DNA from: Gallionella sp.
GTDB lineage: Bacteria > Pseudomonadota > Gammaproteobacteria > Burkholderiales > Gallionellaceae
NCBI GenBank assembly: GCA_028710565.1
Contig: JAQTTV010000001.1
Span: forward strand, 62,001 to 126,000
Reading direction: 5' to 3'
Length of the DNA: 64,000 bases
Below the pieces are notes generated by a model. The model did not search any database, was not told the origin of the DNA, and saw only the letters and a list, made by a program, of their open reading frames with translations. Positions 1-64,000 of the stretch are shown piece after piece. Numbering within the stretch: the first letter of the stretch is position 1; each line of letters opens with the position of its first letter. The position numbers and the translations under genes are program-made.

Positions 1-911
1 TTGAGGATAAGCAGGCTCGATTGGAGCTGAGTCGTGTAGCGGGTATGGATGGGTTTAATCACATCATCGACAGTGAAGAAGTGTTGGTGTCCAATCAAGG
101 ACTGGTGGGGCATCTCAACTTTATTCACTCTAATTGGGTGCAAGTGCTGAGTAATATAGAACTAGACTATTTGCGAACCATCTCGGAGTCTGAACGTGAA
201 CAGGCTTTTGCCAAGCTAGAAGAGAATGGTACGGCTTGCCTGATCGTCGCAGGCGCGACCGATATTCCTGCTGAACTGATCGATTTTGCCAATCGCTCCC
301 ACATTCCCCTGTTTTCCTCACCCAAGCCTAGTGTCCATTTGATGTGGTTGATTCGTCACTATCTGGCGAAGGAATTGGCGGATTCCACGACCCGTCATGG
401 CGTATTTTTAGATGTATTGGGCGTGGGGGTGATGATTACGGGTGAAAGTGCCGTGGGGAAAAGTGAGTTAGGTCTTGAGCTGATTACGAGAGGTAACGGC
501 TTGGTGGCGGACGACATTGTTGAGCTCCATCGCATCGCCCCTGACACGCTTGAGGGACGTTGCCCAGAACTTTTACGTGATTTTCTGGAAGTGCGAGGAT
601 TGGGCATGTTGAATATCCGTACCATGTTCGGTGAAACGGCGGTACGCCGCAAAAAAAGCCTTAAACTGATCGTCCATTTGCATCGCCCTGCCTGTGGCGA
701 TGTCTCAAAAATGGAACGTTTGCCGCTGAAAGCAACTCATCGTGAAATTCTGGGCGTAAATATTAATACCGTTAATATTCCTGTGATTGCTGGGCGCAAC
801 CTTGCGGTGCTGGTGGAAGCTGCAGCGCGCAATTTTGTTTTACAACAGCGCGGTATCAATACCACGGAAGAATTTGTTTCGCGCCACGAACAATTGATGC
901 TAGGCGATTGA
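1..911 (+). CDS. hprK: HPr kinase/phosphorylase, 5' end outside window
   Basis: This bifunctional enzyme phosphorylates and dephosphorylates a serine of the PTS phosphocarrier HPr, linking carbon and energy state to regulation in the cytosol. The open frame runs unbroken to the left edge from base 3, and residues upstream of the first TTG (base 21) still look like the family N-terminus, so the true start lies outside the window. A Walker A motif GESAVGKS is encoded from base 441, and the HprK signature [16 protein letters not shown] follows about 50 residues later. The next gene, rapZ, starts 41 bases downstream, the usual proteobacterial hprK-rapZ order. Most of the protein is present and the family assignment is firm. 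Confidence 0.95.
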
Positions 912-952
912 TACCCTTCCTCAATGGCTACGACGATTTAGAAAGTCAAATC

Positions 953-1816
953 ATGCAACTATTTCTCATCAGTGGCTTGTCTGGCTCTGGTAAAAGTGTC
1001 GCGCTTAAAGTGCTAGAAGACAGCGGTTATTATTGCGTTGATAATTTGCCAGCTGATTTATTGGTCAGCTTGGTTAAGCATTTGCAAATGGCAGGTTATA
1101 CACATATCGCGGTGAGCGTGGATGTGCGTAGTGCTAATAGTGTGCGGCTTTTACCGCCTTTGGTAAAGGAAATTCAGCAACAAGGCGTTGACGTGCGTAT
1201 TTTATTTTTAGATGCGCAAAATGCCACGCTGGTGAAACGTTTTTCAGAAACGCGTCGTTTGCATCCTTTGAGTGACCCGATGTTTTTAGAGCAAGGTCAT
1301 GTGGCTCGAACCTTGCCTGAGTGTGTGGAATACGAACGGGAATTGTTATCCGAAATCAGCGATATAGGGCATCATATTGATACAACAGAAACGAATGCCA
1401 ATGCGCTGCGCGCGTGGATTAAGCAACTCATTAAAATAGACAAAGCGCGATTAACGCTGTTATTTCAATCTTTTGGTTTTAAACATGGCATCCCGCTGGA
1501 TGCGGATTTGGTTTTTGACGTGCGTTGTTTGCCCAATCCGCATTATGAGCCGCTATTGCGCCCGTTAACGGGGCGAGATACGTCAGTGATTGAATTCCTA
1601 GAAAATGCACCACTCGTGCAAGAGATGTTTGCGGATATTACGCATTTTGTCGAACGTTGGTTGCCGCATTACATCGCCGATAATCGCAGTTATCTGACCG
1701 TGGGTATTGGGTGTACAGGGGGGCAGCATCGTTCTGTTTTTCTCAGCGAAAAACTCGCTCATCACTTTGCCGATCAGCAACAAGTGTTGATTCGCCACCG
1801 CGAACTCGCGCAATAG
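953..1816 (+). CDS. rapZ: RNase adapter protein RapZ
   Basis: RapZ is a nucleotide-binding protein. In enterobacteria it guides RNase E to the GlmZ small RNA and so tunes glucosamine-6-phosphate synthesis. A P-loop GLSGSGKS lies at residues 8-15, followed by the family-typical [11 protein letters not shown]; the C-terminal part carries [10 protein letters not shown]. The ATG at 953 gives 287 residues, close to the usual 284. A longer reading frame begins with a TTG overlapping the hprK stop, but its extra 15 residues do not resemble the family. It follows hprK and probably shares its transcript. Whether a GlmZ-like RNA exists in this organism cannot be judged here; a glmU gene lies 15 kb away. 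Confidence 0.93.
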
Positions 1817-1819
1817 TCC

Positions 1820-2194
1820 ATGTCCTTGCTGCGTTACATCAAGCTGGGCGACGTGTTGACTTTGGTATTCGCCAGTGCGGGGGTGGTGGTGTTGACGTTA
1901 ACCTTCTGGAACGGGGCTTTAGCAGATAAAGTGGTGATACGCAGCGGAGGCAAAATTTTCCGCGAAGTCTCTTTGTCTCAGGATCAAGAAATTGCGGTCA
2001 CAGGTCCTTTGGGGGTTAGTATCATCGTTATTCAAAAGCGCAAAGTTCGTATTGCCTCTGACCCCAGCCCGCGTCAATACTGTGTGCGCCAAGGCTGGTT
2101 GCAACAAGCGGGCGAAGTCGCCTTGTGTTTACCTAATCAAATCAGCGTCGAATTAGTCGGCAGTAAAAAGCAATATGACAGCCTTAGCTACTAA
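1820..2194 (+). CDS. NusG domain II-containing membrane-anchored protein
   Basis: This 124-residue protein has one N-terminal membrane segment (about residues 12-32, LTLVFASAGVVVLTLTFW). A small beta-rich domain of the NusG_II type (Pfam PF07009) follows, with GPLGVSIIVIQKRKVRIASDPSPRQYCVRQGW. The motif of basic residues, then C and GW, is characteristic of these stand-alone NusG-II proteins. The family usually sits next to the Gx-transporter/Hpre_diP_synt_I membrane protein, and here the downstream gene of that family overlaps it by 20 bases, so they are probably co-translated. The biochemical role is not established. It starts three bases after the rapZ stop. Confidence 0.85.
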   Translation: MSLLRYIKLGDVLTLVFASAGVVVLTLTFWNGALADKVVIRSGGKIFREVSLSQDQEIAVTGPLGVSIIVIQKRKVRIASDPSPRQYCVRQGWLQQAGEVALCLPNQISVELVGSKKQYDSLSY

Positions 2195-2702
2195 TCCATT
2201 GACGCTGCACACAACCGCTGAAGATCACCGCATCGCCCGCATGTCAGCTGTGGCATTGGGCTTAACTGTGTTGGAAAATGCGATCCCTTCGCCCCTGCCA
2301 GGAGTGAAACCAGGGTTGTCCAATATCGTCACACTCATCGTATTGGCGCGCTATGGTTGGCGGGTGGCTGCATGGGTGTCATTGTTGCGTGTGGTTGCAG
2401 GTAGTTTGCTATTTGGAAACTTTCTCACGCCTGGTTTTTTTCTGAGTTTGTCGGGTGCGCTGTGTAGTCTGTTGGTGCTAGCCTGCGCGCAACGCTTGCC
2501 CGCCCGCTGGTTTGGTGCAGTCAGCCACAGCGTGTATGCCGCCTTTGCTCACATCGCGGGACAAATGATCGTCGTCTATTTATGGCTCATTCCCCATAGC
2601 GGGATTTTATATCTGGTTCCTATTTTTGCCACCGCTGCATTGGTATTTGGTACGGTTAACGGCTTGATTGCCGCCCGTTATATTGAGGGAACCTCTCCAT
2701 GA
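2175..2702 (+). CDS. Gx transporter family / heptaprenyl diphosphate synthase component I-like membrane protein
   Basis: A 175-residue integral membrane protein with about five hydrophobic segments. It matches Pfam Hpre_diP_synt_I (PF07456) by the N-terminal pattern LENAIPSPLPGVKPGLSNIV, which resembles substrate-component (ECF S-like) transporters. Despite the old name it is unlikely to be a prenyl synthase by itself; a transporter or accessory role is proposed for the family. It overlaps the NusG-II gene by 20 bases and ends with an ATGA overlap with ubiX, so all three genes are tightly coupled. The substrate is unknown. Proximity to ubiX (prenyl-phosphate chemistry) is suggestive but not proof of a shared pathway. 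Confidence 0.85.
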   Translation: MTALATNPLTLHTTAEDHRIARMSAVALGLTVLENAIPSPLPGVKPGLSNIVTLIVLARYGWRVAAWVSLLRVVAGSLLFGNFLTPGFFLSLSGALCSLLVLACAQRLPARWFGAVSHSVYAAFAHIAGQMIVVYLWLIPHSGILYLVPIFATAALVFGTVNGLIAARYIEGTSP

Positions 2703-3304
2703 AAACCATTACCCTCGCTTTTACAGGAGCCTCTGGTTTGCCTTATGGTATGCGGTTGTTGGAGTGTTTATTGCGTAGTGGCCAACGCGTGCAACTGGTT
2801 TATACCCAAGCGGCACAGATTGTGGCAAAGCAAGAGTTAGGTTTTATCTTGCCTAATCGGCCACAAGACGCTGAACTCATATTAAAGCAGCGGTTGGGTG
2901 AATTCAGCGGGGAATTGAAGGTGTATGGACGTGATGACTGGTTCGCTCCCATGGCTTCGGGTTCAAATCCAGGCGATGCGATGGTGATTTGCCCTTGTAC
3001 CATGGGTACACTCGCTGCTGTCGCAGTGGGATTAAGCGACGACCTTATCGCCCGTGCGGCGGACGTGATGCTCAAAGAAAAACGCTTACTGATACTCGCG
3101 CCACGGGAAATGCCTTTTTCCGTGATTCATTTGGAAAACATGCTCACCTTGGCGCGAGCGGGTGCCATCATTATGCCGCCTAATCCTGCTTTCTATACCC
3201 ACCCCAACAGCGTAGCAGACTTAGTGGATTTTGTAGTGGCGCGGATACTCGATCATCTAAGTATTCCACAAGCGTTAGTCGATCCATGGGGTAAAACATA
3301 TTGA
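2699..3304 (+). CDS. ubiX: Flavin prenyltransferase UbiX
   Basis: UbiX attaches a dimethylallyl group to FMN to make prenylated FMN, the cofactor of UbiD-type decarboxylases such as the one in ubiquinone synthesis. The 201-residue length fits the family. The N-terminal flavin motif TLAFTGASGLPYGMRLLECL and the segment MVICPCTMGTLAAVAVGLSDDLIARAADV are typical, as is the later LAPREMPFSVIHLENM with its conserved R and E. The start ATG overlaps the upstream stop as ATGA, indicating translational coupling. No ubiD is present in this window. Confidence 0.95.
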   Translation: MKTITLAFTGASGLPYGMRLLECLLRSGQRVQLVYTQAAQIVAKQELGFILPNRPQDAELILKQRLGEFSGELKVYGRDDWFAPMASGSNPGDAMVICPCTMGTLAAVAVGLSDDLIARAADVMLKEKRLLILAPREMPFSVIHLENMLTLARAGAIIMPPNPAFYTHPNSVADLVDFVVARILDHLSIPQALVDPWGKTY

Positions 3305-3494
3305 GCAGAATGTATCGTTGCACTATGTTCTTAACACAATTGACTATACTTAATTTGTTTGCCATGACGTATTGAGCCTCCTTCGTTTATAATCGCACGA
3401 CCTTTTAAATATGACTATTGCGGTAGGCTATTTGTTAAGAGGCGGTGGTGGTTATTTTAACGGGACTGAGGTTCCATGCTTGGGAGAAGTTTAA

Positions 3495-3863
3495 ATGAAA
3501 AAAGAGTTAGGTTTTACGTTGATTGAATTGGTCATGGTGATTGTGATCTTGGGGATTTTGGCGGCAGTCGCGATGCCAAAGTTCGTTAGCTTTAAAACAG
3601 ATGCACAAACTGCTGCGTTGGCGGGGGTGGCGGGTGCGATTGCCTCTGCGAGCGATATTAACTACGCTACGCGAAGCCTCAATCCTTTGTCAGGGGTCGC
3701 AACGATAGGGTTGACTTGTTTATCAGCCGCATCATCCGTGTTAAACGGTGGGCTGCCACCAGACTACACCTTGTCTGCTTCGGCGATTGTCGCAGGATCA
3801 AATACCTGTGTCGTCACGCAAGCGAATGGTGGGACGCGTAATACTTACATTACGGGGATTTAA
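3495..3863 (+). CDS. Type IV pilin-like protein with prepilin cleavage site
   Basis: A 122-residue protein with a very short positive leader (MKKELG), the prepilin peptidase site G/FTLIELV and an N-terminal hydrophobic helix (VMVIVILGILAAVAMPKF), diagnostic of type IV pilins and pseudopilins. Glu5 of the mature form is present. Two cysteines in the C-terminal half (in LTCLSA and SNTCVV) could form the usual D-loop disulfide. A putative terminator follows and no other pilus genes are nearby, so it is an orphan major or minor pilin gene. It could equally be a type II secretion pseudopilin; the short soluble domain makes the pilin reading more likely. Confidence 0.88.
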   Translation: MKKELGFTLIELVMVIVILGILAAVAMPKFVSFKTDAQTAALAGVAGAIASASDINYATRSLNPLSGVATIGLTCLSAASSVLNGGLPPDYTLSASAIVAGSNTCVVTQANGGTRNTYITGI

Positions 3864-3900
3864 GCCAAAAAGGTCTGGGTGATTTGCCTAGGCTTTTTTT
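3862..3900 (+). terminator. Putative rho-independent terminator after the pilin gene
   Basis: AAGCC (3862-3866) pairs with GGCTT (3891-3895), with an inner AGG/CCT pairing. A run of seven T's follows. The stem is short with a bulky loop, so confidence is moderate. Confidence 0.5.
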
Positions 3901-3965
3901 ATTGGGGCTTCTTCCTCGCTCGAATGCCGCCTCTTATTAGGCATTAAAACTCGACCTAAATTATC

Positions 3966-4664
3966 ATGAAAAAATTACTCTCTTTACTTTTACTTTGTTT
4001 ATTGAATACTGCTCAGGCGACGGAGGCTGAAATACGCCAGTCATTGCAAAGTAAATTTCCGAATATTGGCAAAATCGAACACATTGTCAAAACGTCTTAT
4101 GCGGGCTTGTATGAAGTGGTGATCGGCGATCAATTGCTGTACACCGATGAGCAAGGTTTGTACCTGTTTGACGGCAGTATTGTGGATGTCAAAACCCGTA
4201 CCAACCTCACCGAAAAACGCAGTCAAGTCCTGTTTGCCATAGATTTTGATAAGCTGCCATTGGAGTGGGCGGTTAAAAAAGTCAAAGGCAATGGTAAGCG
4301 CAAAATGGCGTATTTCACTGACCCGAATTGTGGTTTTTGCAAAAAACTGGAAAAAGAACTCAGCAAAGTAACTGATGTGACCTTGTATGTGTATTTATAC
4401 CCTATTTTCCAAGGGTCAGACGAAATCGTGCGCAATATTCATTGTGCTAAAAACCCCGTTAAAGCATGGGATGATTTGATGTTAAATGGAGTCGCTCCCG
4501 CGAATGCAAGCTGTAAAGTGTCAACTGATAAAGTGGTTGCGTTAGGCAAAAAGATGCATGTCAATGGCACGCCGAATCTGATTTTTGGTAATGGTGTACA
4601 GATACCTGGATATTTGTCAGCGGATGATCTCGAAGAAAAACTAAACGCAGTGGTTGAAAAGTAA
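3966..4664 (+). CDS. dsbC: Periplasmic thiol:disulfide interchange protein DsbC
   Basis: DsbC corrects wrong disulfides in periplasmic proteins and is kept reduced by DsbD. The signal peptide (MKKLLSLLLLCLLNTAQA) ends near residue 18. An N-terminal dimerisation domain follows to about residue 85, then a linker and a thioredoxin fold. The active site is CGFC at residues 122-125 (CGYC in E. coli), and the cis-proline loop appears as NGTPNLIF. Two further cysteines (in IHCAKN and ASCKVS) match the structural disulfide of the family. At 232 residues the length is normal. The next gene starts one base after this stop. Confidence 0.93.
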   Translation: MKKLLSLLLLCLLNTAQATEAEIRQSLQSKFPNIGKIEHIVKTSYAGLYEVVIGDQLLYTDEQGLYLFDGSIVDVKTRTNLTEKRSQVLFAIDFDKLPLEWAVKKVKGNGKRKMAYFTDPNCGFCKKLEKELSKVTDVTLYVYLYPIFQGSDEIVRNIHCAKNPVKAWDDLMLNGVAPANASCKVSTDKVVALGKKMHVNGTPNLIFGNGVQIPGYLSADDLEEKLNAVVEK

Positions 4665-4665
4665 T

Positions 4666-5622
4666 ATGAACGACTTCCCCGCGCTGCCGCCTACATTGTT
4701 TGTAGAAGCCGTTGAGCAATCGCATGATGGCATTACGATTTCAGATGCGAACAATCACTTTCAGGTTGTTTATGTTAATCAAGGTTTTCAAACATTGACA
4801 GGTTACAGTTCGGCGGAGATGCTCGAACATGGCTACCGTATTTTGCAAGGCGATGATACTGAGCAACCAGAGCTGACAACGCTGCGCAATGCGATTATCA
4901 ATGGCGAAACTTGTGTCGTTACCCTGCGGAATTACCGTAAAGATGGCTCTATGTTCTGGAACGAGCTGAGTGTCTCACCTGTGCGTGATGCAGAAGGTAA
5001 GTTAACGCATTACATTGCCATTCAAAAAGATGCGACTGCAAGAGTTTTATTAGAGCGTTATTTGCATCAATCGAACTTGGATTTGCGCCTGCTTAACCAG
5101 CAAATGGAGAAGAAAGAGCATATTGATCCTCTGGTTGGATTGAGCACCTTCCGACATTTTAACGAAATGTTCGCTACGCTACTGCATGGCTCTTTGCGTA
5201 CCCACAGCGACTTGGCCGTATTGATTATTGAGATTAGTCACTTCAAACCATTTAACGAACGCTATGGTGTTCAGGCAGGCGACGAATGCTTGCGTATGGT
5301 GGGCGAGGCGATTGCAATGGCTTATACCCGTCATTCGGATTGTGCGAGTCGCTATGCAGAAGAGCGGTTTATGGTGATTTCTTTGGGCGGAAATGCTGAA
5401 GAAGTGCGTCGACATGCTGAGAAGCTATGCGCTAAAGTTCGCACCTTGGGCATCCCACATTCGGACTCTCCTTTTGGTGTGGTGACAATTAGTATTGGCG
5501 GCATTGTTTGTACGCCGAATCGAGAGAGTCAGTCTGATGACCTAATTAAGCAAGCGGAAGTGGTGCTTTCGATGATGGTAAAACGAGATGAATATGAGCA
5601 AGTGCGTATTATGAATTTATAA
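4666..5622 (+). CDS. LOV-like PAS protein with degenerate GGDEF domain
   Basis: A 318-residue cytosolic protein, from the ATG one base after the dsbC stop. Residues 10-128 form a PAS domain of the LOV type: the flavin-contact positions of LOV domains are visible (R58, Q61, N89, N99, Q120). The motif usually written NCRFLQG reads GYRILQG at 56-62, so the photoactive cysteine is tyrosine 57. A short coiled linker leads to a GGDEF fold (about 150-318) in which the signature is AEERF (231-235). The metal-binding aspartates are E189 and S191, so diguanylate cyclase activity is unlikely. It may act as a flavin, redox or c-di-GMP sensor that signals through binding. FMN binding is inferred, not shown. 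Confidence 0.85.
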   Translation: MNDFPALPPTLFVEAVEQSHDGITISDANNHFQVVYVNQGFQTLTGYSSAEMLEHGYRILQGDDTEQPELTTLRNAIINGETCVVTLRNYRKDGSMFWNELSVSPVRDAEGKLTHYIAIQKDATARVLLERYLHQSNLDLRLLNQQMEKKEHIDPLVGLSTFRHFNEMFATLLHGSLRTHSDLAVLIIEISHFKPFNERYGVQAGDECLRMVGEAIAMAYTRHSDCASRYAEERFMVISLGGNAEEVRRHAEKLCAKVRTLGIPHSDSPFGVVTISIGGIVCTPNRESQSDDLIKQAEVVLSMMVKRDEYEQVRIMNL

Positions 5623-5866
5623 GTTTTTTGGTTTATATTTGTATGCTGAAGTGTCTCGATTCAATAATTTCAAAAGCTGATTGGATGAATGCGACTACCA
5701 TAAATCCAGCAAAATTGCTGTCGGCGCATTTAGAATCGCGTGGTAGATAAACCATTGATGGGACGAATGCATTGAGTCAAAGTGTTTAAAGGTGGTGTAT
5801 TTATAGTGGAGACTTATTGGGTGGCATCTGCAGTATTTTTGGGATATCGGCAACCTTTTTATAAAA

Positions 5867-5893
5867 TTGGCACTCATATGTGTCGAGTGTTAA
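5867..5893 (+). promoter_or_regulatory. CIRCE-like HrcA operator overlapping the rpoH promoter
   Basis: TTGGCACTC, nine spacer bases, then GAGTGTTAA closely matches the CIRCE operator (TTAGCACTC-N9-GAGTGCTAA), with one difference in each arm. A sigma-70-like promoter is superimposed: TTGGCA (5867-5872), 17 bases, TTAAAA (5890-5895). HrcA binding would therefore block the -35 and -10 elements. The rpoH ribosome binding site (GGAGG) and ATG follow 24 bases downstream. Confidence 0.75.
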
Positions 5894-5916
5894 AATGAAA
5901 GACAGGAGGAAATGCG

Positions 5917-6777
5917 ATGAATACTGCAATGAATTTACAGCTGCCGTCGAATGTTGGCAATCTGGAGGCTTATATCCAGTCGGTGAATAGTTTTCCTATT
6001 CTGTCGCAGGAGGAGGAGTTTTCTTTGGCGACGCGTTTCAAAACTGAAAATGATCTAGCAGCTGCCCGTCAGCTAGTGGTGTCGCATCTGCGGGTGGTGG
6101 TGAGTGTGGCGCGTGGCTATGCGGGGTATGGCTTACCGCAAGCAGACTTGATACAAGAAGGCAATATCGGGCTGATGAAAGCGGTTAAACGCTATGATCC
6201 TGATCGTGGTGTGCGTTTGGTGTCGTTCGCATTGCATTGGATACGAGCTGAAATCCACGAATTTGTGGTGAGAAATTGGCGACTGGTCAAAATTGCGACC
6301 ACTAAGTCGCAACGTAAGTTGTTTTTTAATTTGCGTAGCATGAAGCAAGGTTTGCAGCCGCTAAACCCCAAGCAGGTCACCGAAATCGCTGAACAATTGA
6401 ATGTGAGTGAGCGAGATGTCCTTGAAATGGATGCGCGCTTTTCAGGGCATGAAATTGCTTTAGAGTCGAGTGGCGGAGATGAGGAGGATAGTTACTCCCC
6501 AATTCATTATCTTGCTGACAGCGAAGCCCACGAACCTTCGCGTATTTTGGAAAACTCGCAACGAGAGTATGCGCAATCGACAGGGTTGGTGGATGCATTA
6601 GCAAGTTTGGATGCACGCAGTCGTCGAATTGTGGAAGCGCGTTGGTTGAACGAGGAGCATGCTGCGACTTTGCATGAGTTGGCGGCGGAGTTCAATGTTT
6701 CGGCTGAACGTATTCGTCAAATTGAACAAAAAGCGATGAGTAAAATGCACAGCGCATTGGCGGTTGCTGTTGCGTAG
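5917..6777 (+). CDS. rpoH: RNA polymerase heat-shock sigma factor sigma-32
   Basis: RpoH directs RNA polymerase to heat-shock promoters. The 286-residue protein has region 1.2/2 features (NLEAYIQSV, QEEEF, and DLIQEGNIGLMKAVKRYDP for core binding), the RpoH box QRKLFFNLR at residues 132-140 (specific to sigma-32), and a C-terminal region 4 helix-turn-helix (LHELAAEFNVSAERIRQIEQ). The ATG at 5917 is preceded by GACAGGAGGAAATGCG. Upstream lies a CIRCE-like operator, suggesting HrcA repression. The neighbouring genes are unrelated, so it is probably monocistronic. Confidence 0.96.
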   Translation: MNTAMNLQLPSNVGNLEAYIQSVNSFPILSQEEEFSLATRFKTENDLAAARQLVVSHLRVVVSVARGYAGYGLPQADLIQEGNIGLMKAVKRYDPDRGVRLVSFALHWIRAEIHEFVVRNWRLVKIATTKSQRKLFFNLRSMKQGLQPLNPKQVTEIAEQLNVSERDVLEMDARFSGHEIALESSGGDEEDSYSPIHYLADSEAHEPSRILENSQREYAQSTGLVDALASLDARSRRIVEARWLNEEHAATLHELAAEFNVSAERIRQIEQKAMSKMHSALAVAVA

Positions 6778-6959
6778 ATAAAAAGCATTAATAAATAGAT
6801 CGTTTGTGGTGTTACTGCTCGTTCACTTGTTATGCTGGTGATATATCTTCTATTTTTAATCAAATGATTGATATATTGATGACATATTGTTGGCAAGTCG
6901 GCAGGGTTCTGAATGCTTCTCAAGTATTTGTTCCTACCCCCATTATATTTGTCCAGTGG

Positions 6960-6988
6960 TTGCCCTAATCAAGGGGCTACGGCATAAT
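6960..6988 (+). promoter_or_regulatory. Likely sigma-70 promoter for tkt
   Basis: TTGCCC (6960-6965) is separated by exactly 17 bases from CATAAT (6983-6988), a good sigma-70 arrangement 63 bases upstream of the tkt start codon. It was found by eye only; a start-site map would confirm it. Confidence 0.5.
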
Positions 6989-7051
6989 TAACGCCCAAAC
7001 GAATTTAATAACCCATGAACCCATCTCACAAGGATGATTAGGAGGCAGGAA

Positions 7052-9064
7052 ATGACAGCAGCACGCAATATCACCCCCCCAAAATATAACGACATTACTG
7101 GCGCGATTCGGATGCTGGCGGTAGATGCGGTGCAGAAAGCCAATTCTGGCCACCCTGGCGCACCGATGGGCATGGCAGAAATCGCTGACGTGCTGTGGAA
7201 TCACCACTTACGCCACAATCCAGCTAATCCAAAATGGCCTGATCGTGACCGCTTTATCTTGTCAAATGGTCATGGCTCCATGCTGATTTATGCATTGCTG
7301 CACTTGTCTGGTTACGACTTGCCTATCGAAGAGCTCAAGCGTTTCCGTCAAATGCACTCCAAAACGCCTGGTCACCCAGAATATGGCTACACCCCTGGCG
7401 TTGAAACAACAGGCGGTCCATTGGGTCAAGGTATTACCAACGCAGTTGGTATGGCCATGGCTGAAAAATTACTGGCGGCAGAATTCAATAAGCCTGGTCA
7501 CGAAATCGTTGACCACCGCACTTATGTGTTCTTAGGCGACGGTTGTATGATGGAAGGCATCTCCCATGAAGCATGTGCGTTGGCTGGCACATGGGGCTTG
7601 GGCAAGCTGACTGCATTCTGGGATGACAATAATATCTCTATCGACGGTCATATCGACGGTTGGTACACAGATGACACCCCTAAGCGTTTTGAAGCTTACG
7701 GCTGGCACGTGATTGCTGATGTGCAAGGTCACGACAGCGCAGAAATCGACGCAGCGATCAAAGCTGCGAAAGCCGTCACAGACAAACCTACCCTGATTTG
7801 CTGCAAAACAGTCATTGGTGCAGGTTCACCTAACAAAGAAGGCACACACGATGTACACGGTGCGGCTTTGGGCGATGCTGAAGTGGCGGCAACTCGTGCG
7901 CATATCGGTTGGAACTATCCTCCATTTGAAATCCCAGCTCACGTTTACGAAGCATGGGATGCTCGCACCAAAGGCGAGGGTATGGAAAAGTTGTGGAACA
8001 ACAAATTCGCTGAGTACCAAGCTGCATTCCCAGCTGAAGCTGCTGAATTCTTGCGTCGTATCAACAATGAACTGCCTGCAAACTGGGCTGCTCATGCTGC
8101 GGATGTGATCGCAAAAACCAATGCTAAAGGCGAAACGATTGCGACACGTAAAGCGTCACAAAATGCGATTAACGCATTGCAACCTGCTTTGCCTGAATTT
8201 TTGGGCGGCTCAGCTGACTTGACAGGTTCTAACCTGACTAACTGGACAGGTGCACATCACGTATCTGGCAAAAAACCAGGTAACTACATCAGCTACGGTG
8301 TACGTGAATTCGGTATGTCCCATATCATGAACGGTATGGCATTGCACGGTGGTTTGTTGCCTTTCGGCGGCACATTCTTGATGTTCTCTGAATATGCACG
8401 CAACGCGCTGCGTATGTCCGCGCTGATGAAACAACGTGTGATTTATGTCTTTACTCATGACTCAATCGGTTTGGGTGAAGATGGTCCTACGCATCAACCT
8501 GTAGAACAAACCACGACACTGCGTTATATTCCTAACATGGAAGTGTGGCGTCCTTGTGACACAGTTGAATCTGCGGCTGCTTGGGTTGCGGGTGTTGAAC
8601 GCTTAGATGGTCCAACATGCTTGATCTTCAGTCGTCAAAACTTGGCGTTCCAAACTCGTACTGCAGAACAAATCGCTAATATCCGTAAGGGTGGTTATGT
8701 ACTGTCAGAAGCAGCTGGTACATTGAACGCAATTTTGATCGCAACAGGCTCCGAAATCGGACTGGCGATGGATGCACAAAAAGCATTAGCCGCAGAAGGT
8801 ATCAACGTGCGCGTGGTTTCCATGCCATGTACCAATGTGTTTGACAAACAAGATGCCGCTTACAAAGCAAGCGTATTGCCTAAGGGTGTTAACCGTGTTG
8901 CGATCGAAGCGGGTGTCACAGGTTTCTGGCACAAATATGTAGGCTTGGAAGGCGCAGTGGTCGGTATTGATAGTTTCGGTGAATCTGCACCAGCACCAGA
9001 GTTGTTTAAGCACTTCGGCTTTACTACTGAAAATGTAGTTAAAGCAGTGAAAGGTGTGTTGTAA
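7052..9064 (+). CDS. tkt: Transketolase
   Basis: A thiamine-diphosphate enzyme that moves two-carbon units between ketoses and aldoses in the pentose phosphate or Calvin cycle. The TPP/metal motif [20 protein letters not shown] is present, as are the N-terminal [11 protein letters not shown] and a C-terminal pyrimidine-binding domain with [16 protein letters not shown]. The ATG at 7052 follows TAGGAGGCAGGA; an in-frame ATG at 7034 lies inside that ribosome binding region and was not used. The 670 residues fit the family. It heads the block tkt-gap-pgk-pyk-fba. In many betaproteobacteria this block serves both glycolysis and carbon fixation, but no RuBisCO or phosphoribulokinase is seen here. 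Confidence 0.97.
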
Positions 9065-9077
9065 AAAAATGCTGGGC

Positions 9078-9112
9078 GTTAGGTCGTATTTGCAAAATCA
9101 ATACGACCTAAC
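9078..9112 (+). promoter_or_regulatory. Perfect 13-bp hairpin between tkt and gap
   Basis: GTTAGGTCGTATT (9078-9090) and AATACGACCTAAC (9100-9112) form a perfect stem around a 9-base loop. No T-run follows, so it is more likely an RNA processing, stabilising or attenuating element than a classical terminator. Confidence 0.6.
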
Positions 9113-9127
9113 AGACATGGCTGATAA

Positions 9128-10156
<1,029 letters not shown>

Positions 10157-10172
10157 GTCGGCTATGACAGAG

Positions 10173-10206
10173 AAAGGATGAAGCGTACTTTGCCTTCATC
10201 CTTTTT
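10173..10206 (+). terminator. Terminator-like hairpin between gap and pgk
   Basis: AAAGGATGAAG (10173-10183) pairs perfectly with CTTCATCCTTT (10194-10204) around a 10-base loop. The right arm ends in five T's. It may terminate partially, since pgk follows after only 36 bases. Confidence 0.7.
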
Positions 10207-10242
10207 CCGTCTTCATTAACCTTGAAATTCATAAGGAACGAT

Positions 10243-11439
10243 ATGTCAGTAATTAAAATGACCGATCTGGATTTAAAAGGCAAACGCGTCTTTATCCGTT
10301 CAGATTTGAATGTCCCCGTCAAAGACGGCAAAGTGACATCCGATGCACGTATTACTGCATCCATGGCAACCATCAATTTCGCACTGAATGCAGGCGCACG
10401 CGTGATGGTGACCTCCCATTTAGGTCGTCCTGTAGAAGGCGAATACTCCCAAGAAAACTCCTTGCAACCTGTTGCCGATGTCATTGCAGACAAGCTAAAT
10501 AAGCCTGTGCGTTTGATTCGTGACTGGGTCGATGGTGGTTTTGATGTTGCAGAAGGTGAATTGGTTTTGCTGGAAAATTGCCGTTTCAATAAAGGCGAAA
10601 AGAAAAGCAACGACGAAACTTCCCAAAAATACGCAGCTTTGTGCGATGTATTTGTGATGGACGCATTTGGCACCGCTCACCGTGCAGAAGCTTCAACACA
10701 TGGTGTAGCTAAATTTGCGCCCGTGGCAGCAGCAGGTATTTTGCTGACCCAAGAATTGGAAGCACTGACAAAAGCTCTGTTGAGCCCGGCGCGTCCGATG
10801 GTGGCGATTGTTGGTGGTTCTAAAGTTTCAACCAAGTTGACCGTTTTGGAAAGCTTGTCTGAAAAAGTGGATCAAATGGTGGTTGGCGGCGGTATTGCTA
10901 ATACATTCTTGAAAGCCACAGGGCACCCAGTTGGTAAGTCTTTGTGCGAAAACGACTTGGTTCCTACTGCGCAAGCATTGATTGCAAAAATGGCTGGTCG
11001 CGGCGCAATTATTCCAATTGCAACAGACGTGGTTGTCGGCACAGAAGCACCTTTCTTGCCAGGTAAAGAAAATACCCCAGCGATTCTGAAAGATGCCAAA
11101 GACGTGGCTGATGACGAAATGATTTTTGATATTGGTCCTAATTCCGCACAGGAAATTGCCGACATCATCATGAAAGCGGGCACGGTTGTTTGGAATGGTC
11201 CAGTAGGCGTATTTGAGTTCGACCAATTTGGCGAAGGTACGAAAGCGATTGCGATGGCAATTGCCAACACCAATGCCTTTACTTTGGCGGGCGGCGGCGA
11301 CACCATTGCTGCGATTCAAAAATATGACATTTATGACAAAGTGTCTTACATTTCCACTGCGGGTGGTGCGTTCCTAGAATTCCTCGAAGGTAAGAAATTG
11401 CCTGCGGTGGAAATTTTGGAACAAAGAGCTGCTCAATAA
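10243..11439 (+). CDS. pgk: Phosphoglycerate kinase
   Basis: Transfers phosphate between 1,3-bisphosphoglycerate and ADP. Family landmarks are [15 protein letters not shown] near the N-terminus, [30 protein letters not shown] and the C-terminal [14 protein letters not shown]. The ATG at 10243 follows AAGGAACG and gives 398 residues. An earlier TTG at 10222 was rejected because it lacks a ribosome site. pyk begins 15 bases after the stop, so the two genes are probably co-transcribed. Confidence 0.97.
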
Positions 11440-11454
11440 CACACTAGGAAACAC

Positions 11455-12882
11455 ATGCTGCGTAGAACCAAAATAGTTGCAACCCTCGGCCCTGCCACAC
11501 GTAGTCAGGCAGTTCTTGAGCAAATGATTCGTGCTGGTGTTGATCTGGTACGGATGAATTTCTCCCACGGCACGGCACAAGATCACGTCAATAGTGCAGA
11601 AACAGTACGAGCAGCGGCGCGAGCTTGTGGTCGCACTGTTGGTATTTTGGCTGATTTGCAAGGCCCCAAAATTCGTGTGCGCAAGTTCGAGAAAGATAAA
11701 ATCACCTTGAACAAAGGTGATACTTTCATTCTGGATGCATCCATGGATGGACTGGGTAACCAAGAGCGTGTTGGTCTGGATTACAAAGACCTGCCGAATG
11801 ACGTAGAGCCAGGTTCGATATTGTTGCTCAACGACGGTATGTTGGAATTCCATGTGCTAGAAGTGAGAGGCACTGAGGTTGTCTGTACAGTCGTTCGCGG
11901 CGGTATTTTGTCAAACAACAAAGGGATCAATCGTAAAGGCGGGGGCTTAACCGCACCTGCTTTGACTGATAAGGACAAGGAAGACATCAAAACCGCCGCG
12001 CTGATTCAAGCCGATTATTTGGCGGTGTCTTTCCCGCGTACAGGCGATGATATGCGCTTGGCACGTAGTCTGATGCAGGCGGCGGGTGGAACTAGCCTGT
12101 TGATGGCGAAGATTGAACGTGCTGAAGCGATTCCTGTGTTGGACGACATTATTGAAGCATCGGATGCCATCATGGTGGCGCGCGGTGATTTGAGTGTGGA
12201 AGTGGGCGATGCGGCTGTGCCTGGTCTGCAAAAGAAAATGATCAAAATGGCACGTGCCAAGAATCGTTTGGTCATTACCGCTACGCAAATGATGGAATCC
12301 ATGATTACCGCGCCGATCCCAACGCGTGCCGAAGTGTCTGATGTGGCGAATGCCGTATTGGACGGCACGGATGCGGTGATGTTGTCGGCTGAAACAGCGG
12401 TTGGTGATTATCCAGTCGAAACCATCGAAGCCATGGCACGTATTTGTCTGAGTGCTGAAAAAGAGCTGGATATGGTTGCGCACGGTTGCGATCAGCCACA
12501 AGTCGTCTTTACCCGTGTCGATCAGTCGATTGCGATGTCCGCGCTGTATGCCGCTTCTCATCTCAAGGTGAAAGCGATTGTGGCATTGACACAATCAGGT
12601 TCGACAGCATTGTGGATGTCTCGTAGCAATGGGCTTGTGCCTATTTTTGCGATGACCCCAATGCAATCCACCTTAAGCAAGGTGACTTTGTTTGGTGGCG
12701 TACATCCCATCGCGTTTGAGAATAATTCAACCTATCCTTCTGTGGTGCTAGGCGCAGCGGAAGATGAGTTGGTTCGTCTGGGATTGGTTAAGCAAGGCGA
12801 TCTCGTGGTGATGACCATCGGTGAGACGGTCGGAAAATCAGGGCAAACCAATACCATGAAAATCGTGCGTATTGGTGACTAA
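11455..12882 (+). CDS. pyk: Pyruvate kinase
   Basis: Makes pyruvate and ATP from phosphoenolpyruvate. The N-terminal TKIVATLGPAT, the NFSHG loop and the signature MAKIERAEAI (catalytic lysine and glutamate) are present, and MVARGDLSVEVG and ITATQMMESM complete the active site. The C-terminal allosteric domain (from about residue 350) is intact. The length of 475 residues is standard. It starts 15 bases after pgk. ppc, which competes for the same substrate, is 39 kb away in this window. Confidence 0.97.
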   Translation: MLRRTKIVATLGPATRSQAVLEQMIRAGVDLVRMNFSHGTAQDHVNSAETVRAAARACGRTVGILADLQGPKIRVRKFEKDKITLNKGDTFILDASMDGLGNQERVGLDYKDLPNDVEPGSILLLNDGMLEFHVLEVRGTEVVCTVVRGGILSNNKGINRKGGGLTAPALTDKDKEDIKTAALIQADYLAVSFPRTGDDMRLARSLMQAAGGTSLLMAKIERAEAIPVLDDIIEASDAIMVARGDLSVEVGDAAVPGLQKKMIKMARAKNRLVITATQMMESMITAPIPTRAEVSDVANAVLDGTDAVMLSAETAVGDYPVETIEAMARICLSAEKELDMVAHGCDQPQVVFTRVDQSIAMSALYAASHLKVKAIVALTQSGSTALWMSRSNGLVPIFAMTPMQSTLSKVTLFGGVHPIAFENNSTYPSVVLGAAEDELVRLGLVKQGDLVVMTIGETVGKSGQTNTMKIVRIGD

Positions 12883-12885
12883 TTC

Positions 12886-12920
12886 ATCGTCTCAAGCCTG
12901 AATAAAAAGCTTGCGACGAT
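12886..12920 (+). promoter_or_regulatory. Hairpin between pyk and fba
   Basis: ATCGTCTCAAGC (12886-12897) pairs with GCTTGCGACGAT (12909-12920) at 11 of 12 positions, with an 11-base loop and no T-run. It is similar in shape to the tkt-gap hairpin, so it is probably an RNA processing or stability element. Confidence 0.55.
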
Positions 12921-12996
12921 TGGATGATAATCTGCCTGCTAAAAATTTAAGTCATCATAAGCAATAACTTACACACATTATAACTAGGAGAAAAAC

Positions 12997-14061
12997 ATGG
13001 CTTTAGTATCTTTGCGTCAACTTCTCGATCATGCAGCAGAACACAGCTACGGTCTGCCTGCATTTAACGTCAACAATCTGGAACAAGTCAAAGCGATCAT
13101 GGAAGCGGCTGATGCGACGAACAGCCCAGTGATTATGCAAGGCTCTGCTGGCGCACGTAAGTACGCAGGCGAAGCATTCTTGCGTCACCTGATCGAAGCA
13201 GCAGTGGAAATGTACCCACACATTCCTGTCGTCATGCACCAAGATCACGGCGCATCCCCAGCAGTTTGTATCCAAGCGATTCGCTCTGGTTTCTCCAGCG
13301 TGATGATGGACGGTTCTTTGCTGGCTGACGGCAAAACACCCTCCAGCTTTGAATACAACGTCAATGTAACTCGCCAAGTAGTGGAAATGTCTCACGCTGT
13401 GGGCGTTTCTGTTGAAGGTGAATTGGGTTGCTTGGGTTCTTTGGAATCTGGCCACGGCGAAAAAGAAGACGGTCACGGTGCAGAAGGCGTATTGAGCCAC
13501 GACCAACTGTTGACAGACCCAACTGAAGCAGCTGAATTTGTGAAAGCAACAGGTGTAGATGCACTGGCAATCGCGATTGGCACTTCACATGGCGCGTACA
13601 AATTCACCAAACCGCCCACAGGCGACACGTTGGCGATCAGCCGCATCAAAGAAATCAATGCACGTATTCCTAACACCCACTTGGTTATGCACGGTTCTTC
13701 TTCCGTGCCTCAAGAATGGCTGAAAATCATCAACGAATTCGGTGGTGAAATGAAGCAAACCTACGGCGTGCCAGTGGAAGAAATCGTTGAAGGTATCAAA
13801 TATGGCGTACGTAAAGTGAATATCGACACTGACTTGCGTATGGCATCCACAGGTGCGACTCGTCGCTACTTGGCACAAAATCCATCGAATTTCGACCCAC
13901 GTAAATTCTTGGAAGCGACCACGAAAGCTATGAGAGACATCTGTATCGCTCGCTACGAAGCGTTTGGCGCAGCAGGTCAAGCAGGAAAAATCAAAGTCGT
14001 TTCTCTGGATGCAATGGCAACACGCTATGCAAAAGGCGAATTGAAAGCGATTGTAAAATAA
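12997..14061 (+). CDS. fba: Class II fructose-bisphosphate aldolase
   Basis: A zinc-dependent aldolase that joins dihydroxyacetone phosphate and glyceraldehyde-3-phosphate. The 354-residue length, the zinc-histidine region [10 protein letters not shown] and the motif SSVMMDGS are typical, as are [12 protein letters not shown] and the C-terminal [12 protein letters not shown]. These fit the subgroup often called CbbA/FbaA in betaproteobacteria. A strong ribosome site (TAGGAGAAAAAC) precedes the ATG. A clear terminator follows, closing the sugar-phosphate block. Confidence 0.96.
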
Positions 14062-14082
14062 GCGTTTAATCTCCGTTTAAAC

Positions 14083-14111
14083 AAAAAAGCGACCTTCGGG
14101 TCGTTTTTTTG
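14083..14111 (+). terminator. Rho-independent terminator after fba
   Basis: CGACC-TTCG-GGTCG (14090-14103), with a stable UUCG-type loop, is flanked by A-rich sequence and followed by T7. This is a textbook terminator. Confidence 0.9.
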
Positions 14112-14310
14112 TTCTTTATCATGGAGTGAGTAAAGCGTAATTAAGTAGATTCATAGTTGGATGCAATAACCATAGAATGCAATTATGCTGAACAGGTTAT
14201 GTGACAAGGCATACTCAAAAAACACTCACCCTGATCGATTCAGGTTAAAGACGCTGAACCCTTGCATTCTTTTAGGAATATAGATTCGTGAGTACATTAA
14301 AAGGAAAGAA

Positions 14311-14760
14311 ATGCGCTTAACCCTCTATACCGATTTTTCGCTACGAGTTTTGTTATATCTCGCGAATAAACCCGAACAATTAGTGACCATTACAGAGCTG
14401 GCCGATTTTTATAAAGTTTCGCGCAATCACTTGGTTAAAGTTGTACATCAACTTGGCATCAAAGGCTATATCCTGACGATACGAGGTAAAAATGGTGGTA
14501 TGAAATTAGCTCGCGCACCCAATGAGATCGTGGTTGGAGAAGTTGTTCGCAACATGGAACCCGACTTCGACTTGTTTGAGTGTTTTAATAAAGAAGAAAA
14601 TCGATGTGTTATCACGGAAATCTGCCAATTGAAATCAATGTTTTTCGGCGCAAGAAATGACTTCCTTGATGCGCTTGATCAGTACACGTTGGCAGACGCA
14701 TTCCGCCCATCGACACAAGTAAGCATGGCATTTAAGGCTATACCTGTGGTGAGCAACTAG
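14311..14760 (+). CDS. nsrR: Rrf2-family nitric-oxide-sensing repressor NsrR
   Basis: A 149-residue winged-helix regulator that in the NsrR branch carries an iron-sulfur cluster destroyed by NO, derepressing NO-detoxification genes. The N-terminus MRLTLYTDFSLRVLLYLA and the recognition segment SRNHLVKVVHQLG are NsrR-like. The cluster cysteines are C91, C99 and C105, spaced C-X7-C-X5-C. A ribosome site AAGGAAAG precedes the ATG. No NO reductase or flavohaemoglobin gene lies nearby, so its targets are elsewhere. The gene converges with waaA and their ends overlap by 23 bases. Confidence 0.88.
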   Translation: MRLTLYTDFSLRVLLYLANKPEQLVTITELADFYKVSRNHLVKVVHQLGIKGYILTIRGKNGGMKLARAPNEIVVGEVVRNMEPDFDLFECFNKEENRCVITEICQLKSMFFGARNDFLDALDQYTLADAFRPSTQVSMAFKAIPVVSN

Positions 14761-16015
14761 CTTTCATCGCGCGTTGTATCACACGCATCGCTTTTCCACT
14801 CGCCCCTTTATGTGCTGCAACGAAGTGTTGGGCTTGTTCTGACATGGCAGCCAAATGGGTTGGGTCATTCAATAACGCATCAGCCGTTGTAAACAATTCA
14901 TTGGCATCATGGATACGCATTGCTGCGCCCGCTTCGACTGCGAGGCGGGACGCATCGGCGAAGTTGTGGGTGTATTGCCCAATCAGCACGGGCGTGCCGA
15001 CCGCACAGGCCTCGATTAAATTTTGCCCACCAAAGGGTAACAAACTACCGCCAATAAATGCCACATCTGCGGCGGCGTAATAGGCGAATAATTCTCCCAT
15101 ACTGTCACCTAGCACCACATCCACTTCAGCGGCAACGGGTTGGTTCAGGCTGCGGCGTTGACAACGCAATTCGTGTTGTTGGATCAGCGTTTCAACTTCG
15201 GCGAAGCGTTGCGGATGACGCGGCACCAGCAGCAACAAAGGGCGCGGTTCAGGCATTGTGGCGAAGGCTGCTAGCAATAAGGCTTCCTCGCCTTCGCGGG
15301 TGCTGGCTAAGAGCAACACGGAGCGATCAGTGCCAAATTGTGCTCGCAGTGCTTTGCCCAATTCCAGCATGGCTTGCGGTGGCAAAATGTCGAATTTCAA
15401 ATTACCCATCACCGAAACCTGCGCCGCACCGAGTTGAGTCAAACGATTCGCATCGTCAACTGTTTGAGCCGCAATGGCGGTAAAGCATTGCAACGCAGGG
15501 CGAGTCAGCGCGGCAAAGCGGGCATAACCACGCGCCGATTTTGCCGACATACGCGCATTCAACAACAGCAGCGGCACACCTTCCTGCTGTGCGGCATGAA
15601 TCAAATTCACCCACACCTCGGTTTCCATCAAAATCCCCAGTTGCGGGCGAAAATGCCGCAAAAACCGCCGCACCGCAAACGGGTAATCGTAAGGCAAATA
15701 TACCCGCTGCACCGCATCACCATACAGTTGCACGCTGGTGTCGCGCCCCGTCGGGGTGGTGTGGGTGAATAAAATTTGATGCTGTGGATAAGTGGCGCGC
15801 AACTGCGCAACCAAACTGACCGTGGCGCGGGTTTCGCCGACGGACACGGCGTGTAGCCAAATGATGGGCTTATCGTTGATTCTATTGGGATAAAAACCAA
15901 ATCGCTCGCCCCAATGACGCAAATAATCAGGTTGTTTGCGCCCGCGCCACCACAACCGTATGAAAATATACGGCAGTAAAAGCCAGAGGAAGAGTGTGTA
16001 TAAGACGCGGGGCAT
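14738..16015 (-). CDS. waaA: 3-deoxy-D-manno-octulosonic acid (Kdo) transferase
   Basis: Adds Kdo to lipid A precursor at the inner membrane during lipopolysaccharide synthesis. An N-terminal membrane anchor (LYTLFLWLLLPYIFIRLWW) is followed by a GT-B glycosyltransferase fold with WLHAVSVGETRA, GILMETEVWVN, LLLNARMSAKSARGY and FIGGSLLPFGGQNLIEACAVGTPV. The ATG at 16015 shares its A with the upstream gene's TGA (TGATG), suggesting coupled translation; a longer frame adds ten non-conserved residues. The length is 425 residues. The 3' end overlaps nsrR on the other strand. Confidence 0.95.
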   Translation of the reverse strand: MPRVLYTLFLWLLLPYIFIRLWWRGRKQPDYLRHWGERFGFYPNRINDKPIIWLHAVSVGETRATVSLVAQLRATYPQHQILFTHTTPTGRDTSVQLYGDAVQRVYLPYDYPFAVRRFLRHFRPQLGILMETEVWVNLIHAAQQEGVPLLLLNARMSAKSARGYARFAALTRPALQCFTAIAAQTVDDANRLTQLGAAQVSVMGNLKFDILPPQAMLELGKALRAQFGTDRSVLLLASTREGEEALLLAAFATMPEPRPLLLLVPRHPQRFAEVETLIQQHELRCQRRSLNQPVAAEVDVVLGDSMGELFAYYAAADVAFIGGSLLPFGGQNLIEACAVGTPVLIGQYTHNFADASRLAVEAGAAMRIHDANELFTTADALLNDPTHLAAMSEQAQHFVAAHKGASGKAMRVIQRAMKASCSPQV

Positions 16016-16407
16016 CAAGAACGCGCACTGCGTGCAATCCGCCAATGAATCAGAAATGCCAACGCATCCACCAGTATGACGATTAAGGTTTTAACCAATG
16101 TTTGCTCACCATCACGCTGTTCACTGGCCTTTTCTAACGAAAAAGCTTCTGTGCGCTGTTTGGTGAGTTCACTTTCACTTGGACGGATAGTGGATTTATC
16201 CTCTTTTGAGCAACTACCACGCCCCTCTTTCATTTTCCAGTAAGTATCGTTTGACTGGTAGTTATCGAAATCATACGAACGCATCGTGAAATCTGGTTTT
16301 GCTATCTGGACAAGGCTATAACCAGCAACCCCCAAACAAACCACAAAACAAATGATGCTGACAAAACAAACGGCTAATGCATAAATTTCTAAGATGGTTT
16401 TTTTCAT
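16015..16407 (-). CDS. Conserved hypothetical two-segment membrane protein
   Basis: A 130-residue protein with an N-terminal membrane segment (ALAVCFVSIICFVVCLGVAGYSL), a polar middle (YDFDNYQSNDTYWKMKEG and a charged stretch), and a second membrane segment near the C-terminus (LVKTLIVILVDALAFLIHW). I do not recognise a named family, although similar uncharacterised proteins seem to occur in proteobacteria. The ATG at 16407 follows GGAGATAGAA. It sits between glmU and waaA, sharing one base with waaA, so an envelope-related role is possible but unproven. Confidence 0.75.
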   Translation of the reverse strand: MKKTILEIYALAVCFVSIICFVVCLGVAGYSLVQIAKPDFTMRSYDFDNYQSNDTYWKMKEGRGSCSKEDKSTIRPSESELTKQRTEAFSLEKASEQRDGEQTLVKTLIVILVDALAFLIHWRIARSARS

Positions 16408-16450
16408 TTCTATCTCCAATAACGGGGTGACTTCGATTAGGAATCCTAAA

Positions 16451-17815
16451 CTACTTTTTAATCTTCACAGGCCGTTGCCAAGTGGGAATGCTAATTTGTT
16501 TGCTGCGTGACAAGGTGAGCTGTGCTTCAGGCGTATTGCGTGTGATGGTTGACCCCGCGCCTATCGTCGCCCCTTTGCCGACTGTCACGGGGGCGACCAG
16601 TTGAGTATCCGAACCGATAAACGCGTCGTCTTCAATCACGGTGCGGAATTTGTTTGCGCCGTCGTAATTGCAGGTAATCGTGCCTGCACCGATGTTGACG
16701 CGTTGCCCGATGGTGCTGTCGCCGAGGTAGCTTAAATGATTGGCTTTGCTGCCTTGTCCCAGTTCGGTGTTTTTCAGTTCCACAAAATTGCCGACGTGGG
16801 CATCGGCATGTAATTCCGTGCCAGGGCGCAAGCGGGCGTAAGGGCCGATACGGCAGTTTTCACCCACGATGCTTTGGTCGATGTGACTATACGGAGCGAC
16901 TTGCGTATTGGCGGCAATACTGGCTTGGTTGATGATGCTGTACGCACCAATTTGCACGTTGTCGCCTAACACCACGTCACCTGAAAAAATGCAGCCCACG
17001 TCGATAAACACGTCTTTGCCGCAGGTCAATGTGCCGCGCACATCAATACGGGCGGGATCGGCTAAGGTGGTGCCTTTTGCCAATAAAGCTTGGGCGTAAT
17101 TTTGTTGCCAGATGCGTTCCAGCACCGCCAGTTGCGATTTGTTGTTCACCCCGTGAATTTCCCATTCATGCGCGGGTTGGCAGGTGCGGACGGGGACATT
17201 TTGCGCCACCGCCATGGCAACGATGTCAGTCAAATAGTATTCGCCTTGAGCATTTTCGCAGCGCAGATTATTGAGCCATGACCGCAGCAGCGCGGTGGGG
17301 GCAAGCAGAATGCCCGTGTTGACTTCGCAGATGGCGCGCTGCGCGGGGGTGGCATCTTTTTCTTCCACGATGCACTGCACTTCGTTATTGGCGTTGCGCA
17401 CGATGCGCCCGTAACCCGTGGGATGGGTGAGATTGACGGTCAGCAATACCAAGCCGTCGCCTAGTCCGAACATGGCTTGCAAGGTGGAAAGTTGAGTCAG
17501 CGGTACGTCGCCGTATAACACCAGAGTATGACTGTCATCGGACAACAGCGGCATCGCTTGTTGTACGGCGTGACCTGTGCCGAGTTGTGGCTCTTGAATC
17601 ACAAATTGTGCGGGATAATTGACCAAGGCATTTGGTACGGCTTCGCCGCCATGACCATACACCACGCAAACTTGTTGCGGTGCGAGTGCCATGGCGCAAT
17701 CCACCACGTGCTGCACCATAGATTTACCTGCCAGTTTGTGCAATACCTTGGGCACACTGGAATACATCCGCGTGCCTTTGCCCGCCGCCAAAATCACCAC
17801 ATTCAACGCACTCAT
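16451..17815 (-). CDS. glmU: Bifunctional UDP-N-acetylglucosamine pyrophosphorylase / glucosamine-1-phosphate N-acetyltransferase
   Basis: Makes UDP-GlcNAc, the precursor of peptidoglycan and lipid A. The N-terminal uridylyltransferase domain starts with [12 protein letters not shown] and [10 protein letters not shown]. The C-terminal left-handed beta-helix acetyltransferase has the hexapeptide-repeat region and the conserved [23 protein letters not shown] and [12 protein letters not shown]. The length of 454 residues is normal. It precedes waaA on the same strand, forming a small envelope-precursor cluster. Confidence 0.97.
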
Positions 17816-17875
17816 CTTTGCCCCTTGCTTAAAAGTGCGCGGATTATAAACCTGAACCGTCTGCCTGACGAATCG

Positions 17876-18679
17876 CTACCTGCCCAATCTTCCCGCAGGA
17901 TGGGTTTCCACGCACTCCACCGCTTCGCCGTCATAAAATAACCATAATGTCCCCGCCGCCATATTCAGCCATGTTTCATTATCGGTCAGCGGCAACGTGG
18001 CGATGATGGCGACGCGGTCATTGGGGCGAGTGAGTTCGCTAAAATCGACTGTTATATCTTGGTCTTTTAGATGCGCCACGGAAAAAGGCGCGCGCCGCAC
18101 CAGATAATGCAAGCGTTCCGAGCAATGCGCAAACAAACAATCGCCATTGGATAACAGAAAATTAAGGATGCCCTGATCGGCGATGCGCAGCGTAAGTTCG
18201 CGCAAAGTGTGCAACAAAGTCAGTCGATCAGGCATGATTTGCCCAAACCGCGTGCGCAGATTTTCCAGCAACCAGCAAAATACCCGCTCGCTATCAGTAT
18301 CGCCCACGGGGGTAAAACTGCCGTTGAGTTCGGGGTAAAAGTCGGGCATTTTGCCGTTATGCGCAAAAATCCAATGATGTCCCCACAATTCGCGCATAAA
18401 CGGATGGGTGTTTTCCAGCCGCACCGAGCCATGCGTGGCTTTGCGAATATGGGCGATGACATTGCGCGAACGGATGGGATACTGGCTGACCAATTGCGCG
18501 ATAGCAGAATTCACCGACGGCTCAGGATCCAAAAACAGCCGCGCACCCTTGCCTTCAAAAAACGCAATCCCCCAACCATCCCGATGCACCCCCGTCCCCC
18601 CGCCGCGCTGCTGAAACCCGCTAAACGAAAAGCAAATATCCGTCGGCACATTGCAATTCATCCCCAATAACTCACACAT
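17876..18679 (-). CDS. Class II glutamine amidotransferase (YafJ-like)
   Basis: An N-terminal-nucleophile amidohydrolase domain of 267 residues. The ATG at 18679 is directly followed by cysteine (MCELLGMN), the nucleophile exposed after Met removal; a longer frame would bury it and was rejected. Conserved segments are FSGFQQRGGGTGVHRDGWG, IAHIRKATHG, ENTHPF and FAHNGKM. This matches the stand-alone GATase family represented by E. coli YafJ, whose substrate is not established. It lies 60 bases upstream of glmU on the same strand and could be co-transcribed. A direct link to amino-sugar synthesis is not implied. Confidence 0.88.
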   Translation of the reverse strand: MCELLGMNCNVPTDICFSFSGFQQRGGGTGVHRDGWGIAFFEGKGARLFLDPEPSVNSAIAQLVSQYPIRSRNVIAHIRKATHGSVRLENTHPFMRELWGHHWIFAHNGKMPDFYPELNGSFTPVGDTDSERVFCWLLENLRTRFGQIMPDRLTLLHTLRELTLRIADQGILNFLLSNGDCLFAHCSERLHYLVRRAPFSVAHLKDQDITVDFSELTRPNDRVAIIATLPLTDNETWLNMAAGTLWLFYDGEAVECVETHPAGRLGR

Positions 18680-18783
18680 TTTTATGCTCCCCAAATTGAT
18701 GCGACGCGCGCCCTTGTCGCGACAGGTCATCATAACATTTTGAGTTGGGCGATTTGGCAGGGATAGGCAATCTATCCCCCTAT

Positions 18784-18828
18784 TGATTCCCTTGTCGAGC
18801 AGCGATACAATAAAGCTACTTTTGTAGC
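18784..18828 (+). promoter_or_regulatory. Promoter and palindromic operator candidate of the toxin-antitoxin pair
   Basis: TTGATT (18784-18789), 16 bases, then TACAAT (18806-18811) resembles a sigma-70 promoter. Just downstream is the palindrome GCTAC-TTTT-GTAGC (18815-18828), placed where an autoregulating antitoxin would bind, 15 bases before the antitoxin start codon. Confidence 0.5.
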
Positions 18829-18843
18829 AATAGGAGCGTCATC

Positions 18844-19068
18844 ATGGGAATGCCTGTCAGAATCGAAGATAATTTATACGAACTCGCCAAAGCGGAAGCG
18901 CAAATAGAACACCGCACCATTGCGGGGCAAATTGAGTATTGGGCAAGCGTGGGACGTGCCGCGCTGGACAATCCCGATTTGCCGATTGGCTTTGTGGTCG
19001 AAGCTCTTGCCGCCTTGCGTGAACCGCACGAGCAATCCACGCCGTTTGTGCCGCGCAGTCGCAGCTGA
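18844..19068 (+). CDS. ParD-like antitoxin
   Basis: A 74-residue protein matching the ParD_like / TA-system antitoxin family (PF11903): MPVRIEDNLYELAKAEAQIEHRTIAGQIEYWASVGRAALDNPDLP. The N-terminal half is a ribbon-helix-helix DNA-binding unit and the C-terminal tail would wrap the toxin. A ribosome site AGGAGCG precedes it. Its TGA overlaps the toxin's ATG (TGATG), the standard coupled layout. A palindrome upstream could be its operator. Confidence 0.85.
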   Translation: MGMPVRIEDNLYELAKAEAQIEHRTIAGQIEYWASVGRAALDNPDLPIGFVVEALAALREPHEQSTPFVPRSRS

Positions 19069-19346
19069 TGAGCTATAGTATTTTACAAACCCGCCGATTT
19101 TCTCGCCAATACAAAAAATTGCAAGACAATGTGGCGTGCGATGTTGATCTTGCGGTCGAAACCGTTGCCGCGCAACCCACCCTAGGCGAACGCAAAAAAG
19201 GCGACCTCGCTGCCTTGCTGGTGTATAAATTCCGCAGCCAAGGACAACTTTATCTCTTGGGCTACACTGTCGATAACGGCGTGAAATTGGTCTATCTCGA
19301 AGCCATCGGCTCACACGAAAACTTTTATCGTGACCTTAAACGTTGA
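19068..19346 (+). CDS. RelE/ParE-family toxin
   Basis: A 92-residue protein with the RelE/ParE fold pattern: QTRRFSRQYKKLQDNVACDVDLAVE, the central GERKKGDLAALLVYKFRSQGQLYLLGYTV strand region and the C-terminal LVYLEAIGSHENFYRDLKR. The GSHENFYRDLKR ending is typical of small toxins paired with ParD-like antitoxins. It is translationally coupled to the antitoxin. Whether it cuts ribosome-bound mRNA (RelE) or poisons gyrase (ParE) cannot be decided from sequence. Confidence 0.85.
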   Translation: MSYSILQTRRFSRQYKKLQDNVACDVDLAVETVAAQPTLGERKKGDLAALLVYKFRSQGQLYLLGYTVDNGVKLVYLEAIGSHENFYRDLKR

Positions 19347-19673
19347 ACAGGGTGGGATGGATTACAATAAACTCGTATTGCGGGTTCGCGTAGCCGATGG
19401 GAGTGAGTAATGGCGGATTGCCTACGGCGAATCCGCCTTAATGGTTATGACGAAAAACATAAACTTTTTAATCCCGTGTGTACGATTTTTCAGTTCGCCG
19501 ATTATAATGGTTCGCCCGAATGCGATCACGCACCTCTTCCAACAGGATGGAGATATAAGGTGCAGTGTTTGCAAGAGAGTGTGGTATGTTTAAATTTGGA
19601 TGCGCTGTTAAATCAATTGGTTGCAGTATGATTTGTATGCAGAAGAAATTCTGTCTATTTCACATTAGAGCGC
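19347..19673 (+). other. 327 bp without a supported gene; contains a palindromic repeat
   Basis: The only structure seen is GGCGGATT (19412-19419) with AATCCGCC (19430-19437), a hairpin of the dispersed intergenic type common in proteobacteria. A 73-codon frame that starts inside this hairpin (19410-19631) has no ribosome site or recognisable protein and is not annotated. Confidence 0.5.
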
Positions 19674-20276
19674 ATGATGGCAATCAACACCGTATTACGA
19701 TCCCCCTTATTTGTCATCACCCAAACGGTGCCACCCTTACTGATGTTCTACGTCGTATTCGGTAGGTTTGATATCGGGACTTCCCTTATTGTCATACCAC
19801 CGCTTCTCTTTTCGCTCTTTCGCATCGTCAAACTGTCGTACAAAAAGCAATTCCACCTGCTCTTGCGCCCTTCCTTAACCGCCTTTTTGGGGATGGTTTT
19901 CATTGCGATGGGTAACTACTATTCCATTCAGTCTGTGGAGTATGTAAGGCAGTTGGCTCGAACCATGCACGAGCAATGTAATCGTGATGGCATTTGTAAG
20001 TTGCCTGTTGGTGACTGGAGAGTTGCTGATGGGTATCCGACACTATTTCGCTCATACACAACAGGTCTGGTTCCGATGCGCCTCGTGCTGACGTTCAATG
20101 AGTTTGAGCCAGGGAAGAATGTCGGATGTGATTGTCCCATTACCAAACCTGGTAGTCCTAGCTCGTGCCTTACAAAAACGGTTAGTTTCACCTCGTTTCA
20201 TCTCCTTCGTCAGTTGGAGGATCATAACTACGGAGCTTATGGTGGCGTGGGGAGGACATTGAACATTTCTGATTAA
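19674..20276 (+). CDS. Hypothetical membrane protein
   Basis: A 200-residue protein, not recognised. Three hydrophobic segments occupy the first half (around residues 10-30, 35-50 and 68-85). The rest is a soluble domain with five cysteines (in EQCNRDGICK, NVGCDCPI and SSCLTK), suggestive of disulfides or a metal site if it faces the periplasm. The start is uncertain: two adjacent ATGs at 19674/19677 lack a clear ribosome site. It lies in the accessory patch between the toxin-antitoxin pair and a broken rhuM gene. It could be a recent arrival; no function is proposed. Confidence 0.5.
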   Translation: MMAINTVLRSPLFVITQTVPPLLMFYVVFGRFDIGTSLIVIPPLLFSLFRIVKLSYKKQFHLLLRPSLTAFLGMVFIAMGNYYSIQSVEYVRQLARTMHEQCNRDGICKLPVGDWRVADGYPTLFRSYTTGLVPMRLVLTFNEFEPGKNVGCDCPITKPGSPSSCLTKTVSFTSFHLLRQLEDHNYGAYGGVGRTLNISD

Positions 20277-20379
20277 ACACAAAAAATGTGAGTTGAGCTG
20301 AGTTAATCAATCCTTCTCGAGTGCGTTGGGTTGAACGCAGTGAAGCTCAGCATCCATTTCCACTGTGATCTATCCGTTT

Positions 20380-21299
20380 TTACCCCGCCAACATATTCAT
20401 CACCAACCGTATCATGGTTTCTTTATGCGAGGGATCGGATTCGGCGACCAGCAGGGCTAAGGCTGCCAAGCCGATGTCGTTAATCACGGGTTGTCCTGCG
20501 TCGTCAAACAGCCCGCCCATTGCGGTTCAAAAAATACACGAACAATTTCGACGCTGGGGTAGGCGGGTTCGCCAAATACGCTTTGGTCGAGGTTGCCCAA
20601 CAGCGCATCAAAAGCATCGCCCCGCTCCCGCGCAAATAAATCCGTTGCTTCGCCGCGTGCGATTAAGTCGGTTTTTAATTGCGCCAAGGCAACGCGCGCT
20701 TCGTCCAAGGTGGGCAAGGTGCCGCCGTGTTGTTCAGGCGGTTCGGTCAGCAAACCTTCGTCGTAGCGTTGCAATAACAAAAATGTCTGCGCATAGCGCG
20801 ACACAATATCCACCAGCCCACGCCCCATGTCGGCAGAGAGTTCGGGGCTTTGCACCGCCTTTTTGACCAACGACAACGCCGCCTCTAATTCGCGGGCATT
20901 GGTTTCTAGGCGTTGGCGATTGCGGGTGCAACCATGGGTTAAATGCTCGCGCAGCAAGCGAGTTGCCCATTGGCGGAAGCGCGTGCCTTGCTGGGATTTG
21001 ACGCGGTAGCCGATGGAGATGATGACATCGAGGCTGTAAAACTTAACGGGTTTATCCGATCCAGCAATGTGCAAATTTTGCACATTGCTTTTTTCATCTA
21101 ATTCTTCCTCGGTAAACACATTGCGCAAATGCTTGGTAATCACCGAACGCTCACGCCCAAACAACTGGCTCATCTGCTCCTGCCGCAGCCAAACCGTGTC
21201 TTGTTCCAGACGCACTTCAAGGTTGCCGTTTTCCGCTTGGTAAAACGAAACGGCAGTGGTTTTTGCAACATCAGGGAGGGTATTTTGATTCATGGTCAT
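20380..21299 (-). pseudogene. RhuM-family protein, broken by internal deletion and frameshift
   Basis: The first 250 or so residues match the RhuM/virulence-associated family (DTVWLRQEQMSQLFGRERSVITKHLRN, VQNLHIAGSDKPVKFYSLDVIISIGYRV). The frame then diverges after GEPAYPSVE and stops at 20484. Two other frames carry the expected C-terminus: VYFLNRNGR, then LFDDAGQPVINDIGLAALAL running to a TAA at 20380-20382. The family's central Fic-like segment, with the HPFxDGNKR core, is missing between these parts. The gene has therefore lost roughly 25-30 codons plus frame. It could still make a truncated N-terminal protein. The start near 21299 is approximate. Confidence 0.8.
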
Positions 21300-21363
21300 C
21301 TTTATCAATTCAACGTTTATTGCGTGGTTGGGCTGCGCTGACACTCAAACCAGCTTACAAAAA

Positions 21364-21393
21364 CTGGATTCCTGCCTGCGCGGGAACGACGGA
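21364..21393. repeat. Dispersed palindromic (REP-like) repeat downstream of atpD
   Basis: CTGGATTCCTGCCTGCGCGG and the bases after it form an imperfect palindrome (arms 21369-21375 and 21380-21386). It belongs to the CTGGATTCCCGCCTGCGCGG-type intergenic repeat common in beta- and gammaproteobacteria. It sits 8 bases beyond the atpD stop. Confidence 0.7.
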
Positions 21394-21400
21394 TTACGTT

Positions 21401-23649
<2,249 letters not shown>

Positions 23650-23765
23650 GGGCGTAGATAACTACACAATTTATGGCACTTTTTAGAGAATGTACCTATC
23701 TTGAGTGAAGTAGACTGGCTAACGCTAATAAGATGATTTGTAATTAAAATCGTAGCGAACCTGCT

Positions 23766-23819
23766 CCTTCCCCCTGCTAGGGGGAGGGAATATGGCAATG
23801 TGGGAAGCGTTGCCATATT
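23766..23819. repeat. Two hairpins in the atpA-atpG spacer
   Basis: A C-rich/G-rich hairpin (CCTTCCCCCTGCTAGGGGGA and on, 23766-23787) lies beside a perfect 10-bp stem, AATATGGCAA (23789-23798) with TTGCCATATT (23810-23819). The second stem touches the atpA stop codon. Neither has a T-run on the transcribed strand, so they look like RNA-stability or partial-termination elements derived from intergenic repeats. Confidence 0.6.
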
Positions 23820-25420
23820 CATGTTACGAAGGAGGATACGTTCACCAATGCCGCCCGCGCCATGTCCAATAATTGCTTGCGATCCGCATCAGCTAATTTG
23901 TCGGCGGTGGCGAAGCGTTGCACGAGGTCTGCTGGCAGGTCGCGGGCGGCGTGGCGCACGGCGTGTTCAGCGGCACGCATTTGATCCAGCGGCGTGTCGT
24001 CGAATAGTTTTTCGGTCAGTGCCAGCAACACGGCGATTTGTTCCGCCATCGACAGCGGGTCGAATTCGGGTTGTTTCAAACAAGCGCGGATGCGCAAGCC
24101 GTGGTCGATGATGCGGCGGGTGCTTTCGTCCAAGCGTGTGCCGAAGCGGGCGAAGGTTTCCAACTCTTCAAACTGGGCATAAGCCAATTTCAACGTCCCC
24201 GCCACGGCGCGATACGCCGCCCGTTGGGCTTTTCCCCCCACCCGCGACACCGATTTGCCGACATCCACGGCGGGCAAAATGCCGAGTTCAAACAATTTGG
24301 GGGCTAAGTAAATTTGCCCGTCGGTAATCGAAATCAAATTGGTGGGGATATACGCCGACATATTTTGCGCTTCGGTTTCGATAATCGGCAACGCGGTGAG
24401 CGAGCCGCCGCCGAGGTCATCGCGCAGATGCGTCGCCCGTTCCAACAGTCGCGAATGGATGTAAAAAATATCGCCAGGGTAGGCCTCGCGCCCAGGCGGG
24501 CGGCGCAGCAATAACGTCAATTCGCGATAAGCGCGGGCGTGGTGGGTGAGATCGTCATACACAATTAGCACATCGCGACCTTGTTCCATAAAGTATTCCG
24601 CGATGCTGGTGGCGGCGTAAGGGGCGATGTACGCCAAACCTGGCGGGTCGTTGCCTTCGGTGACCACCACGACGGTATAGTCCATCGCGCCTTGTTCGCG
24701 CAAATCGGCGACCACTTTTGCCACGGCGGAGGCGCGTTGCCCGATGGCGCAATAAATGCACAGCACGTTTTGGTCGCGCTGGTTCAAAATGGTGTCAATC
24801 GCAATCGCGGTTTTGCCCGTTTGACGGTCACCCAAAATCAGCTCGCGCTGCCCGCGCCCAATGGGAATCAGCGCGTCGATCACCTTGATGCCTGTTTGCA
24901 GTGGCACGGTCACGGGGGCTCTATCCATAATCGACTGCGCGCTGCGTTCAATGGCTAAGCGTTGCTCAAATAACAATGCACCTTGGTCGTCCAACGGCTG
25001 ACCCAACGGCGTAATTACTCGCCCGATCAAGCCATTCCCCACAGGCACATCCATCACCCGCCCCGTGCGCAACACCTCGTCTCCCGTATTTAATTTCCAG
25101 CTTTCCCCCAATAACACCACGCCAATTTCATCCTCATCCACGTTAAAGGCGATGCCGAATAAATCATTCGGGAATTGCAACAACTCTTCAAAACCCACAT
25201 TGGGCAAGCCGCTGACTTTGGCGATACCCGTCGAAACGCTGGTCACAATGCCGATTTCTCGCGGGGTGAGGCGTGGGGTGTAGGCAGCCGTGGCGTGGGA
25301 AAGTGCGGTGAGGGATGCGTCAACAACGGTGCGTAGGTCGGGTTGTTTACTCCCCTCGCCCACTTGTGGGAGAGGGGGCGGGGGAGAGGGAATTTGTGCA
25401 TGAGCAGTTTTCGAGTTCAT
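23819..25420 (-). CDS. atpA: N-type ATPase alpha subunit with repeat-derived N-terminal insertion
   Basis: The non-catalytic nucleotide-binding subunit of F1, 533 residues. The P-loop [28 protein letters not shown] and [15 protein letters not shown] are typical of N-ATPase alpha chains. The ATG at 25420 overlaps the atpF stop (ATGA), supporting this start. Residues 11-24 ([14 protein letters not shown]) do not belong to the family: they are encoded by a palindromic intergenic-type repeat (25350-25390) inserted in frame. The rest of the protein appears intact. Confidence 0.94.
25350..25390. repeat. Palindromic repeat inserted in frame inside atpA
   Basis: The sequence CTCGCCCACTTGTGGGAGAG and its flanks form a GC-rich imperfect palindrome of the kind found dispersed between genes in many proteobacteria. 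Here it lies within codons 11-24 of atpA without breaking the frame. Confidence 0.75.
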
Positions 25421-26160
25421 TTCAACTCACCCGCCACCGACTGCTCCAAATCGTTCAAATAACTCGCCACGCTCCACGCCAATTTATGACCATCGACATT
25501 CAGCTCAATCCCGCTGATGCAATTGGGATCGGTGATAAAAGAGGGGCGTGCGAATAAATTCGCACCCACAGCCAGATTTTGCAGCGCGGCGGTGATGTCA
25601 GTTTGTTGTGCGGAAGTGAGGGCAAATGCGCTACGCACGGAGGGAGATCCAATTTGCAATTGCGCCCGTTCGTCATCACTTAACTCGCCTAAACGACGGA
25701 TAAACACCTTAATCATTTGTTGCTCTAAGCTGGTATCCGCCAAATCGGTGAGCGTTTTACGGGTGAGATCAAAAATTTGTTGCTGGGTGCGTTGCAAAAT
25801 CGCTTGTTGTAGAACGCGTTGTTCATTTTGCAAAGACTGCTGGAATTTCTCACGTAATGCGTCGGCTTCGGTGCGGGCAGTGGTGAGTAGCGTTTGGCGT
25901 TCGGCTTGTGCGGTCGCATTCGCTTCGGCGAATAAGGCCGCACGCTGTTGGTCAAATTCGGCATTTTTGCGTTGAAATTCCGCTTGCTGCTGCGCGGCGG
26001 CGGTGGCAGTTTGTTGTGCTTCGGCAATTTGGGTGGCAATGCGTTTTTCCCGCGCATCTATCGCTTGCAAAATCGGTTGGTACAAAAAACGCTTGAGCAA
26101 CCACACCAAAATCAGAAAATTGGCAATTTGGGCGACGACGGTAAACCAGTCGATGAGCAT
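25417..26160 (-). CDS. atpF: N-type ATPase b subunit (long form)
   Basis: The peripheral stalk, 247 residues. A single N-terminal membrane helix ([27 protein letters not shown]) is followed by a long Ala/Gln/Glu-rich coiled coil and an extended C-terminal domain. N-ATPase operons lack a separate delta gene, and the long b chain is thought to cover that role; no delta gene is present here either. The ATG at 26160 is three bases from the atpE stop. A longer frame reading back into atpE was rejected. It overlaps atpA by four bases. Confidence 0.92.
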
Positions 26161-26162
26161 GG

Positions 26163-26438
26163 CTATTTCACCGCTGCAATTGCATGGTTCCAAAACGGGT
26201 TGGCGAAAATCAAAATCATCGACACCACAAAGCAATAAATCGCCGTGGATTCAATCATCGCCAAGCCGACGAACAAAGTGCGCGTGATGGTTTCCGACGC
26301 GTCGGGCTGTTGCGCCAACGAAGTCAGCGCGGTGGCAACCGCTTTGCCTTCGCCCAGTGAGGGACCAACTACGCCGATGCTGATGGTGAGACCTGCGGTG
26401 ACGATGGAGGCGAGGGCGATCAGGGTAGAGCTGTCCAT
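26163..26438 (-). CDS. atpE: N-type ATPase c subunit with two carboxylates
   Basis: The rotor-ring subunit, 91 residues, two membrane helices. In helix 1 the segment GPSLGEGKAVATAL has glutamate where Na+-binding c subunits such as Ilyobacter have glutamine. Helix 2 has the ion-binding glutamate in IESTAIY, including the Ser, Thr and Tyr ligand positions of Na+-type rings. This two-carboxylate pattern is characteristic of N-ATPases; whether Na+ or H+ is carried is not settled by sequence. It is separated from atpB by a repeat-filled gap of 141 bases. Confidence 0.95.
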   Translation of the reverse strand: MDSSTLIALASIVTAGLTISIGVVGPSLGEGKAVATALTSLAQQPDASETITRTLFVGLAMIESTAIYCFVVSMILIFANPFWNHAIAAVK

Positions 26439-26469
26439 ATTGATTCCTTTTCTAACAAGTTGTTCACTG

Positions 26470-26574
26470 AATCCGTTCGTCTTGAGCCGTGAGTTTGTCG
26501 AACGGTCGAAGGATAAATGACTAAGGGCTCAAGACACTCAACCCGCCCTTCGACTGGCTCAGGGCGAGCGGATT
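26470..26574. repeat. Large inverted repeat in the atpB-atpE spacer
   Basis: AATCCGTTCGTCTTGAGCC (26470-26488) is the inverse of GGCTCAGGGCGAGCGGATT (26556-26574) at 16 of 19 positions. Further TCGAA-type motifs lie in the loop. This is the familiar CCGTTCG...CTGAGC...TCGAAGG class of dispersed repeat. In the operon transcript it would form a long hairpin between the a and c cistrons. Confidence 0.75.
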
Positions 26575-26579
26575 AAAAA

Positions 26580-27263
26580 TTAATCGACAATATCCTCGTG
26601 ATGCGTGCGCACCGCTGCGGCAATATACACCGTCGCGAGGATGGTGAAAATGTATGCCTGCACCATGCCTGTCAGCAGCCCCAACATGCTCATCACCAAG
26701 GGGAAAACAAAAGGCGTGATGGTCAGCAAAATCGCAATAATCATCGCCCCGCTCATCATATTGCCAAACAACCGCACCGCCAGTGCCAAGGTGCGCGACA
26801 CTTCGCCGATAATGTTAAACGGCAACATCAACGCCGTGGGTTCGAGATAGGTTTTGAGATAGTCGCGCACGCCTTGGTCGGCAATCCCAAACAGCGGAAT
26901 GGCAATAAACACGCACAGCGACAAAGCCACCGTGGTGGAAAGCGACCCCGTGGGCGGCTCGTAATACGGGAAAATGGTAAACAAATTCGCCGTGGCGATA
27001 AACAAAAACAGCGTGCCGAGAAAGCCCAAATACACCCGTGGCTGCGGCAAACCCACTTCCGCAATTTGCTTGGCGATGCCTGTGACGATGATTTCCAACA
27101 GATTTTGCCAACGCGAACGCTGTTCGTGATGGGACAAATTGCGAGTCACCAATATCGACCCGATGGTCAAAAATGCCATCAAGCCCCAAGTAAACAACAA
27201 AGTCGCATTGAGTTTAAAAAAGCCAACTTGCCAAAAAATAATATCGTCAGGACTGAGGCGCAT
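26580..27263 (-). CDS. atpB: N-type ATPase a subunit
   Basis: The stator half-channel subunit, 227 residues, several membrane helices. The essential arginine lies in EVSRTLALAVRLFGNMMSG and the last helix carries GLLTGMVQAYIFTILATVYIAAAV. The ATG at 27263 follows GGGAGAAAATGCG; an ATG five codons upstream is in frame but is closer to that site. It overlaps the atpR end by 17 bases. Confidence 0.93.
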   Translation of the reverse strand: MRLSPDDIIFWQVGFFKLNATLLFTWGLMAFLTIGSILVTRNLSHHEQRSRWQNLLEIIVTGIAKQIAEVGLPQPRVYLGFLGTLFLFIATANLFTIFPYYEPPTGSLSTTVALSLCVFIAIPLFGIADQGVRDYLKTYLEPTALMLPFNIIGEVSRTLALAVRLFGNMMSGAMIIAILLTITPFVFPLVMSMLGLLTGMVQAYIFTILATVYIAAAVRTHHEDIVD

Positions 27264-27570
27264 CGCATTTTCTCCCATCAGAATTTTTCGCTTCCTCGTT
27301 TGTGGGTGAGGAGTGTTTGAATTTTCGGTTGATTAAGTATCGTGCCAGCGTCAGTCCTAGCACACACGCTACCCAGCGTTGCCAGTCTTGCCCTGCGATA
27401 GCATAAAACCCCAAGACCACCACGCTGCTGCGCACGAGTAGGCTGATTAAAAACCAGCGGGCGGGGTGGGGAGAAGCCATGGCGCGCTGGACTGTCCACC
27501 ATAATCCGCCGAAGAATATGCCGCCTAAGAGCAAGCCGACGGCAAAGACTAATAGCAGCATGAGATTCAT
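27247..27570 (-). CDS. atpR: N-type ATPase accessory protein AtpR
   Basis: A small membrane protein of 107 residues with about three hydrophobic segments (MNLMLLLVFAVGLLLGGIFFGGLWW, ARWFLISLLVRSSVVVLGFYAI, WVACVLGLTLARYL). The conserved membrane arginine in LLVRSS is thought in this family to pair with the second carboxylate of the c ring during assembly. The ATG at 27570 directly abuts a palindromic repeat, leaving no visible ribosome site. A longer frame starting within the repeat (27597) is less likely. Confidence 0.85.
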   Translation of the reverse strand: MNLMLLLVFAVGLLLGGIFFGGLWWTVQRAMASPHPARWFLISLLVRSSVVVLGFYAIAGQDWQRWVACVLGLTLARYLINRKFKHSSPTNEEAKNSDGRKCDAPQS

Positions 27571-27572
27571 GG

Positions 27573-27637
27573 GCGTAGGTGCGACAAATTCGCACATATT
27601 TTGATTGAAAAACGTGCGAATTCATTCGCACCTACGC
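27573..27637. repeat. Inverted repeat between atpQ and atpR
   Basis: GCGTAGGTGCGACAAATTCG (from 27573) is inverted at 27614-27637 (GTGCGAATTCATTCGCACCT and on), forming a hairpin with an 18-base loop. A closely related single copy occurs at 37288-37309 at the end of fmt, so it is a dispersed family in this genome. Confidence 0.8.
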
Positions 27638-27646
27638 AAGCATTTA

Positions 27647-27973
27647 TCACGACCTATCCTTGTGCCGAATTTTCTGGTTTTCTTTGCTCATCCAATGCCA
27701 TGCGTTCCAGCAGCCTGCGCATAGACCGATGATGAGCATGCTGAGTGTCCAAGAGTGATGGGCAGGGTGATTTTTGTCTAGCCAGATACCCAGCATAGTG
27801 CCGAGTAGGGTGGGGACGACGATGGACCAGCCGACTAAGCCGAACAGTCCGAGTCCTGACCAGATGATACGGGTGCGATGGGCTTGGAGTTTGCGGGTTT
27901 CTTTCGCGCCAACTTGTTGGATAAACGCGGCTTCTTTGGGCTGCGCGCGTTGAAATTTGGAAATTTTAGCCAT
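27647..27973 (-). CDS. atpQ: N-type ATPase accessory protein AtpQ (AtpI-like)
   Basis: 108 residues: a basic N-terminus (MAKISKFQRAQPKEAAFIQQ) and two membrane helices with WSGLGLFGLVGWSIVVPTLLGTMLGIWLDKN and SWTLSMLIIGLCAGCWNAWHW. The P-x-LG-x-x-LG-x-WLD pattern is AtpI/AtpQ-like. The family is thought to help c-ring assembly or Mg2+/Ca2+ handling. The ATG at 27973 overlaps the atpC end by 8 bases. The position between atpC and atpR is the N-ATPase order. Confidence 0.87.
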   Translation of the reverse strand: MAKISKFQRAQPKEAAFIQQVGAKETRKLQAHRTRIIWSGLGLFGLVGWSIVVPTLLGTMLGIWLDKNHPAHHSWTLSMLIIGLCAGCWNAWHWMSKENQKIRHKDRS

Positions 27974-28355
27974 GTTGGAACTCCGCAAAACGTCGCACAA
28001 AACCATTTTCTAATTTCGCCAGCACGGTGCGGAGTTGTCGCTCACCTTCGTCCAAGGTGAGGAATTCCTGTGTGACCGCTTCGCGCAACGAACCCAAGGG
28101 CATGCCGCTGATGGCATGACGTACCGACACGCGTACTTCGGAGCCTGATTTAACCAATACGCCTTCATCGACGGCGACATAAATTTCTTCACCTGCCGCA
28201 GTTTCATACAGCAAAATCCCCGCTGTCAGCACCGCGACACAATCCAAGCGATGGGGCAACATGCCAAATGATCCGTGCGCGGTTTCCGCCACCACCCGCC
28301 GCACGTTGCGGACTTCGGTAAATACCCGAAAAGGCAGGAGAATTTTGAGGTTCAT
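27966..28355 (-). CDS. atpC: N-type ATPase epsilon subunit
   Basis: The rotor-foot subunit of F1, 129 residues. An N-terminal beta sandwich (VVAETAHGSFGMLPHRLDCVAVLTAGILLYE) precedes a C-terminal helical part that is shorter and more divergent than in housekeeping ATPases. It is the first ATPase gene of this operon; in described N-ATPases it is second, after atpD. It starts seven bases after the stop of the upstream diguanylate cyclase, suggesting that a promoter lies far upstream or that the gene fusion of transcripts is recent. Confidence 0.9.
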   Translation of the reverse strand: MNLKILLPFRVFTEVRNVRRVVAETAHGSFGMLPHRLDCVAVLTAGILLYETAAGEEIYVAVDEGVLVKSGSEVRVSVRHAISGMPLGSLREAVTQEFLTLDEGERQLRTVLAKLENGFVRRFAEFQHG

Positions 28356-28361
28356 GGGGTT

Positions 28362-30092
28362 TTACTCACCTATCCAATTTTCGATCATTCCTGCGGGCTG
28401 AAACAAGCGGAAGTTATTTCGTCCACTCTCTTTTGCCTGATACATGGCCTGGTCGGCACAGCGCAGCAGCATTTCATCGTCAGGTGCGTCATCGGGATAA
28501 ATCGCGGCACCGATGCTGAAGGAAATGACTTGGTCTATCTCGCCTAGGCGGTGTGGGGTTGACATGGCAATCATAATCTTTTCGGCGACTAAACGCACAT
28601 CGTCTATAGAGTGTATGTCCTCCAACAAAATTAAAAATTCATCCCCCCCTTGGCGGCAAACGGTATCCGATGACCGCACGCAGTGTTTCAATCGTTCCGC
28701 AACCGATTTGAGTAGCTGGTCACCTGCGAGATGGCCCAAGGTGTCATTGACCGCTTTAAACTTATCCAGATCCAGAAACATCAAGCCGACTTTGGCCTTT
28801 TGACGGTGTGCCATGACCAGCGCACGTCGCAAGCGATCCGCGAATAAAGCCCGATTCGGTAGTTTGGTGAGCGAATCGTAATGGGCTAAAAACTCAATGC
28901 GTTGTTCCGCTTCCTTGCGTTTGGTAATGTCGGAGAAAAGGGAAATGTAATTGATGATTTCTCCGTGGGTATTTTTAACTGCACCGATAGACAACCATTC
29001 TGGATACGTTTCGCCATCTTTACGGCGATTCCATATCTCACCTGACCATTGCCCCGTCGCTTCTATGGTTGCCCACATCAGTTGATAGAATTCTGCTGTC
29101 TGTTTTCCTGAACTGAGTAGCTTAGGATTTTCGCCGATGACTTCAGCAGCAGTGTATTGGGTGATTTGTTCAAAAGCAGGATTGACGGTTAGAATACGCT
29201 TGTTCGCGTCGGTAATGGCGATGGCTTCGCCACTGTTTTCAAACATTTTGGCGAATAATTCCAGTCTATTTTGCGCTTGTTCCAAATTCGCTAACAGTGC
29301 GTTAAAGGTGCGTGCCATCTCGCCGATGTCTGGATTTTTCTCGTCCACATTTGCGCGCTGGGACAGATCGTTGCTGTGTTGAATCGCCGTCATCGCCAAT
29401 TGCAGATTATGAATGGGTTGGGCAATGTTGCGTACAATCAAGTTGCGGACAAACAGCCAGATCAGCCATGACAAGAAAATCTGGATAACCAGATGCCCTA
29501 TCCACAAATTCTTTTTAAATTCGGCTAATTCGGCTTCATCTTCGGACAGGTCGATAATGACGCTTGCCGCTCCATTCACACTGCCCTCTGCTGCTTCATG
29601 ACAGCTCATACAGTTCGTGCCGCGAAAGTCTTTTTGGGCAATAAACGGCACAACGACACGTAGGGCAGAAGGTTGCCCCGCTTCTTGGATGCGCTTAAAC
29701 GCTTGTTTGCCGCTAGCCAATGCGGCTCTATCCATGTCATCTTTTGCATGCTCTTCGGGTAATCCTTCCCCGAATTGGGCAACCACCGATGTGCCGCGCA
29801 CGATGCGTAATTCCCGTACCCCTTTGGACTGCCGCATTTTATCGACTAGCAGTTTACGGTTGGCAGGATCATGCACCGCCCCTGTGAGCATGAGCAAATT
29901 CATGCCGTTGATTAAACCATCTGCCGTCTCATCTGCACGCTGTTCGGCATGGCTCATAATCTGCTGCTCGAATCGGTCTGTCACCCAATTCATCGAGATG
30001 ATGAACAGCACGATCAAGGAGCCTTGAATCAGGATATGCAATTTCTCTTGCACGCCCAATTGATGCCAATGAGAACGAAGTGATTTCATCAT
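28362..30092 (-). CDS. Membrane diguanylate cyclase with periplasmic haem-binding motif
   Basis: 576 residues: membrane helix (about 20-36), periplasmic sensor region with a c-type haem site CMSCH at 161-165, second helix (about 198-217), HAMP linker, PAS domain (about 285-405) and GGDEF domain with intact QGGDEF. Catalytic positions (LDLDKFKAVND) are conserved, so c-di-GMP synthesis is likely. The sensor half resembles Tll0287/DUF3365-like haem domains, which suggests control by redox state, NO or O2 through covalently bound haem; the ligand is inferred. It is immediately upstream of the N-ATPase genes on the same strand. Confidence 0.9.
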   Translation of the reverse strand: MMKSLRSHWHQLGVQEKLHILIQGSLIVLFIISMNWVTDRFEQQIMSHAEQRADETADGLINGMNLLMLTGAVHDPANRKLLVDKMRQSKGVRELRIVRGTSVVAQFGEGLPEEHAKDDMDRAALASGKQAFKRIQEAGQPSALRVVVPFIAQKDFRGTNCMSCHEAAEGSVNGAASVIIDLSEDEAELAEFKKNLWIGHLVIQIFLSWLIWLFVRNLIVRNIAQPIHNLQLAMTAIQHSNDLSQRANVDEKNPDIGEMARTFNALLANLEQAQNRLELFAKMFENSGEAIAITDANKRILTVNPAFEQITQYTAAEVIGENPKLLSSGKQTAEFYQLMWATIEATGQWSGEIWNRRKDGETYPEWLSIGAVKNTHGEIINYISLFSDITKRKEAEQRIEFLAHYDSLTKLPNRALFADRLRRALVMAHRQKAKVGLMFLDLDKFKAVNDTLGHLAGDQLLKSVAERLKHCVRSSDTVCRQGGDEFLILLEDIHSIDDVRLVAEKIMIAMSTPHRLGEIDQVISFSIGAAIYPDDAPDDEMLLRCADQAMYQAKESGRNNFRLFQPAGMIENWIGE

Positions 30093-30188
30093 CTGCTTAC
30101 TCGATCAGAAAAGGGACGAATGTGCATCATACCTCGCTCAATATGGCGTTGGTAAAAGGGTAGGCGAGACTTAACAGTCTGAGAATGG

Positions 30189-30240
30189 GAGGGGGTTGTC
30201 ATGTCAACTTGGGCTGACATGACGGAGGGTATTGCCCCCT
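30189..30240 (-). terminator. Hairpin downstream of topA
   Basis: A perfect stem GTCATGTCA (30198-30206) / TGACATGAC (30215-30223) lies inside an outer G-rich/C-rich pairing (near 30189-30196 and 30234-30240). It starts just past the topA stop. There is no strong T-run, so termination may be weak. Confidence 0.5.
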
Positions 30241-30246
30241 CGGTGT

Positions 30247-32865
30247 TTACTCAGCAGCTTGCTTACTCGCCCGTGGTTTCGCAGGTTTTTTGACTGCGGT
30301 AGTGGCGGATTTTGCCGCCGTTTTCTTTGCTGCTGGTTTTTTAGCGGCTATCTTCTTAGGCGCAGCTTTGGGCTTAGCTTCTGTTGAGGTTTCTGTTTTT
30401 GCCTTAGCCGCTGGTTTTTTACGCGTCGTAGGGGCTTTGGCGGCTTTGGCTGCAATCAATGCCAAAGCTTGTTCCAAGGTCACCTCATCCACGCTCACGT
30501 CTTTGGGTAAGGTGGCGTTGATTTTGCCGTGTCGGGCATAAGGACCGTAGCGTCCGCTGCAAATTTCGATACTGGTTTGGTCGTCGGGGTGGTTGCCCAA
30601 TACGCGCAGCACGGTGTTGCCTTCGCGTCCTTGAGTCAATAACTCCACGGCTCGCTCCATCTCAATATCAAAGATGCTGTCGCTTTTGGGGATGGATTTG
30701 AATTTGCCGTCATGCCCAATGTAAGGGCCAAAACGTCCGATGTTGACGATGACTTTTTTGTTGGTTTCGGGGTGCAAACCGAGGTCACGCGGCAGGGACA
30801 GCAATTTCAGTGCGGTGGCTAAATCCACTTGTTCCAGCGGCAATTCTTTTGGCCACGACACGCGCTTGGGTTTGGCTTTTTCGCCCGCGACCACTTCGCC
30901 GAGTTGGACGTAATGCCCGTAAGGCCCGCGCAACAGCAGCACGGGTTGCGCCGTTTCAGGGTGCGCACCCAGCTCGATGCGTAGCGAGGCTTCCTCTTCC
31001 GTGTCGCCACTCAAACTGCGTTTGTATTTGCATTCGGGGTAGTTGGTGCAACTGACGAAGCTGCCGTAGCGGCTGAGTTTTTTCGCCAACGGTTTACCGC
31101 ATTCTGGACAGGCTTCGTCCAGCAATTCCACGGGGCGGTCGATGTTGGTTTTATCTTTGATTAAGCTAGAGAAACCTTGCCAAAATTCGTCCAATACACC
31201 TATCCAGTCGCGCTTGCCTTCAGACACTTCATCTAGCTCATCTTCGAGTCCTGCCGTGAAGTTGTAATCCACATAGCGGGTGAAATGCTCGGTCAAAAAT
31301 TTGGTGACCACGCGTCCCACATCGGTAGGAACAAAGCGTTTTTTGTCGATAATCGCGTATTCGCGGGCTTGCAAGGTAGAGATAATGGTGGCGTAAGTCG
31401 AAGGGCGACCGATGCCGTATTCTTCCAATGCCTTGACCAAACTCGCTTCCGAAAAGCGCGGCGGAGGTTGGGTAAAATGTTGTTCGCCATATAGCTTGTC
31501 CAGCGGAATGACTTCGCCTTCTACCAATGGCGGCAATTTACCGCCTTCTTCTTCGGTCGCATCATCCACGTCTTCCATATACACGCTGATAAAGCCAGGG
31601 AATACCAACACTTGTCCCGATGCGCGGAACAAGGTGTCATCGCCGCCGAGGCGAATGTCCAAACTCACCGTGTCGTAGCGGGCGGGGGTCATTTGGCATG
31701 CCAGCGTGCGTTTCCAAATCATTTCGTATAGACGCGCTTGGTCGGCGGACAAATGATTTCTGACGCTGTCTGGTGTGCGCAATATCGAAGTAGGGCGGAT
31801 CGCCTCGTGGGATTCTTGGGCGTTTTTGGTTTTACTTTTGTATTGTGGTTGATGGTTAGGTAAGTACTCGCTATCGTAATTATCCTTGATATAGCCGCGA
31901 ATTTCTTGCACTGCTTCTTGCGCCAACGTGACGGAATCGGTACGCATATAGGAAATCAAGCCGACGGTTTGTCCGCCAATATCCACTCCTTCATACAACG
32001 ATTGCGCCGTCCGCATGGTGCGTTCTGAAGTCATGCCCAATTTACGCACCGCTTCTTGTTGCAAAGTGGAAGTGGTGAATGGCGCGGCGGCGTAGCGTTG
32101 CTTGGCCTTTTTCTCCACGCGTACCACTTTAGGCGGTAATTTCGCGTCGTTCAGTTTTGCCGAAATCGCTTCGTATTCGGCTTGGCTGCCGATGCTCAGT
32201 TGCTCTACTTTTTTGCCTTGATACTGGAATAACTTAGCGGTGAAGTTGTGGAAATCCTTGTGGCTGTCCAGATGAATCGACCAGTATTCCTGAGTCTTGA
32301 AGGCTTCGATTTCCAGTTCACGTTCGACAATCAAGCGCAAGGCGGGGCTTTGCACGCGACCTGCTGAGAGTCCTGCACGGATTTTGCGCCACAACAACGG
32401 GGATAAATTAAAGCCGACCAAGTAATCCAAGGCGCGGCGCGCTTGTTGGGCATTCACCAGCGGCATGGAAATTTCACGTGGATGAGCGACGGCTTCGCGC
32501 ACGGCGGATTGGGTGATTTCATAAAACACCACGCGCTGCATCGTCTTGTTTTTTAAGGCGCGTTTGCTTTTCAGTAATTCGGCGATATGCCAAGCAATCG
32601 CTTCTCCTTCGCGGTCAGGATCGGGTGCGAGCAGGATGTGATCCACCGTCGCAGCAGCTTTGGCAATGGCATCCACGTGTTTGCTATTGCGCGCAATGGT
32701 TTCGTACTGCATGGCAAAGCCATTTTCGGTATCTACCGCGCCTGTTTTCGGCACGAGGTCTCGGACGTGTCCGTAAGAGGCAAGGACTTCATAGTCTTTG
32801 CCCAGATACTTTTGCAGCGTTTTCGCCTTGGCGGGAGATTCGACAATAAGAAGATGAGTAGCCAT
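30247..32865 (-). CDS. topA: DNA topoisomerase I
   Basis: A type IA topoisomerase that relaxes negative supercoils, 872 residues. The TOPRIM domain starts LLIVESPAKAKTLQKYLG and contains DPDREGEAIAWH. The active tyrosine is Y306 in GLISYMRTDS. One clear four-cysteine zinc module (CPECGKPLAKK ... CTNYPECKYKR) is followed by topoisomerase C-repeat modules (RFGPYIGHDGKFKS, GRYGPYARHGK). The tail is a Lys/Ala/Pro-rich histone-H1-like extension of about 70 residues, common in betaproteobacterial TopA. smg follows upstream in the same direction. Confidence 0.96.
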   Translation of the reverse strand: MATHLLIVESPAKAKTLQKYLGKDYEVLASYGHVRDLVPKTGAVDTENGFAMQYETIARNSKHVDAIAKAAATVDHILLAPDPDREGEAIAWHIAELLKSKRALKNKTMQRVVFYEITQSAVREAVAHPREISMPLVNAQQARRALDYLVGFNLSPLLWRKIRAGLSAGRVQSPALRLIVERELEIEAFKTQEYWSIHLDSHKDFHNFTAKLFQYQGKKVEQLSIGSQAEYEAISAKLNDAKLPPKVVRVEKKAKQRYAAAPFTTSTLQQEAVRKLGMTSERTMRTAQSLYEGVDIGGQTVGLISYMRTDSVTLAQEAVQEIRGYIKDNYDSEYLPNHQPQYKSKTKNAQESHEAIRPTSILRTPDSVRNHLSADQARLYEMIWKRTLACQMTPARYDTVSLDIRLGGDDTLFRASGQVLVFPGFISVYMEDVDDATEEEGGKLPPLVEGEVIPLDKLYGEQHFTQPPPRFSEASLVKALEEYGIGRPSTYATIISTLQAREYAIIDKKRFVPTDVGRVVTKFLTEHFTRYVDYNFTAGLEDELDEVSEGKRDWIGVLDEFWQGFSSLIKDKTNIDRPVELLDEACPECGKPLAKKLSRYGSFVSCTNYPECKYKRSLSGDTEEEASLRIELGAHPETAQPVLLLRGPYGHYVQLGEVVAGEKAKPKRVSWPKELPLEQVDLATALKLLSLPRDLGLHPETNKKVIVNIGRFGPYIGHDGKFKSIPKSDSIFDIEMERAVELLTQGREGNTVLRVLGNHPDDQTSIEICSGRYGPYARHGKINATLPKDVSVDEVTLEQALALIAAKAAKAPTTRKKPAAKAKTETSTEAKPKAAPKKIAAKKPAAKKTAAKSATTAVKKPAKPRASKQAAE

Positions 32866-32876
32866 GCGTAGAGTAT

Positions 32877-33332
32877 TTAGTGTAATTGCGAGGAATGTAA
32901 GGGTGTGATCAATTCTTCAATCAGCAATGGATCGAGTTCTTGATGGCGATTCCAGAGTACCATCAACATAATAAGTTTGAGTTTGTCTAAGCCCAGTTGG
33001 GATTGTTGCAATGCAATCGCACGGTCAACAATCATCTCACGTTCTACCGCAGAAATGAGTTTTTGCTGTTCAGCGAACAATAAAAACTGACGTGCTTCTT
33101 GACTGATGCGTTTTAATTCCACCTCTGCAAAGCAACGTAGCCCAGCGTGTTCCAGCGAAGCAGGATAGCTATCGGCGGTTTGGGCTTGCAAAGCGGACAG
33201 CCACGTTAAAGCCTCATCAATTTCGTCACCTTCAAAGCCCGCTGCGGAAAGTTTGCGCGATAGCTTTTCTGGAGGCGGATAACTGCCTGCGTCGAAATAA
33301 CTTTCAAACAGATACATGAGAATTTCAAACAT
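32877..33332 (-). CDS. smg: Smg / DUF494 family protein
   Basis: 151 residues matching the Smg family: MFEILMYLFESYFD at the N-terminus, then the middle segment LSAAGFEGDEIDEALTWL and the C-terminal DKLKLIMLMVLWNR. The family is found beside dprA and topA in many proteobacteria. Its function is unknown; E. coli Smg is a small cytosolic protein. It lies between topA and dprA on the same strand. A 160-bp heptad-repeat element separates it from dprA. Confidence 0.9.
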   Translation of the reverse strand: MFEILMYLFESYFDAGSYPPPEKLSRKLSAAGFEGDEIDEALTWLSALQAQTADSYPASLEHAGLRCFAEVELKRISQEARQFLLFAEQQKLISAVEREMIVDRAIALQQSQLGLDKLKLIMLMVLWNRHQELDPLLIEELITPLHSSQLH

Positions 33333-33363
33333 AATAGTTGTAGTTTTAAGGTGTTGCGTTATT

Positions 33364-33524
33364 TAGTCGCTAGTCTCTAGCTGTTAGTCGTTAGTTTTTA
33401 GTTAGGGGGTAATCTAAGTATCTCTAGCTGAATATATTTCAAATGGTGGACGCGCTGCGCTTATCCACCCTACCAACTAACCGCTATCAACTAACGACTA
33501 GCAGCTAACAACTAACCGCTAATG
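33364..33524. repeat. Composite heptad-repeat element A (between dprA and smg)
   Basis: Six heptads of TAGTCGY type run 33364-33405 (TAGTCGC, TAGTCTC, TAGCTGT, TAGTCGT, TAGTTTT, TAGTTAG). Seven inverse heptads of ACTAACS type run 33476-33524. Between them is a different palindrome around GGTGGACGCGCTGCGCTTAT (33445 on). The arms could fold into one long cruciform. The dprA stop codon lies inside the last heptad. Confidence 0.85.
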
Positions 33525-34607
33525 CGTTCGTTGATATAAGCCGCCAGGCAGGGTATGCACCCGCCCATTCAGCTCCAGCGTCAACAGCATGGCGGATAGC
33601 TGGCTAATCGTCAAGCCGCTACGTGAGCAGAGGGTGTCTAAATCGACGGCATCGTAGCCTAAATGCGTCAGTAAATTGGCATCTGAGTTAGTAAGCGTCT
33701 CAGTCTCGGCGGCGGGAAGACAGATGGGCGAGGGGTGAAACAGACTCCCTAGCTCTTCGAGAACATCTTGTGCCGATTCCACCAGCTTCGCCCCTTGTTT
33801 AATCAGCGCGTGACAGCCCTTGCTTTGCGGTGCGTGGATAGAGCCTGGAATGGCGAATACGTCGCGGTTTTGTTCCATCGCCAAACGCGCAGTAATCAGC
33901 GAGCCGCTTTGCAATGAGGCTTCCACCACCAAACACCCTAAACTCATGCCGCTAATCAGCCGATTGCGGCGTGGAAAGTTGGCAGGTAAAGGCGGCGTAC
34001 CCAAGGCAAATTCTGAAATCAGCAGACCTTGGTCGGCCAAGGTATGCGCTAACTCACGATGTGATGCGGGATAAATTCTGTCCAACCCTGTGCCGACCAC
34101 GGCGATGCTGCTGCCTTGAGCACGCAATGCGCCACGATGGGCGGCGGCATCTATGCCATGCGCCATGCCACTGATGATGCACAAGCCTGCGTCACTGAGG
34201 GCTTGCGCAAAGGCTTCTGCGTTATTTTTACCTTGTGGTGTGGCGGTGCGACTCCCCACAATGGCGAGTGCGGGCTGGTTGAGTAAATCGCGCTGTCCTT
34301 TGACATACAACAAAATGGGCGGATCGGCGATATTCAACAAGGCTTGCGGATAATCCGCATCCGCAAGGGTGACGATGTGATTGCGCTCATCTTGCAACCA
34401 TGAAGCCGCGACGACAAGTGCTTCATTCTCCATGCCTTTGCCGATTTCCGTTGCTATATTGGCTTTGACATGATCCCTGAGTTGGCTAGTCGGCGCGGCA
34501 AAAATCGCTTCTGGTGAACCGAATTGTTTGAGCAGCTTACGCGCGGAATCGCCACCGAGTCCGCGTATCAGGCTGAGTGCCAACCAAGCCTTGAGTGCCG
34601 CGTCCAT
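33519..34607 (-). CDS. dprA: DNA-processing protein DprA
   Basis: Loads RecA on single-stranded DNA taken up during natural transformation. The 362-residue protein has an N-terminal helical part (about 1-70), the Rossmann-like domain with VGSRTATPQGK, ISGMAHGIDAAAHRGAL, TGLDRIYPASH and FPRRNRLISGMS, and a C-terminal winged-helix (DJ/DprA-C) domain. The stop TAG comes from the first unit of the downstream heptad repeat, so the last residues (GGLYQRTH) may differ from relatives. It starts one base after the LysM-protein stop, so the two genes are co-transcribed. Confidence 0.94.
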   Translation of the reverse strand: MDAALKAWLALSLIRGLGGDSARKLLKQFGSPEAIFAAPTSQLRDHVKANIATEIGKGMENEALVVAASWLQDERNHIVTLADADYPQALLNIADPPILLYVKGQRDLLNQPALAIVGSRTATPQGKNNAEAFAQALSDAGLCIISGMAHGIDAAAHRGALRAQGSSIAVVGTGLDRIYPASHRELAHTLADQGLLISEFALGTPPLPANFPRRNRLISGMSLGCLVVEASLQSGSLITARLAMEQNRDVFAIPGSIHAPQSKGCHALIKQGAKLVESAQDVLEELGSLFHPSPICLPAAETETLTNSDANLLTHLGYDAVDLDTLCSRSGLTISQLSAMLLTLELNGRVHTLPGGLYQRTH

Positions 34608-34608
34608 G

Positions 34609-35646
34609 TTAGGGAGTTTGGGCGCGATCCAGTAAGGTAACAGGCAAACGCGTTTCCATCACCAAGGCGTAAGCCACTTTGTTAAAGACGCGGAATACAA
34701 ACAGCAATCCGTTGCGTTCGTCGGGTAAGTTGACATCATTCCCTTGGTATTGCACGGTCTTTCCCGCTTTGTACAAAGCTAATACGTGACCGACCTTCAG
34801 CCCATCTCGTGCACCTTTGTTGAGGGTAATGATGCTGTTCTGGCTGGCTTGGGTCGAACTGCCGTAAATGGAGATGACTTTGCTTTCTATCATGCCTTCA
34901 GGTGCGCGAGGTAGATAGTGGCTGGTCAATTCCTCTTTAAATGGCACCAGACGCGCACCTCTTTCAATTTCTAGACGACTCTTGGTAACGCGAACGGTGC
35001 TGGGTTCATCAATTTTGCTAGGATCTGCGAATTTGACGACCTTGACGTCGCCTAAATAGGTGACTTCGTACCCCAAGATCTCTTCGGTTTCAGGATCGAC
35101 TAAGGGTTTTGAGGGTTGATAAGCCTGCCATTTCGTGCCCTGGTCGGCCGTGAGTCCGCTTGCATAGCCTAACTCTCCTTCGCCTAGTACCACGCGCTGT
35201 TCCTGTAATGCGACTATCATTGGGGCGGTTTCTAGATCATTTTCTTCCACCGCTAAAGGTTGGGCTAAAAACGGATTCAGTGCGCGCGAAGGAATGCTGA
35301 AAATGGGATCGTTGCTTTCCATGCGTGCTGTCGGTGATAGTTTCACCGTGCCGTCGGCCATCTTGACTTCTCCAGAGACCGTTGCAATTTGGAGCTTGCC
35401 TGCATTGCGATCAAATCGAATCACATTGCCAGGGTAAATCCAGTGCGGGTCTTTAATGTCGTTTTGGTTCACGTCCCACAATTGGGGCCATTTCCATGGG
35501 TCTTTAAAAAACAGATTGGAGATGCCCCAAAGTGTGTCACCTTTCACCACAACGTGTTGATCTGGCGCGTCAGGACGGAATTCGGGTTGGGCTGCCGAGG
35601 CGATGGCAGGCAATAAAAAGCAAATCAGCGATATAATCTTGCGCAT
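34609..35646 (-). CDS. LysM peptidoglycan-binding domain protein, secreted
   Basis: 345 residues. The signal peptide is MRKIISLICFLLPAIASA, and a single LysM domain follows (residues 33-80: HVVVKGDTLWGISNLFFKDPWKWPQLWDVN ... YPGNVIRF). The rest is a beta-rich domain of unknown fold with a conserved ITLNKGARDGLKVGHVLALY segment. This type regularly precedes dprA in betaproteobacteria. It probably binds the cell wall. The ATG at 35646 was chosen because it gives a proper signal peptide; the upstream 23 codons lack conservation. It is divergent from def. Confidence 0.87.
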   Translation of the reverse strand: MRKIISLICFLLPAIASAAQPEFRPDAPDQHVVVKGDTLWGISNLFFKDPWKWPQLWDVNQNDIKDPHWIYPGNVIRFDRNAGKLQIATVSGEVKMADGTVKLSPTARMESNDPIFSIPSRALNPFLAQPLAVEENDLETAPMIVALQEQRVVLGEGELGYASGLTADQGTKWQAYQPSKPLVDPETEEILGYEVTYLGDVKVVKFADPSKIDEPSTVRVTKSRLEIERGARLVPFKEELTSHYLPRAPEGMIESKVISIYGSSTQASQNSIITLNKGARDGLKVGHVLALYKAGKTVQYQGNDVNLPDERNGLLFVFRVFNKVAYALVMETRLPVTLLDRAQTP

Positions 35647-35744
35647 GAAAGTGTCCCGCAGAGTGTAAAAGAAAGGCGAAGGGATGTTGCCGCGCCAAAT
35701 TTTGCCTCTAGTCATCTAAATAAGCAAGCATTCATGGAATTCGC

Positions 35745-36248
35745 ATGGCCATACTTAAAATTTTGCAGTACCCAGATCCTCGATTACAAAAAATTGCCCA
35801 ACCTGTAAAACAGGTGACGGACAGCACGCGCAAACTGATACGCGACATGGCAGAAACCATGTATGCAGCCCCTGGGGTGGGCTTAGCTGCGACCCAAGTG
35901 GACGTGCATCAGCAGATTATCATTGCTGATATTTCTGAAAAGCATAATCAGCTTTTGGTGTTGATTAACCCCAAATTGCTGGCGCAAAGTGGCGATGAAG
36001 AAAGTGAAGAGGGCTGTTTATCCGTGCCTGGCATTTACGAAAAAGTACAGCGTGCCGAGAAAATTACCGTCAGCGCGCTGAATGAACGCGGAGTTGAATT
36101 TACCTTGGAAGCCGATGGTTTTCTAGCCGTGTGTATCCAGCATGAGATCGATCATTTGTACGGCAAAGTATTTGTCGATCATTTGTCGCAACTCAAACAG
36201 GGTCGCATACGCGCCAAGTTGATTAAACGGCAACGGGAGAATATGTGA
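35745..36248 (+). CDS. def: Peptide deformylase
   Basis: Removes the formyl group from new proteins, with a catalytic metal. The 167-residue protein has the three family motifs: [17 protein letters not shown] (metal cysteine) and [15 protein letters not shown] (metal histidines and catalytic Glu). It starts at the ATG at 35745. Its stop TGA lies within the first heptad (TGTGAAA) of the following repeat. The usual partner fmt follows after about 100 bases. Confidence 0.96.
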
Positions 36249-36340
36249 AACGTGAAAAACATGAGTATGCAACGGTTTGTTTCACGTTTCACCCTTCTCG
36301 TTTCACCAAAAATATACAACGATTTGTTTCACCTTTCACC
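36244..36340. repeat. Heptad-repeat element B (between def and fmt)
   Basis: TGTGAAA and CGTGAAA (36244-36257) are inverted as TTTCACG, TTTCACC, CTTCTCG, TTTCACC (36280-36307) and again TTTCACC twice (36327-36340). The segments GCAACGGTTTGTTTCACGTTT and ACAACGATTTGTTTCACCTTT (from about 36269 and 36316) are direct near-copies. It is related to element D after hemD. Confidence 0.85.
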
Positions 36341-36349
36341 TAAAAAAAC

Positions 36350-37291
36350 ATGAAAATAGTCTTCGCAGGTACGCCTGATTTTGCAGCGGAAGCGTTAGCT
36401 GCGTTATTGCCCGAACATGAAGTCGTGGCGGTATTGACGCAGCCAGACCGTCCCGCAGGGCGTGGGATGCAGCTTGCCGCCAGTCCTGTTAAACAACTGG
36501 CTTTGCAACATGGCTTGACCGTGATGCAGCCCACGACCTTAAGAACCGACGAAGCAGTGCAAGCGATTGCCGCGCTGAATGCCGATGTGATGGTGGTGGC
36601 GGCTTACGGGCTGATTTTGCCGCAAAACGTTTTGAGCTTGCCGCGCCTAGGCTGTTTGAATATCCACGCGTCCTTGCTGCCTCGTTGGCGCGGTGCCGCC
36701 CCCATTCAACGGGCGATACAAGCGGGCGATACAGCAACAGGCATCACCATTATGCAAATGGATGTGGGGCTAGACACGGGCGATATGCTGCTGCGCGAGA
36801 TCACGCCTATTTCCGCAACCGACACCGCCGCCACTTTGCACGACAAACTCGCAGAACAAGGCGCGCACAGCATCGTCCAAGCTTTGCGCCAATTGCCGCA
36901 ACTCACTGCCGAAAAGCAAGATGCGACACTCGCGACCTACGCCAGCAAGCTGTTAAAAAGCGAAGCGATGATAGACTGGAGCTTGGATGCGCATGTGATT
37001 GAACGCACGGTGCGCGCTTTCAACCCTTTTCCCACCTGCCAAACGCTGTACCAAGGCGCGATGCTCAAAGTCTGGCAAAGCAGCGTGGTGGCAGGTGTGA
37101 CAGGGCAAGCAGGTGAAATCCTCGCCCTAGACAAACACGGCATCACCGTTGCCTGCGGGCAACACGGATTGCGACTGGAAACCGTCCAACGGGCAGGCGG
37201 AAAACCCCAAGCGGCGGGACAATTGGCGCAGGGGATGAAGGTGGGGGAAAAACTAGGGGAAGAGGAAAGGGAGAAGAGGGAAGGGACGTAG
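36350..37291 (+). CDS. fmt: Methionyl-tRNA formyltransferase
   Basis: Formylates initiator Met-tRNA. The 313-residue protein starts [20 protein letters not shown] and carries the formyl-transfer motif ([21 protein letters not shown]) and the [17 protein letters not shown] region. The C-terminal tRNA-binding domain follows. The last dozen residues ([13 protein letters not shown]) are encoded by a purine-rich 7-base repeat run, and the TAG stop lies within a dispersed palindromic repeat, so the tail looks locally rewritten. Function is likely retained. Confidence 0.95.
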
Positions 37292-37309
37292 GTGCGAATT
37301 CATTCGCAC
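37256..37309. repeat. Purine heptads plus dispersed palindrome at the fmt 3' end
   Basis: GGGGAAG, AGGAAAG, GGAGAAG and AGGGAAG (37256-37283) are four successive 7-base units of one type. They are followed by GTAGGTGCGAATTCATTCGC (37288 on), a palindrome also present as an inverted pair in the atpQ-atpR spacer. Confidence 0.7.
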
Positions 37310-37340
37310 GATGTATGTTTGTCATCCAATGGAGAAATAC

Positions 37341-37925
37341 ATGGAAACGGCTATCTTTGGACTTGCTGGTGTAGTGCTTGGAGCTTTGCTAACAATTGCC
37401 AAAGAATGGTGGTTTCAGCGCAGTAAAAACAAGAAGGATGCTGAGTATTTATCAATTCAAGTGTTGTGTCGCCTTGAGCAGTACATTTGGGAGTGTGCGG
37501 ATGTTGCAGGAGACGATGGGCTTTGCTGTGGTCAGCTAAACAAAGACGGAAGGCTCCAAGCCCAAGTTAAGACTACAAAATTTGAACCTGAGTTATTAAA
37601 CGTTGAGTGGAAATCAATACCTCCGAATTTGATGTACGGAATTTTAGATTTTCCTAATCAAGCAATATTGGCGAACAGATATATCGCCGAGGTTTTTGAA
37701 AGCTGTGATGACGGCGAAGGGTTTGACGAGCGACAGGTTCAGTATGCAAAAATCGGCATTGCAGCAGCAGAATTGGCTGCAAAATTGCGCAAACATGTAG
37801 GATTGCCCGTTAAAAAATATGGCGAATGGAATCCTGTACGTTATATGGAACAAGTTGAACAACACAGAATAAAAATAGAAGCCTTGCAGGCAGCCAAGTT
37901 AGGCGATCAGTCTGCTTCGGCTTAA
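37341..37925 (+). CDS. Hypothetical protein with N-terminal membrane anchor
   Basis: 194 residues, not recognised. An N-terminal hydrophobic helix (ETAIFGLAGVVLGALLTIAKEWWFQ) is followed by a soluble, mostly helical domain with cysteines at ECADVAGDDGLCC. The ATG at 37341 follows GGAGAAATAC; two upstream ATGs in frame have no ribosome site. The gene sits between fmt and rsmB, which are usually adjacent or near-adjacent in betaproteobacteria, and is preceded by repeats. It therefore looks like an insertion. Similar single-anchor proteins of unknown function occur in mobile regions, so phage or island origin is possible. Confidence 0.65.
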   Translation: METAIFGLAGVVLGALLTIAKEWWFQRSKNKKDAEYLSIQVLCRLEQYIWECADVAGDDGLCCGQLNKDGRLQAQVKTTKFEPELLNVEWKSIPPNLMYGILDFPNQAILANRYIAEVFESCDDGEGFDERQVQYAKIGIAAAELAAKLRKHVGLPVKKYGEWNPVRYMEQVEQHRIKIEALQAAKLGDQSASA

Positions 37926-37974
37926 TGTGCTACAAAATCCCATTACCATTTACACTTTAATTTTAGGAATCTAA

Positions 37975-39252
37975 ATGCAACAAATACAACTTACCGCTGC
38001 GCATTTGGTTCAGCAAGTGCTGGAAAATGGACGAAATTTGAATCAAATTTTGGAGGATACCTTGCGCAATAAGACGGCTTGGAAGTCGTCGGAGCGGGGG
38101 GCGTTGCAGGATTTGAGTTTCGGGACGTTGCGGTTTTATGGGCAGTTGCGGGGGGTGTTAGGGCAGTTATTGGAAAAGCCGTTGGAAGATCAGCGCATCG
38201 TGTTTGTGTTATTGGTGGCGTTGTATCAGTTGCAATATAGCAAAGCGGGGCAGCACGCGGTGGTGGATCAGGCGGTGCAGGCGGTGCGCACCTTGAATCA
38301 GCGCATGAGCGGCTTGGCGAATGCCGTGCTGCGCAATTTTTTGCGCAATCAAGAGGCTTTGATGCTCGGGGCGGAGCGCACGCCTGAAGGCAAGTTTAGC
38401 CACGCGGCGTGGTGGATAGATATGTTGACCGCGCAATATGGTAAAGAAGTGGCTGCCCAAATTTTGGCGGTGGGCAATCAGCATCCGCCGATGACCTTGC
38501 GGGTGAATGTGCGTCAACACACGGTCGATCAATACGCGGAGTTGCTGGCGAATGAAGGACAATCTGGGCAATTTGTTGCCCCTGATGCGCTGCTGTTGGA
38601 TCAGCCTGTTTCCGTGGATAAATTACCTGGCTTTTTTGACGGCTGGGTGTCGGTGCAGGATGCGGGCGCGCAATGTGCGGCGGGTTTGTTAGATGTCAAA
38701 GATGGCATGAGAGTGTTGGATGCCTGTGCTGCGCCTGGCGGCAAAACCGCACATTTGTTGGAGTTGTACGAGTTGGATTTGTGGGCGGTGGATAAAGATG
38801 CCAAACGTCTGCATCGCGTGGACGAGAATTTGCAACGTTTGCATTTACAGGCGAAATTGGTGCTTGGCGATGCGGAACTGCCGTCGCAATGGTGGAATGG
38901 CAAGCCGTTTGACCGCATTTTGGCGGATGTGCCGTGCTCTGCATCGGGTGTGGTGCGCCGTCATCCCGACATCAAATGGCTGCGCCGCCGCGAAGATATT
39001 TCTGCTTTCGCTAGGCAACAACTGGATATTGTGCAAGCCTTGTGGAGCACCTTGGCGGTTGGTGGGAAAATGTTGTATGTGACGTGTTCAGTGTTTTCGC
39101 AAGAAAACGAAGGTGTGATCGCGGCATTTCTTGCCAAACAAAAAGATGCGACGCGTTTGCCGATACGCTTACCCAATGGCAGTACGGGGCAATTAGTGCC
39201 TAGCGATTTACAAGATGGTTTCTTTTATGCCTTGTTGCAAAAGAATAGCTAA
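37975..39252 (+). CDS. rsmB: 16S rRNA (cytosine-967-C5)-methyltransferase RsmB
   Basis: Methylates C967 of 16S rRNA. 425 residues: an N-terminal NusB-like RNA-binding domain (about 1-140), then the SAM-dependent methyltransferase with LDACAAPGGKTAHLLEL (SAM site), DRILADVPCSASGVVRRHPDIKW (first catalytic Cys) and MLYVTCSVFSQENE (second Cys, nucleophile). All key residues are present. Its 3' end overlaps the DUF4390 gene. It stands in the conserved cluster with ntrY/ntrX. Confidence 0.95.
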   Translation: MQQIQLTAAHLVQQVLENGRNLNQILEDTLRNKTAWKSSERGALQDLSFGTLRFYGQLRGVLGQLLEKPLEDQRIVFVLLVALYQLQYSKAGQHAVVDQAVQAVRTLNQRMSGLANAVLRNFLRNQEALMLGAERTPEGKFSHAAWWIDMLTAQYGKEVAAQILAVGNQHPPMTLRVNVRQHTVDQYAELLANEGQSGQFVAPDALLLDQPVSVDKLPGFFDGWVSVQDAGAQCAAGLLDVKDGMRVLDACAAPGGKTAHLLELYELDLWAVDKDAKRLHRVDENLQRLHLQAKLVLGDAELPSQWWNGKPFDRILADVPCSASGVVRRHPDIKWLRRREDISAFARQQLDIVQALWSTLAVGGKMLYVTCSVFSQENEGVIAAFLAKQKDATRLPIRLPNGSTGQLVPSDLQDGFFYALLQKNS

Positions 39253-39868
39253 TACGCCGTTTGCGGCGGGATGGCAATACAACCTGCATCGCTTAGTGCG
39301 TTGCGGGCTGTGGCTGTTACTGCTGGCGTGGGGTAGCGTGGTTTACGCCGACAGTATCTCCGTCAATAAAACGGATGTGCGGGTGAGTGAGGATAGCTAC
39401 CAGTTAGCTGCAGAATTTAATATTCGTCTTAACTCGGTGGTTGAACAAGCCTTGTCACATGGCGTGGCAATTTACTTTGTGAGCGAATTTAGTGTGACGC
39501 GCTCGCGTTGGTATTGGTTTGATGAAGAAGTCATCAAGAGTGAACATGTGATCAAATTGTCCTATAACGTACTGACGCGACAATATCGCATTTCGCATGG
39601 TGCGTTGTATCAAAATTTCCCGACTTTAGAAGAAGCCTTGCAGATTATGCAAAGGCAAAGTTCACCCCCTATTTCCATTGATGTCATGAAAAAGGCAGGT
39701 CATTATCTGGCAGGTGCTCGGCTGAGATTGGATATTGAACAATTGCCTAAATTGCTGCAAGTGAATGCACTGACCAGTAAAGATTGGGATTTAGACACTG
39801 ACTGGTTTCGCTGGGTGATACGTCCTGACGACATTGCGGCTCGCCAACCTAGTGAGGCTGTGCGTTGA
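39215..39868 (+). CDS. DUF4390 domain-containing exported protein
   Basis: 217 residues. A membrane or signal helix (VRCGLWLLLLAWGSVVYA) ends near residue 45, and the DUF4390 domain follows with conserved VEQALSHGVAIYFVSEFSVTRSRWYWFDE, LSYNVLTRQYRIS and WFRWVI. The start lies within rsmB: ATG at 39215 or 39227. The overlap with ntrY (TTGA, 39865-39868) and the constant linkage to ntrYX suggest a link to envelope or nitrogen/redox signalling, but its function is not known. Confidence 0.85.
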   Translation: MVSFMPCCKRIANTPFAAGWQYNLHRLVRCGLWLLLLAWGSVVYADSISVNKTDVRVSEDSYQLAAEFNIRLNSVVEQALSHGVAIYFVSEFSVTRSRWYWFDEEVIKSEHVIKLSYNVLTRQYRISHGALYQNFPTLEEALQIMQRQSSPPISIDVMKKAGHYLAGARLRLDIEQLPKLLQVNALTSKDWDLDTDWFRWVIRPDDIAARQPSEAVR

Positions 39869-41988
39869 AATACGTTATTCTCATTAGTGCTGCAGCGGGT
39901 GCGGCATTGCTGTACTTTCTCTCTAGCAATAGTGCGAACACGGAGTTGTTTTCCAATAACTATTACAACGCGCTCTTTCTCACAGGCTTGTTGGTTGTTG
40001 GTTTATCCGTGTTGGTGCTCTATCAATTGTGGCAATTGCGCACCAAGCTGAAGAACAAAGTATTCGGTTCGAAGCTAACCATGAGATTGGCGTTGTTTTT
40101 TATTGGGATTGCGGTTTTGCCTGGTATTTTGGTGTATGCCGTTTCGGTTGAATTTCTGAGTAAAAGCATTGAGTCTTGGTTTGATGTGCGGGTTGAGAAA
40201 GCCTTGGAAGGCGGACTTAATTTAGGCAAAAATGCCTTAGATAATAGTCTGCGTGAGTTATCCCAAAAGACTCAATTTGTTGGATTGCTCTTGGCGGAGA
40301 AATCCCCGTCCCAGTACCAATCTTCCTTACGCAGGTTGATTGATGAGGGGATGGCGCAAGAAGCAGCTGTTTTTACGACCTCTGGTAAGCCGATTGCTTT
40401 TGCCAGTGTCGCCGCTAACCATAAGCCCGTGCTCATTGACCCGTACATGATGGCGGAAGTCACGAAAAAATATCAATACATGGCGGTTGATACCGTGCCG
40501 AATAAAGGTTTGATTTTACGTGTCTTAGTGTTGGTTAAAGCACATTACCCTGATACGCGTCAGTTTGTATTGCAGTTTACCCAGCCTGTCCCCCCTAAGG
40601 TAGAACACGATGCCGAAACCGTGCAGGGCGTGTATCGAGATTACCAAGCCTTAGTGTTGTCTCGCGTGGGATTGAAACGGCTGTATGGTATTACCTTGAC
40701 CTTGTCACTGCTGATCGTGTTGCTGGCAGCGGTGTCGGCGGCTTTTTTCATCAGTGACAAATTAGGCTCGTCTTTGGAGGCGTTAGCAGAAGGGACGCGT
40801 GCCGTCGCCCAAGGGGATTTTAGCGGGGAATATCCCGTGCGTAGTCAAGATGAACTGGGTGCGTTAACGGGCTTATTTAATCAGATGATACGCCAGTTAG
40901 CCGAAGCTAAAGCGACCAGTGAATTGCAACAGCAACAGGTGGAGAGTGCGAAAGGTTATTTGGAAAGTGTATTGACGCATTTGTCATCAGGGGTGATCGG
41001 TTTTGATACGGATTTGCGCTTACGCTCGGTTAATACTCGTGCAGGGCAAATTTTATCTGCCCCCCTGCCAGAGATGCAGCGCATGAGTTTGGTTGATATT
41101 GCTGCGAAATACCCGCTGTTGACCTCATTTTGCAGCACGATACACGATGCTTTTGCTGAGGTTGATAGCGGTGAATGGCGTAAGCAAATTGAACGTACGA
41201 GTAAAAATGGTACACAAGTTTTGTTGATGCGGGGAACACGTTTGCCGCAAGGGGCGGAAGCGGGTTATGTGGTGTTATTTGATGACATTAGTCATTTGTT
41301 GCAAGCAGAGCGTCAAGCAGCGTGGGGTGAGGTGGCGCGGCGTTTGGCGCATGAAATTAAAAATCCACTGACGCCGATTCAACTCTCCGCCGAACGTTTG
41401 CAGCATAAACTCAGTGCGCATTTAAATCCTGCCGATGCACAATTGTTGCAGCGTGCTACCCAAACTATCGTCAGTCAGGTGGGCGCATTGAAAAATATGG
41501 TCAGCGATTTTGCCAATTATGCGCGAGGTCCTGTCGTCAAATTGACCCCGCTGGATTTGCATCAGTTGATACGAGAAGTATTGAATTTATATGAGGCGAA
41601 TGAGATGCGGATGACAGCAACTTTGCATTCACCTTACGCCATCGTTCAAGGTGATGCCACGCGTTTGCGTCAGGTTATCCATAATTTGCTGCAAAATGCC
41701 CAAGATGCCTTGCAGGGGCAAGCGGATGCGCATATCACACTGAGCACGTCTTCGCAGGGAGGTAACATCAGTTTGCTGGTCGCCGACAATGGTAGCGGCT
41801 TTTCCGATCAAGTGCTTTCTCGCGCCTTTGAACCCTATATGACCACCAAGAGTAAAGGCACGGGGTTGGGATTGGCCATCGTGAAAAAAATTATTGAAGA
41901 ACACAACGGGCAAATTAGTATTGAAAACAACATAAACGGTGGGGCAACGATTACGATCACCCTCCCCACGGTGATGGAGGTGGCATGA
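39865..41988 (+). CDS. ntrY: NtrY-like membrane sensor histidine kinase
   Basis: 707 residues with a TTG start overlapping the previous stop. There are four membrane helices (about 5-20, 30-52, 70-95 and 270-290), with an extracytoplasmic region between the last two. HAMP (GSSLEALAEGTRAVAQGDFS) and PAS domains follow. The phospho-acceptor histidine lies in ARRLAHEIKNPLTPIQLSAERL; the ATPase domain has NLLQNAQDAL and TKSKGTGLGLAIVKKI. NtrY-type kinases respond to nitrogen or redox/oxygen cues in different bacteria. Its partner is the next gene (ATGA overlap). Confidence 0.93.
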   Translation: MKYVILISAAAGAALLYFLSSNSANTELFSNNYYNALFLTGLLVVGLSVLVLYQLWQLRTKLKNKVFGSKLTMRLALFFIGIAVLPGILVYAVSVEFLSKSIESWFDVRVEKALEGGLNLGKNALDNSLRELSQKTQFVGLLLAEKSPSQYQSSLRRLIDEGMAQEAAVFTTSGKPIAFASVAANHKPVLIDPYMMAEVTKKYQYMAVDTVPNKGLILRVLVLVKAHYPDTRQFVLQFTQPVPPKVEHDAETVQGVYRDYQALVLSRVGLKRLYGITLTLSLLIVLLAAVSAAFFISDKLGSSLEALAEGTRAVAQGDFSGEYPVRSQDELGALTGLFNQMIRQLAEAKATSELQQQQVESAKGYLESVLTHLSSGVIGFDTDLRLRSVNTRAGQILSAPLPEMQRMSLVDIAAKYPLLTSFCSTIHDAFAEVDSGEWRKQIERTSKNGTQVLLMRGTRLPQGAEAGYVVLFDDISHLLQAERQAAWGEVARRLAHEIKNPLTPIQLSAERLQHKLSAHLNPADAQLLQRATQTIVSQVGALKNMVSDFANYARGPVVKLTPLDLHQLIREVLNLYEANEMRMTATLHSPYAIVQGDATRLRQVIHNLLQNAQDALQGQADAHITLSTSSQGGNISLLVADNGSGFSDQVLSRAFEPYMTTKSKGTGLGLAIVKKIIEEHNGQISIENNINGGATITITLPTVMEVA

Positions 41989-42614
41989 AGACAATTTTAG
42001 TGGTGGACGATGAAATGGGGATCCGTGAATTACTGGCGGAAATTTTATTTGATGAAGGCTATCAAGTGGACTTGGCAGAAAACGCTGAACAGGCGCGGAT
42101 TTATCGTCAAACCCACCAACCTGACTTGGTGTTGTTGGATATCTGGATGCCCGATGTGGATGGCATTGCCTTGCTCAAAGAATGGTTGAGTGAAAACTTG
42201 CTGACCATGCCTGTGGTGATGATGTCGGGACATGGCACGATAGAAACTGCTATGGAAGCCACGCGCATCGGTGCGGTTGATTTTCTGGAAAAACCAATTT
42301 CATTGCAAAAGCTGTTGTCAACGGTGTCGAGAGCGATGAGTGCTGGGATGCGCCCTATTTTGCATGCTGAGCCTAAACCTGTTGAAGTGATGGTTGCGCC
42401 TGATCTTCCCCGTATCAAGGAACTTTCGGCATGGTTAGCGTTGCCCTTGCGTGAAGCACACGAACAATTTGATGCATATTATTTTCAACATCACTTGGTG
42501 CAAGAGGATGAAAATATGACCCGTATAGCAGAAAAGACGGGTATGGAACGCACACATTTGTACCGAAAACTCAAACAGTTAGGAATTAAGCTCCACAAAA
42601 AATCAGCCCAGTGA
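41985..42614 (+). CDS. ntrX: NtrX-like response regulator lacking the AAA+ domain
   Basis: 209 residues: receiver domain (1-120) with phospho-acceptor Asp in LVLLDIWMPDVDG and the conserved Lys in FLEKPIS, then directly a C-terminal Fis-type helix-turn-helix (MTRIAEKTGMERTHLYRKLKQLGI). The sigma-54-activating AAA+ domain of about 240 residues that normally separates these parts is absent, so it should bind DNA without activating sigma-54. It is coupled to ntrY. Short forms of this regulator may be common in betaproteobacteria; I cannot check. Confidence 0.9.
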   Translation: MKTILVVDDEMGIRELLAEILFDEGYQVDLAENAEQARIYRQTHQPDLVLLDIWMPDVDGIALLKEWLSENLLTMPVVMMSGHGTIETAMEATRIGAVDFLEKPISLQKLLSTVSRAMSAGMRPILHAEPKPVEVMVAPDLPRIKELSAWLALPLREAHEQFDAYYFQHHLVQEDENMTRIAEKTGMERTHLYRKLKQLGIKLHKKSAQ

Positions 42615-42633
42615 TGAACAAAATAGGTTGATA

Positions 42634-42786
42634 GTCGTTAGTCGTTAGTCGTTAGTCGTTAGTCGTTAGTTGGTGGTTGGTAGTTGGTAGTTGGTAGTTG
42701 GTAGGGGGATATTTGTAGTGTGATTATGGTTTATTCAATGTATTCATGCTTTTGCTCTGCTAACTAAAAACTAACGACTAATAACC
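42634..42786. repeat. Heptad-repeat element C (after ntrX)
   Basis: Five perfect GTCGTTA units (42634-42668) are followed by GTTGGTG and four GTTGGTA units (to 42703), ten heptads in all. An inverse arm GCTAACT-AAAAACT-AACGACT-AATAACC lies at 42759-42786. The inverse arm matches the left arm of element A, so both belong to one family in opposite orientation. Confidence 0.9.
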
Positions 42787-42819
42787 CATATCCGATTATT
42801 TGTACGCAACATCTTACCA

Positions 42820-43164
42820 TCATGCTTCAAAGGCATTTTTGATCCATTGTACATTGCGTCCTTGAGCATCTTCCATCATTAGGGCATCAAAGCGACAAGG
42901 GGGCGTGCGCGCTTGGGTGCTGAGATACTGCTGTGCAGTGCGAATTATGCGTTGTTGTTTATGATAGTCGATGCTGGCCGCCGCGCCGCCGAAATCGCTC
43001 TGACGGCGCAAGCGCACTTCAATAAAAACCAACACCGCGCCATCTAGCATGATTAAATCAATCTCACCAAAACGGCTATGATAGTTTTGTGTGACGAGGC
43101 GCAGACCTTGTCGCTGTAAATAGTGTAACGCCCAACGTTCAGCCTCTGCCCCCGCTGTGTTCAT
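42820..43164 (-). CDS. yraN: YraN family (UPF0102) nuclease-fold protein
   Basis: 114 residues: GAEAERWALHYLQRQGLRLVTQNYHSRFGEIDLIMLDGAVLVFIEVRLR contains the E, D and ExR residues of the restriction-endonuclease-like YraN fold; VFIEVR is usually VFVEVR. The biochemical role remains uncertain. It overlaps the LpoA-like gene by four bases, as in the enterobacterial yraM-yraN arrangement. Confidence 0.9.
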   Translation of the reverse strand: MNTAGAEAERWALHYLQRQGLRLVTQNYHSRFGEIDLIMLDGAVLVFIEVRLRRQSDFGGAAASIDYHKQQRIIRTAQQYLSTQARTPPCRFDALMMEDAQGRNVQWIKNAFEA

Positions 43165-44252
43165 GGCTGATTGCGCGCTTGACCTGGGAATAGTCTTACC
43201 TCCGTGGTGTCAGCATCCGTAGATTGGGCGCGCCCTTGTACAAACACAGCGGGGGCGGCACTTCGTAGAAATTGATGGCCACTGAGTCGAATCTCCCCAC
43301 TGACACCATTTAGCGGCAAAGCATCGCTCAATTGATTTTGTATCACCAACTGAATCAGTCGGAACGCATCCACGCCCAAGGCATACAAGCGCTCAAGCTC
43401 CACAGGCAACGGTGGGTTGGCACGAGGATAAGCACGTACTGCTGGATGATCGGCTTGCACTAACCAAGGCATGTCCACAAATCGAATTCCATTGAGTTCA
43501 AAGTTGGTTGGTGAATAATTGGCAAATATCTGCGACGTGGCATAAATGGGTAATTTGCTCGGCAAATACGGACGCATGACACGCGCTTGTTGAGCATTGC
43601 CTGCCAAGAATATCAGCGTGTCTGGTTGCATAGTCATGTCTGCTAGTTGTCCCAAGTCGCCATTAAACTCAATCTCACGATTGATTGTTCCGCCGATTGC
43701 ACTCCACGCCTCTTCAAAAGCAAACTGCATCCGCAAATCAAAGGGTGACATGGAGCCAATCACAATCGCGTTACGTAACCCCGTCTGTGCCGCCTGTTGT
43801 GCCACTAAGCGAGCTTCCGCCTCTACCGCCATACCAAAGGAATACAGTGGAAATTCGCTGTTCTCCTCTATGGTGTTGAGAACCAACGTAGGTACTTTGA
43901 TATTCGGTTGTAGTGCAATCAGAGCCGCTCCTTTGCGTGTCAAAGGGCCGACCACAGCCTGCGCACCACTTGCCAGGGCTTGTGCGTATAAAGCGATGAT
44001 TTCATTGTTTTCATCTGTGCAATCATATACCCGTACTGGCAAGGTTTTTTGGCCTATGGTTGAGGCTGCGATAAAACCTTGTGCCACCGCAGACGCGGCG
44101 GCACTAAATGCTGGAGACTTCAGTGGCAGCAGTAACGCAATATGTGGTACTGCAATAGGTGTGGGAATGGTGGTGCTCAACTCGACCGCATGCACCCCTG
44201 TGCTCATACAAAGTGCGACACCCATCATCCAACTCAAAAATAAACGCTGCAT
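43161..44252 (-). CDS. LpoA-like penicillin-binding protein activator (short form)
   Basis: 363 residues with a signal peptide (MQRLFLSWMMGVALCMSTGVHA). It is a periplasmic-binding-protein-like domain matching the C-terminal half of LpoA (PF04348): HIALLLPLKSPAFSAAASAVAQGF, AQAVVGPLTRKGAALI, DTLIFLAGNAQQARVMRPYL and GVSGEIRL. E. coli LpoA (about 680 residues) has an additional N-terminal TPR-like domain that is absent here, and no lipobox is evident. Activation of a class A penicillin-binding protein is inferred from the family. yraN follows, ATGA-coupled. Confidence 0.85.
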   Translation of the reverse strand: MQRLFLSWMMGVALCMSTGVHAVELSTTIPTPIAVPHIALLLPLKSPAFSAAASAVAQGFIAASTIGQKTLPVRVYDCTDENNEIIALYAQALASGAQAVVGPLTRKGAALIALQPNIKVPTLVLNTIEENSEFPLYSFGMAVEAEARLVAQQAAQTGLRNAIVIGSMSPFDLRMQFAFEEAWSAIGGTINREIEFNGDLGQLADMTMQPDTLIFLAGNAQQARVMRPYLPSKLPIYATSQIFANYSPTNFELNGIRFVDMPWLVQADHPAVRAYPRANPPLPVELERLYALGVDAFRLIQLVIQNQLSDALPLNGVSGEIRLSGHQFLRSAAPAVFVQGRAQSTDADTTEVRLFPGQARNQP

Positions 44253-44446
44253 ATAGAACCTCTAGCAAAATGAGAGGGTGCATTATATGTTGTTGCCAGC
44301 CTCAAATGTATTGCCATGCCGTAACTCCTTTTGGGGGATGCTCAACGCAGGGTAGACAACAGTTATGAAACAGTGGATTTTGAGTAGGTTTTCCTCGCGC
44401 AGGCGTAATTCCAGCTACAATTCGCTACCAATACATAGGAGGAATG

Positions 44447-44620
44447 ATGAAATATATTTTGATGATGATCGCGTTGTGTCTCTCTGCGTGCGGCGATGCG
44501 CCTGAACAAAAGATCGCCGCGCCGCAACGAGCAGCTCTGAATAAAGCGAGTGGTGTAGATCAAACGGTGCAGCAAAGCACCGATGATGCCAAAAAGAAAA
44601 TTGAAGATGCTGAAAAATAA
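44447..44620 (+). CDS. Small putative lipoprotein, 57 residues
   Basis: A short gene with a signal peptide ending in a lipobox (MMIALCLSACGD: LSAC). The mature part is short and highly charged or polar, with AAPQRAALNKASGVDQTV and a Lys/Asp/Glu-rich end (DDAKKKIEDAEK). A ribosome site AGGAGG lies at 44437-44442; the second ATG (44447) gives better spacing than the first (44444). It converges with the CorA-like gene three bases away. Such tiny entericidin-like lipoproteins are common; function unknown. Confidence 0.75.
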   Translation: MKYILMMIALCLSACGDAPEQKIAAPQRAALNKASGVDQTVQQSTDDAKKKIEDAEK

Positions 44621-44623
44621 AGC

Positions 44624-46270
44624 CTAGTATTTCCGCCGCCACGCCGCGCCCATGGTCGCGAGGCGGTTGCCCAAGGTTTTTTGGTCATCAGCTAGAACGT
44701 CCATCACGTCTGACAGTTGTTTGGATTTTAAAATCGCCAGTACCATAAACAAAGTGGTCAGTAAAATTGTGCCAATGAAATACAGGCTACGCAACGACAA
44801 GGGCGCATCTGCGGCGGCGATGAGGTTCATGCCCAACAATCCCGTGGTCACCGTGCCTATCATGCTGAAGACCGTGACCACGGTGAGTCGCACCACCGTG
44901 GTGGATTGTTGCCGCTGACTGTTGCTGTCCAGATATTGGCTCATGTCGCGCAGCTCTTCTTTAACTTCGCGGTAAAGCGGGTCATTGCCCAAGTGTTTGC
45001 TGCTCAAGCGGTATAAGGCTTGAATATGCGGGCGTTCGGATAATTCGTGAAACCAATAGCGGTGGGTGAAGCGTAGCAGGGCCTCGAAACTCGCGTAGAT
45101 GCGGCGGCGAAAGTGGTAGATGGATTGCGGCTGGCGGATGTCTAAATCGTGAACCGCATCGACCATGCGATCCGAAAATACCAGCAATGCGGCACGATGG
45201 AAGTGCACGATCAAAAAGAGCAGCAAGTATTGGTGGCGGAATTGCGACAAAATACCGCGTGATTCGTCGTGAAAATAAGGACTTTGCGCGTCACCCACCA
45301 CAATAAATGCACGTCCTGTGCAGACGAAACGAGTATTGGTACCCGTGTCGGTATCGCTCCAAAAACGGTCGTAACAATATCGGGATTCAAATTCTGCCAC
45401 GTCATGGTCGTGTGCGGGCAGTGTATCGTCAGGATGCAAAGTGGCGACTAGCCCCAATTGCAACCAGTCTTCCCGCGTTAAGGTGCGCGGATTTTCCACT
45501 GCCAGGAACGCCATCAGCGGCATACGATGGTATTCAATTTGCCGATACCGCAGTTCGCCAACGGCTTGGGAGGGGTCGAGTACCAAGGGACGTAGCAGAA
45601 AATCCCAATGTGCCGTGATGCCAGGTGAACGGTGTTCGCGGGTGTAATTGAGAAATTTCGCTTGTTGATGCGAGTCCGAAGTCGCTAACACCTTGCCATC
45701 GCCATCTAGCCATGCTGCCTGATGCACATTGTGCTTGCCATTGCCCTCGCTGTCCCAATCGGTCGGATAGGCACGTCCGAAGCGATAGAGCAAATCGCAG
45801 GCTTGTTCAAAAGGTAAATGATGGGCGGACAATTCTACTTTGAGGAAAGCCACGTGAATGTCGTCAAAAAACAGCAATTCGACATTTTTAACTTCCAAAA
45901 TCAGCGGCGCATCGCCCTCGCGCAACACCAGCCGCAAACCAAAAACATCATATCGTCGAAAGCGTTTAATTGCGGATTCGCCCAAGGTGTCATCTTCATC
46001 ATGTGGCGAGTTGCGGTGGCTTTCACCATAGATAAAGCGTTGTACATAGGGCAAAAAAGCCACGAATTCCTTGTAATGCCGCTCCTCAAACTCGCTGGAA
46101 TCCAGTCGGAATACATCTTCCACTTTACGCCAAGGATTATCTTCGCTCGGAAGCTCCAGATTTTTCCAATAAGTCTCCACGCCACCATGCGGGCTTATGG
46201 GCATCAGTTGTACGGGCCATAACAACACTTCTCGAAAATGACGGACGGTGTGGGCGGCAGGAGTGGGCAT
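44624..46270 (-). CDS. CorA-like magnesium transporter with long N-terminal domain
   Basis: 548 residues. The C-terminus carries two membrane helices (VVRLTVVTVFSMIGTVTTGLLGMN and LYFIGTILLTTLFMVLAIL) separated by the diagnostic GMN motif (GLLGMNLIAA). The preceding helical region (REVKEELRDMSQYLDSNSQRQQSTT) is the CorA stalk. The soluble N-terminal domain, about 460 residues, is much longer than in CorA (about 240) and resembles the large divergent members of the family found in proteobacteria. Divalent-cation transport is inferred. The ATG at 46270 lacks an obvious strong ribosome site. Confidence 0.83.
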   Translation of the reverse strand: MPTPAAHTVRHFREVLLWPVQLMPISPHGGVETYWKNLELPSEDNPWRKVEDVFRLDSSEFEERHYKEFVAFLPYVQRFIYGESHRNSPHDEDDTLGESAIKRFRRYDVFGLRLVLREGDAPLILEVKNVELLFFDDIHVAFLKVELSAHHLPFEQACDLLYRFGRAYPTDWDSEGNGKHNVHQAAWLDGDGKVLATSDSHQQAKFLNYTREHRSPGITAHWDFLLRPLVLDPSQAVGELRYRQIEYHRMPLMAFLAVENPRTLTREDWLQLGLVATLHPDDTLPAHDHDVAEFESRYCYDRFWSDTDTGTNTRFVCTGRAFIVVGDAQSPYFHDESRGILSQFRHQYLLLFLIVHFHRAALLVFSDRMVDAVHDLDIRQPQSIYHFRRRIYASFEALLRFTHRYWFHELSERPHIQALYRLSSKHLGNDPLYREVKEELRDMSQYLDSNSQRQQSTTVVRLTVVTVFSMIGTVTTGLLGMNLIAAADAPLSLRSLYFIGTILLTTLFMVLAILKSKQLSDVMDVLADDQKTLGNRLATMGAAWRRKY

Positions 46271-46285
46271 GATGGTGGAGGTAGG

Positions 46286-46738
46286 TTAGGGGGTGTTGGC
46301 GGGATGAGATGCGGGGACGCACTGTGCGTGAGCTTTTTTGTTGGTTAGAATTTGTGTCGCGATTGCTTCGCAAATGGCAAGTGCGCCTTGGGGAGCTTCG
46401 ATCGCCATGCGTAACGAACCAGAATGCACAACATCAAAAGGCGTGGCTGTATCTTGCAGTATGCTTTGCCAAGGTTCTGCTAAATGGGTCTCGCAAAGGT
46501 TGATGGTCGTTTGGCATGTTGGGCAGTTGGCGAGCATAGGGCGACGCATTTTTTCATTTGCAGATTGGCATTGTTCTTGCGTTGTCCATGGGTTGTCCAC
46601 AAAAGTGATGGTGGTTTTGTCGGGGGCTTGTATTTGCACCAGTGGATAATAGTGCGGTTGAACGAACTGGGTAAAGACGATGAGCGCGGCGGTCATGCCC
46701 AGCAAACCTAATCCGCTTAACCAATATATTTTGTTCAT
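46286..46738 (-). CDS. Hypothetical exported or membrane-anchored protein
   Basis: 150 residues, not recognised. An N-terminal hydrophobic segment (IYWLSGLGLLGMTAALIVFTQFV) is followed by a soluble domain with six cysteines, including CPTCQTTINLC. The start is the ATG at 46738, which shares bases with the upstream stop (TAATG) and has AGGAG seven bases away; a start two codons earlier is too close to that site. It is co-transcribed with the methyltransferase-like gene. A periplasmic cysteine-bridged domain is the best structural guess. Confidence 0.65.
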   Translation of the reverse strand: MNKIYWLSGLGLLGMTAALIVFTQFVQPHYYPLVQIQAPDKTTITFVDNPWTTQEQCQSANEKMRRPMLANCPTCQTTINLCETHLAEPWQSILQDTATPFDVVHSGSLRMAIEAPQGALAICEAIATQILTNKKAHAQCVPASHPANTP

Positions 46739-47400
46739 TACCATACTCCTGGAATCAGTCGCGCAGTGCGCTTTGCGTAGGGCAGATAGTCGGGGAAGGT
46801 GGCGAGGAGTATGCTTTCTTCATTCAACATGCGCATCACTTGGAAGAAAAAATGTACGCCCAATAGAATGGCGGCCTGCCAAGACATAAATTGCATAAAG
46901 ATACCTATCGTGGCGATTTGCTCTGCCAAATAGAGGGGGTGGCGAATAAAATGGTAAGGGCCGCTGGTGACCAATTGACGGGCTTCCGCCATGATGCTGA
47001 TAGAGCGACCCAGATGCAGTAGCGTAACGATACACAGATAATTTCCGACGATCAGAAATAATGCAGACACGATGTCCAGCATAGGAGACAGGCTTGCTCT
47101 ATCTAGTAAAAGTAAGAAATTCCCAATGGTGAGTCCAAGTAAGGCGGAAATTCTAGGTTGCCAACCCGTTGCTTGGTTAATAGGTTGTGAGCGGGTAAAG
47201 TGAAAAAAGACCAGTAGTCCCAGAAAAGCGATTAGCGAGAGACGCGCGACTAAGGCACTGATGAATTGCTTGTCCAATGCGAGGGAAGGGTGACCTAGAA
47301 AAGTGTATAAACTGGCGACCTCGTGTAGAAAAAAGTAACTGGTGAACAGAATAATGGGGACACGCATCAAGTTGTCGTTGCGAAATAGTTTATCTAGCAT
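46738..47400 (-). CDS. Isoprenylcysteine carboxyl methyltransferase (ICMT)-family membrane protein
   Basis: 220 residues with about six hydrophobic helices. The C-terminal pattern LVTSGPYHFIRHPLYLAEQIATIG ... NEESILLATFPDYLPYAKRTARLIPGVW is that of the ICMT/PEMT membrane methyltransferase fold (RHPxY, later E and P-Y). The substrate is unknown; bacterial members act on lipids or other small molecules. The ATG at 47400 was preferred over 47454, because the extra residues overlap the terminator of the neighbouring gene. Confidence 0.82.
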   Translation of the reverse strand: MLDKLFRNDNLMRVPIILFTSYFFLHEVASLYTFLGHPSLALDKQFISALVARLSLIAFLGLLVFFHFTRSQPINQATGWQPRISALLGLTIGNFLLLLDRASLSPMLDIVSALFLIVGNYLCIVTLLHLGRSISIMAEARQLVTSGPYHFIRHPLYLAEQIATIGIFMQFMSWQAAILLGVHFFFQVMRMLNEESILLATFPDYLPYAKRTARLIPGVW

Positions 47401-47440
47401 TTTTATGAACTTTAGGGGATTTGGCCGATATTGCAATGGA

Positions 47441-47472
47441 TAGAAAAAGCCCACATACGTGGGCTTTTTCTA
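47441..47472 (-). terminator. Strong bidirectional-type terminator
   Basis: TAGAAAAAGCCCAC (47441-47454) and GTGGGCTTTTTCTA (47459-47472) form a perfect 14-bp stem with a 4-base loop, A-rich on one side and T-rich on the other. It ends transcription of the upstream small exported-protein gene (minus strand). Confidence 0.9.
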
Positions 47473-47484
47473 TCTAAGTATCCT

Positions 47485-47526
47485 GTGCGGAACGCCTTAG
47501 TCGTTCCGCACGAAGCGACTAAGGCG
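47485..47526 (-). promoter_or_regulatory. Mutually exclusive perfect hairpins at the stop codon of the Gly-rich protein gene
   Basis: GTGCGGAACG (47485-47494) pairs with CGTTCCGCAC (47502-47511). Alternatively CGCCTTAGTCG (47493-47503) pairs with CGACTAAGGCG (47516-47526). The two stems share bases and cannot form together. The second includes the stop codon of the gene at 47519-47947. Confidence 0.55.
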
Positions 47527-47947
47527 TATGTGTTGTCGTGCTGGTGTTGCTGACGACTGCCGCGCCAACTACAGCGGCTCCGCCTGCAACTGCCAGACCA
47601 CCCGCTGTTAAACCGCCAGCTGTACCACCAGCTACAGCACCACCAGCAGCACCACCAGCAGCAGCACCGCCAGCCATTGGTCCGATTGCAACGCCATTCG
47701 CAGCAGTAGGAACGTACGCGCCATTCGACATCTTGATGACATTAAACTTAGTGCCTGCTGGGAAAGATTGACCGTTTACGGTCACTGAGTGAGAAAAAGT
47801 ATGACCCGTTTCAGTTGAAACACCTTCTGTGCCATGTGTATATTTTACGCCATCAACTGTTGTGTCAATACCAACAGTAGGTGCCGCAAATACGCTGCCA
47901 GATACTGCCATGGCTAAAGTAAAAGCTAAAACGCTTAATTTTTTCAT
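47519..47947 (-). CDS. Small exported protein with Gly/Ala-rich C-terminus
   Basis: 142 residues, not recognised. The signal peptide is MKKLSVLAFTLAMAVSGSVFA. A short polar domain follows (VDGVKYTHGTEGVSTETGHTFSHSVTVNGQSFPAGTKF), then a run of GGAAAGGAAGG-type repeats (about residues 92-130) that is nearly glycine/alanine/valine only. Such glycine-zipper-like segments can insert in membranes or self-associate. A good terminator follows, so it is monocistronic and possibly well expressed. Confidence 0.7.
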   Translation of the reverse strand: MKKLSVLAFTLAMAVSGSVFAAPTVGIDTTVDGVKYTHGTEGVSTETGHTFSHSVTVNGQSFPAGTKFNVIKMSNGAYVPTAANGVAIGPMAGGAAAGGAAGGAVAGGTAGGLTAGGLAVAGGAAVVGAAVVSNTSTTTHTP

Positions 47948-48034
47948 AAAATAATACTCCTAAAAAGTTTGATGGATTGAGAACTGCAACCGCAGGTTCT
48001 GATTATCCTGAAAATTCCGCAGCTTGCAAGTCTT

Positions 48035-50830
48035 TTAATCGGTATGCCAAGTTAAAGTAATGCTCTCAGCATTTAAGGTTAACTGGGGTTCACTATTTTT
48101 ATGCCAGCTCCAGAATGCTGTGCCTAGGGCATAACCTAGCAGTGAACCGCCCACTGTATCGGAAACAAAATGCTTACGGTCTGTGACTCGCGCTAGGTTA
48201 GTTAGTGCCGCAATGCCGTATAACCATGGGGCTCGGTACTCTTGAGCATAAGGGGTTACCATGGCCCACATAGCGGTGGTATGACCTGATGGGAAGCCTG
48301 AGCTGCCATTGCTTAAGCGCAGTGGATGGAAGTCACCCGCTCCTTTACCCACTTGTGGGCGTGACCGCCCAAAGATGTATTTCCCCGTTTCGGAAGCTAA
48401 TACTCCCATCACGCCCGCTTCAAGAGCCGAAAAGGATGTTTTGCTTAAGCGCGGATCGCTGTCCTCTAAAGCCAAGAGACCCGCAACGCCACCCATCAAT
48501 AATGGTAAGTTGTTGCCGATATTGGCAATAGCCTTGCTGGACGGGCTTCCCATCCGTTTTGCCGCCCAGCGATCAGCAGATTTATCTAGTGTGCTGCTAA
48601 ACGCCACGAGTCCGAGTCCTAGCCCAACATTCTTCCACGTGTTGACAGATTTCAGTGTCTGTAACGCCCGTTTGGGGTCGTTCTCCCATGACCACTGTGC
48701 GCGGTCAAAGGCATTGGCTGCACGCGGCATATCGTAGCTATCATCCAAGTCGGAGAAGTATTGTAAGCCATCTCGATCATGGAGGTTATTGTTGGTGGAC
48801 TCCATGACGTCATACAAGTCGGTTGGTGAGGCCACCATTTGTCCTACGTCACGGGTCCAAGGAGAAATAGGCATACGAAGTGAAGTTTGTGTGTCTTTGG
48901 GTAACAGGGTGTCCAGCGGAACCATCAAAAACACACCTTTGTCGTGATAGGGTCGAGTAGGGGCACCTGGCATGGTGATGTCATTGCCATTGGTCAGGGT
49001 GTACCAAGCACCGACTTCAAATCCTGAGCGAAAACGCCGTTTCATTTCAAATCGTCCGCCTAAATCGCCCGCTAAAAAACGCCCGCCACGGACGGTGGCA
49101 GTCACCCCGTTAATGGGTAAGCGGTAATGCAAGGAAGCGAGTGCGGTAACGGTAGAGTAGGGTCGGAAAGCAAAACCGCCCCCGACATCACGTTGTTTCA
49201 GCGCATCAACGGCAATATCGACTGCCCAAGGCGCGCGTTCAGGAAAATACAAGACTTGACCGCCCGCACCGCCAAACATTTCTTCATATAGCCCTGCGGA
49301 GGCACGGGCATAGATACCTTTGTCCGCGTGGTAGAACTGGTTTAGCAGGGCTTGGTTTAGCTTGAGGCTGCCCGTTTTTTTATAGCTGGCGACATCGGTA
49401 CGTACATGAGGGAGTAGGCTGTTCGAGGCTTGCGTGACCCCACTGATGTTTTGTGTGAGCGTTAAAGACGCACTTGCTTTAAAAAATAAACCATCCGCCA
49501 ATTGTTGGTCGAATAAGGCTCTGGCTAAGACTTCATAGCGAAACGCGCCGCTGGGATCGTTAAAGTACATCCCAAAACCAGGTGAAAGGCGAAATTGATT
49601 TAGTCCTGCGCTGTCATTGTGATAACTTACCAAGTTGCCATCTTCGCTATCCAACACGCTGTGAGAGTAAGATTGTTCCAGTTCATCTAACAAGGCGGTA
49701 TTGTCAGCTTGTTTGTCTGCATATCCCACGGATACGCTAGGGGCGAGCTGTTTGCGTGTTTCCATACCTGCAAAATATTTTTGTAAGCGTTCGATACTCG
49801 TAAAGTGGTATGTTGCCACAGGTAGATCGGCTACGGTGTAATTCACCCGAAGGGATTGAATTTCGAGTGGCGAGCGGAGCAGTAGTGTCCGTACCGCGCG
49901 TCCCACGGATCGACTGGCGAGGGTAATACGGGTATTGGTCAGCGTGATTTCGAGTTCGTGTTCGTGGATGTCCAGATGAATGTTTTTGAAATTTTGGGCC
50001 AGCAATTGCTGTATGAGGGCTTGTCGATACTGAGGATCGCTTTGCCATTGCTGCATGGTAGGACGCGCGACGATTTCGGTATCGGGCGCAGGTTCATCGA
50101 AATTAGGTACGAAATCCTTCATCTCTAAAGGGATGGATGCATAAGCATTGACATTGGGTTTGCCGTCACGATAGCCCAGTTGAGAGGTTATCCAGCCCCA
50201 ACGATATTCCAGTCCAACGCCTACACCCTTTTTTCGTTGTGCGACGTGACTTGCCGTGGACAGAAAATCTTGTTGGTAATTATTGGCATCATATTCCGCG
50301 ACGAGGGAGATTCCATCCCATGCGGCAGGTGAGTAGCGTGCACCCGCAAAGGCACCGCTAATGCGCCCAGAGCCGATGCCGAGCGTGGTGTCGAGCGCGC
50401 CAAATTTTTTGCTGGCAGCAATGTATTGGGATTTAAAAAGTCCTGTGCCCATCACGTCATTCATGCCGATCGCGACAGAGGGCGTATGCCAATCTTCCTC
50501 AAGCAGTAAAAATTTGCCACCGATGACTTTGTCTTTGTAGTCACCGTACCCGACCCATGCTGCGCCAGGCATCGCACCGCTCATAACACGCGTATAGCGT
50601 CCTGATACTTCTAAGCGTGGCGAAACGGCAATGCTGCTCCACATGTTGACATAAGGTTTGGCGAAGCTATACCCCATGCGCAATGTTCCATCTGCTTCGA
50701 CGCGACCATTGGGCATATTGATATACCCTGTTTCACCGTTTAGATTAGATTCTGCCATCGCGGGCAAAGTGAATAGCGCACTCATGACGCTGCACGCGAT
50801 GAGACGCATTTTAAATGTTTGTTGACGCAT
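48035..50830 (-). CDS. YjbH-domain outer-membrane protein fused to a PAP2 phosphatase
   Basis: 931 residues. The signal peptide is MRLIACSVMSALFTLPAMA. From about 20 to 690 is a YjbH-type beta-barrel region (NLNGETGYINMPNGRVEADGTLRMGYS, and LSVNYTV-like repeats), linked in enterobacteria to exopolysaccharide export. From about 720 to the end is a PAP2 phosphatase with the three family motifs: KYIFGRSRP (KxxxxxxRP), SGFPSGHTT (PSGH) and ARVTDRKHFVSD (SRxxxxxHxxxD type). The start at 50830 follows the MORN-protein stop by two bases. The fusion suggests dephosphorylation of an undecaprenyl- or lipid-linked substrate coupled to export. Confidence 0.87.
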   Translation of the reverse strand: MRQQTFKMRLIACSVMSALFTLPAMAESNLNGETGYINMPNGRVEADGTLRMGYSFAKPYVNMWSSIAVSPRLEVSGRYTRVMSGAMPGAAWVGYGDYKDKVIGGKFLLLEEDWHTPSVAIGMNDVMGTGLFKSQYIAASKKFGALDTTLGIGSGRISGAFAGARYSPAAWDGISLVAEYDANNYQQDFLSTASHVAQRKKGVGVGLEYRWGWITSQLGYRDGKPNVNAYASIPLEMKDFVPNFDEPAPDTEIVARPTMQQWQSDPQYRQALIQQLLAQNFKNIHLDIHEHELEITLTNTRITLASRSVGRAVRTLLLRSPLEIQSLRVNYTVADLPVATYHFTSIERLQKYFAGMETRKQLAPSVSVGYADKQADNTALLDELEQSYSHSVLDSEDGNLVSYHNDSAGLNQFRLSPGFGMYFNDPSGAFRYEVLARALFDQQLADGLFFKASASLTLTQNISGVTQASNSLLPHVRTDVASYKKTGSLKLNQALLNQFYHADKGIYARASAGLYEEMFGGAGGQVLYFPERAPWAVDIAVDALKQRDVGGGFAFRPYSTVTALASLHYRLPINGVTATVRGGRFLAGDLGGRFEMKRRFRSGFEVGAWYTLTNGNDITMPGAPTRPYHDKGVFLMVPLDTLLPKDTQTSLRMPISPWTRDVGQMVASPTDLYDVMESTNNNLHDRDGLQYFSDLDDSYDMPRAANAFDRAQWSWENDPKRALQTLKSVNTWKNVGLGLGLVAFSSTLDKSADRWAAKRMGSPSSKAIANIGNNLPLLMGGVAGLLALEDSDPRLSKTSFSALEAGVMGVLASETGKYIFGRSRPQVGKGAGDFHPLRLSNGSSGFPSGHTTAMWAMVTPYAQEYRAPWLYGIAALTNLARVTDRKHFVSDTVGGSLLGYALGTAFWSWHKNSEPQLTLNAESITLTWHTD

Positions 50831-50832
50831 GT

Positions 50833-51540
50833 TTAATTCTTTCCACAAAGTGGCCAACGAGCCGAGTCATCTTCGAGTACATCCCCAATTTTTACGGTTT
50901 GCCCTCGATATTCCATTTCGTTTCCTTCAATGGCGGTGAGTCGAACACGTTTGGTGTGGCCTGCTGCTTCGATCACCCCGCGCATAGGATGATAAACTTC
51001 GTCTATTATGAAAGGGCGGGCATTGCACACTTCTGCACCTACGACACGTAGTCGTGCAGCTTCGGTTTGCAAACGACGTACTTCCATGGCACTGGCATAT
51101 TTGCGGGTGTCATTTTCCCATTCGCCTTCATAGCGATCACCATTTCCCCATTGGAACACGCCCCAGCCGTGTCTTAAATCGTGGTCATAGTTACCTGAAT
51201 AGCGTTCGCCTGCCCATCGGGATCTCTTGCCCCATGTGTAAGTTCCTAGACCATGACGATAATCATCATAGAACATGCCCTCATAGTGGTCGCCATTGCT
51301 CATGACCTTTACCCCTAGACCATGCTTTTTACCCGCACGAAAATCGCCACGATAGGTGCTTTCTCCCGTCACTTCACCATAGCCATCTGCCAGTCCTTCC
51401 TGACAGCCACCGTGATAAACCCCTTGTGCTAAGTCGGGATCAAGCACCTGGCAAGCGGGAGTTGAACCACTCAATATGGCACAACCACTTAAAGAGAGTA
51501 TCCCGATTGCCAAGCCTATCTTGAGTAATCTACGTTTCAT
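50833..51540 (-). CDS. MORN-repeat lipoprotein
   Basis: 235 residues. A lipoprotein signal peptide ends in LSGC (about residue 19). Four to five MORN repeats follow (YRGDFRAGKKHGLG, YEGMFYDDYRHGLG, YSGNYDHDLRHGWG, YEGEWEND), spanning about residues 40-150. The C-terminal third is a small domain with two cysteines, not recognised. MORN repeats often bind lipids or support protein assembly. It lies directly upstream of the YjbH-phosphatase gene (two-base spacing), so the two probably work together at the envelope. Confidence 0.85.
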   Translation of the reverse strand: MKRRLLKIGLAIGILSLSGCAILSGSTPACQVLDPDLAQGVYHGGCQEGLADGYGEVTGESTYRGDFRAGKKHGLGVKVMSNGDHYEGMFYDDYRHGLGTYTWGKRSRWAGERYSGNYDHDLRHGWGVFQWGNGDRYEGEWENDTRKYASAMEVRRLQTEAARLRVVGAEVCNARPFIIDEVYHPMRGVIEAAGHTKRVRLTAIEGNEMEYRGQTVKIGDVLEDDSARWPLCGKN

Positions 51541-51612
51541 TTTCTTCCTTTGCGTCCCTCAAACATTGTTCATGAGCAGGCTTTGTGTACCGCTTACTCA
51601 GCTTTGGGTGCG

Positions 51613-54387
51613 TTAACCACTATTCCTTAATCCTGTTGCAATGCCGTTGATCGTCAAATGAATCGCGCGTTTGACCAGTGTGTCGTTATCCCCTGCGCGA
51701 TGGCGTTCAAGCAAGGAAACTTGCAAGTGATTAAGGGGATCAATGTAAGGGGTGCGCGTGGTGAGGCTGCGTGCAAATACGGGATTGTCTTGCAATAAAG
51801 TCGTTTGCCCTGTTACGGCGAAGAGCATCTCGACGGTAATTTCCCATTCACGATGAATGGCACCGTAAATACGTTCTCGCAGCTCGATATCTGCCACGAG
51901 CTCGGCATAACGCGACGCGATGCCCATATCTGTTTTGGAAAGCACCATGTCCATATTGGACATCAATCCTCGGAAGAACGGCCAATTTTGGTACATGGCT
52001 TGTAATTGAGCCAAGCCTGCATCACCCTCTTTTTCGATGAATTGTTTGACTGCGCTGCCAAACCCCAGCCACCCTGGTAATAGTGTGCGAGTCAATCCCC
52101 AGCTAAACACCCAAGGGATTGCCCGTAAATCTTCAATGCGATCAGAGGCTTTGCGCGCAGAAGGGCGGCTGCCAATATTCAGTTCAGCAATCTCACGTAT
52201 CGGTGTGGCGGTAAAGAAATACTCTGTAAATCCTGGTGTGTCATAGACCAAGTTTCGATAGACCTTAAATGCGCTTAAGCTCAGTACTTCCATAATGCGA
52301 TGATATTCGGGCATCGCGCTGTCCGCACCGTGATGGTGTAGCAGGGTCGCTTCCAAAGTCGCCGCCAACAAAGTTTCCAAATTGCGCCGCCCGATTTCGG
52401 GGTTAGAGTATTTGCTGGAAATCACTTCACCTTGTTCGGTGATACGGATTTGCCCATTCACGCTACCAGGCGGTTGCGCCAAAATTGCATCGTAGCTAGG
52501 GCCGCCCCCTCGTCCCACCGTGCCGCCACGTCCGTGGAATAAGCGTAGCTCGATGCCGTGACGCTCAAATACCTGTACTAATTCCAACTCGGCTTTATAC
52601 AGCTCCCAGTTGGCGGTGAGGTAGCCGCCATCTTTATTGCTATCCGAGTAGCCTAGCATGACTTCTTGGGTGTTGCCTCGCGCCGCCAACAGCTTGCGGT
52701 AAAAAGGTAGGTTGAACAGCGCGTCCATAATCACGGCACAACCTTGCAAATCTTCGATGGTTTCAAATAACGGAATAATATTGATATGCAAAGCGGGTGA
52801 TTCGCCTGATTCGAGCAAGTTCACTTGTTGCAACATCAGGGCTAATTCCAGCATGTCGCTGACGGAATCTGTTTTTGAGATGATGTGATTCGGCAAAGCT
52901 TCACGACCATAGCAGCGATGAATTTCTGCGGCAGCTTGCATAATGCGTAATTCGCTTTGCACCACAGGGCTGTATTGTTCAATATCGCCGATTAGCAGCT
53001 CGCCAGCCTGCAATGCAGACAACAGCACTTCGCGTCGTTCCAGTTCGCTCAGGTCGGCATAGTTAACCTGCCCTGAATGACGGGAAAAGAGTTCGGAAAC
53101 CGTTTGTTCATGAATCGCGCTATGTTGGCGCATATCCAGTGGCGCAAGATGAAATCCAAAAACTTCCGCTGCACGGCGTAGATTCTCGAGTCGTCCACGC
53201 GCTAAATAAACTGCACCATGACTAAACAGGGAGTCGATCAATACATCCAAGTCAGCAATAAATTCTTTGGGCAAAGCGTAAGGTTGCGCCGCTTTATCTA
53301 CAGGAGACAGATGGGCGATTTCCAAATTCAATTTTTTCGCCGTTGCGGACAAGCGCGAGTAAATCAGAATCAACGCGCGGCGATACGGTTCATCTTCACG
53401 ACTCAACGCCTTGTCTGGAGATGCATCTGCGAGTTTGCGCAATGCATCGCTTACTGTCACCATGCGATCCGTTAAGCTTAATCTTGAACCTAGCAAATGG
53501 GTTTCTTTCAGGTAATGTTCAAAAATCACCGTGGAATGTTGCTGCACCGCATAGCTCATCACGTCGTGTGTGACGAATGGATTGCCATCACGATCTCCGC
53601 CAATCCAGCTGCCTACTCTGAGTAAATTAGGCACGCGAATGTCTTTATCAAAGCGCGTTTCTAATTGCTTCTCTAAGTTGACGTAAATTTGGGGGATTTC
53701 GGTCAGGAAGGTATAGCGATAAAATTCCAGCCCATTTTTGATTTCATCGCGCACGGTGAGTTTGGCGGTGCGCAACATGCGGGTTTGCCACAAAATCAAC
53801 ACGAAACGATGCAGGGTCTCCTCGTTGTGCGCCAGCTCATCAGGCGTCATGTCAATGCGATAACGGTCTGACAGTAATTTGGAAATAATGAGCTGACAGT
53901 CCAATATGCTTTTACGCTGCACTTCGGTTGGATGTGCGGTCAACACGGGGGAAATGATGGCGGAGTCCAAAAATGCCTGCAATGTTTCTTTGCTGGGTTT
54001 TTTCGCTTCTAATCGCTCTAAGGCGCGCAACAAACTTCCTTCTTTTGCGGGTAAGCGTGCTTTGAGATAGGTGTGATGGCGACGGTTATGATGTAAATCT
54101 TCCGCAATATTGGAAAGTTGCGAGAAATAACTAAAGGCGCGCACCACAACCAGTGTTTCACTGGGCGAGAGCGCATCGAGCGTTTTTTCGAGCGAAATAC
54201 GATCTTCATCATGCTGCGTTTTGCGGAAACGTACCGCCACTTGGCGTACATTTTCAATGAGTTCGTAAGTTTCCTCGCCCTCTTGCTCGCGCAAGGTGTC
54301 ACCTAAAATGTGCCCCAATAAGCGTACATCTTCTCGTAATGGCAGGTCTTTACTGGAAATATTCGTAGGGGTCGCAATTAAATTCAT
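51613..54387 (-). CDS. ppc: Phosphoenolpyruvate carboxylase
   Basis: Replenishes oxaloacetate from phosphoenolpyruvate and bicarbonate. The 924-residue protein carries the two PROSITE-type motifs: [14 protein letters not shown] (catalytic His) and [17 protein letters not shown], plus [23 protein letters not shown]. The C-terminus ends in TGLRNSG, matching the conserved RNTG-type end. It is divergent from hemC with an 80-base gap that would hold both promoters. The reading frame is intact. Confidence 0.97.
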
Positions 54388-54467
54388 TATATTCTCGGCG
54401 TAAAAGCACGGCGCACCCTATGTTAGAATACGCCGCTAACAAATCACATTATTATTCAGGAAATGCC

Positions 54468-55412
54468 ATGAGTCAGATCGCCCCAACTCTTCCCACTCGT
54501 TTAATCATCGCTTCACGTGAAAGTGCGTTAGCAATGTGGCAAGCGGAACATATCCAAGGCAGGTTGCGTGCATTATATCCGCAAACTGAGGTCAGTATAT
54601 TGGGGATGACAACCCAAGGCGACCAAATACTGAACGTCAGTTTGTCTAAAATAGGCGGTAAAGGTCTATTTGTCAAAGAGTTAGAGGTTGCTATGGAAGA
54701 GGGGCGTGCTGATTTGGCGGTGCATTCTCTTAAGGATGTTCCCATGAATATGCCTGATGGATTTAGTCTGGCAGCCATTGGCGAACGCGAAGACCCTCTG
54801 GATGCTTTTGTATCTAATCATTTTGATAGTCTCTCCGCCTTGCCCGCTGGCAGCATCGTCGGTACTTCCAGCTTGCGTCGTGAAAGCCAATTACGTGCAC
54901 GCTTCCCGCATTTGGTCATTCAACCTTTGCGTGGTAACGTGCAAACACGCTTGCGCAAATTGGACGAAGGACAATACGCGGCGATTATTTTGGCAGCAGC
55001 AGGGCTGAAACGCTTGGGATTGGGTGAGCGGATACGCAACATTATTTCCAGCGACGATAGTTTGCCCGCAGTGGGGCAGGGCGCGTTGGGTATCGAATGT
55101 CGCAGCGATCGCGCCGATGTCATTGCTTGTGTACAAGCTTTGCATCACGCCGACACCGCTGCCTGTGTGCTGGCGGAACGTGCCTTGAGTCGTGCGTTGG
55201 CGGGTAGTTGCCAAGTGCCACTAGGTGGGTTTGCTCAAATTTTAGACGGCAAGCTGCGTTTGCGTGGTTTTGTGTCCAGTCCTGATGGTCAGCAAATGGT
55301 GCGTGCCGAAGCGTTTGGTGACATCGCCGATCCTGAAGCATTGGGTAACCAAGTGGCTGATGCGCTGCGCGCACAAGGTGCGGATGTGATCCTCGCCGCG
55401 CTCAATGGCTAA
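54468..55412 (+). CDS. hemC: Porphobilinogen deaminase (hydroxymethylbilane synthase)
   Basis: Polymerises four porphobilinogens into hydroxymethylbilane. From the ATG at 54468 the protein has 314 residues and starts [25 protein letters not shown]. The cofactor-binding cysteine is in [14 protein letters not shown], and [23 protein letters not shown] is family-typical. An upstream TTG/ATG extension of 16 codons was rejected. hemD overlaps by eight bases, so the haem genes form an operon. Confidence 0.96.
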
Positions 55413-56133
55413 CCTCAACGGTCGGCGTATTCTCGTCACACGCCCGTCGCATCAAGCGGGTGGGCTGGCACAAGGCATCCTTGCTGCGGGTGGGGAGCCC
55501 GTGTTGTTTCCGCTACTGGAAATAAGTCCTGTTGCCGATACCGCAGCATTGCACGCCCAAATATCCCAGCTTGCAGACTATCAGTTAGCGATTTTTATCA
55601 GTCCAAATGCCGTGGAGCAGGGCGTAGCAGCGATACGCAAAGTCGGGCTGAAACCTACATGCAGAATCGCCACGGTAGGGCAGGCAAGTGCGCAGGTTCT
55701 ACGCGCGCTAGGCTTTGACCACATCCTTGTGCCACGCGAGCGTTTTGACAGCGAAGGCTTATTGGCATTGCCCGAATTGCAAGATGTGGCAGGTTGGCGC
55801 GTGATGATATTTCGGGGAGATGGCGGTCGGGCATTGTTAGGCGATACACTCAAAGCACGTGGCGCAATCGTTGATTACGCAACCTGTTACCAGCGCAGCA
55901 CGCCCCTTCCTGCCGCGATAGACTGGCATCATTTAGATGCCATCACGATCACCAGCAGCGAAGCACTGACGTATTTGCGGCAACTAATTACTGAAGCGCA
56001 GTTGAGCATTCCCTTGTTTGTGCCGCATCCGCGTATCGCTGCATTGGCGCAGCAACAAGGTTGGCAACACATTTATCCGACCGACAGCGGCGACCTTGGT
56101 TTGCTATCGGGTTTAAATACGTGGGCATCGTGA
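55405..56133 (+). CDS. hemD: Uroporphyrinogen-III synthase
   Basis: Closes hydroxymethylbilane into uroporphyrinogen III. 242 residues with the low sequence conservation usual for HemD; recognisable parts are [51 protein letters not shown] and [12 protein letters not shown]. It overlaps hemC and precedes hemX. The stop (56131-56133) is followed after a few bases by a heptad repeat, so the junction with hemX has been expanded. Confidence 0.92.
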
Positions 56134-56134
56134 T

Positions 56135-56234
56135 GCGTGAAATGTGAAAAGGCGTGGGCGTGCGACGGTTTTTTCACCTTTCACGTTTCACCTTTCACGT
56201 TTCACCTTTCACGTTTCTTGTTTCTTGTTTCACA
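56135..56234. repeat. Heptad-repeat element D (between hemD and hemX)
   Basis: CGTGAAA-TGTGAAA (56136-56149) faces nine consecutive heptads: TTTCACC/TTTCACG alternating (56172-56213), TTTCTTG twice and TTTCACA (to 56234). The segment GTGCGACGGTTTTTTCACC resembles the core of element B. A frame through these heptads would encode an artefactual Phe-rich N-terminus of HemX. Confidence 0.9.
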
Positions 56235-56279
56235 GAATATTTTTGTTTTCAATCACTAATTAAAGATGTGTCGATACCT

Positions 56280-57371
56280 ATGAGCATGAGCGAACCCACG
56301 CCTCTTCCCGCCGAACCCGCCGCATTGCCGCCCCCTGCTGCTGCGCTCTCTGCCTTGCCTAAATTGTCCGTGGCAGAGTTTTTTACCCGCGTCAGTATTT
56401 CGCAGATGACCATGGCATTGATTGTTGCGGTATTTTTATGGCAATGGCTGGATGGACATCAAACGCTGAACGGCATGCAACAAGAATTGGCGAAAAAAAT
56501 TGCCGAAATGGACGGTAGCAGCAAGGCGAATCAGCTGTTATTGACCCGTAGCCAAGAAGAGGTACGGGAGTTGTCTAGTAAGTTGGTGGGACTGGAAGCG
56601 CGCTATACCGAAGCGCAAAGCCAACGTGCCGCGCTGGAAAATTTGTATCACGACCTGTCTAGTAGCCGCGACGAAACGGCTTTGGCAGAGGTTGAACAGC
56701 TGTTGATGATCGCCACGCAGCAATTGCAATTGTCTAGCAATATCAAAGCCGCGCTGATTGCCTTGCAAAGTGCTGATGCGCGTTTGGAGCGCATGAACTT
56801 ACCCGCACTGGCTGTTTTACGTAAATCGATTGGCAATGACATTGCTAAGCTACGCGCCTCACCCGATGTCGATTTGCCCACCCTCAGTGCGCGACTGGAC
56901 AGCCTGATTGTGTCGGTGGATGAATTGCCGTTGGTTTATCAACCAGCCCGCGCCACCCAAAGTAGCCAGCCGACCTCCGTCACGCCCAATGAAAGCACAT
57001 GGAGACAATTGCTGTCTGAAATTTGGCATGAAGCTAAGCAATTGATTCGCATTGAAAACACAGGAAAAACTGAAATCCCCTTATTGCCGCCCTCGCAAGA
57101 GTTTTTCTTGCGTGAAAATCTCAAGTTACGTCTGCTCACTGCTCGTTTGGCATTGCTGGCGCACGACGAAACCAATTTCAAACAAGAGCTGAAAACCGTG
57201 CAACGCTGGATCATGCGCTATTTTGATACCCAATCGCTCACCACGGGGAATTGGCTGACCGAACAGCAGAAACTTGCCGCCACTACGTTGAACATTGAGT
57301 TGCCTGACTTAGATCCCAGTTTGCAAGCGGTGCGCAACTACCGTCTTTCCCGCGAGAAGGCGGCGCGATGA
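56280..57371 (+). CDS. hemX: HemX-family membrane protein (putative uroporphyrinogen-III methyltransferase-like)
   Basis: 363 residues: a Pro/Ala-rich N-terminus, one membrane helix (ISQMTMALIVAVFLWQWLDG, about residues 45-60), a coiled coil (about 65-130) and a periplasmic helical domain. Despite the name, the family lacks a methyltransferase fold and is thought to be an accessory factor linked to haem synthesis. The ATG at 56280 was chosen because the preceding 42 in-frame codons translate the heptad repeat. It overlaps hemY by four bases (ATGA). Confidence 0.88.
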   Translation: MSMSEPTPLPAEPAALPPPAAALSALPKLSVAEFFTRVSISQMTMALIVAVFLWQWLDGHQTLNGMQQELAKKIAEMDGSSKANQLLLTRSQEEVRELSSKLVGLEARYTEAQSQRAALENLYHDLSSSRDETALAEVEQLLMIATQQLQLSSNIKAALIALQSADARLERMNLPALAVLRKSIGNDIAKLRASPDVDLPTLSARLDSLIVSVDELPLVYQPARATQSSQPTSVTPNESTWRQLLSEIWHEAKQLIRIENTGKTEIPLLPPSQEFFLRENLKLRLLTARLALLAHDETNFKQELKTVQRWIMRYFDTQSLTTGNWLTEQQKLAATTLNIELPDLDPSLQAVRNYRLSREKAAR

Positions 57372-58525
57372 AATATCTTTTTTGGATTTTGATGCTCTTC
57401 GCGGCTGCCGTCGCGGTGACGATTGCCTCACATAACCCCGCTGATGTGCTGATCCTCTATCCGCCTTACCGCATCAGCTTGTCTTTGATGTTATTTGTGG
57501 GCTTGTTGTTAATGACTTTTGGGTTGGGGTATGGGCTGATACGCTTTATTGCCATGACGTTACAACTCCCTGTTTATGTGCGGAATTTTCGTGAATCTCG
57601 CGTCCGAACGAAAGGACGTGCCATGTTAGACGAGGCCTTGCACGCTTTTTTTGAAGGGCGTTATGCCACCGCCGAAAAATCTGCCGCTACCGCCATTGAG
57701 CTAGGTGAAACCGATCCGCTCTATCCCATACTCGCCGCCCGTGCCGCCCACGAATTGCGTGAATACGCCAAACGGGATGCTTATTTGTCCACGGCGGACG
57801 AACACAACGTCATGCGTTTAATGGCCGCTGCCGAATTTATGCTCGACCAGCGTCAGCCCCAATCTGCCCTGAATGTGTTGCAAACCTTGCGCGACAGTGG
57901 CGTGAAAAACCATGGGGGTGCGTTGAAACTAGAACTGAAAGCGCATCAACAAGCGCGCAACTGGGCAGGGGTATTGAGTCTATTGGAACAACTGGAGAAG
58001 CGTGTCGCCATTGATCCTGTGACCGCCGAGCAATTGCGCCAGCAAGCCCATTTGGAGAGCATTGCGCAGCAGTCTGATATGGCGGGTTTGACTGCCTGTT
58101 TGAAAGCCATGCCAGTAGAATTCAAGCTGCGTAGCAAAATCGCGGCAGCAGCGGCGCGTAGTTTGATACGCTTAGGCGGTTGCGCCCTCACGCCACAATT
58201 GCTGGCGGAGAGCTTAAATAGGCAGTGGGAAAGTGAATTAGTCACCTTATATGGTGAATGTCAATCAGGCGATGTGCTGGCGCAAATTGAGCAAGCGGAG
58301 CAATGGCTATTACAACACAAAGCGGATGCGCAATTGTTACTGACCTTGGGTAAATTGTGCAGCTACCAACAACTGTGGGGTAAAGCGCGCACCTATTTGG
58401 ACGCTAGCATCAGCATAGAACCCAGTTCCGCCGCGTACACCGCGCTTGCACAGTTGGCCGAACGATTGGGACAGCCTTCGTTTCCGTATTATCAACAAGC
58501 CCTTAAGCTGGGCGAACGGGTTTAG
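57368..58525 (+). CDS. hemY: HemY-family TPR membrane protein
   Basis: 385 residues. Two N-terminal membrane helices (YLFWILMLFAAAVAVTIA and LSLMLFVGLLLMTFGLGYGLI) are followed by the HemY_N segment and a long TPR-like region (ALHAFFEGRYATAEKSAATAIELGE; YLDASISIEPSSAAYTALAQLAERLG). The exact role in haem synthesis is unresolved; this is not the protoporphyrinogen oxidase also called HemY in Gram-positives. It closes the hemCDXY operon. Confidence 0.9.
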   Translation: MKYLFWILMLFAAAVAVTIASHNPADVLILYPPYRISLSLMLFVGLLLMTFGLGYGLIRFIAMTLQLPVYVRNFRESRVRTKGRAMLDEALHAFFEGRYATAEKSAATAIELGETDPLYPILAARAAHELREYAKRDAYLSTADEHNVMRLMAAAEFMLDQRQPQSALNVLQTLRDSGVKNHGGALKLELKAHQQARNWAGVLSLLEQLEKRVAIDPVTAEQLRQQAHLESIAQQSDMAGLTACLKAMPVEFKLRSKIAAAAARSLIRLGGCALTPQLLAESLNRQWESELVTLYGECQSGDVLAQIEQAEQWLLQHKADAQLLLTLGKLCSYQQLWGKARTYLDASISIEPSSAAYTALAQLAERLGQPSFPYYQQALKLGERV

Positions 58526-58570
58526 CCGTTCATTGCACCGATTTTTATCAATGCGCATTAGGGAAATATC

Positions 58571-59107
58571 ATGAAAAACAGATGGATAAGCTATTTTGGT
58601 GTTGCGCTATTGCTCGTTTCTAGCACAAGCATTTTTGCGGAAGGGACTGTTTATAAGTGTAAAAACGCGAAAGGGGGAATGAGTTATCAAGGCTCTCCTT
58701 GCGCACAAAATGCACAACCTGTTTCTTCTTGGAATGCCGCGAAGAATGCTGATCGTCACTTGGTACTTAAGCCGAAAGAAGGAGGGCATTATTTTGTGGA
58801 TAGTCACATTAACGATAACGCCCTGAATTTCTTGATTGATACGGGGGCGACAACGGTTGCTATCCCTCAATCAATGGCAACCGCCGCACACCTCGTCTGC
58901 GAAAAGCAAACCACCATTAATACGGCAAATGGTACCGCAAACGCCTGCGAAACGACCATCGGCACACTGACCTTCGGTCCTTTTATCTTGAAGAATGTTG
59001 CGGCGACGATCAATCCCACCTTAGACCAACCCTTGCTGGGGATGAATGTGCTACAACAATTCAAAATTTCTCAAGAGCGCGATGAAATGCACATTTCAGC
59101 AAGATAG
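58571..59107 (+). CDS. Exported retropepsin-like aspartic protease with DUF4124 domain
   Basis: 178 residues. The signal peptide is MKNRWISYFGVALLLVSSTSIFA. A short DUF4124-type module follows (VYKCKNAKGGMSYQGSPC, two cysteines), then a retropepsin fold with the catalytic motif FLIDTGATTVAIP (Asp90) and the second conserved LGMNVLQQF. This is the clan AA aspartic protease family of proteobacteria (TIGR02281 type); it may act as a homodimer. The substrate is unknown. It follows hemY in the same direction after 45 bases. Confidence 0.85.
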   Translation: MKNRWISYFGVALLLVSSTSIFAEGTVYKCKNAKGGMSYQGSPCAQNAQPVSSWNAAKNADRHLVLKPKEGGHYFVDSHINDNALNFLIDTGATTVAIPQSMATAAHLVCEKQTTINTANGTANACETTIGTLTFGPFILKNVAATINPTLDQPLLGMNVLQQFKISQERDEMHISAR

Positions 59108-59144
59108 GCTGGAATAATAAAAATGTGAGGTACAGTGCGAGTGC

Positions 59145-62027
59145 TTATATGACTCGTGCCGTGAAGGCTTCAATCGGCACTGCTTTGCCAAATAAATAAC
59201 CTTGAAAACAGATGCAACCCTTATTCAATAACAGTGTTCGTTGCCTCTCTGTTTCCACGCCTTCGGCAATGATGTCTAAATTGAGGCTTTTTGCCATGGC
59301 AATAATGGTTCGCACGATGGTTCTGTCATTTTCATCCGCTGCGAGATCGCGTACAAAGGATTGGTCAATTTTGATCTGATCCAGCGGTAGCCGCTTCAGA
59401 TATTGTAAGGATGAATAGCCTGTGCCGAAATCATCCATGGAAAAACAGATCCCTTTGGATTTGAGCACTGTCATTTTGGCGATGATGTCATCCACATTGT
59501 GCATCAACATGCTTTCGGTGATTTCCAGCTTCAACTTTGCAGGGTTAATGCCATAGTGCTCAACCAACGCCAAGACTTCATCGACAAAAGTAGGGTGTTG
59601 GAACTGACGCGCACTGATATTCACCGAGAGGGTTAAATGCGCCGTTGTTGCTTGCGTTGCCCAATCCACCAATTGTTGGCAGGCAGTTGCGAGTACCCAG
59701 TGACCTAAGGGCAGGATCAAGTCTGATTCTTCGGCTAGGGTGATGAATTTTTCAGGAAGAACTAAGCCCAGCTTGGGGTGATGCCAGCGTGCTAATGCTT
59801 CAGCACCCATTGCGCGTCCAGTCGCATCCACTTGCACTTGATAATACAATTTAAGTTGCGTTTCTTCAAAAATGGCATGACGCAGATCCGCTTCCTGATT
59901 GGCACGCGCGATAATCGCGGTTTGCATGATAGGATCAAAGAAACATGAGGTGTTGCGACCTATTTTCTTGGACTGATACATGGCGATGTCTGCTTGTTTA
60001 ATTAACTCATCGACTTCTAAATGTGAACCATCAAACAAGGTGATCCCAATGCTGGGTGTGCTATGAAAATGGTGTGTGTCAACTTGGTAAGGTTGCCCTA
60101 GGGCGTAGCGAATGTTCTCGCACACAATTTCAGTTTGTCTTATGGCTTCAGCAGGGGAAGGACTCATTCTTTCGAGCATGACTAAAAATTCGTCGCCGCC
60201 AAAGCGTGCGACGGTATCGCCTTCTTGTACACATGACAGTAGACGTTGTGCAGCCTGTTGTAGCAGCAAATCTCCTTTTTCATGCCCGTACATATCATTG
60301 ATGGTTTTGAAATTATCTAAGTCAATAAAGAGTAGAGCCCCTTGCTCACCGCTACGTGCGCTCGCGGGTAAAGCGAGTTTGAGTTTATCTAGAAATAGGC
60401 GACGATTGGGTAATTGTGTCAAAGGATCGTAAAACGCTAGCCGTTGAATATCTTCTTCAGCCCGCTTGCGTTCGGTGATGTCCAATCCTGTGCCGCGCAG
60501 TCCAATCAAGGTACCCGTGGCATCGTAAAAAGGCATACCACTCACTTCTTCCCACTTAATCTCGCCGTGCGCGGTGATGTCTCGATGCTGCAATCTAAAA
60601 GGTGCTTTATTGGCGATGGCGCGATTGACGATTTCGCCGACAGGAGGAATGTCTTCGTCAGGCATAAACTCCATCGGGGTATGACCCAGCAAGGCTTCAG
60701 GCGCATAGCCCTTTACATCCCGCGAGCGGTTTGAGACATAGGTATAAACCATGTTAGGGTCAATTTCCCACAAGTATTCACCCGCCGCATTACTCACGTC
60801 TCGGAAACGCTGTTCGCTGTATTGCAGCGCATCCACTGCATTTTTGCGTTCTATTGCGATGCTGGCGAGATGCGCGGTTTGTTCAATGAGGCGAATATCA
60901 TCGGATGTCGGCGTGTTCGCTTTGCGGTGATAGATCGCGAAGGTGCCTAGCACTTGCCCAGTGGTGGAACAAATGGGTTGAGACCAACATGCGCCAAGTT
61001 TTGCTTTTGCCGCAAGTTGCTTATAGGGTGTCCAGTATGGATGTGTTTGAATATCTTCCACCACCACGCGTGCAACTGTGAAAGCTGCCGTGCCACACGA
61101 ACCGACCCCTATGCCAATTTCGACACCGTTGATCGCGGCATTATAAAAATCAGGTAAGCTGGGACTGATGCCATGTCCGAGGTGCTTGCCATCGTTATCC
61201 AATAACAAAATGCTACACAGCATCTTGGGATTAAGTTGTTCCACGCCCAGTACGATGGACTGAAGAATGTGTGGCAGGGAGTGGTCGCTCACCAATAATT
61301 CCAAAATTAGGCTACGAAATTGCTCGTATTGTTTGGTTTTTTGACGTGTCTTGAGGTCTTTTTGCAATTGTTCGTTGGCGAGGTTGAGCGCGTGGGTACG
61401 CTGCTCCACCAACAGCTCCAGCTTTTGCTGATGCAAGGACAACTCAACACTGACTCGCTCGGCACGCAAACGCTGCAAGCCAATTGACGCGACCAGTTTG
61501 GCAAAACCACTTAAAAATCCCAGTATGGCAGGGAGTTTTTCCTCGGAAATAATGGGGACTTCGCTTAATGCGTTCAAATAGTCATGTGGGTTAAAGCCGA
61601 CTTTTTGCGCTTGTTGCGTAAAAAATCCGCGATCAGGCAGGGCAAGCAGGAATTGCCCGACAAACACATTCGCCAAATGCCGTCCTTCGATGATGATCGG
61701 GGAGGCTGCATCCGTCATGCCATTGTTGCATTCGTAAACAGCAAAGTTCTTGCCTGCGTTGAGGTGCAGGGCTAAGTGGGTGTCACTCTCGATGCAACGT
61801 GCACAAGTGGTGGGATTGATACGGTGAAAGTCGGTACAAATACGCTGCCAGCGGGATGAGATCAGTACTTTGCCTTGCAGGTCTATGATGGCGGCGGCGA
61901 TGCCCACCGCGTTGCAGAAGTTATCGAGTAGGAAATTTAACTCAACGGCATCAATGAGGTCGGCTAGTTGATGATCCTCAATGCTGACGGTTCGTTGCTT
62001 TATTGAGGCATCTTTGTTGAAAGACAT
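59145..62027 (-). CDS. PocR-GAF-PAS-GGDEF-EAL signalling protein
   Basis: 960 residues, cytosolic, from the ATG at 62027 (a longer frame adds 36 unlikely residues). Order: PocR sensory domain (about 20-200, with CARCIESD and YECNNGM cysteines), coiled coil, GAF domain (about 240-400, ending in IGVGSCGTAAFTV), PAS (about 410-530), GGDEF (RFGGDEFLVML) and EAL (AEALARWHHP; MDDFGTGYSSL). Both the cyclase and the phosphodiesterase signatures look intact, so net c-di-GMP output depends on sensing. PocR domains bind small ligands (propanediol-like) through conserved cysteines; the ligand here is unknown. Confidence 0.92.
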   Translation of the reverse strand: MSFNKDASIKQRTVSIEDHQLADLIDAVELNFLLDNFCNAVGIAAAIIDLQGKVLISSRWQRICTDFHRINPTTCARCIESDTHLALHLNAGKNFAVYECNNGMTDAASPIIIEGRHLANVFVGQFLLALPDRGFFTQQAQKVGFNPHDYLNALSEVPIISEEKLPAILGFLSGFAKLVASIGLQRLRAERVSVELSLHQQKLELLVEQRTHALNLANEQLQKDLKTRQKTKQYEQFRSLILELLVSDHSLPHILQSIVLGVEQLNPKMLCSILLLDNDGKHLGHGISPSLPDFYNAAINGVEIGIGVGSCGTAAFTVARVVVEDIQTHPYWTPYKQLAAKAKLGACWSQPICSTTGQVLGTFAIYHRKANTPTSDDIRLIEQTAHLASIAIERKNAVDALQYSEQRFRDVSNAAGEYLWEIDPNMVYTYVSNRSRDVKGYAPEALLGHTPMEFMPDEDIPPVGEIVNRAIANKAPFRLQHRDITAHGEIKWEEVSGMPFYDATGTLIGLRGTGLDITERKRAEEDIQRLAFYDPLTQLPNRRLFLDKLKLALPASARSGEQGALLFIDLDNFKTINDMYGHEKGDLLLQQAAQRLLSCVQEGDTVARFGGDEFLVMLERMSPSPAEAIRQTEIVCENIRYALGQPYQVDTHHFHSTPSIGITLFDGSHLEVDELIKQADIAMYQSKKIGRNTSCFFDPIMQTAIIARANQEADLRHAIFEETQLKLYYQVQVDATGRAMGAEALARWHHPKLGLVLPEKFITLAEESDLILPLGHWVLATACQQLVDWATQATTAHLTLSVNISARQFQHPTFVDEVLALVEHYGINPAKLKLEITESMLMHNVDDIIAKMTVLKSKGICFSMDDFGTGYSSLQYLKRLPLDQIKIDQSFVRDLAADENDRTIVRTIIAMAKSLNLDIIAEGVETERQRTLLLNKGCICFQGYLFGKAVPIEAFTARVI

Positions 62028-62333
62028 GAATTGTCCAACCCTGATAAATAGTGTACCTCCTGTGATAACTCGCGTAAGTTGGATACAGCGTGAGTAAATC
62101 GACCACGGTGAATAGCGAAAGTCGCTTAATTCCACCCGCCCAAGTATCGCATATCATGGCATAACTATCTACATAACTTTATTGATTTTGACTTGGCATG
62201 TTCGCATATAACAATTTGTTTATATGCAAAAATGTTGCTCGCAAAATCTCTCGGCTAAAACGAGCTTAAGGCGGGGTCAAAGCAGGGTAAAGGGCGTGCG
62301 CGCTTGAGGTGTATCTGGCGGATGGGAAAAAGG
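62028..62333 (-). other. 306 bp without a supported gene
   Basis: This holds the upstream region of the PocR-GGDEF-EAL gene and the 3' side of the DUF2938 gene. It is AT-rich near 62160-62230. I see no conserved protein, RNA gene or clear terminator. Confidence 0.4.
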
Positions 62334-62819
62334 CTAAATACCCGCTGCAATCACTACCCCCACACCAAAACCGTAGGGGATATGGGAGAGCGTACTGGCA
62401 AGCAGAGCATTCGACCCTTTTGGGGCGCGCCGACCAAATACGCCCCAGCCAAATGACGGCAACAGCACAAACCAAGGTAGCAAAGAGGTCAGTAAACCGA
62501 ACACGATACCGCCCAACAAATGATTGTGCGGCAAGGGAATGTGAGTCACCCAGAAAAAGCAGGGATAGAGCAATGCCACCCCGCCCCCACCAATGAGAAA
62601 ATGAAACACCCAACCCGCCCGAACCTCATTCGGCAAGGAGGGTGACTCAAGAATGTTGGCATAGATAAACTTCCCTCGCAGCAACCCCAAACACCAACGC
62701 CCCACCAGCGCGATGCTAACCCCACTACGAATGCCACACTTTGCCGCCCAAGTTTCCGTGATGTCCATCAACACCGCTCCCACCAGACCACCCAAAAAAG
62801 CCAATATACTGATTTCCAT
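62334..62819 (-). CDS. DUF2938 family membrane protein
   Basis: 161 residues with four hydrophobic segments (SILAFLGGLVGAVLMDITETWAA, VFHFLIGGGGVALLYPCFFWV, LLGGIVFGLLTSLLPWFVLLPSFGWG and IPYGFGVGVVIAAGI). The pattern MDITETWAAK, RAGWVFHFLIGGG, PxxGWGxFG matches DUF2938, an uncharacterised membrane family. The ATG at 62819 is preferred to a TTG two codons earlier. It is divergent in neighbourhood from any pathway gene; function unknown. Confidence 0.8.
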   Translation of the reverse strand: MEISILAFLGGLVGAVLMDITETWAAKCGIRSGVSIALVGRWCLGLLRGKFIYANILESPSLPNEVRAGWVFHFLIGGGGVALLYPCFFWVTHIPLPHNHLLGGIVFGLLTSLLPWFVLLPSFGWGVFGRRAPKGSNALLASTLSHIPYGFGVGVVIAAGI

Positions 62820-62882
62820 AGTCAATTATCCCTGCGATTCATTTGTGGTTGCTTCAATGTGTTTTCAACATTTAATGCTCGC

Positions 62883-63602
62883 TCAGTCCCGTCCTGTATT
62901 GCAGAAATCTTCTCGCATAATGGCAAGCAATCGCCCATCCAAACACTCGCGCATAAACGCATTCATCGCCGTTTCATCGCCGCTGGGGTAAAACGCCAGC
63001 ATCAAGGTGTTAAATTCCAATTGCCGCTTGGCGGGCAGATTGATGGCGGGATAACCGTGCTGGAGCAAATGACCATTCATCATAAAACGACCCATGCGCT
63101 TATTCACATCGTAGAAAAACTGGTTGCGCGCCATGCTCAAAAAAATATGGATGGCTTGGTCGTAAATATCGGGAATCGTGGTGAGTTCGGCAATCAGGTC
63201 GGCAAAGCGTTGCGGCAACTCCGCAGCGGGTGGCGGCAAATAATCTGTCCCCGCAATAAACACGCTCCCACGCCGAAATAGCCCCCACTCCAAGGCTTCC
63301 GCCTCAGCGGCTACGGCATGGAGCGTGCAGGCTTTTTCCGCCGTCAGCGCGAATTCCCCCCGCGCCACCCAATCAAACAACAACCGCCACGCCTTGCCCT
63401 GATTCAAGGTGATTTGCTGATCAGACACACGATGCCCGCCCACGGTGATGCCGTCCAGCAAAGTTTGCACCTCTGGCAGGGTCATATTGATCCCCTCCAA
63501 ATTCACCGCGTCGCACACCAACTCACTCAACTGACGTTTCGCCAACATCAGTGCTTTTGCGGGGTGAGGCGGGATATGGTAGTGGGTGTCGTGAGGGGGC
63601 AT
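62883..63602 (-). CDS. Fic-domain protein with altered catalytic motif
   Basis: 239 residues. An N-terminal helix resembles the Fic inhibitory-helix region (LVCDAVNLEGINMTLPEVQTLL), and the Fic core follows. The canonical HPFxDGNKR signature reads QFFYDVNKR at 161-169, so the catalytic His is Gln and the glycine of the anion loop is Val. N, K and R are kept, and FMMNGHLLQHG follows. AMP transfer by the usual mechanism is therefore doubtful. This could be a non-catalytic regulator or a member of a His-less Fic subfamily. Its neighbours are unrelated. Confidence 0.85.
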   Translation of the reverse strand: MPPHDTHYHIPPHPAKALMLAKRQLSELVCDAVNLEGINMTLPEVQTLLDGITVGGHRVSDQQITLNQGKAWRLLFDWVARGEFALTAEKACTLHAVAAEAEALEWGLFRRGSVFIAGTDYLPPPAAELPQRFADLIAELTTIPDIYDQAIHIFLSMARNQFFYDVNKRMGRFMMNGHLLQHGYPAINLPAKRQLEFNTLMLAFYPSGDETAMNAFMRECLDGRLLAIMREDFCNTGRD

Positions 63603-63668
63603 GGGGTGTTTATCGGTAATGTGGAATAGAGAGCGCGAAATTTTGCGCGCTGTCGCTTGAATGTGGGC

Positions 63669-63929
63669 TTAGAGCTTGGGAGCATACTCAACCCAAACTC
63701 TCTGGTTAGAATGGTGATCTTGAACTGTGAAAACGGCCTCCTCAATTTCTGTCATGTTATGTGGATCAATAAATCGCGTGAAGTTAGTAACTTTCACTCC
63801 TGCCTCATGAAGCCGCAATAACTCAGTCGCGGAAAGTACGCCTTCATTTACCCACAAAGGTGAAGGCGTGAAACCCCGTTGAGCAATCAGTTCATCGTAA
63901 CCAGAGCGAGTAAGTACGAAATAGACCAT
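63669..63929 (-). CDS. Hypothetical protein, 86 residues
   Basis: A short soluble protein, not recognised (MVYFVLTRSGYDELIAQ ... LHEAGVKVTNFTRFIDP). It has no signal peptide or membrane helix. A ribosome site GAGG precedes the ATG at 63929. It lies upstream of the Fic gene on the same strand, 66 bases away, so the two could form a unit, for example an antitoxin-like partner, but nothing in the sequence proves this. Confidence 0.55.
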   Translation of the reverse strand: MVYFVLTRSGYDELIAQRGFTPSPLWVNEGVLSATELLRLHEAGVKVTNFTRFIDPHNMTEIEEAVFTVQDHHSNQRVWVEYAPKL

Positions 63930-64000
63930 GAGACCTCTATATCAACGGCTGATTAGGGGAGCTGGCGGTGAGTATTTCATGCCATCCCTCGCAGTTGTGT

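Follow-up and report, generated by a model that had tools for sequence, protein, structure and literature searches.

Four intergenic spacers in a 64,000-nucleotide stretch of a Gallionella sp. genome (hereafter the window) hold hairpins built of tandem seven-base units, or heptads, arranged in inverted arms at or near the 3' ends of genes. The locus raises the question of what such elements are and how they came to occupy these gene ends. A preliminary description of the sequence envisaged either a mobile palindromic element or a mechanism by which hairpins grow at gene ends. Several families of short hairpins, similar to REP sequences and MITEs, are probably dispersed in the genus, and the four elements would belong to two of them; such hairpins lie between cistrons, can supply stop codons and have arms that change by heptads.

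The four elements and their genes

The sequence confirms all four elements, each at the position first given for it or close by (Table 1). A and C proved to be one element family in opposite orientation, and B and D have a common core resembling GTGGGTATGCGACGGTTTG, in keeping with the arm and core first described as shared. The heptad arms of element A span about 33363-33407 and 33470-33521, and its G+C-rich stretch has a counterpart in several other T-type copies; in element C the left arm is expanded (about 42627-42704).

Table 1. Heptad elements of the window and the genes that adjoin them
Feature	Position	Strand	Basis or remark
Element A, T-type heptad hairpin at the dprA 3' end	~33342..33522	- (dprA's strand)	nhmmer model match
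G+C-rich small inverted repeat within element A (GGTGGACGCGCTGCGCTTATCCACC)	33445..33469	.	read from sequence
dprA stop TAG, inside a heptad of element A	33519..33521	-	TAA in sister species
dprA, 3' end abuts A	33519..34607	-	Pfam DNA_processg_A and DprA_WH
def, 3' end abuts B	35745..36248	+	Pfam Pep_deformylase
Element B, G-type heptad hairpin with second core, def/fmt spacer	36243..36340	+	
def stop TGA, within first GTGAAAN unit of element B	36246..36248	+	TAA in sister species
fmt, downstream of B	36350..37291	+	Pfam Formyl_trans_N and _C
Response-regulator gene, 3' end facing C	41985..42614	+	Pfam Response_reg only
Element C, T-type heptad hairpin, response-regulator/UPF0102 gene spacer	42616..42818	+	
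UPF0102 gene, far side of C	42820..43164	-	Pfam UPF0102
hemD, 3' end abuts D	55405..56133	+	Pfam HEM4
Element D, G-type heptad hairpin, hemD/hemX spacer, right arm expanded	~56130..56234	+	
hemX, downstream of D	56280..57371	+	Pfam HemX

The statement that the elements begin in or close to the stop codons of their genes stands for dprA, def and hemD, the TGA of the last lying in a diverged first unit of element D (by eye); at the gene facing element C, the first clear heptads begin 12-17 bp past the TGA. That gene had been named ntrX; Pfam recognises only a response-regulator receiver domain in its 209-residue product, which can be called a short response regulator but not, on this evidence, NtrX. 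A search of positions 33200-56400 against Rfam gave no match above the gathering score and two below it, one of which, mir-BART16 (27.3 of 100 bits), falls on element D and was judged a fortuitous match to a hairpin.

Families of heptad elements and their placement

The elements measure roughly 80-200 bp, and tandem heptads form an arm on either side of a core; the units of both arms point inward, at 51 sites against none outward in samples of the source and sister genomes. Unit patterns include TAGYNGN, GTGAAAN and GRGAAGR; P-type units are given as GRGAAGG and A-type units as GACAGAN, and the G-type unit holds the hexamer GTGAAA followed by a random seventh base. The family proposed from four loci extends to many dispersed copies: when up to 2 mismatches are allowed, the source genome has 151 matches to TAGTCGTTAGTCGTTAG and 2 to its reversed control. 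For GTGAAACGTGAAANGTGAAA the figures are 201 and 35, but this control is not independent, because arrays whose seventh base is A fit the reversed pattern as well. A non-heptad outer end of the T-type is common to 13 copies (control, 0), and the sharing of a core or an outer end by so many places suggests that copies of the element have spread through the genome. The periodicity on which the family was predicted to depend is equally clear. No short period but seven is strong in the intergenic DNA sampled: lag 7 gave 763 windows, and lags apart from 7, 14, 21 and 28 gave 0-6.

Within the sampled quarter of the source genome, 42 of 516 spacers hold a T or G element, and 26 T and 19 G loci were found in 822 kb. 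Their predicted clustering at gene 3' ends was borne out: 31 of these 45 elements (T, 18/26; G, 13/19) overlap a gene 3' end or lie within 10 bp of one, as against 6.6% of spacer positions. Copies sit mostly in co-directional gene pairs. Gene contexts at congener loci were taken from a codon-model caller; convergent gene pairs seen there with bare open-reading-frame calling had been assigned wrong strands and were discarded. In the source genome TAG is not enriched at T-type elements (5/19 against 142/752 other genes, P=0.29) and TGA is borderline at G-type elements (7/13 against 216/758, P=0.05). P-type and A-type units carry no regular stop, so that stop supply is not general; enrichment of stop codons is clear only across species, at the carA-carB junction.

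Across the genus, the number of T or G pattern matches in a genome ranges from 0 to 175. Half of the mapped congener elements (4/8) have no counterpart in the source or sister genome. Among 398 genomes of the phylum, a draw without the known G-type congeners, exact GTGAAA hairpins were found in the source genome only. In viral contigs GTGAAA formed no more stretches than a control hexamer (3), its outward arrangement occurred 0 times, and GACAGA was found inward twice; with the control as frequent as GTGAAA, these contigs were rejected as a test of specificity. Plasmids held no sequences similar to element C.

The carA-carB junction

The spacer between carA and carB carries heptad hairpins in 21 of 29 genomes of the genus, belonging to four unit families (assigned by eye). 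The existence of several unrelated heptad families, the inward direction of their arms and the change of family from species to species at this one junction had all escaped the preliminary description. On the carB tree the family labels are unclustered, requiring 19 changes against a shuffled mean of 19.0, and in 23 genomes the family present tracks its own genome-wide abundance (T, P=1.1e-4; G, P=1.6e-3). In all 14 T, K or G cases with an element at the stop, carA ends on the stop that the heptad unit carries, a match that 0 of 100,000 permutations equalled (24 genomes), and in four of seven T-type genomes carA ends AGT CGT TAG, an in-frame heptad. Related T cores stand here in opposite orientations, G015 and G044 against G011, G010 and G041; those of G043 and G023 match neither group. 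With many species, interchangeable families and a direct readout in the stop codon and last residues, the junction is a ready comparative system.

This occupancy is far above that of the sampled spacers of the source genome (42 of 516 with a T or G element), a hint that tolerance is not enough and that selection or a hotspot is involved. The elements could be intercistronic RNA hairpins under selection, which stabilise the upstream message or insulate or tune downstream translation, the hairpin being kept while its sequence is replaced. We regard this as possible, though clearly the less likely reading. In its favour, besides the occupancy, of 20 genomes measured (G016, with an inserted gene, left out), 18 have a spacer length within 77-95 bp, 11 of 12 folded spacers (10 of the 21 with heptads and 2 others) reach z of -2.3 to -11.8, the exception being G017 at -1.4, and the G-type hexamer is conserved while its seventh base is free. 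Against it, four genomes join the carA stop directly to the carB start, occupation of the dprA site is specific to a lineage, the two arms show no complementarity at their free bases (4/25 against 6.5 expected), and folding of the window's elements is only modest (z -1.6 to -4.4; for A and C, parts were folded). Nor does the role in termination once suggested find support in a consensus scan: among 15 terminator-like sites in 33000-43200, where shuffles give 14.0, no stem followed by a T run lies in A, B or C. In 40 folded hairpins, a spacing of 7 was the commonest between 1x1 internal loops (13/40 spacings), not the exclusive one.

Comparison with the sister species and genus-mates

The site at dprA supplies the orthologous comparison that the preliminary description called for. 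The element is missing there in 19 of 19 non-sister genus-mates, giving the empty site expected of a mobile element, and the sister copy of element A differs by whole heptads (7 and 14 bp), so that unit number does vary between species. Element B is absent or decayed in the sister, and the def-fmt spacers of the 19 other genus-mates show no T or G arms (by eye). TTAA flanks the dprA element on both sides in the sister, the only suggestion of a target-site duplication, none being consistent in 13 copies inspected by eye.

Together with the sequence common to dispersed copies, this TTAA-like junction would suit a MITE or REP of known type moved by a host transposase (RAYT or IS), the heptad arms being incidental. 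Such an origin seems unlikely: a REP transposase was rejected as the mover in the source genome, where PF01797 gave no match at E 0.001 (4 candidates scored; genome 99.99% complete), the 13 copies inspected show no consistent target duplication, and congeners with T heptads lack the T outer end and have different cores.

The arms themselves show nine gaps between source and sister. Six are exact multiples of seven (7, 7, 7, 14, 28 and 112 bp) and affect one arm at a time; the other three (92, 93 and 116 bp) are not multiples and adjoin diverged sequence. It had been argued that inverted arms speak against slippage, a view that finds no support in these single-arm, whole-heptad gaps, as they are what slippage gives. 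That the elements arose locally without any mobility, through slippage and template switching in pre-existing quasi-palindromes, is suggested by these gaps and by the recurrence of period 7 in unrelated units, but it is very improbable given the non-heptad sequence common to unlinked loci, the empty dprA site and the G-type units, whose fixed hexamer and random seventh base (mismatch between neighbouring units 0.75, against a null mean of 0.29 and maximum of 0.47) slippage does not explain; it survives for arm length and is largely refuted for whole elements.

Proposed origin of the elements

The shared non-heptad sequence at dispersed loci and the empty dprA site make it likely that the four hairpins are mobile palindromic elements, one of the two possibilities first envisaged. 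Copies of such an element would be kept mostly in the gap that opens after the final codon a gene needs and closes where the next gene begins. T-, K- and G-type heptads each bring a stop (TAG or TGA) and, with a period of seven, present it in all three frames, so that an upstream frame closes within about three units from either side; insertions at gene ends may be tolerated because these arms close it. From then on the gene could take its stop and last codons from the element, as seen at carA. After insertion the arms would lengthen or shorten, often by whole heptads as in the T-type, presumably by slippage, and the amplification of its own families in each species would produce rapid turnover of families at the same junction.

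A more speculative reading, which we consider doubtful, is a trans-acting system with a seven-base pitch that reads or writes the elements by recognising tandem units of a hexamer plus one free base, a 'word' peculiar to each species, and rewrites the hairpins already present at favoured operon junctions into the word then current, with host stops and C-terminal codons switching along.

If the mobile-element reading is right, these families would be selfish or co-opted DNA fitted to tight operon gaps by all-frame stops at both ends, and the 3' ends of housekeeping genes would have been edited by such DNA repeatedly. It would also become testable why heptamers, and not other periods, recur in the intergenic repeats of bacteria.

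Comparison with known repeats

Like MITEs and Correia-type elements, which also form hairpins, the Gallionella hairpins are non-coding and dispersed and have a shared body, seen in the 13 T outer ends (control, 0); unlike them, they have arms that change by heptads and show no consistent target duplication by eye. They share with REP and BIME sequences their intercistronic position, palindromic form, similar size and many copies. They differ in that their arms are heptad arrays of variable length and that the genome lacks a match to the RAYT domain (Y1_Tnp).

The TAACTGA direct repeats of marine Beggiatoaceae, reportedly described by MacGregor in 2015, are said to lie mostly just upstream of start codons. 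Both sets are gene-adjoining heptamer arrays with stop codons in the unit and a sporadic distribution. The Gallionella units are TAGYNGN, GTGAAAN and GRGAAGR in place of TAACTGA, and they form inverted arms, in several unit families, at gene 3' ends.

The short tandemly repeated repetitive (STRR) heptamers of cyanobacteria are simple arrays running in one direction and are not known to have an inverted partner. As in these, the Gallionella elements have seven-base units that are intergenic, specific to each genome and present in many copies, with tandem 7-bp direct repeats at many intergenic loci. They depart from simple arrays in that their arms are inverted around a core, inward at 51 sites, and in that they lie between the stop and start codons of gene pairs, where they can supply the stops.

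Heptad families and their abundance

The four heptad hairpins that the preliminary description had claimed in the window are all present in the sequence, each with a core between two arms of tandem 7-base units, and they belong to two families. Elements A (3' of dprA) and C (3' of a response-regulator gene) are T-type, with the unit TAGYNGN, of which TAGTCGT is commonest, and elements B (def/fmt) and D (hemD/hemX) are G-type, with the unit GTGAAAN. A further heptad family, P, has the unit GRGAAGR, and unit families A (GACAGAN) and K (TAGCTNN) were found in relatives; P and A units behave alike although they are without a regular stop codon. The host genome comprises 3.27 Mb in 69 contigs, the window being positions 62001-126000 of contig 18. 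Judged by peptide deformylase among the best 80 of 588 loci, from which near-identical records may be missing, its closest named relatives belong to Gallionellaceae and to further Nitrosomonadales.

Copies with a common sequence stand at many loci, and an empty site was found as well. With at most 2 mismatches, TAGTCGTTAGTCGTTAG has 85+66 matches in this genome against 0+2 for the reversed pattern, and GTGAAACGTGAAANGTGAAA has 81+120 against 1+34, the latter control being matched also by arrays with A as seventh base; these figures count matches rather than elements. A 7-bp period in intergenic DNA, whose absence had been set beforehand as grounds for abandoning the idea of a repeat family, is clearly present in the autocorrelation. 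In spacers longer than 60 bp of an 822 kb sample of contigs, windows with 17/21 matches at a given lag numbered 763 at lag 7, 682 at lag 14, 500 at lag 21 and 444 at lag 28, and 0-6 at every other lag within 2-30; shuffled spacers gave 0 and coding sequence 16 at lag 7. Iterated nucleotide profiles delimited 26 T and 19 G loci in the same sample, held by 42 of its 516 spacers with a length of 20 bp or more, densities that may be high because the contigs were picked partly for carrying matches.

Placement relative to genes

Most elements of the sample overlap a gene 3' end or lie within 10 bp of one (T, 18/26, binomial P 5.5e-16; G, 13/19, P 8.6e-12), the null being the 6.6% of element-free spacer positions that are equally near. 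Their contexts are co-directional in 37 cases, convergent in 6, divergent in 1 and at a contig edge in 1, and 24% of element-free spacer bases lie in divergent spacers. In congeners, 20 loci selected for carrying arrays were inspected: 19 lie between predicted genes, all of them co-directional pairs, and one (L299) has its array inside a predicted gene. Throughout, gene starts and stops are those of a custom gene caller, and many of the genomes are draft assemblies. Eight of the 20 could be mapped onto the sample of the host genome or its sister species; four of these junctions carry a heptad element in the host genome too (two T, two G) and four, two of them one site, do not. A stop in every frame would let elements settle at stop-start junctions.

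The carA-carB junction

This single junction, selected after looking striking, attracted notice through a G-type element in G001 and a T-type element in G010. A match was obtained in 30 of 31 genomes of the genus; the carB start was read in 29 loci and the carA end also in 28. By eye, the 29 loci comprise seven T, six P, five K and three G, four genomes without spacer, in which TAA is joined to ATG, and four others: a TAG-rich imperfect hairpin (G017), a non-heptad hairpin (G046) and an inserted or unrelated ORF in G005 and the host genome. In G005 (L319) and G016 (L338) carA and carB are separated by a gene; its product in G005 contains an ORF6N domain (Pfam E 2.9e-32), and the G016 product is alike by eye. 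In the host genome (L331) an unrelated ORF without Pfam match precedes carB, and the carA end was not found beside it.

The stop codon and last codons of carA match the element. Where an element lies directly at the stop, this is TAG in 11/11 T or K genomes and TGA in 3/3 G genomes; G016 (K), with TAA, was excluded from the count because the inserted gene parts the stop from its K element. The stop is TAA in four and TGA in two P-type genomes, and TAA at all four empty sites. The last two codons and stop read AGT CGT TAG, a heptad, in 4/7 T-type genomes, and carA ends in AGG AAG or AGG AAA in 6/6 P-type genomes.

On a carB tree (1950 bp) with unsettled bootstrap and 12 of 26 inner branches open, the six states need 19 changes, the mean for shuffled labels being 19.0. 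Well-supported pairs carry unlike families (G011 T with G003 G; G044 T with G045 P). Related T cores run one way in G015 and G044 but the other way in G010, G011 and G041, which implies that the insertions were separate or that the part between the arms was inverted; those of G043 and of the sister species match neither group. The four congeners that rank highest for T among those measured all have T here (P 1.1e-4); the counts cover four of the seven T genomes. G is found mainly where G counts are high (P 1.6e-3), the exception being G014, with few G.

That a functional intercistronic hairpin is wanted at such junctions seems to us rather unlikely; we retain the idea because at carA-carB occupancy is high, spacer length is near-constant (77-95 bp in 18/20) and folding is strong in most of the 12 spacers folded. 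We favour spread of the copies, probably by an active process.

Turnover between related genomes

Arm length changes mostly by heptads. In the close sister species G023, at about 91-92% DNA identity, the arms of the dprA element differ from those of the host genome by exactly 7 bp and exactly 14 bp. Over the shared T-type elements that were compared, six of nine arm gaps are multiples of 7 (7, 14, 7, 7, 28 and 112 bp); the remaining three, of 92, 93 and 116 bp, do not fit this step and adjoin diverged sequence. The sister lacks element B or retains it in decayed form, and its contig breaks off at element C, which limits that comparison to the start of C. Two other junctions carry a G-type element in the host genome and a T-type element in the sister. 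Of 68 orthologous spacers, 14 contain, in one species or the other, two or more pairs of heptads of a single type. Among other genus-mates, the dprA 3' spacer is short and element-free in 19/19; T or G arms were not seen by eye in the def-fmt spacers of the same 19, nor in the 18 readable spacers after the response-regulator orthologue.

Further features observed in the window and in related loci
Sequence	Position	Strand	Feature
Window	41985-42614		Response-regulator gene; the site orthologous to its 3' side in G049 (L161) has TAGGCAT direct heptamers without inverted partner
Window	47440-47515	minus	Weak threonine operon leader family match, below gathering score, E 0.014
Window	47612-47674		Short tandem repeat, ~12 bp, inside a predicted gene
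L151; sister contig C108	about 4694-4744; orthologue of C2 24129		Different hairpin, CCCTCGCCCGC..GCGGGAGAGGG type, where the host genome has G-type
L130	13032-13184		Another repeat, ~150 bp, matched dozens of times in G023; at several sites both strands match, as for an inverted repeat
L138	14049-14206		Same ~150 bp repeat

Architecture of the elements

T-type copies have non-heptad sequence in common, including an outer end resembling AAGGTGTTGCGTACAAATAATCGGG, present with at most 3 mismatches in 13 copies in the host genome (control 0). A search of 24 relatives (15 congeners, the sister not among them) gave no match to this outer end; at dprA the sister has its end part. G010, G011 and G015 hold many TAGTCGT heptads though the outer end is missing, so the T arms are common to the genus and the outer-end part of the body is lineage-specific. 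Arms point inward at 51 sites and outward at 0 (T, G and P units, host and sister samples), a site being a pattern start, so that one element may count more than once.

Self-similarity was used to select 35 G-type arrays, in which adjacent units mismatch at rates of 0.20, 0.28, 0.21, 0.22, 0.23 and 0.37 at positions 1-6 and 0.75, the random-base value, at position 7; arrays simulated with uniform mutation and the same phase choice gave a mean of 0.29 and a maximum of 0.47 in 300 runs. Since simple copying of whole heptads would also copy the seventh base, the hexamer seems to be under constraint in G-type arms. Tested for pairing between the arms, the free bases were complementary in 4/25 cases against 6.5 expected. 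The hexamer-plus-free-base pattern is less clear in T-type units, of which TAG is most constant and positions 5-7 are variable.

Occurrence in other sources

G000 and G007 carry T-type elements with similar cores before a gene read by eye as phosphatidylserine decarboxylase. Inward TAGTCG-type heptad hairpins with unrelated cores were seen on four contigs from different samples (L252; L253; L262 and L272, on one contig; L264, from a viral collection). This suggests that the TAGTCG-type unit recurs beyond this genus.
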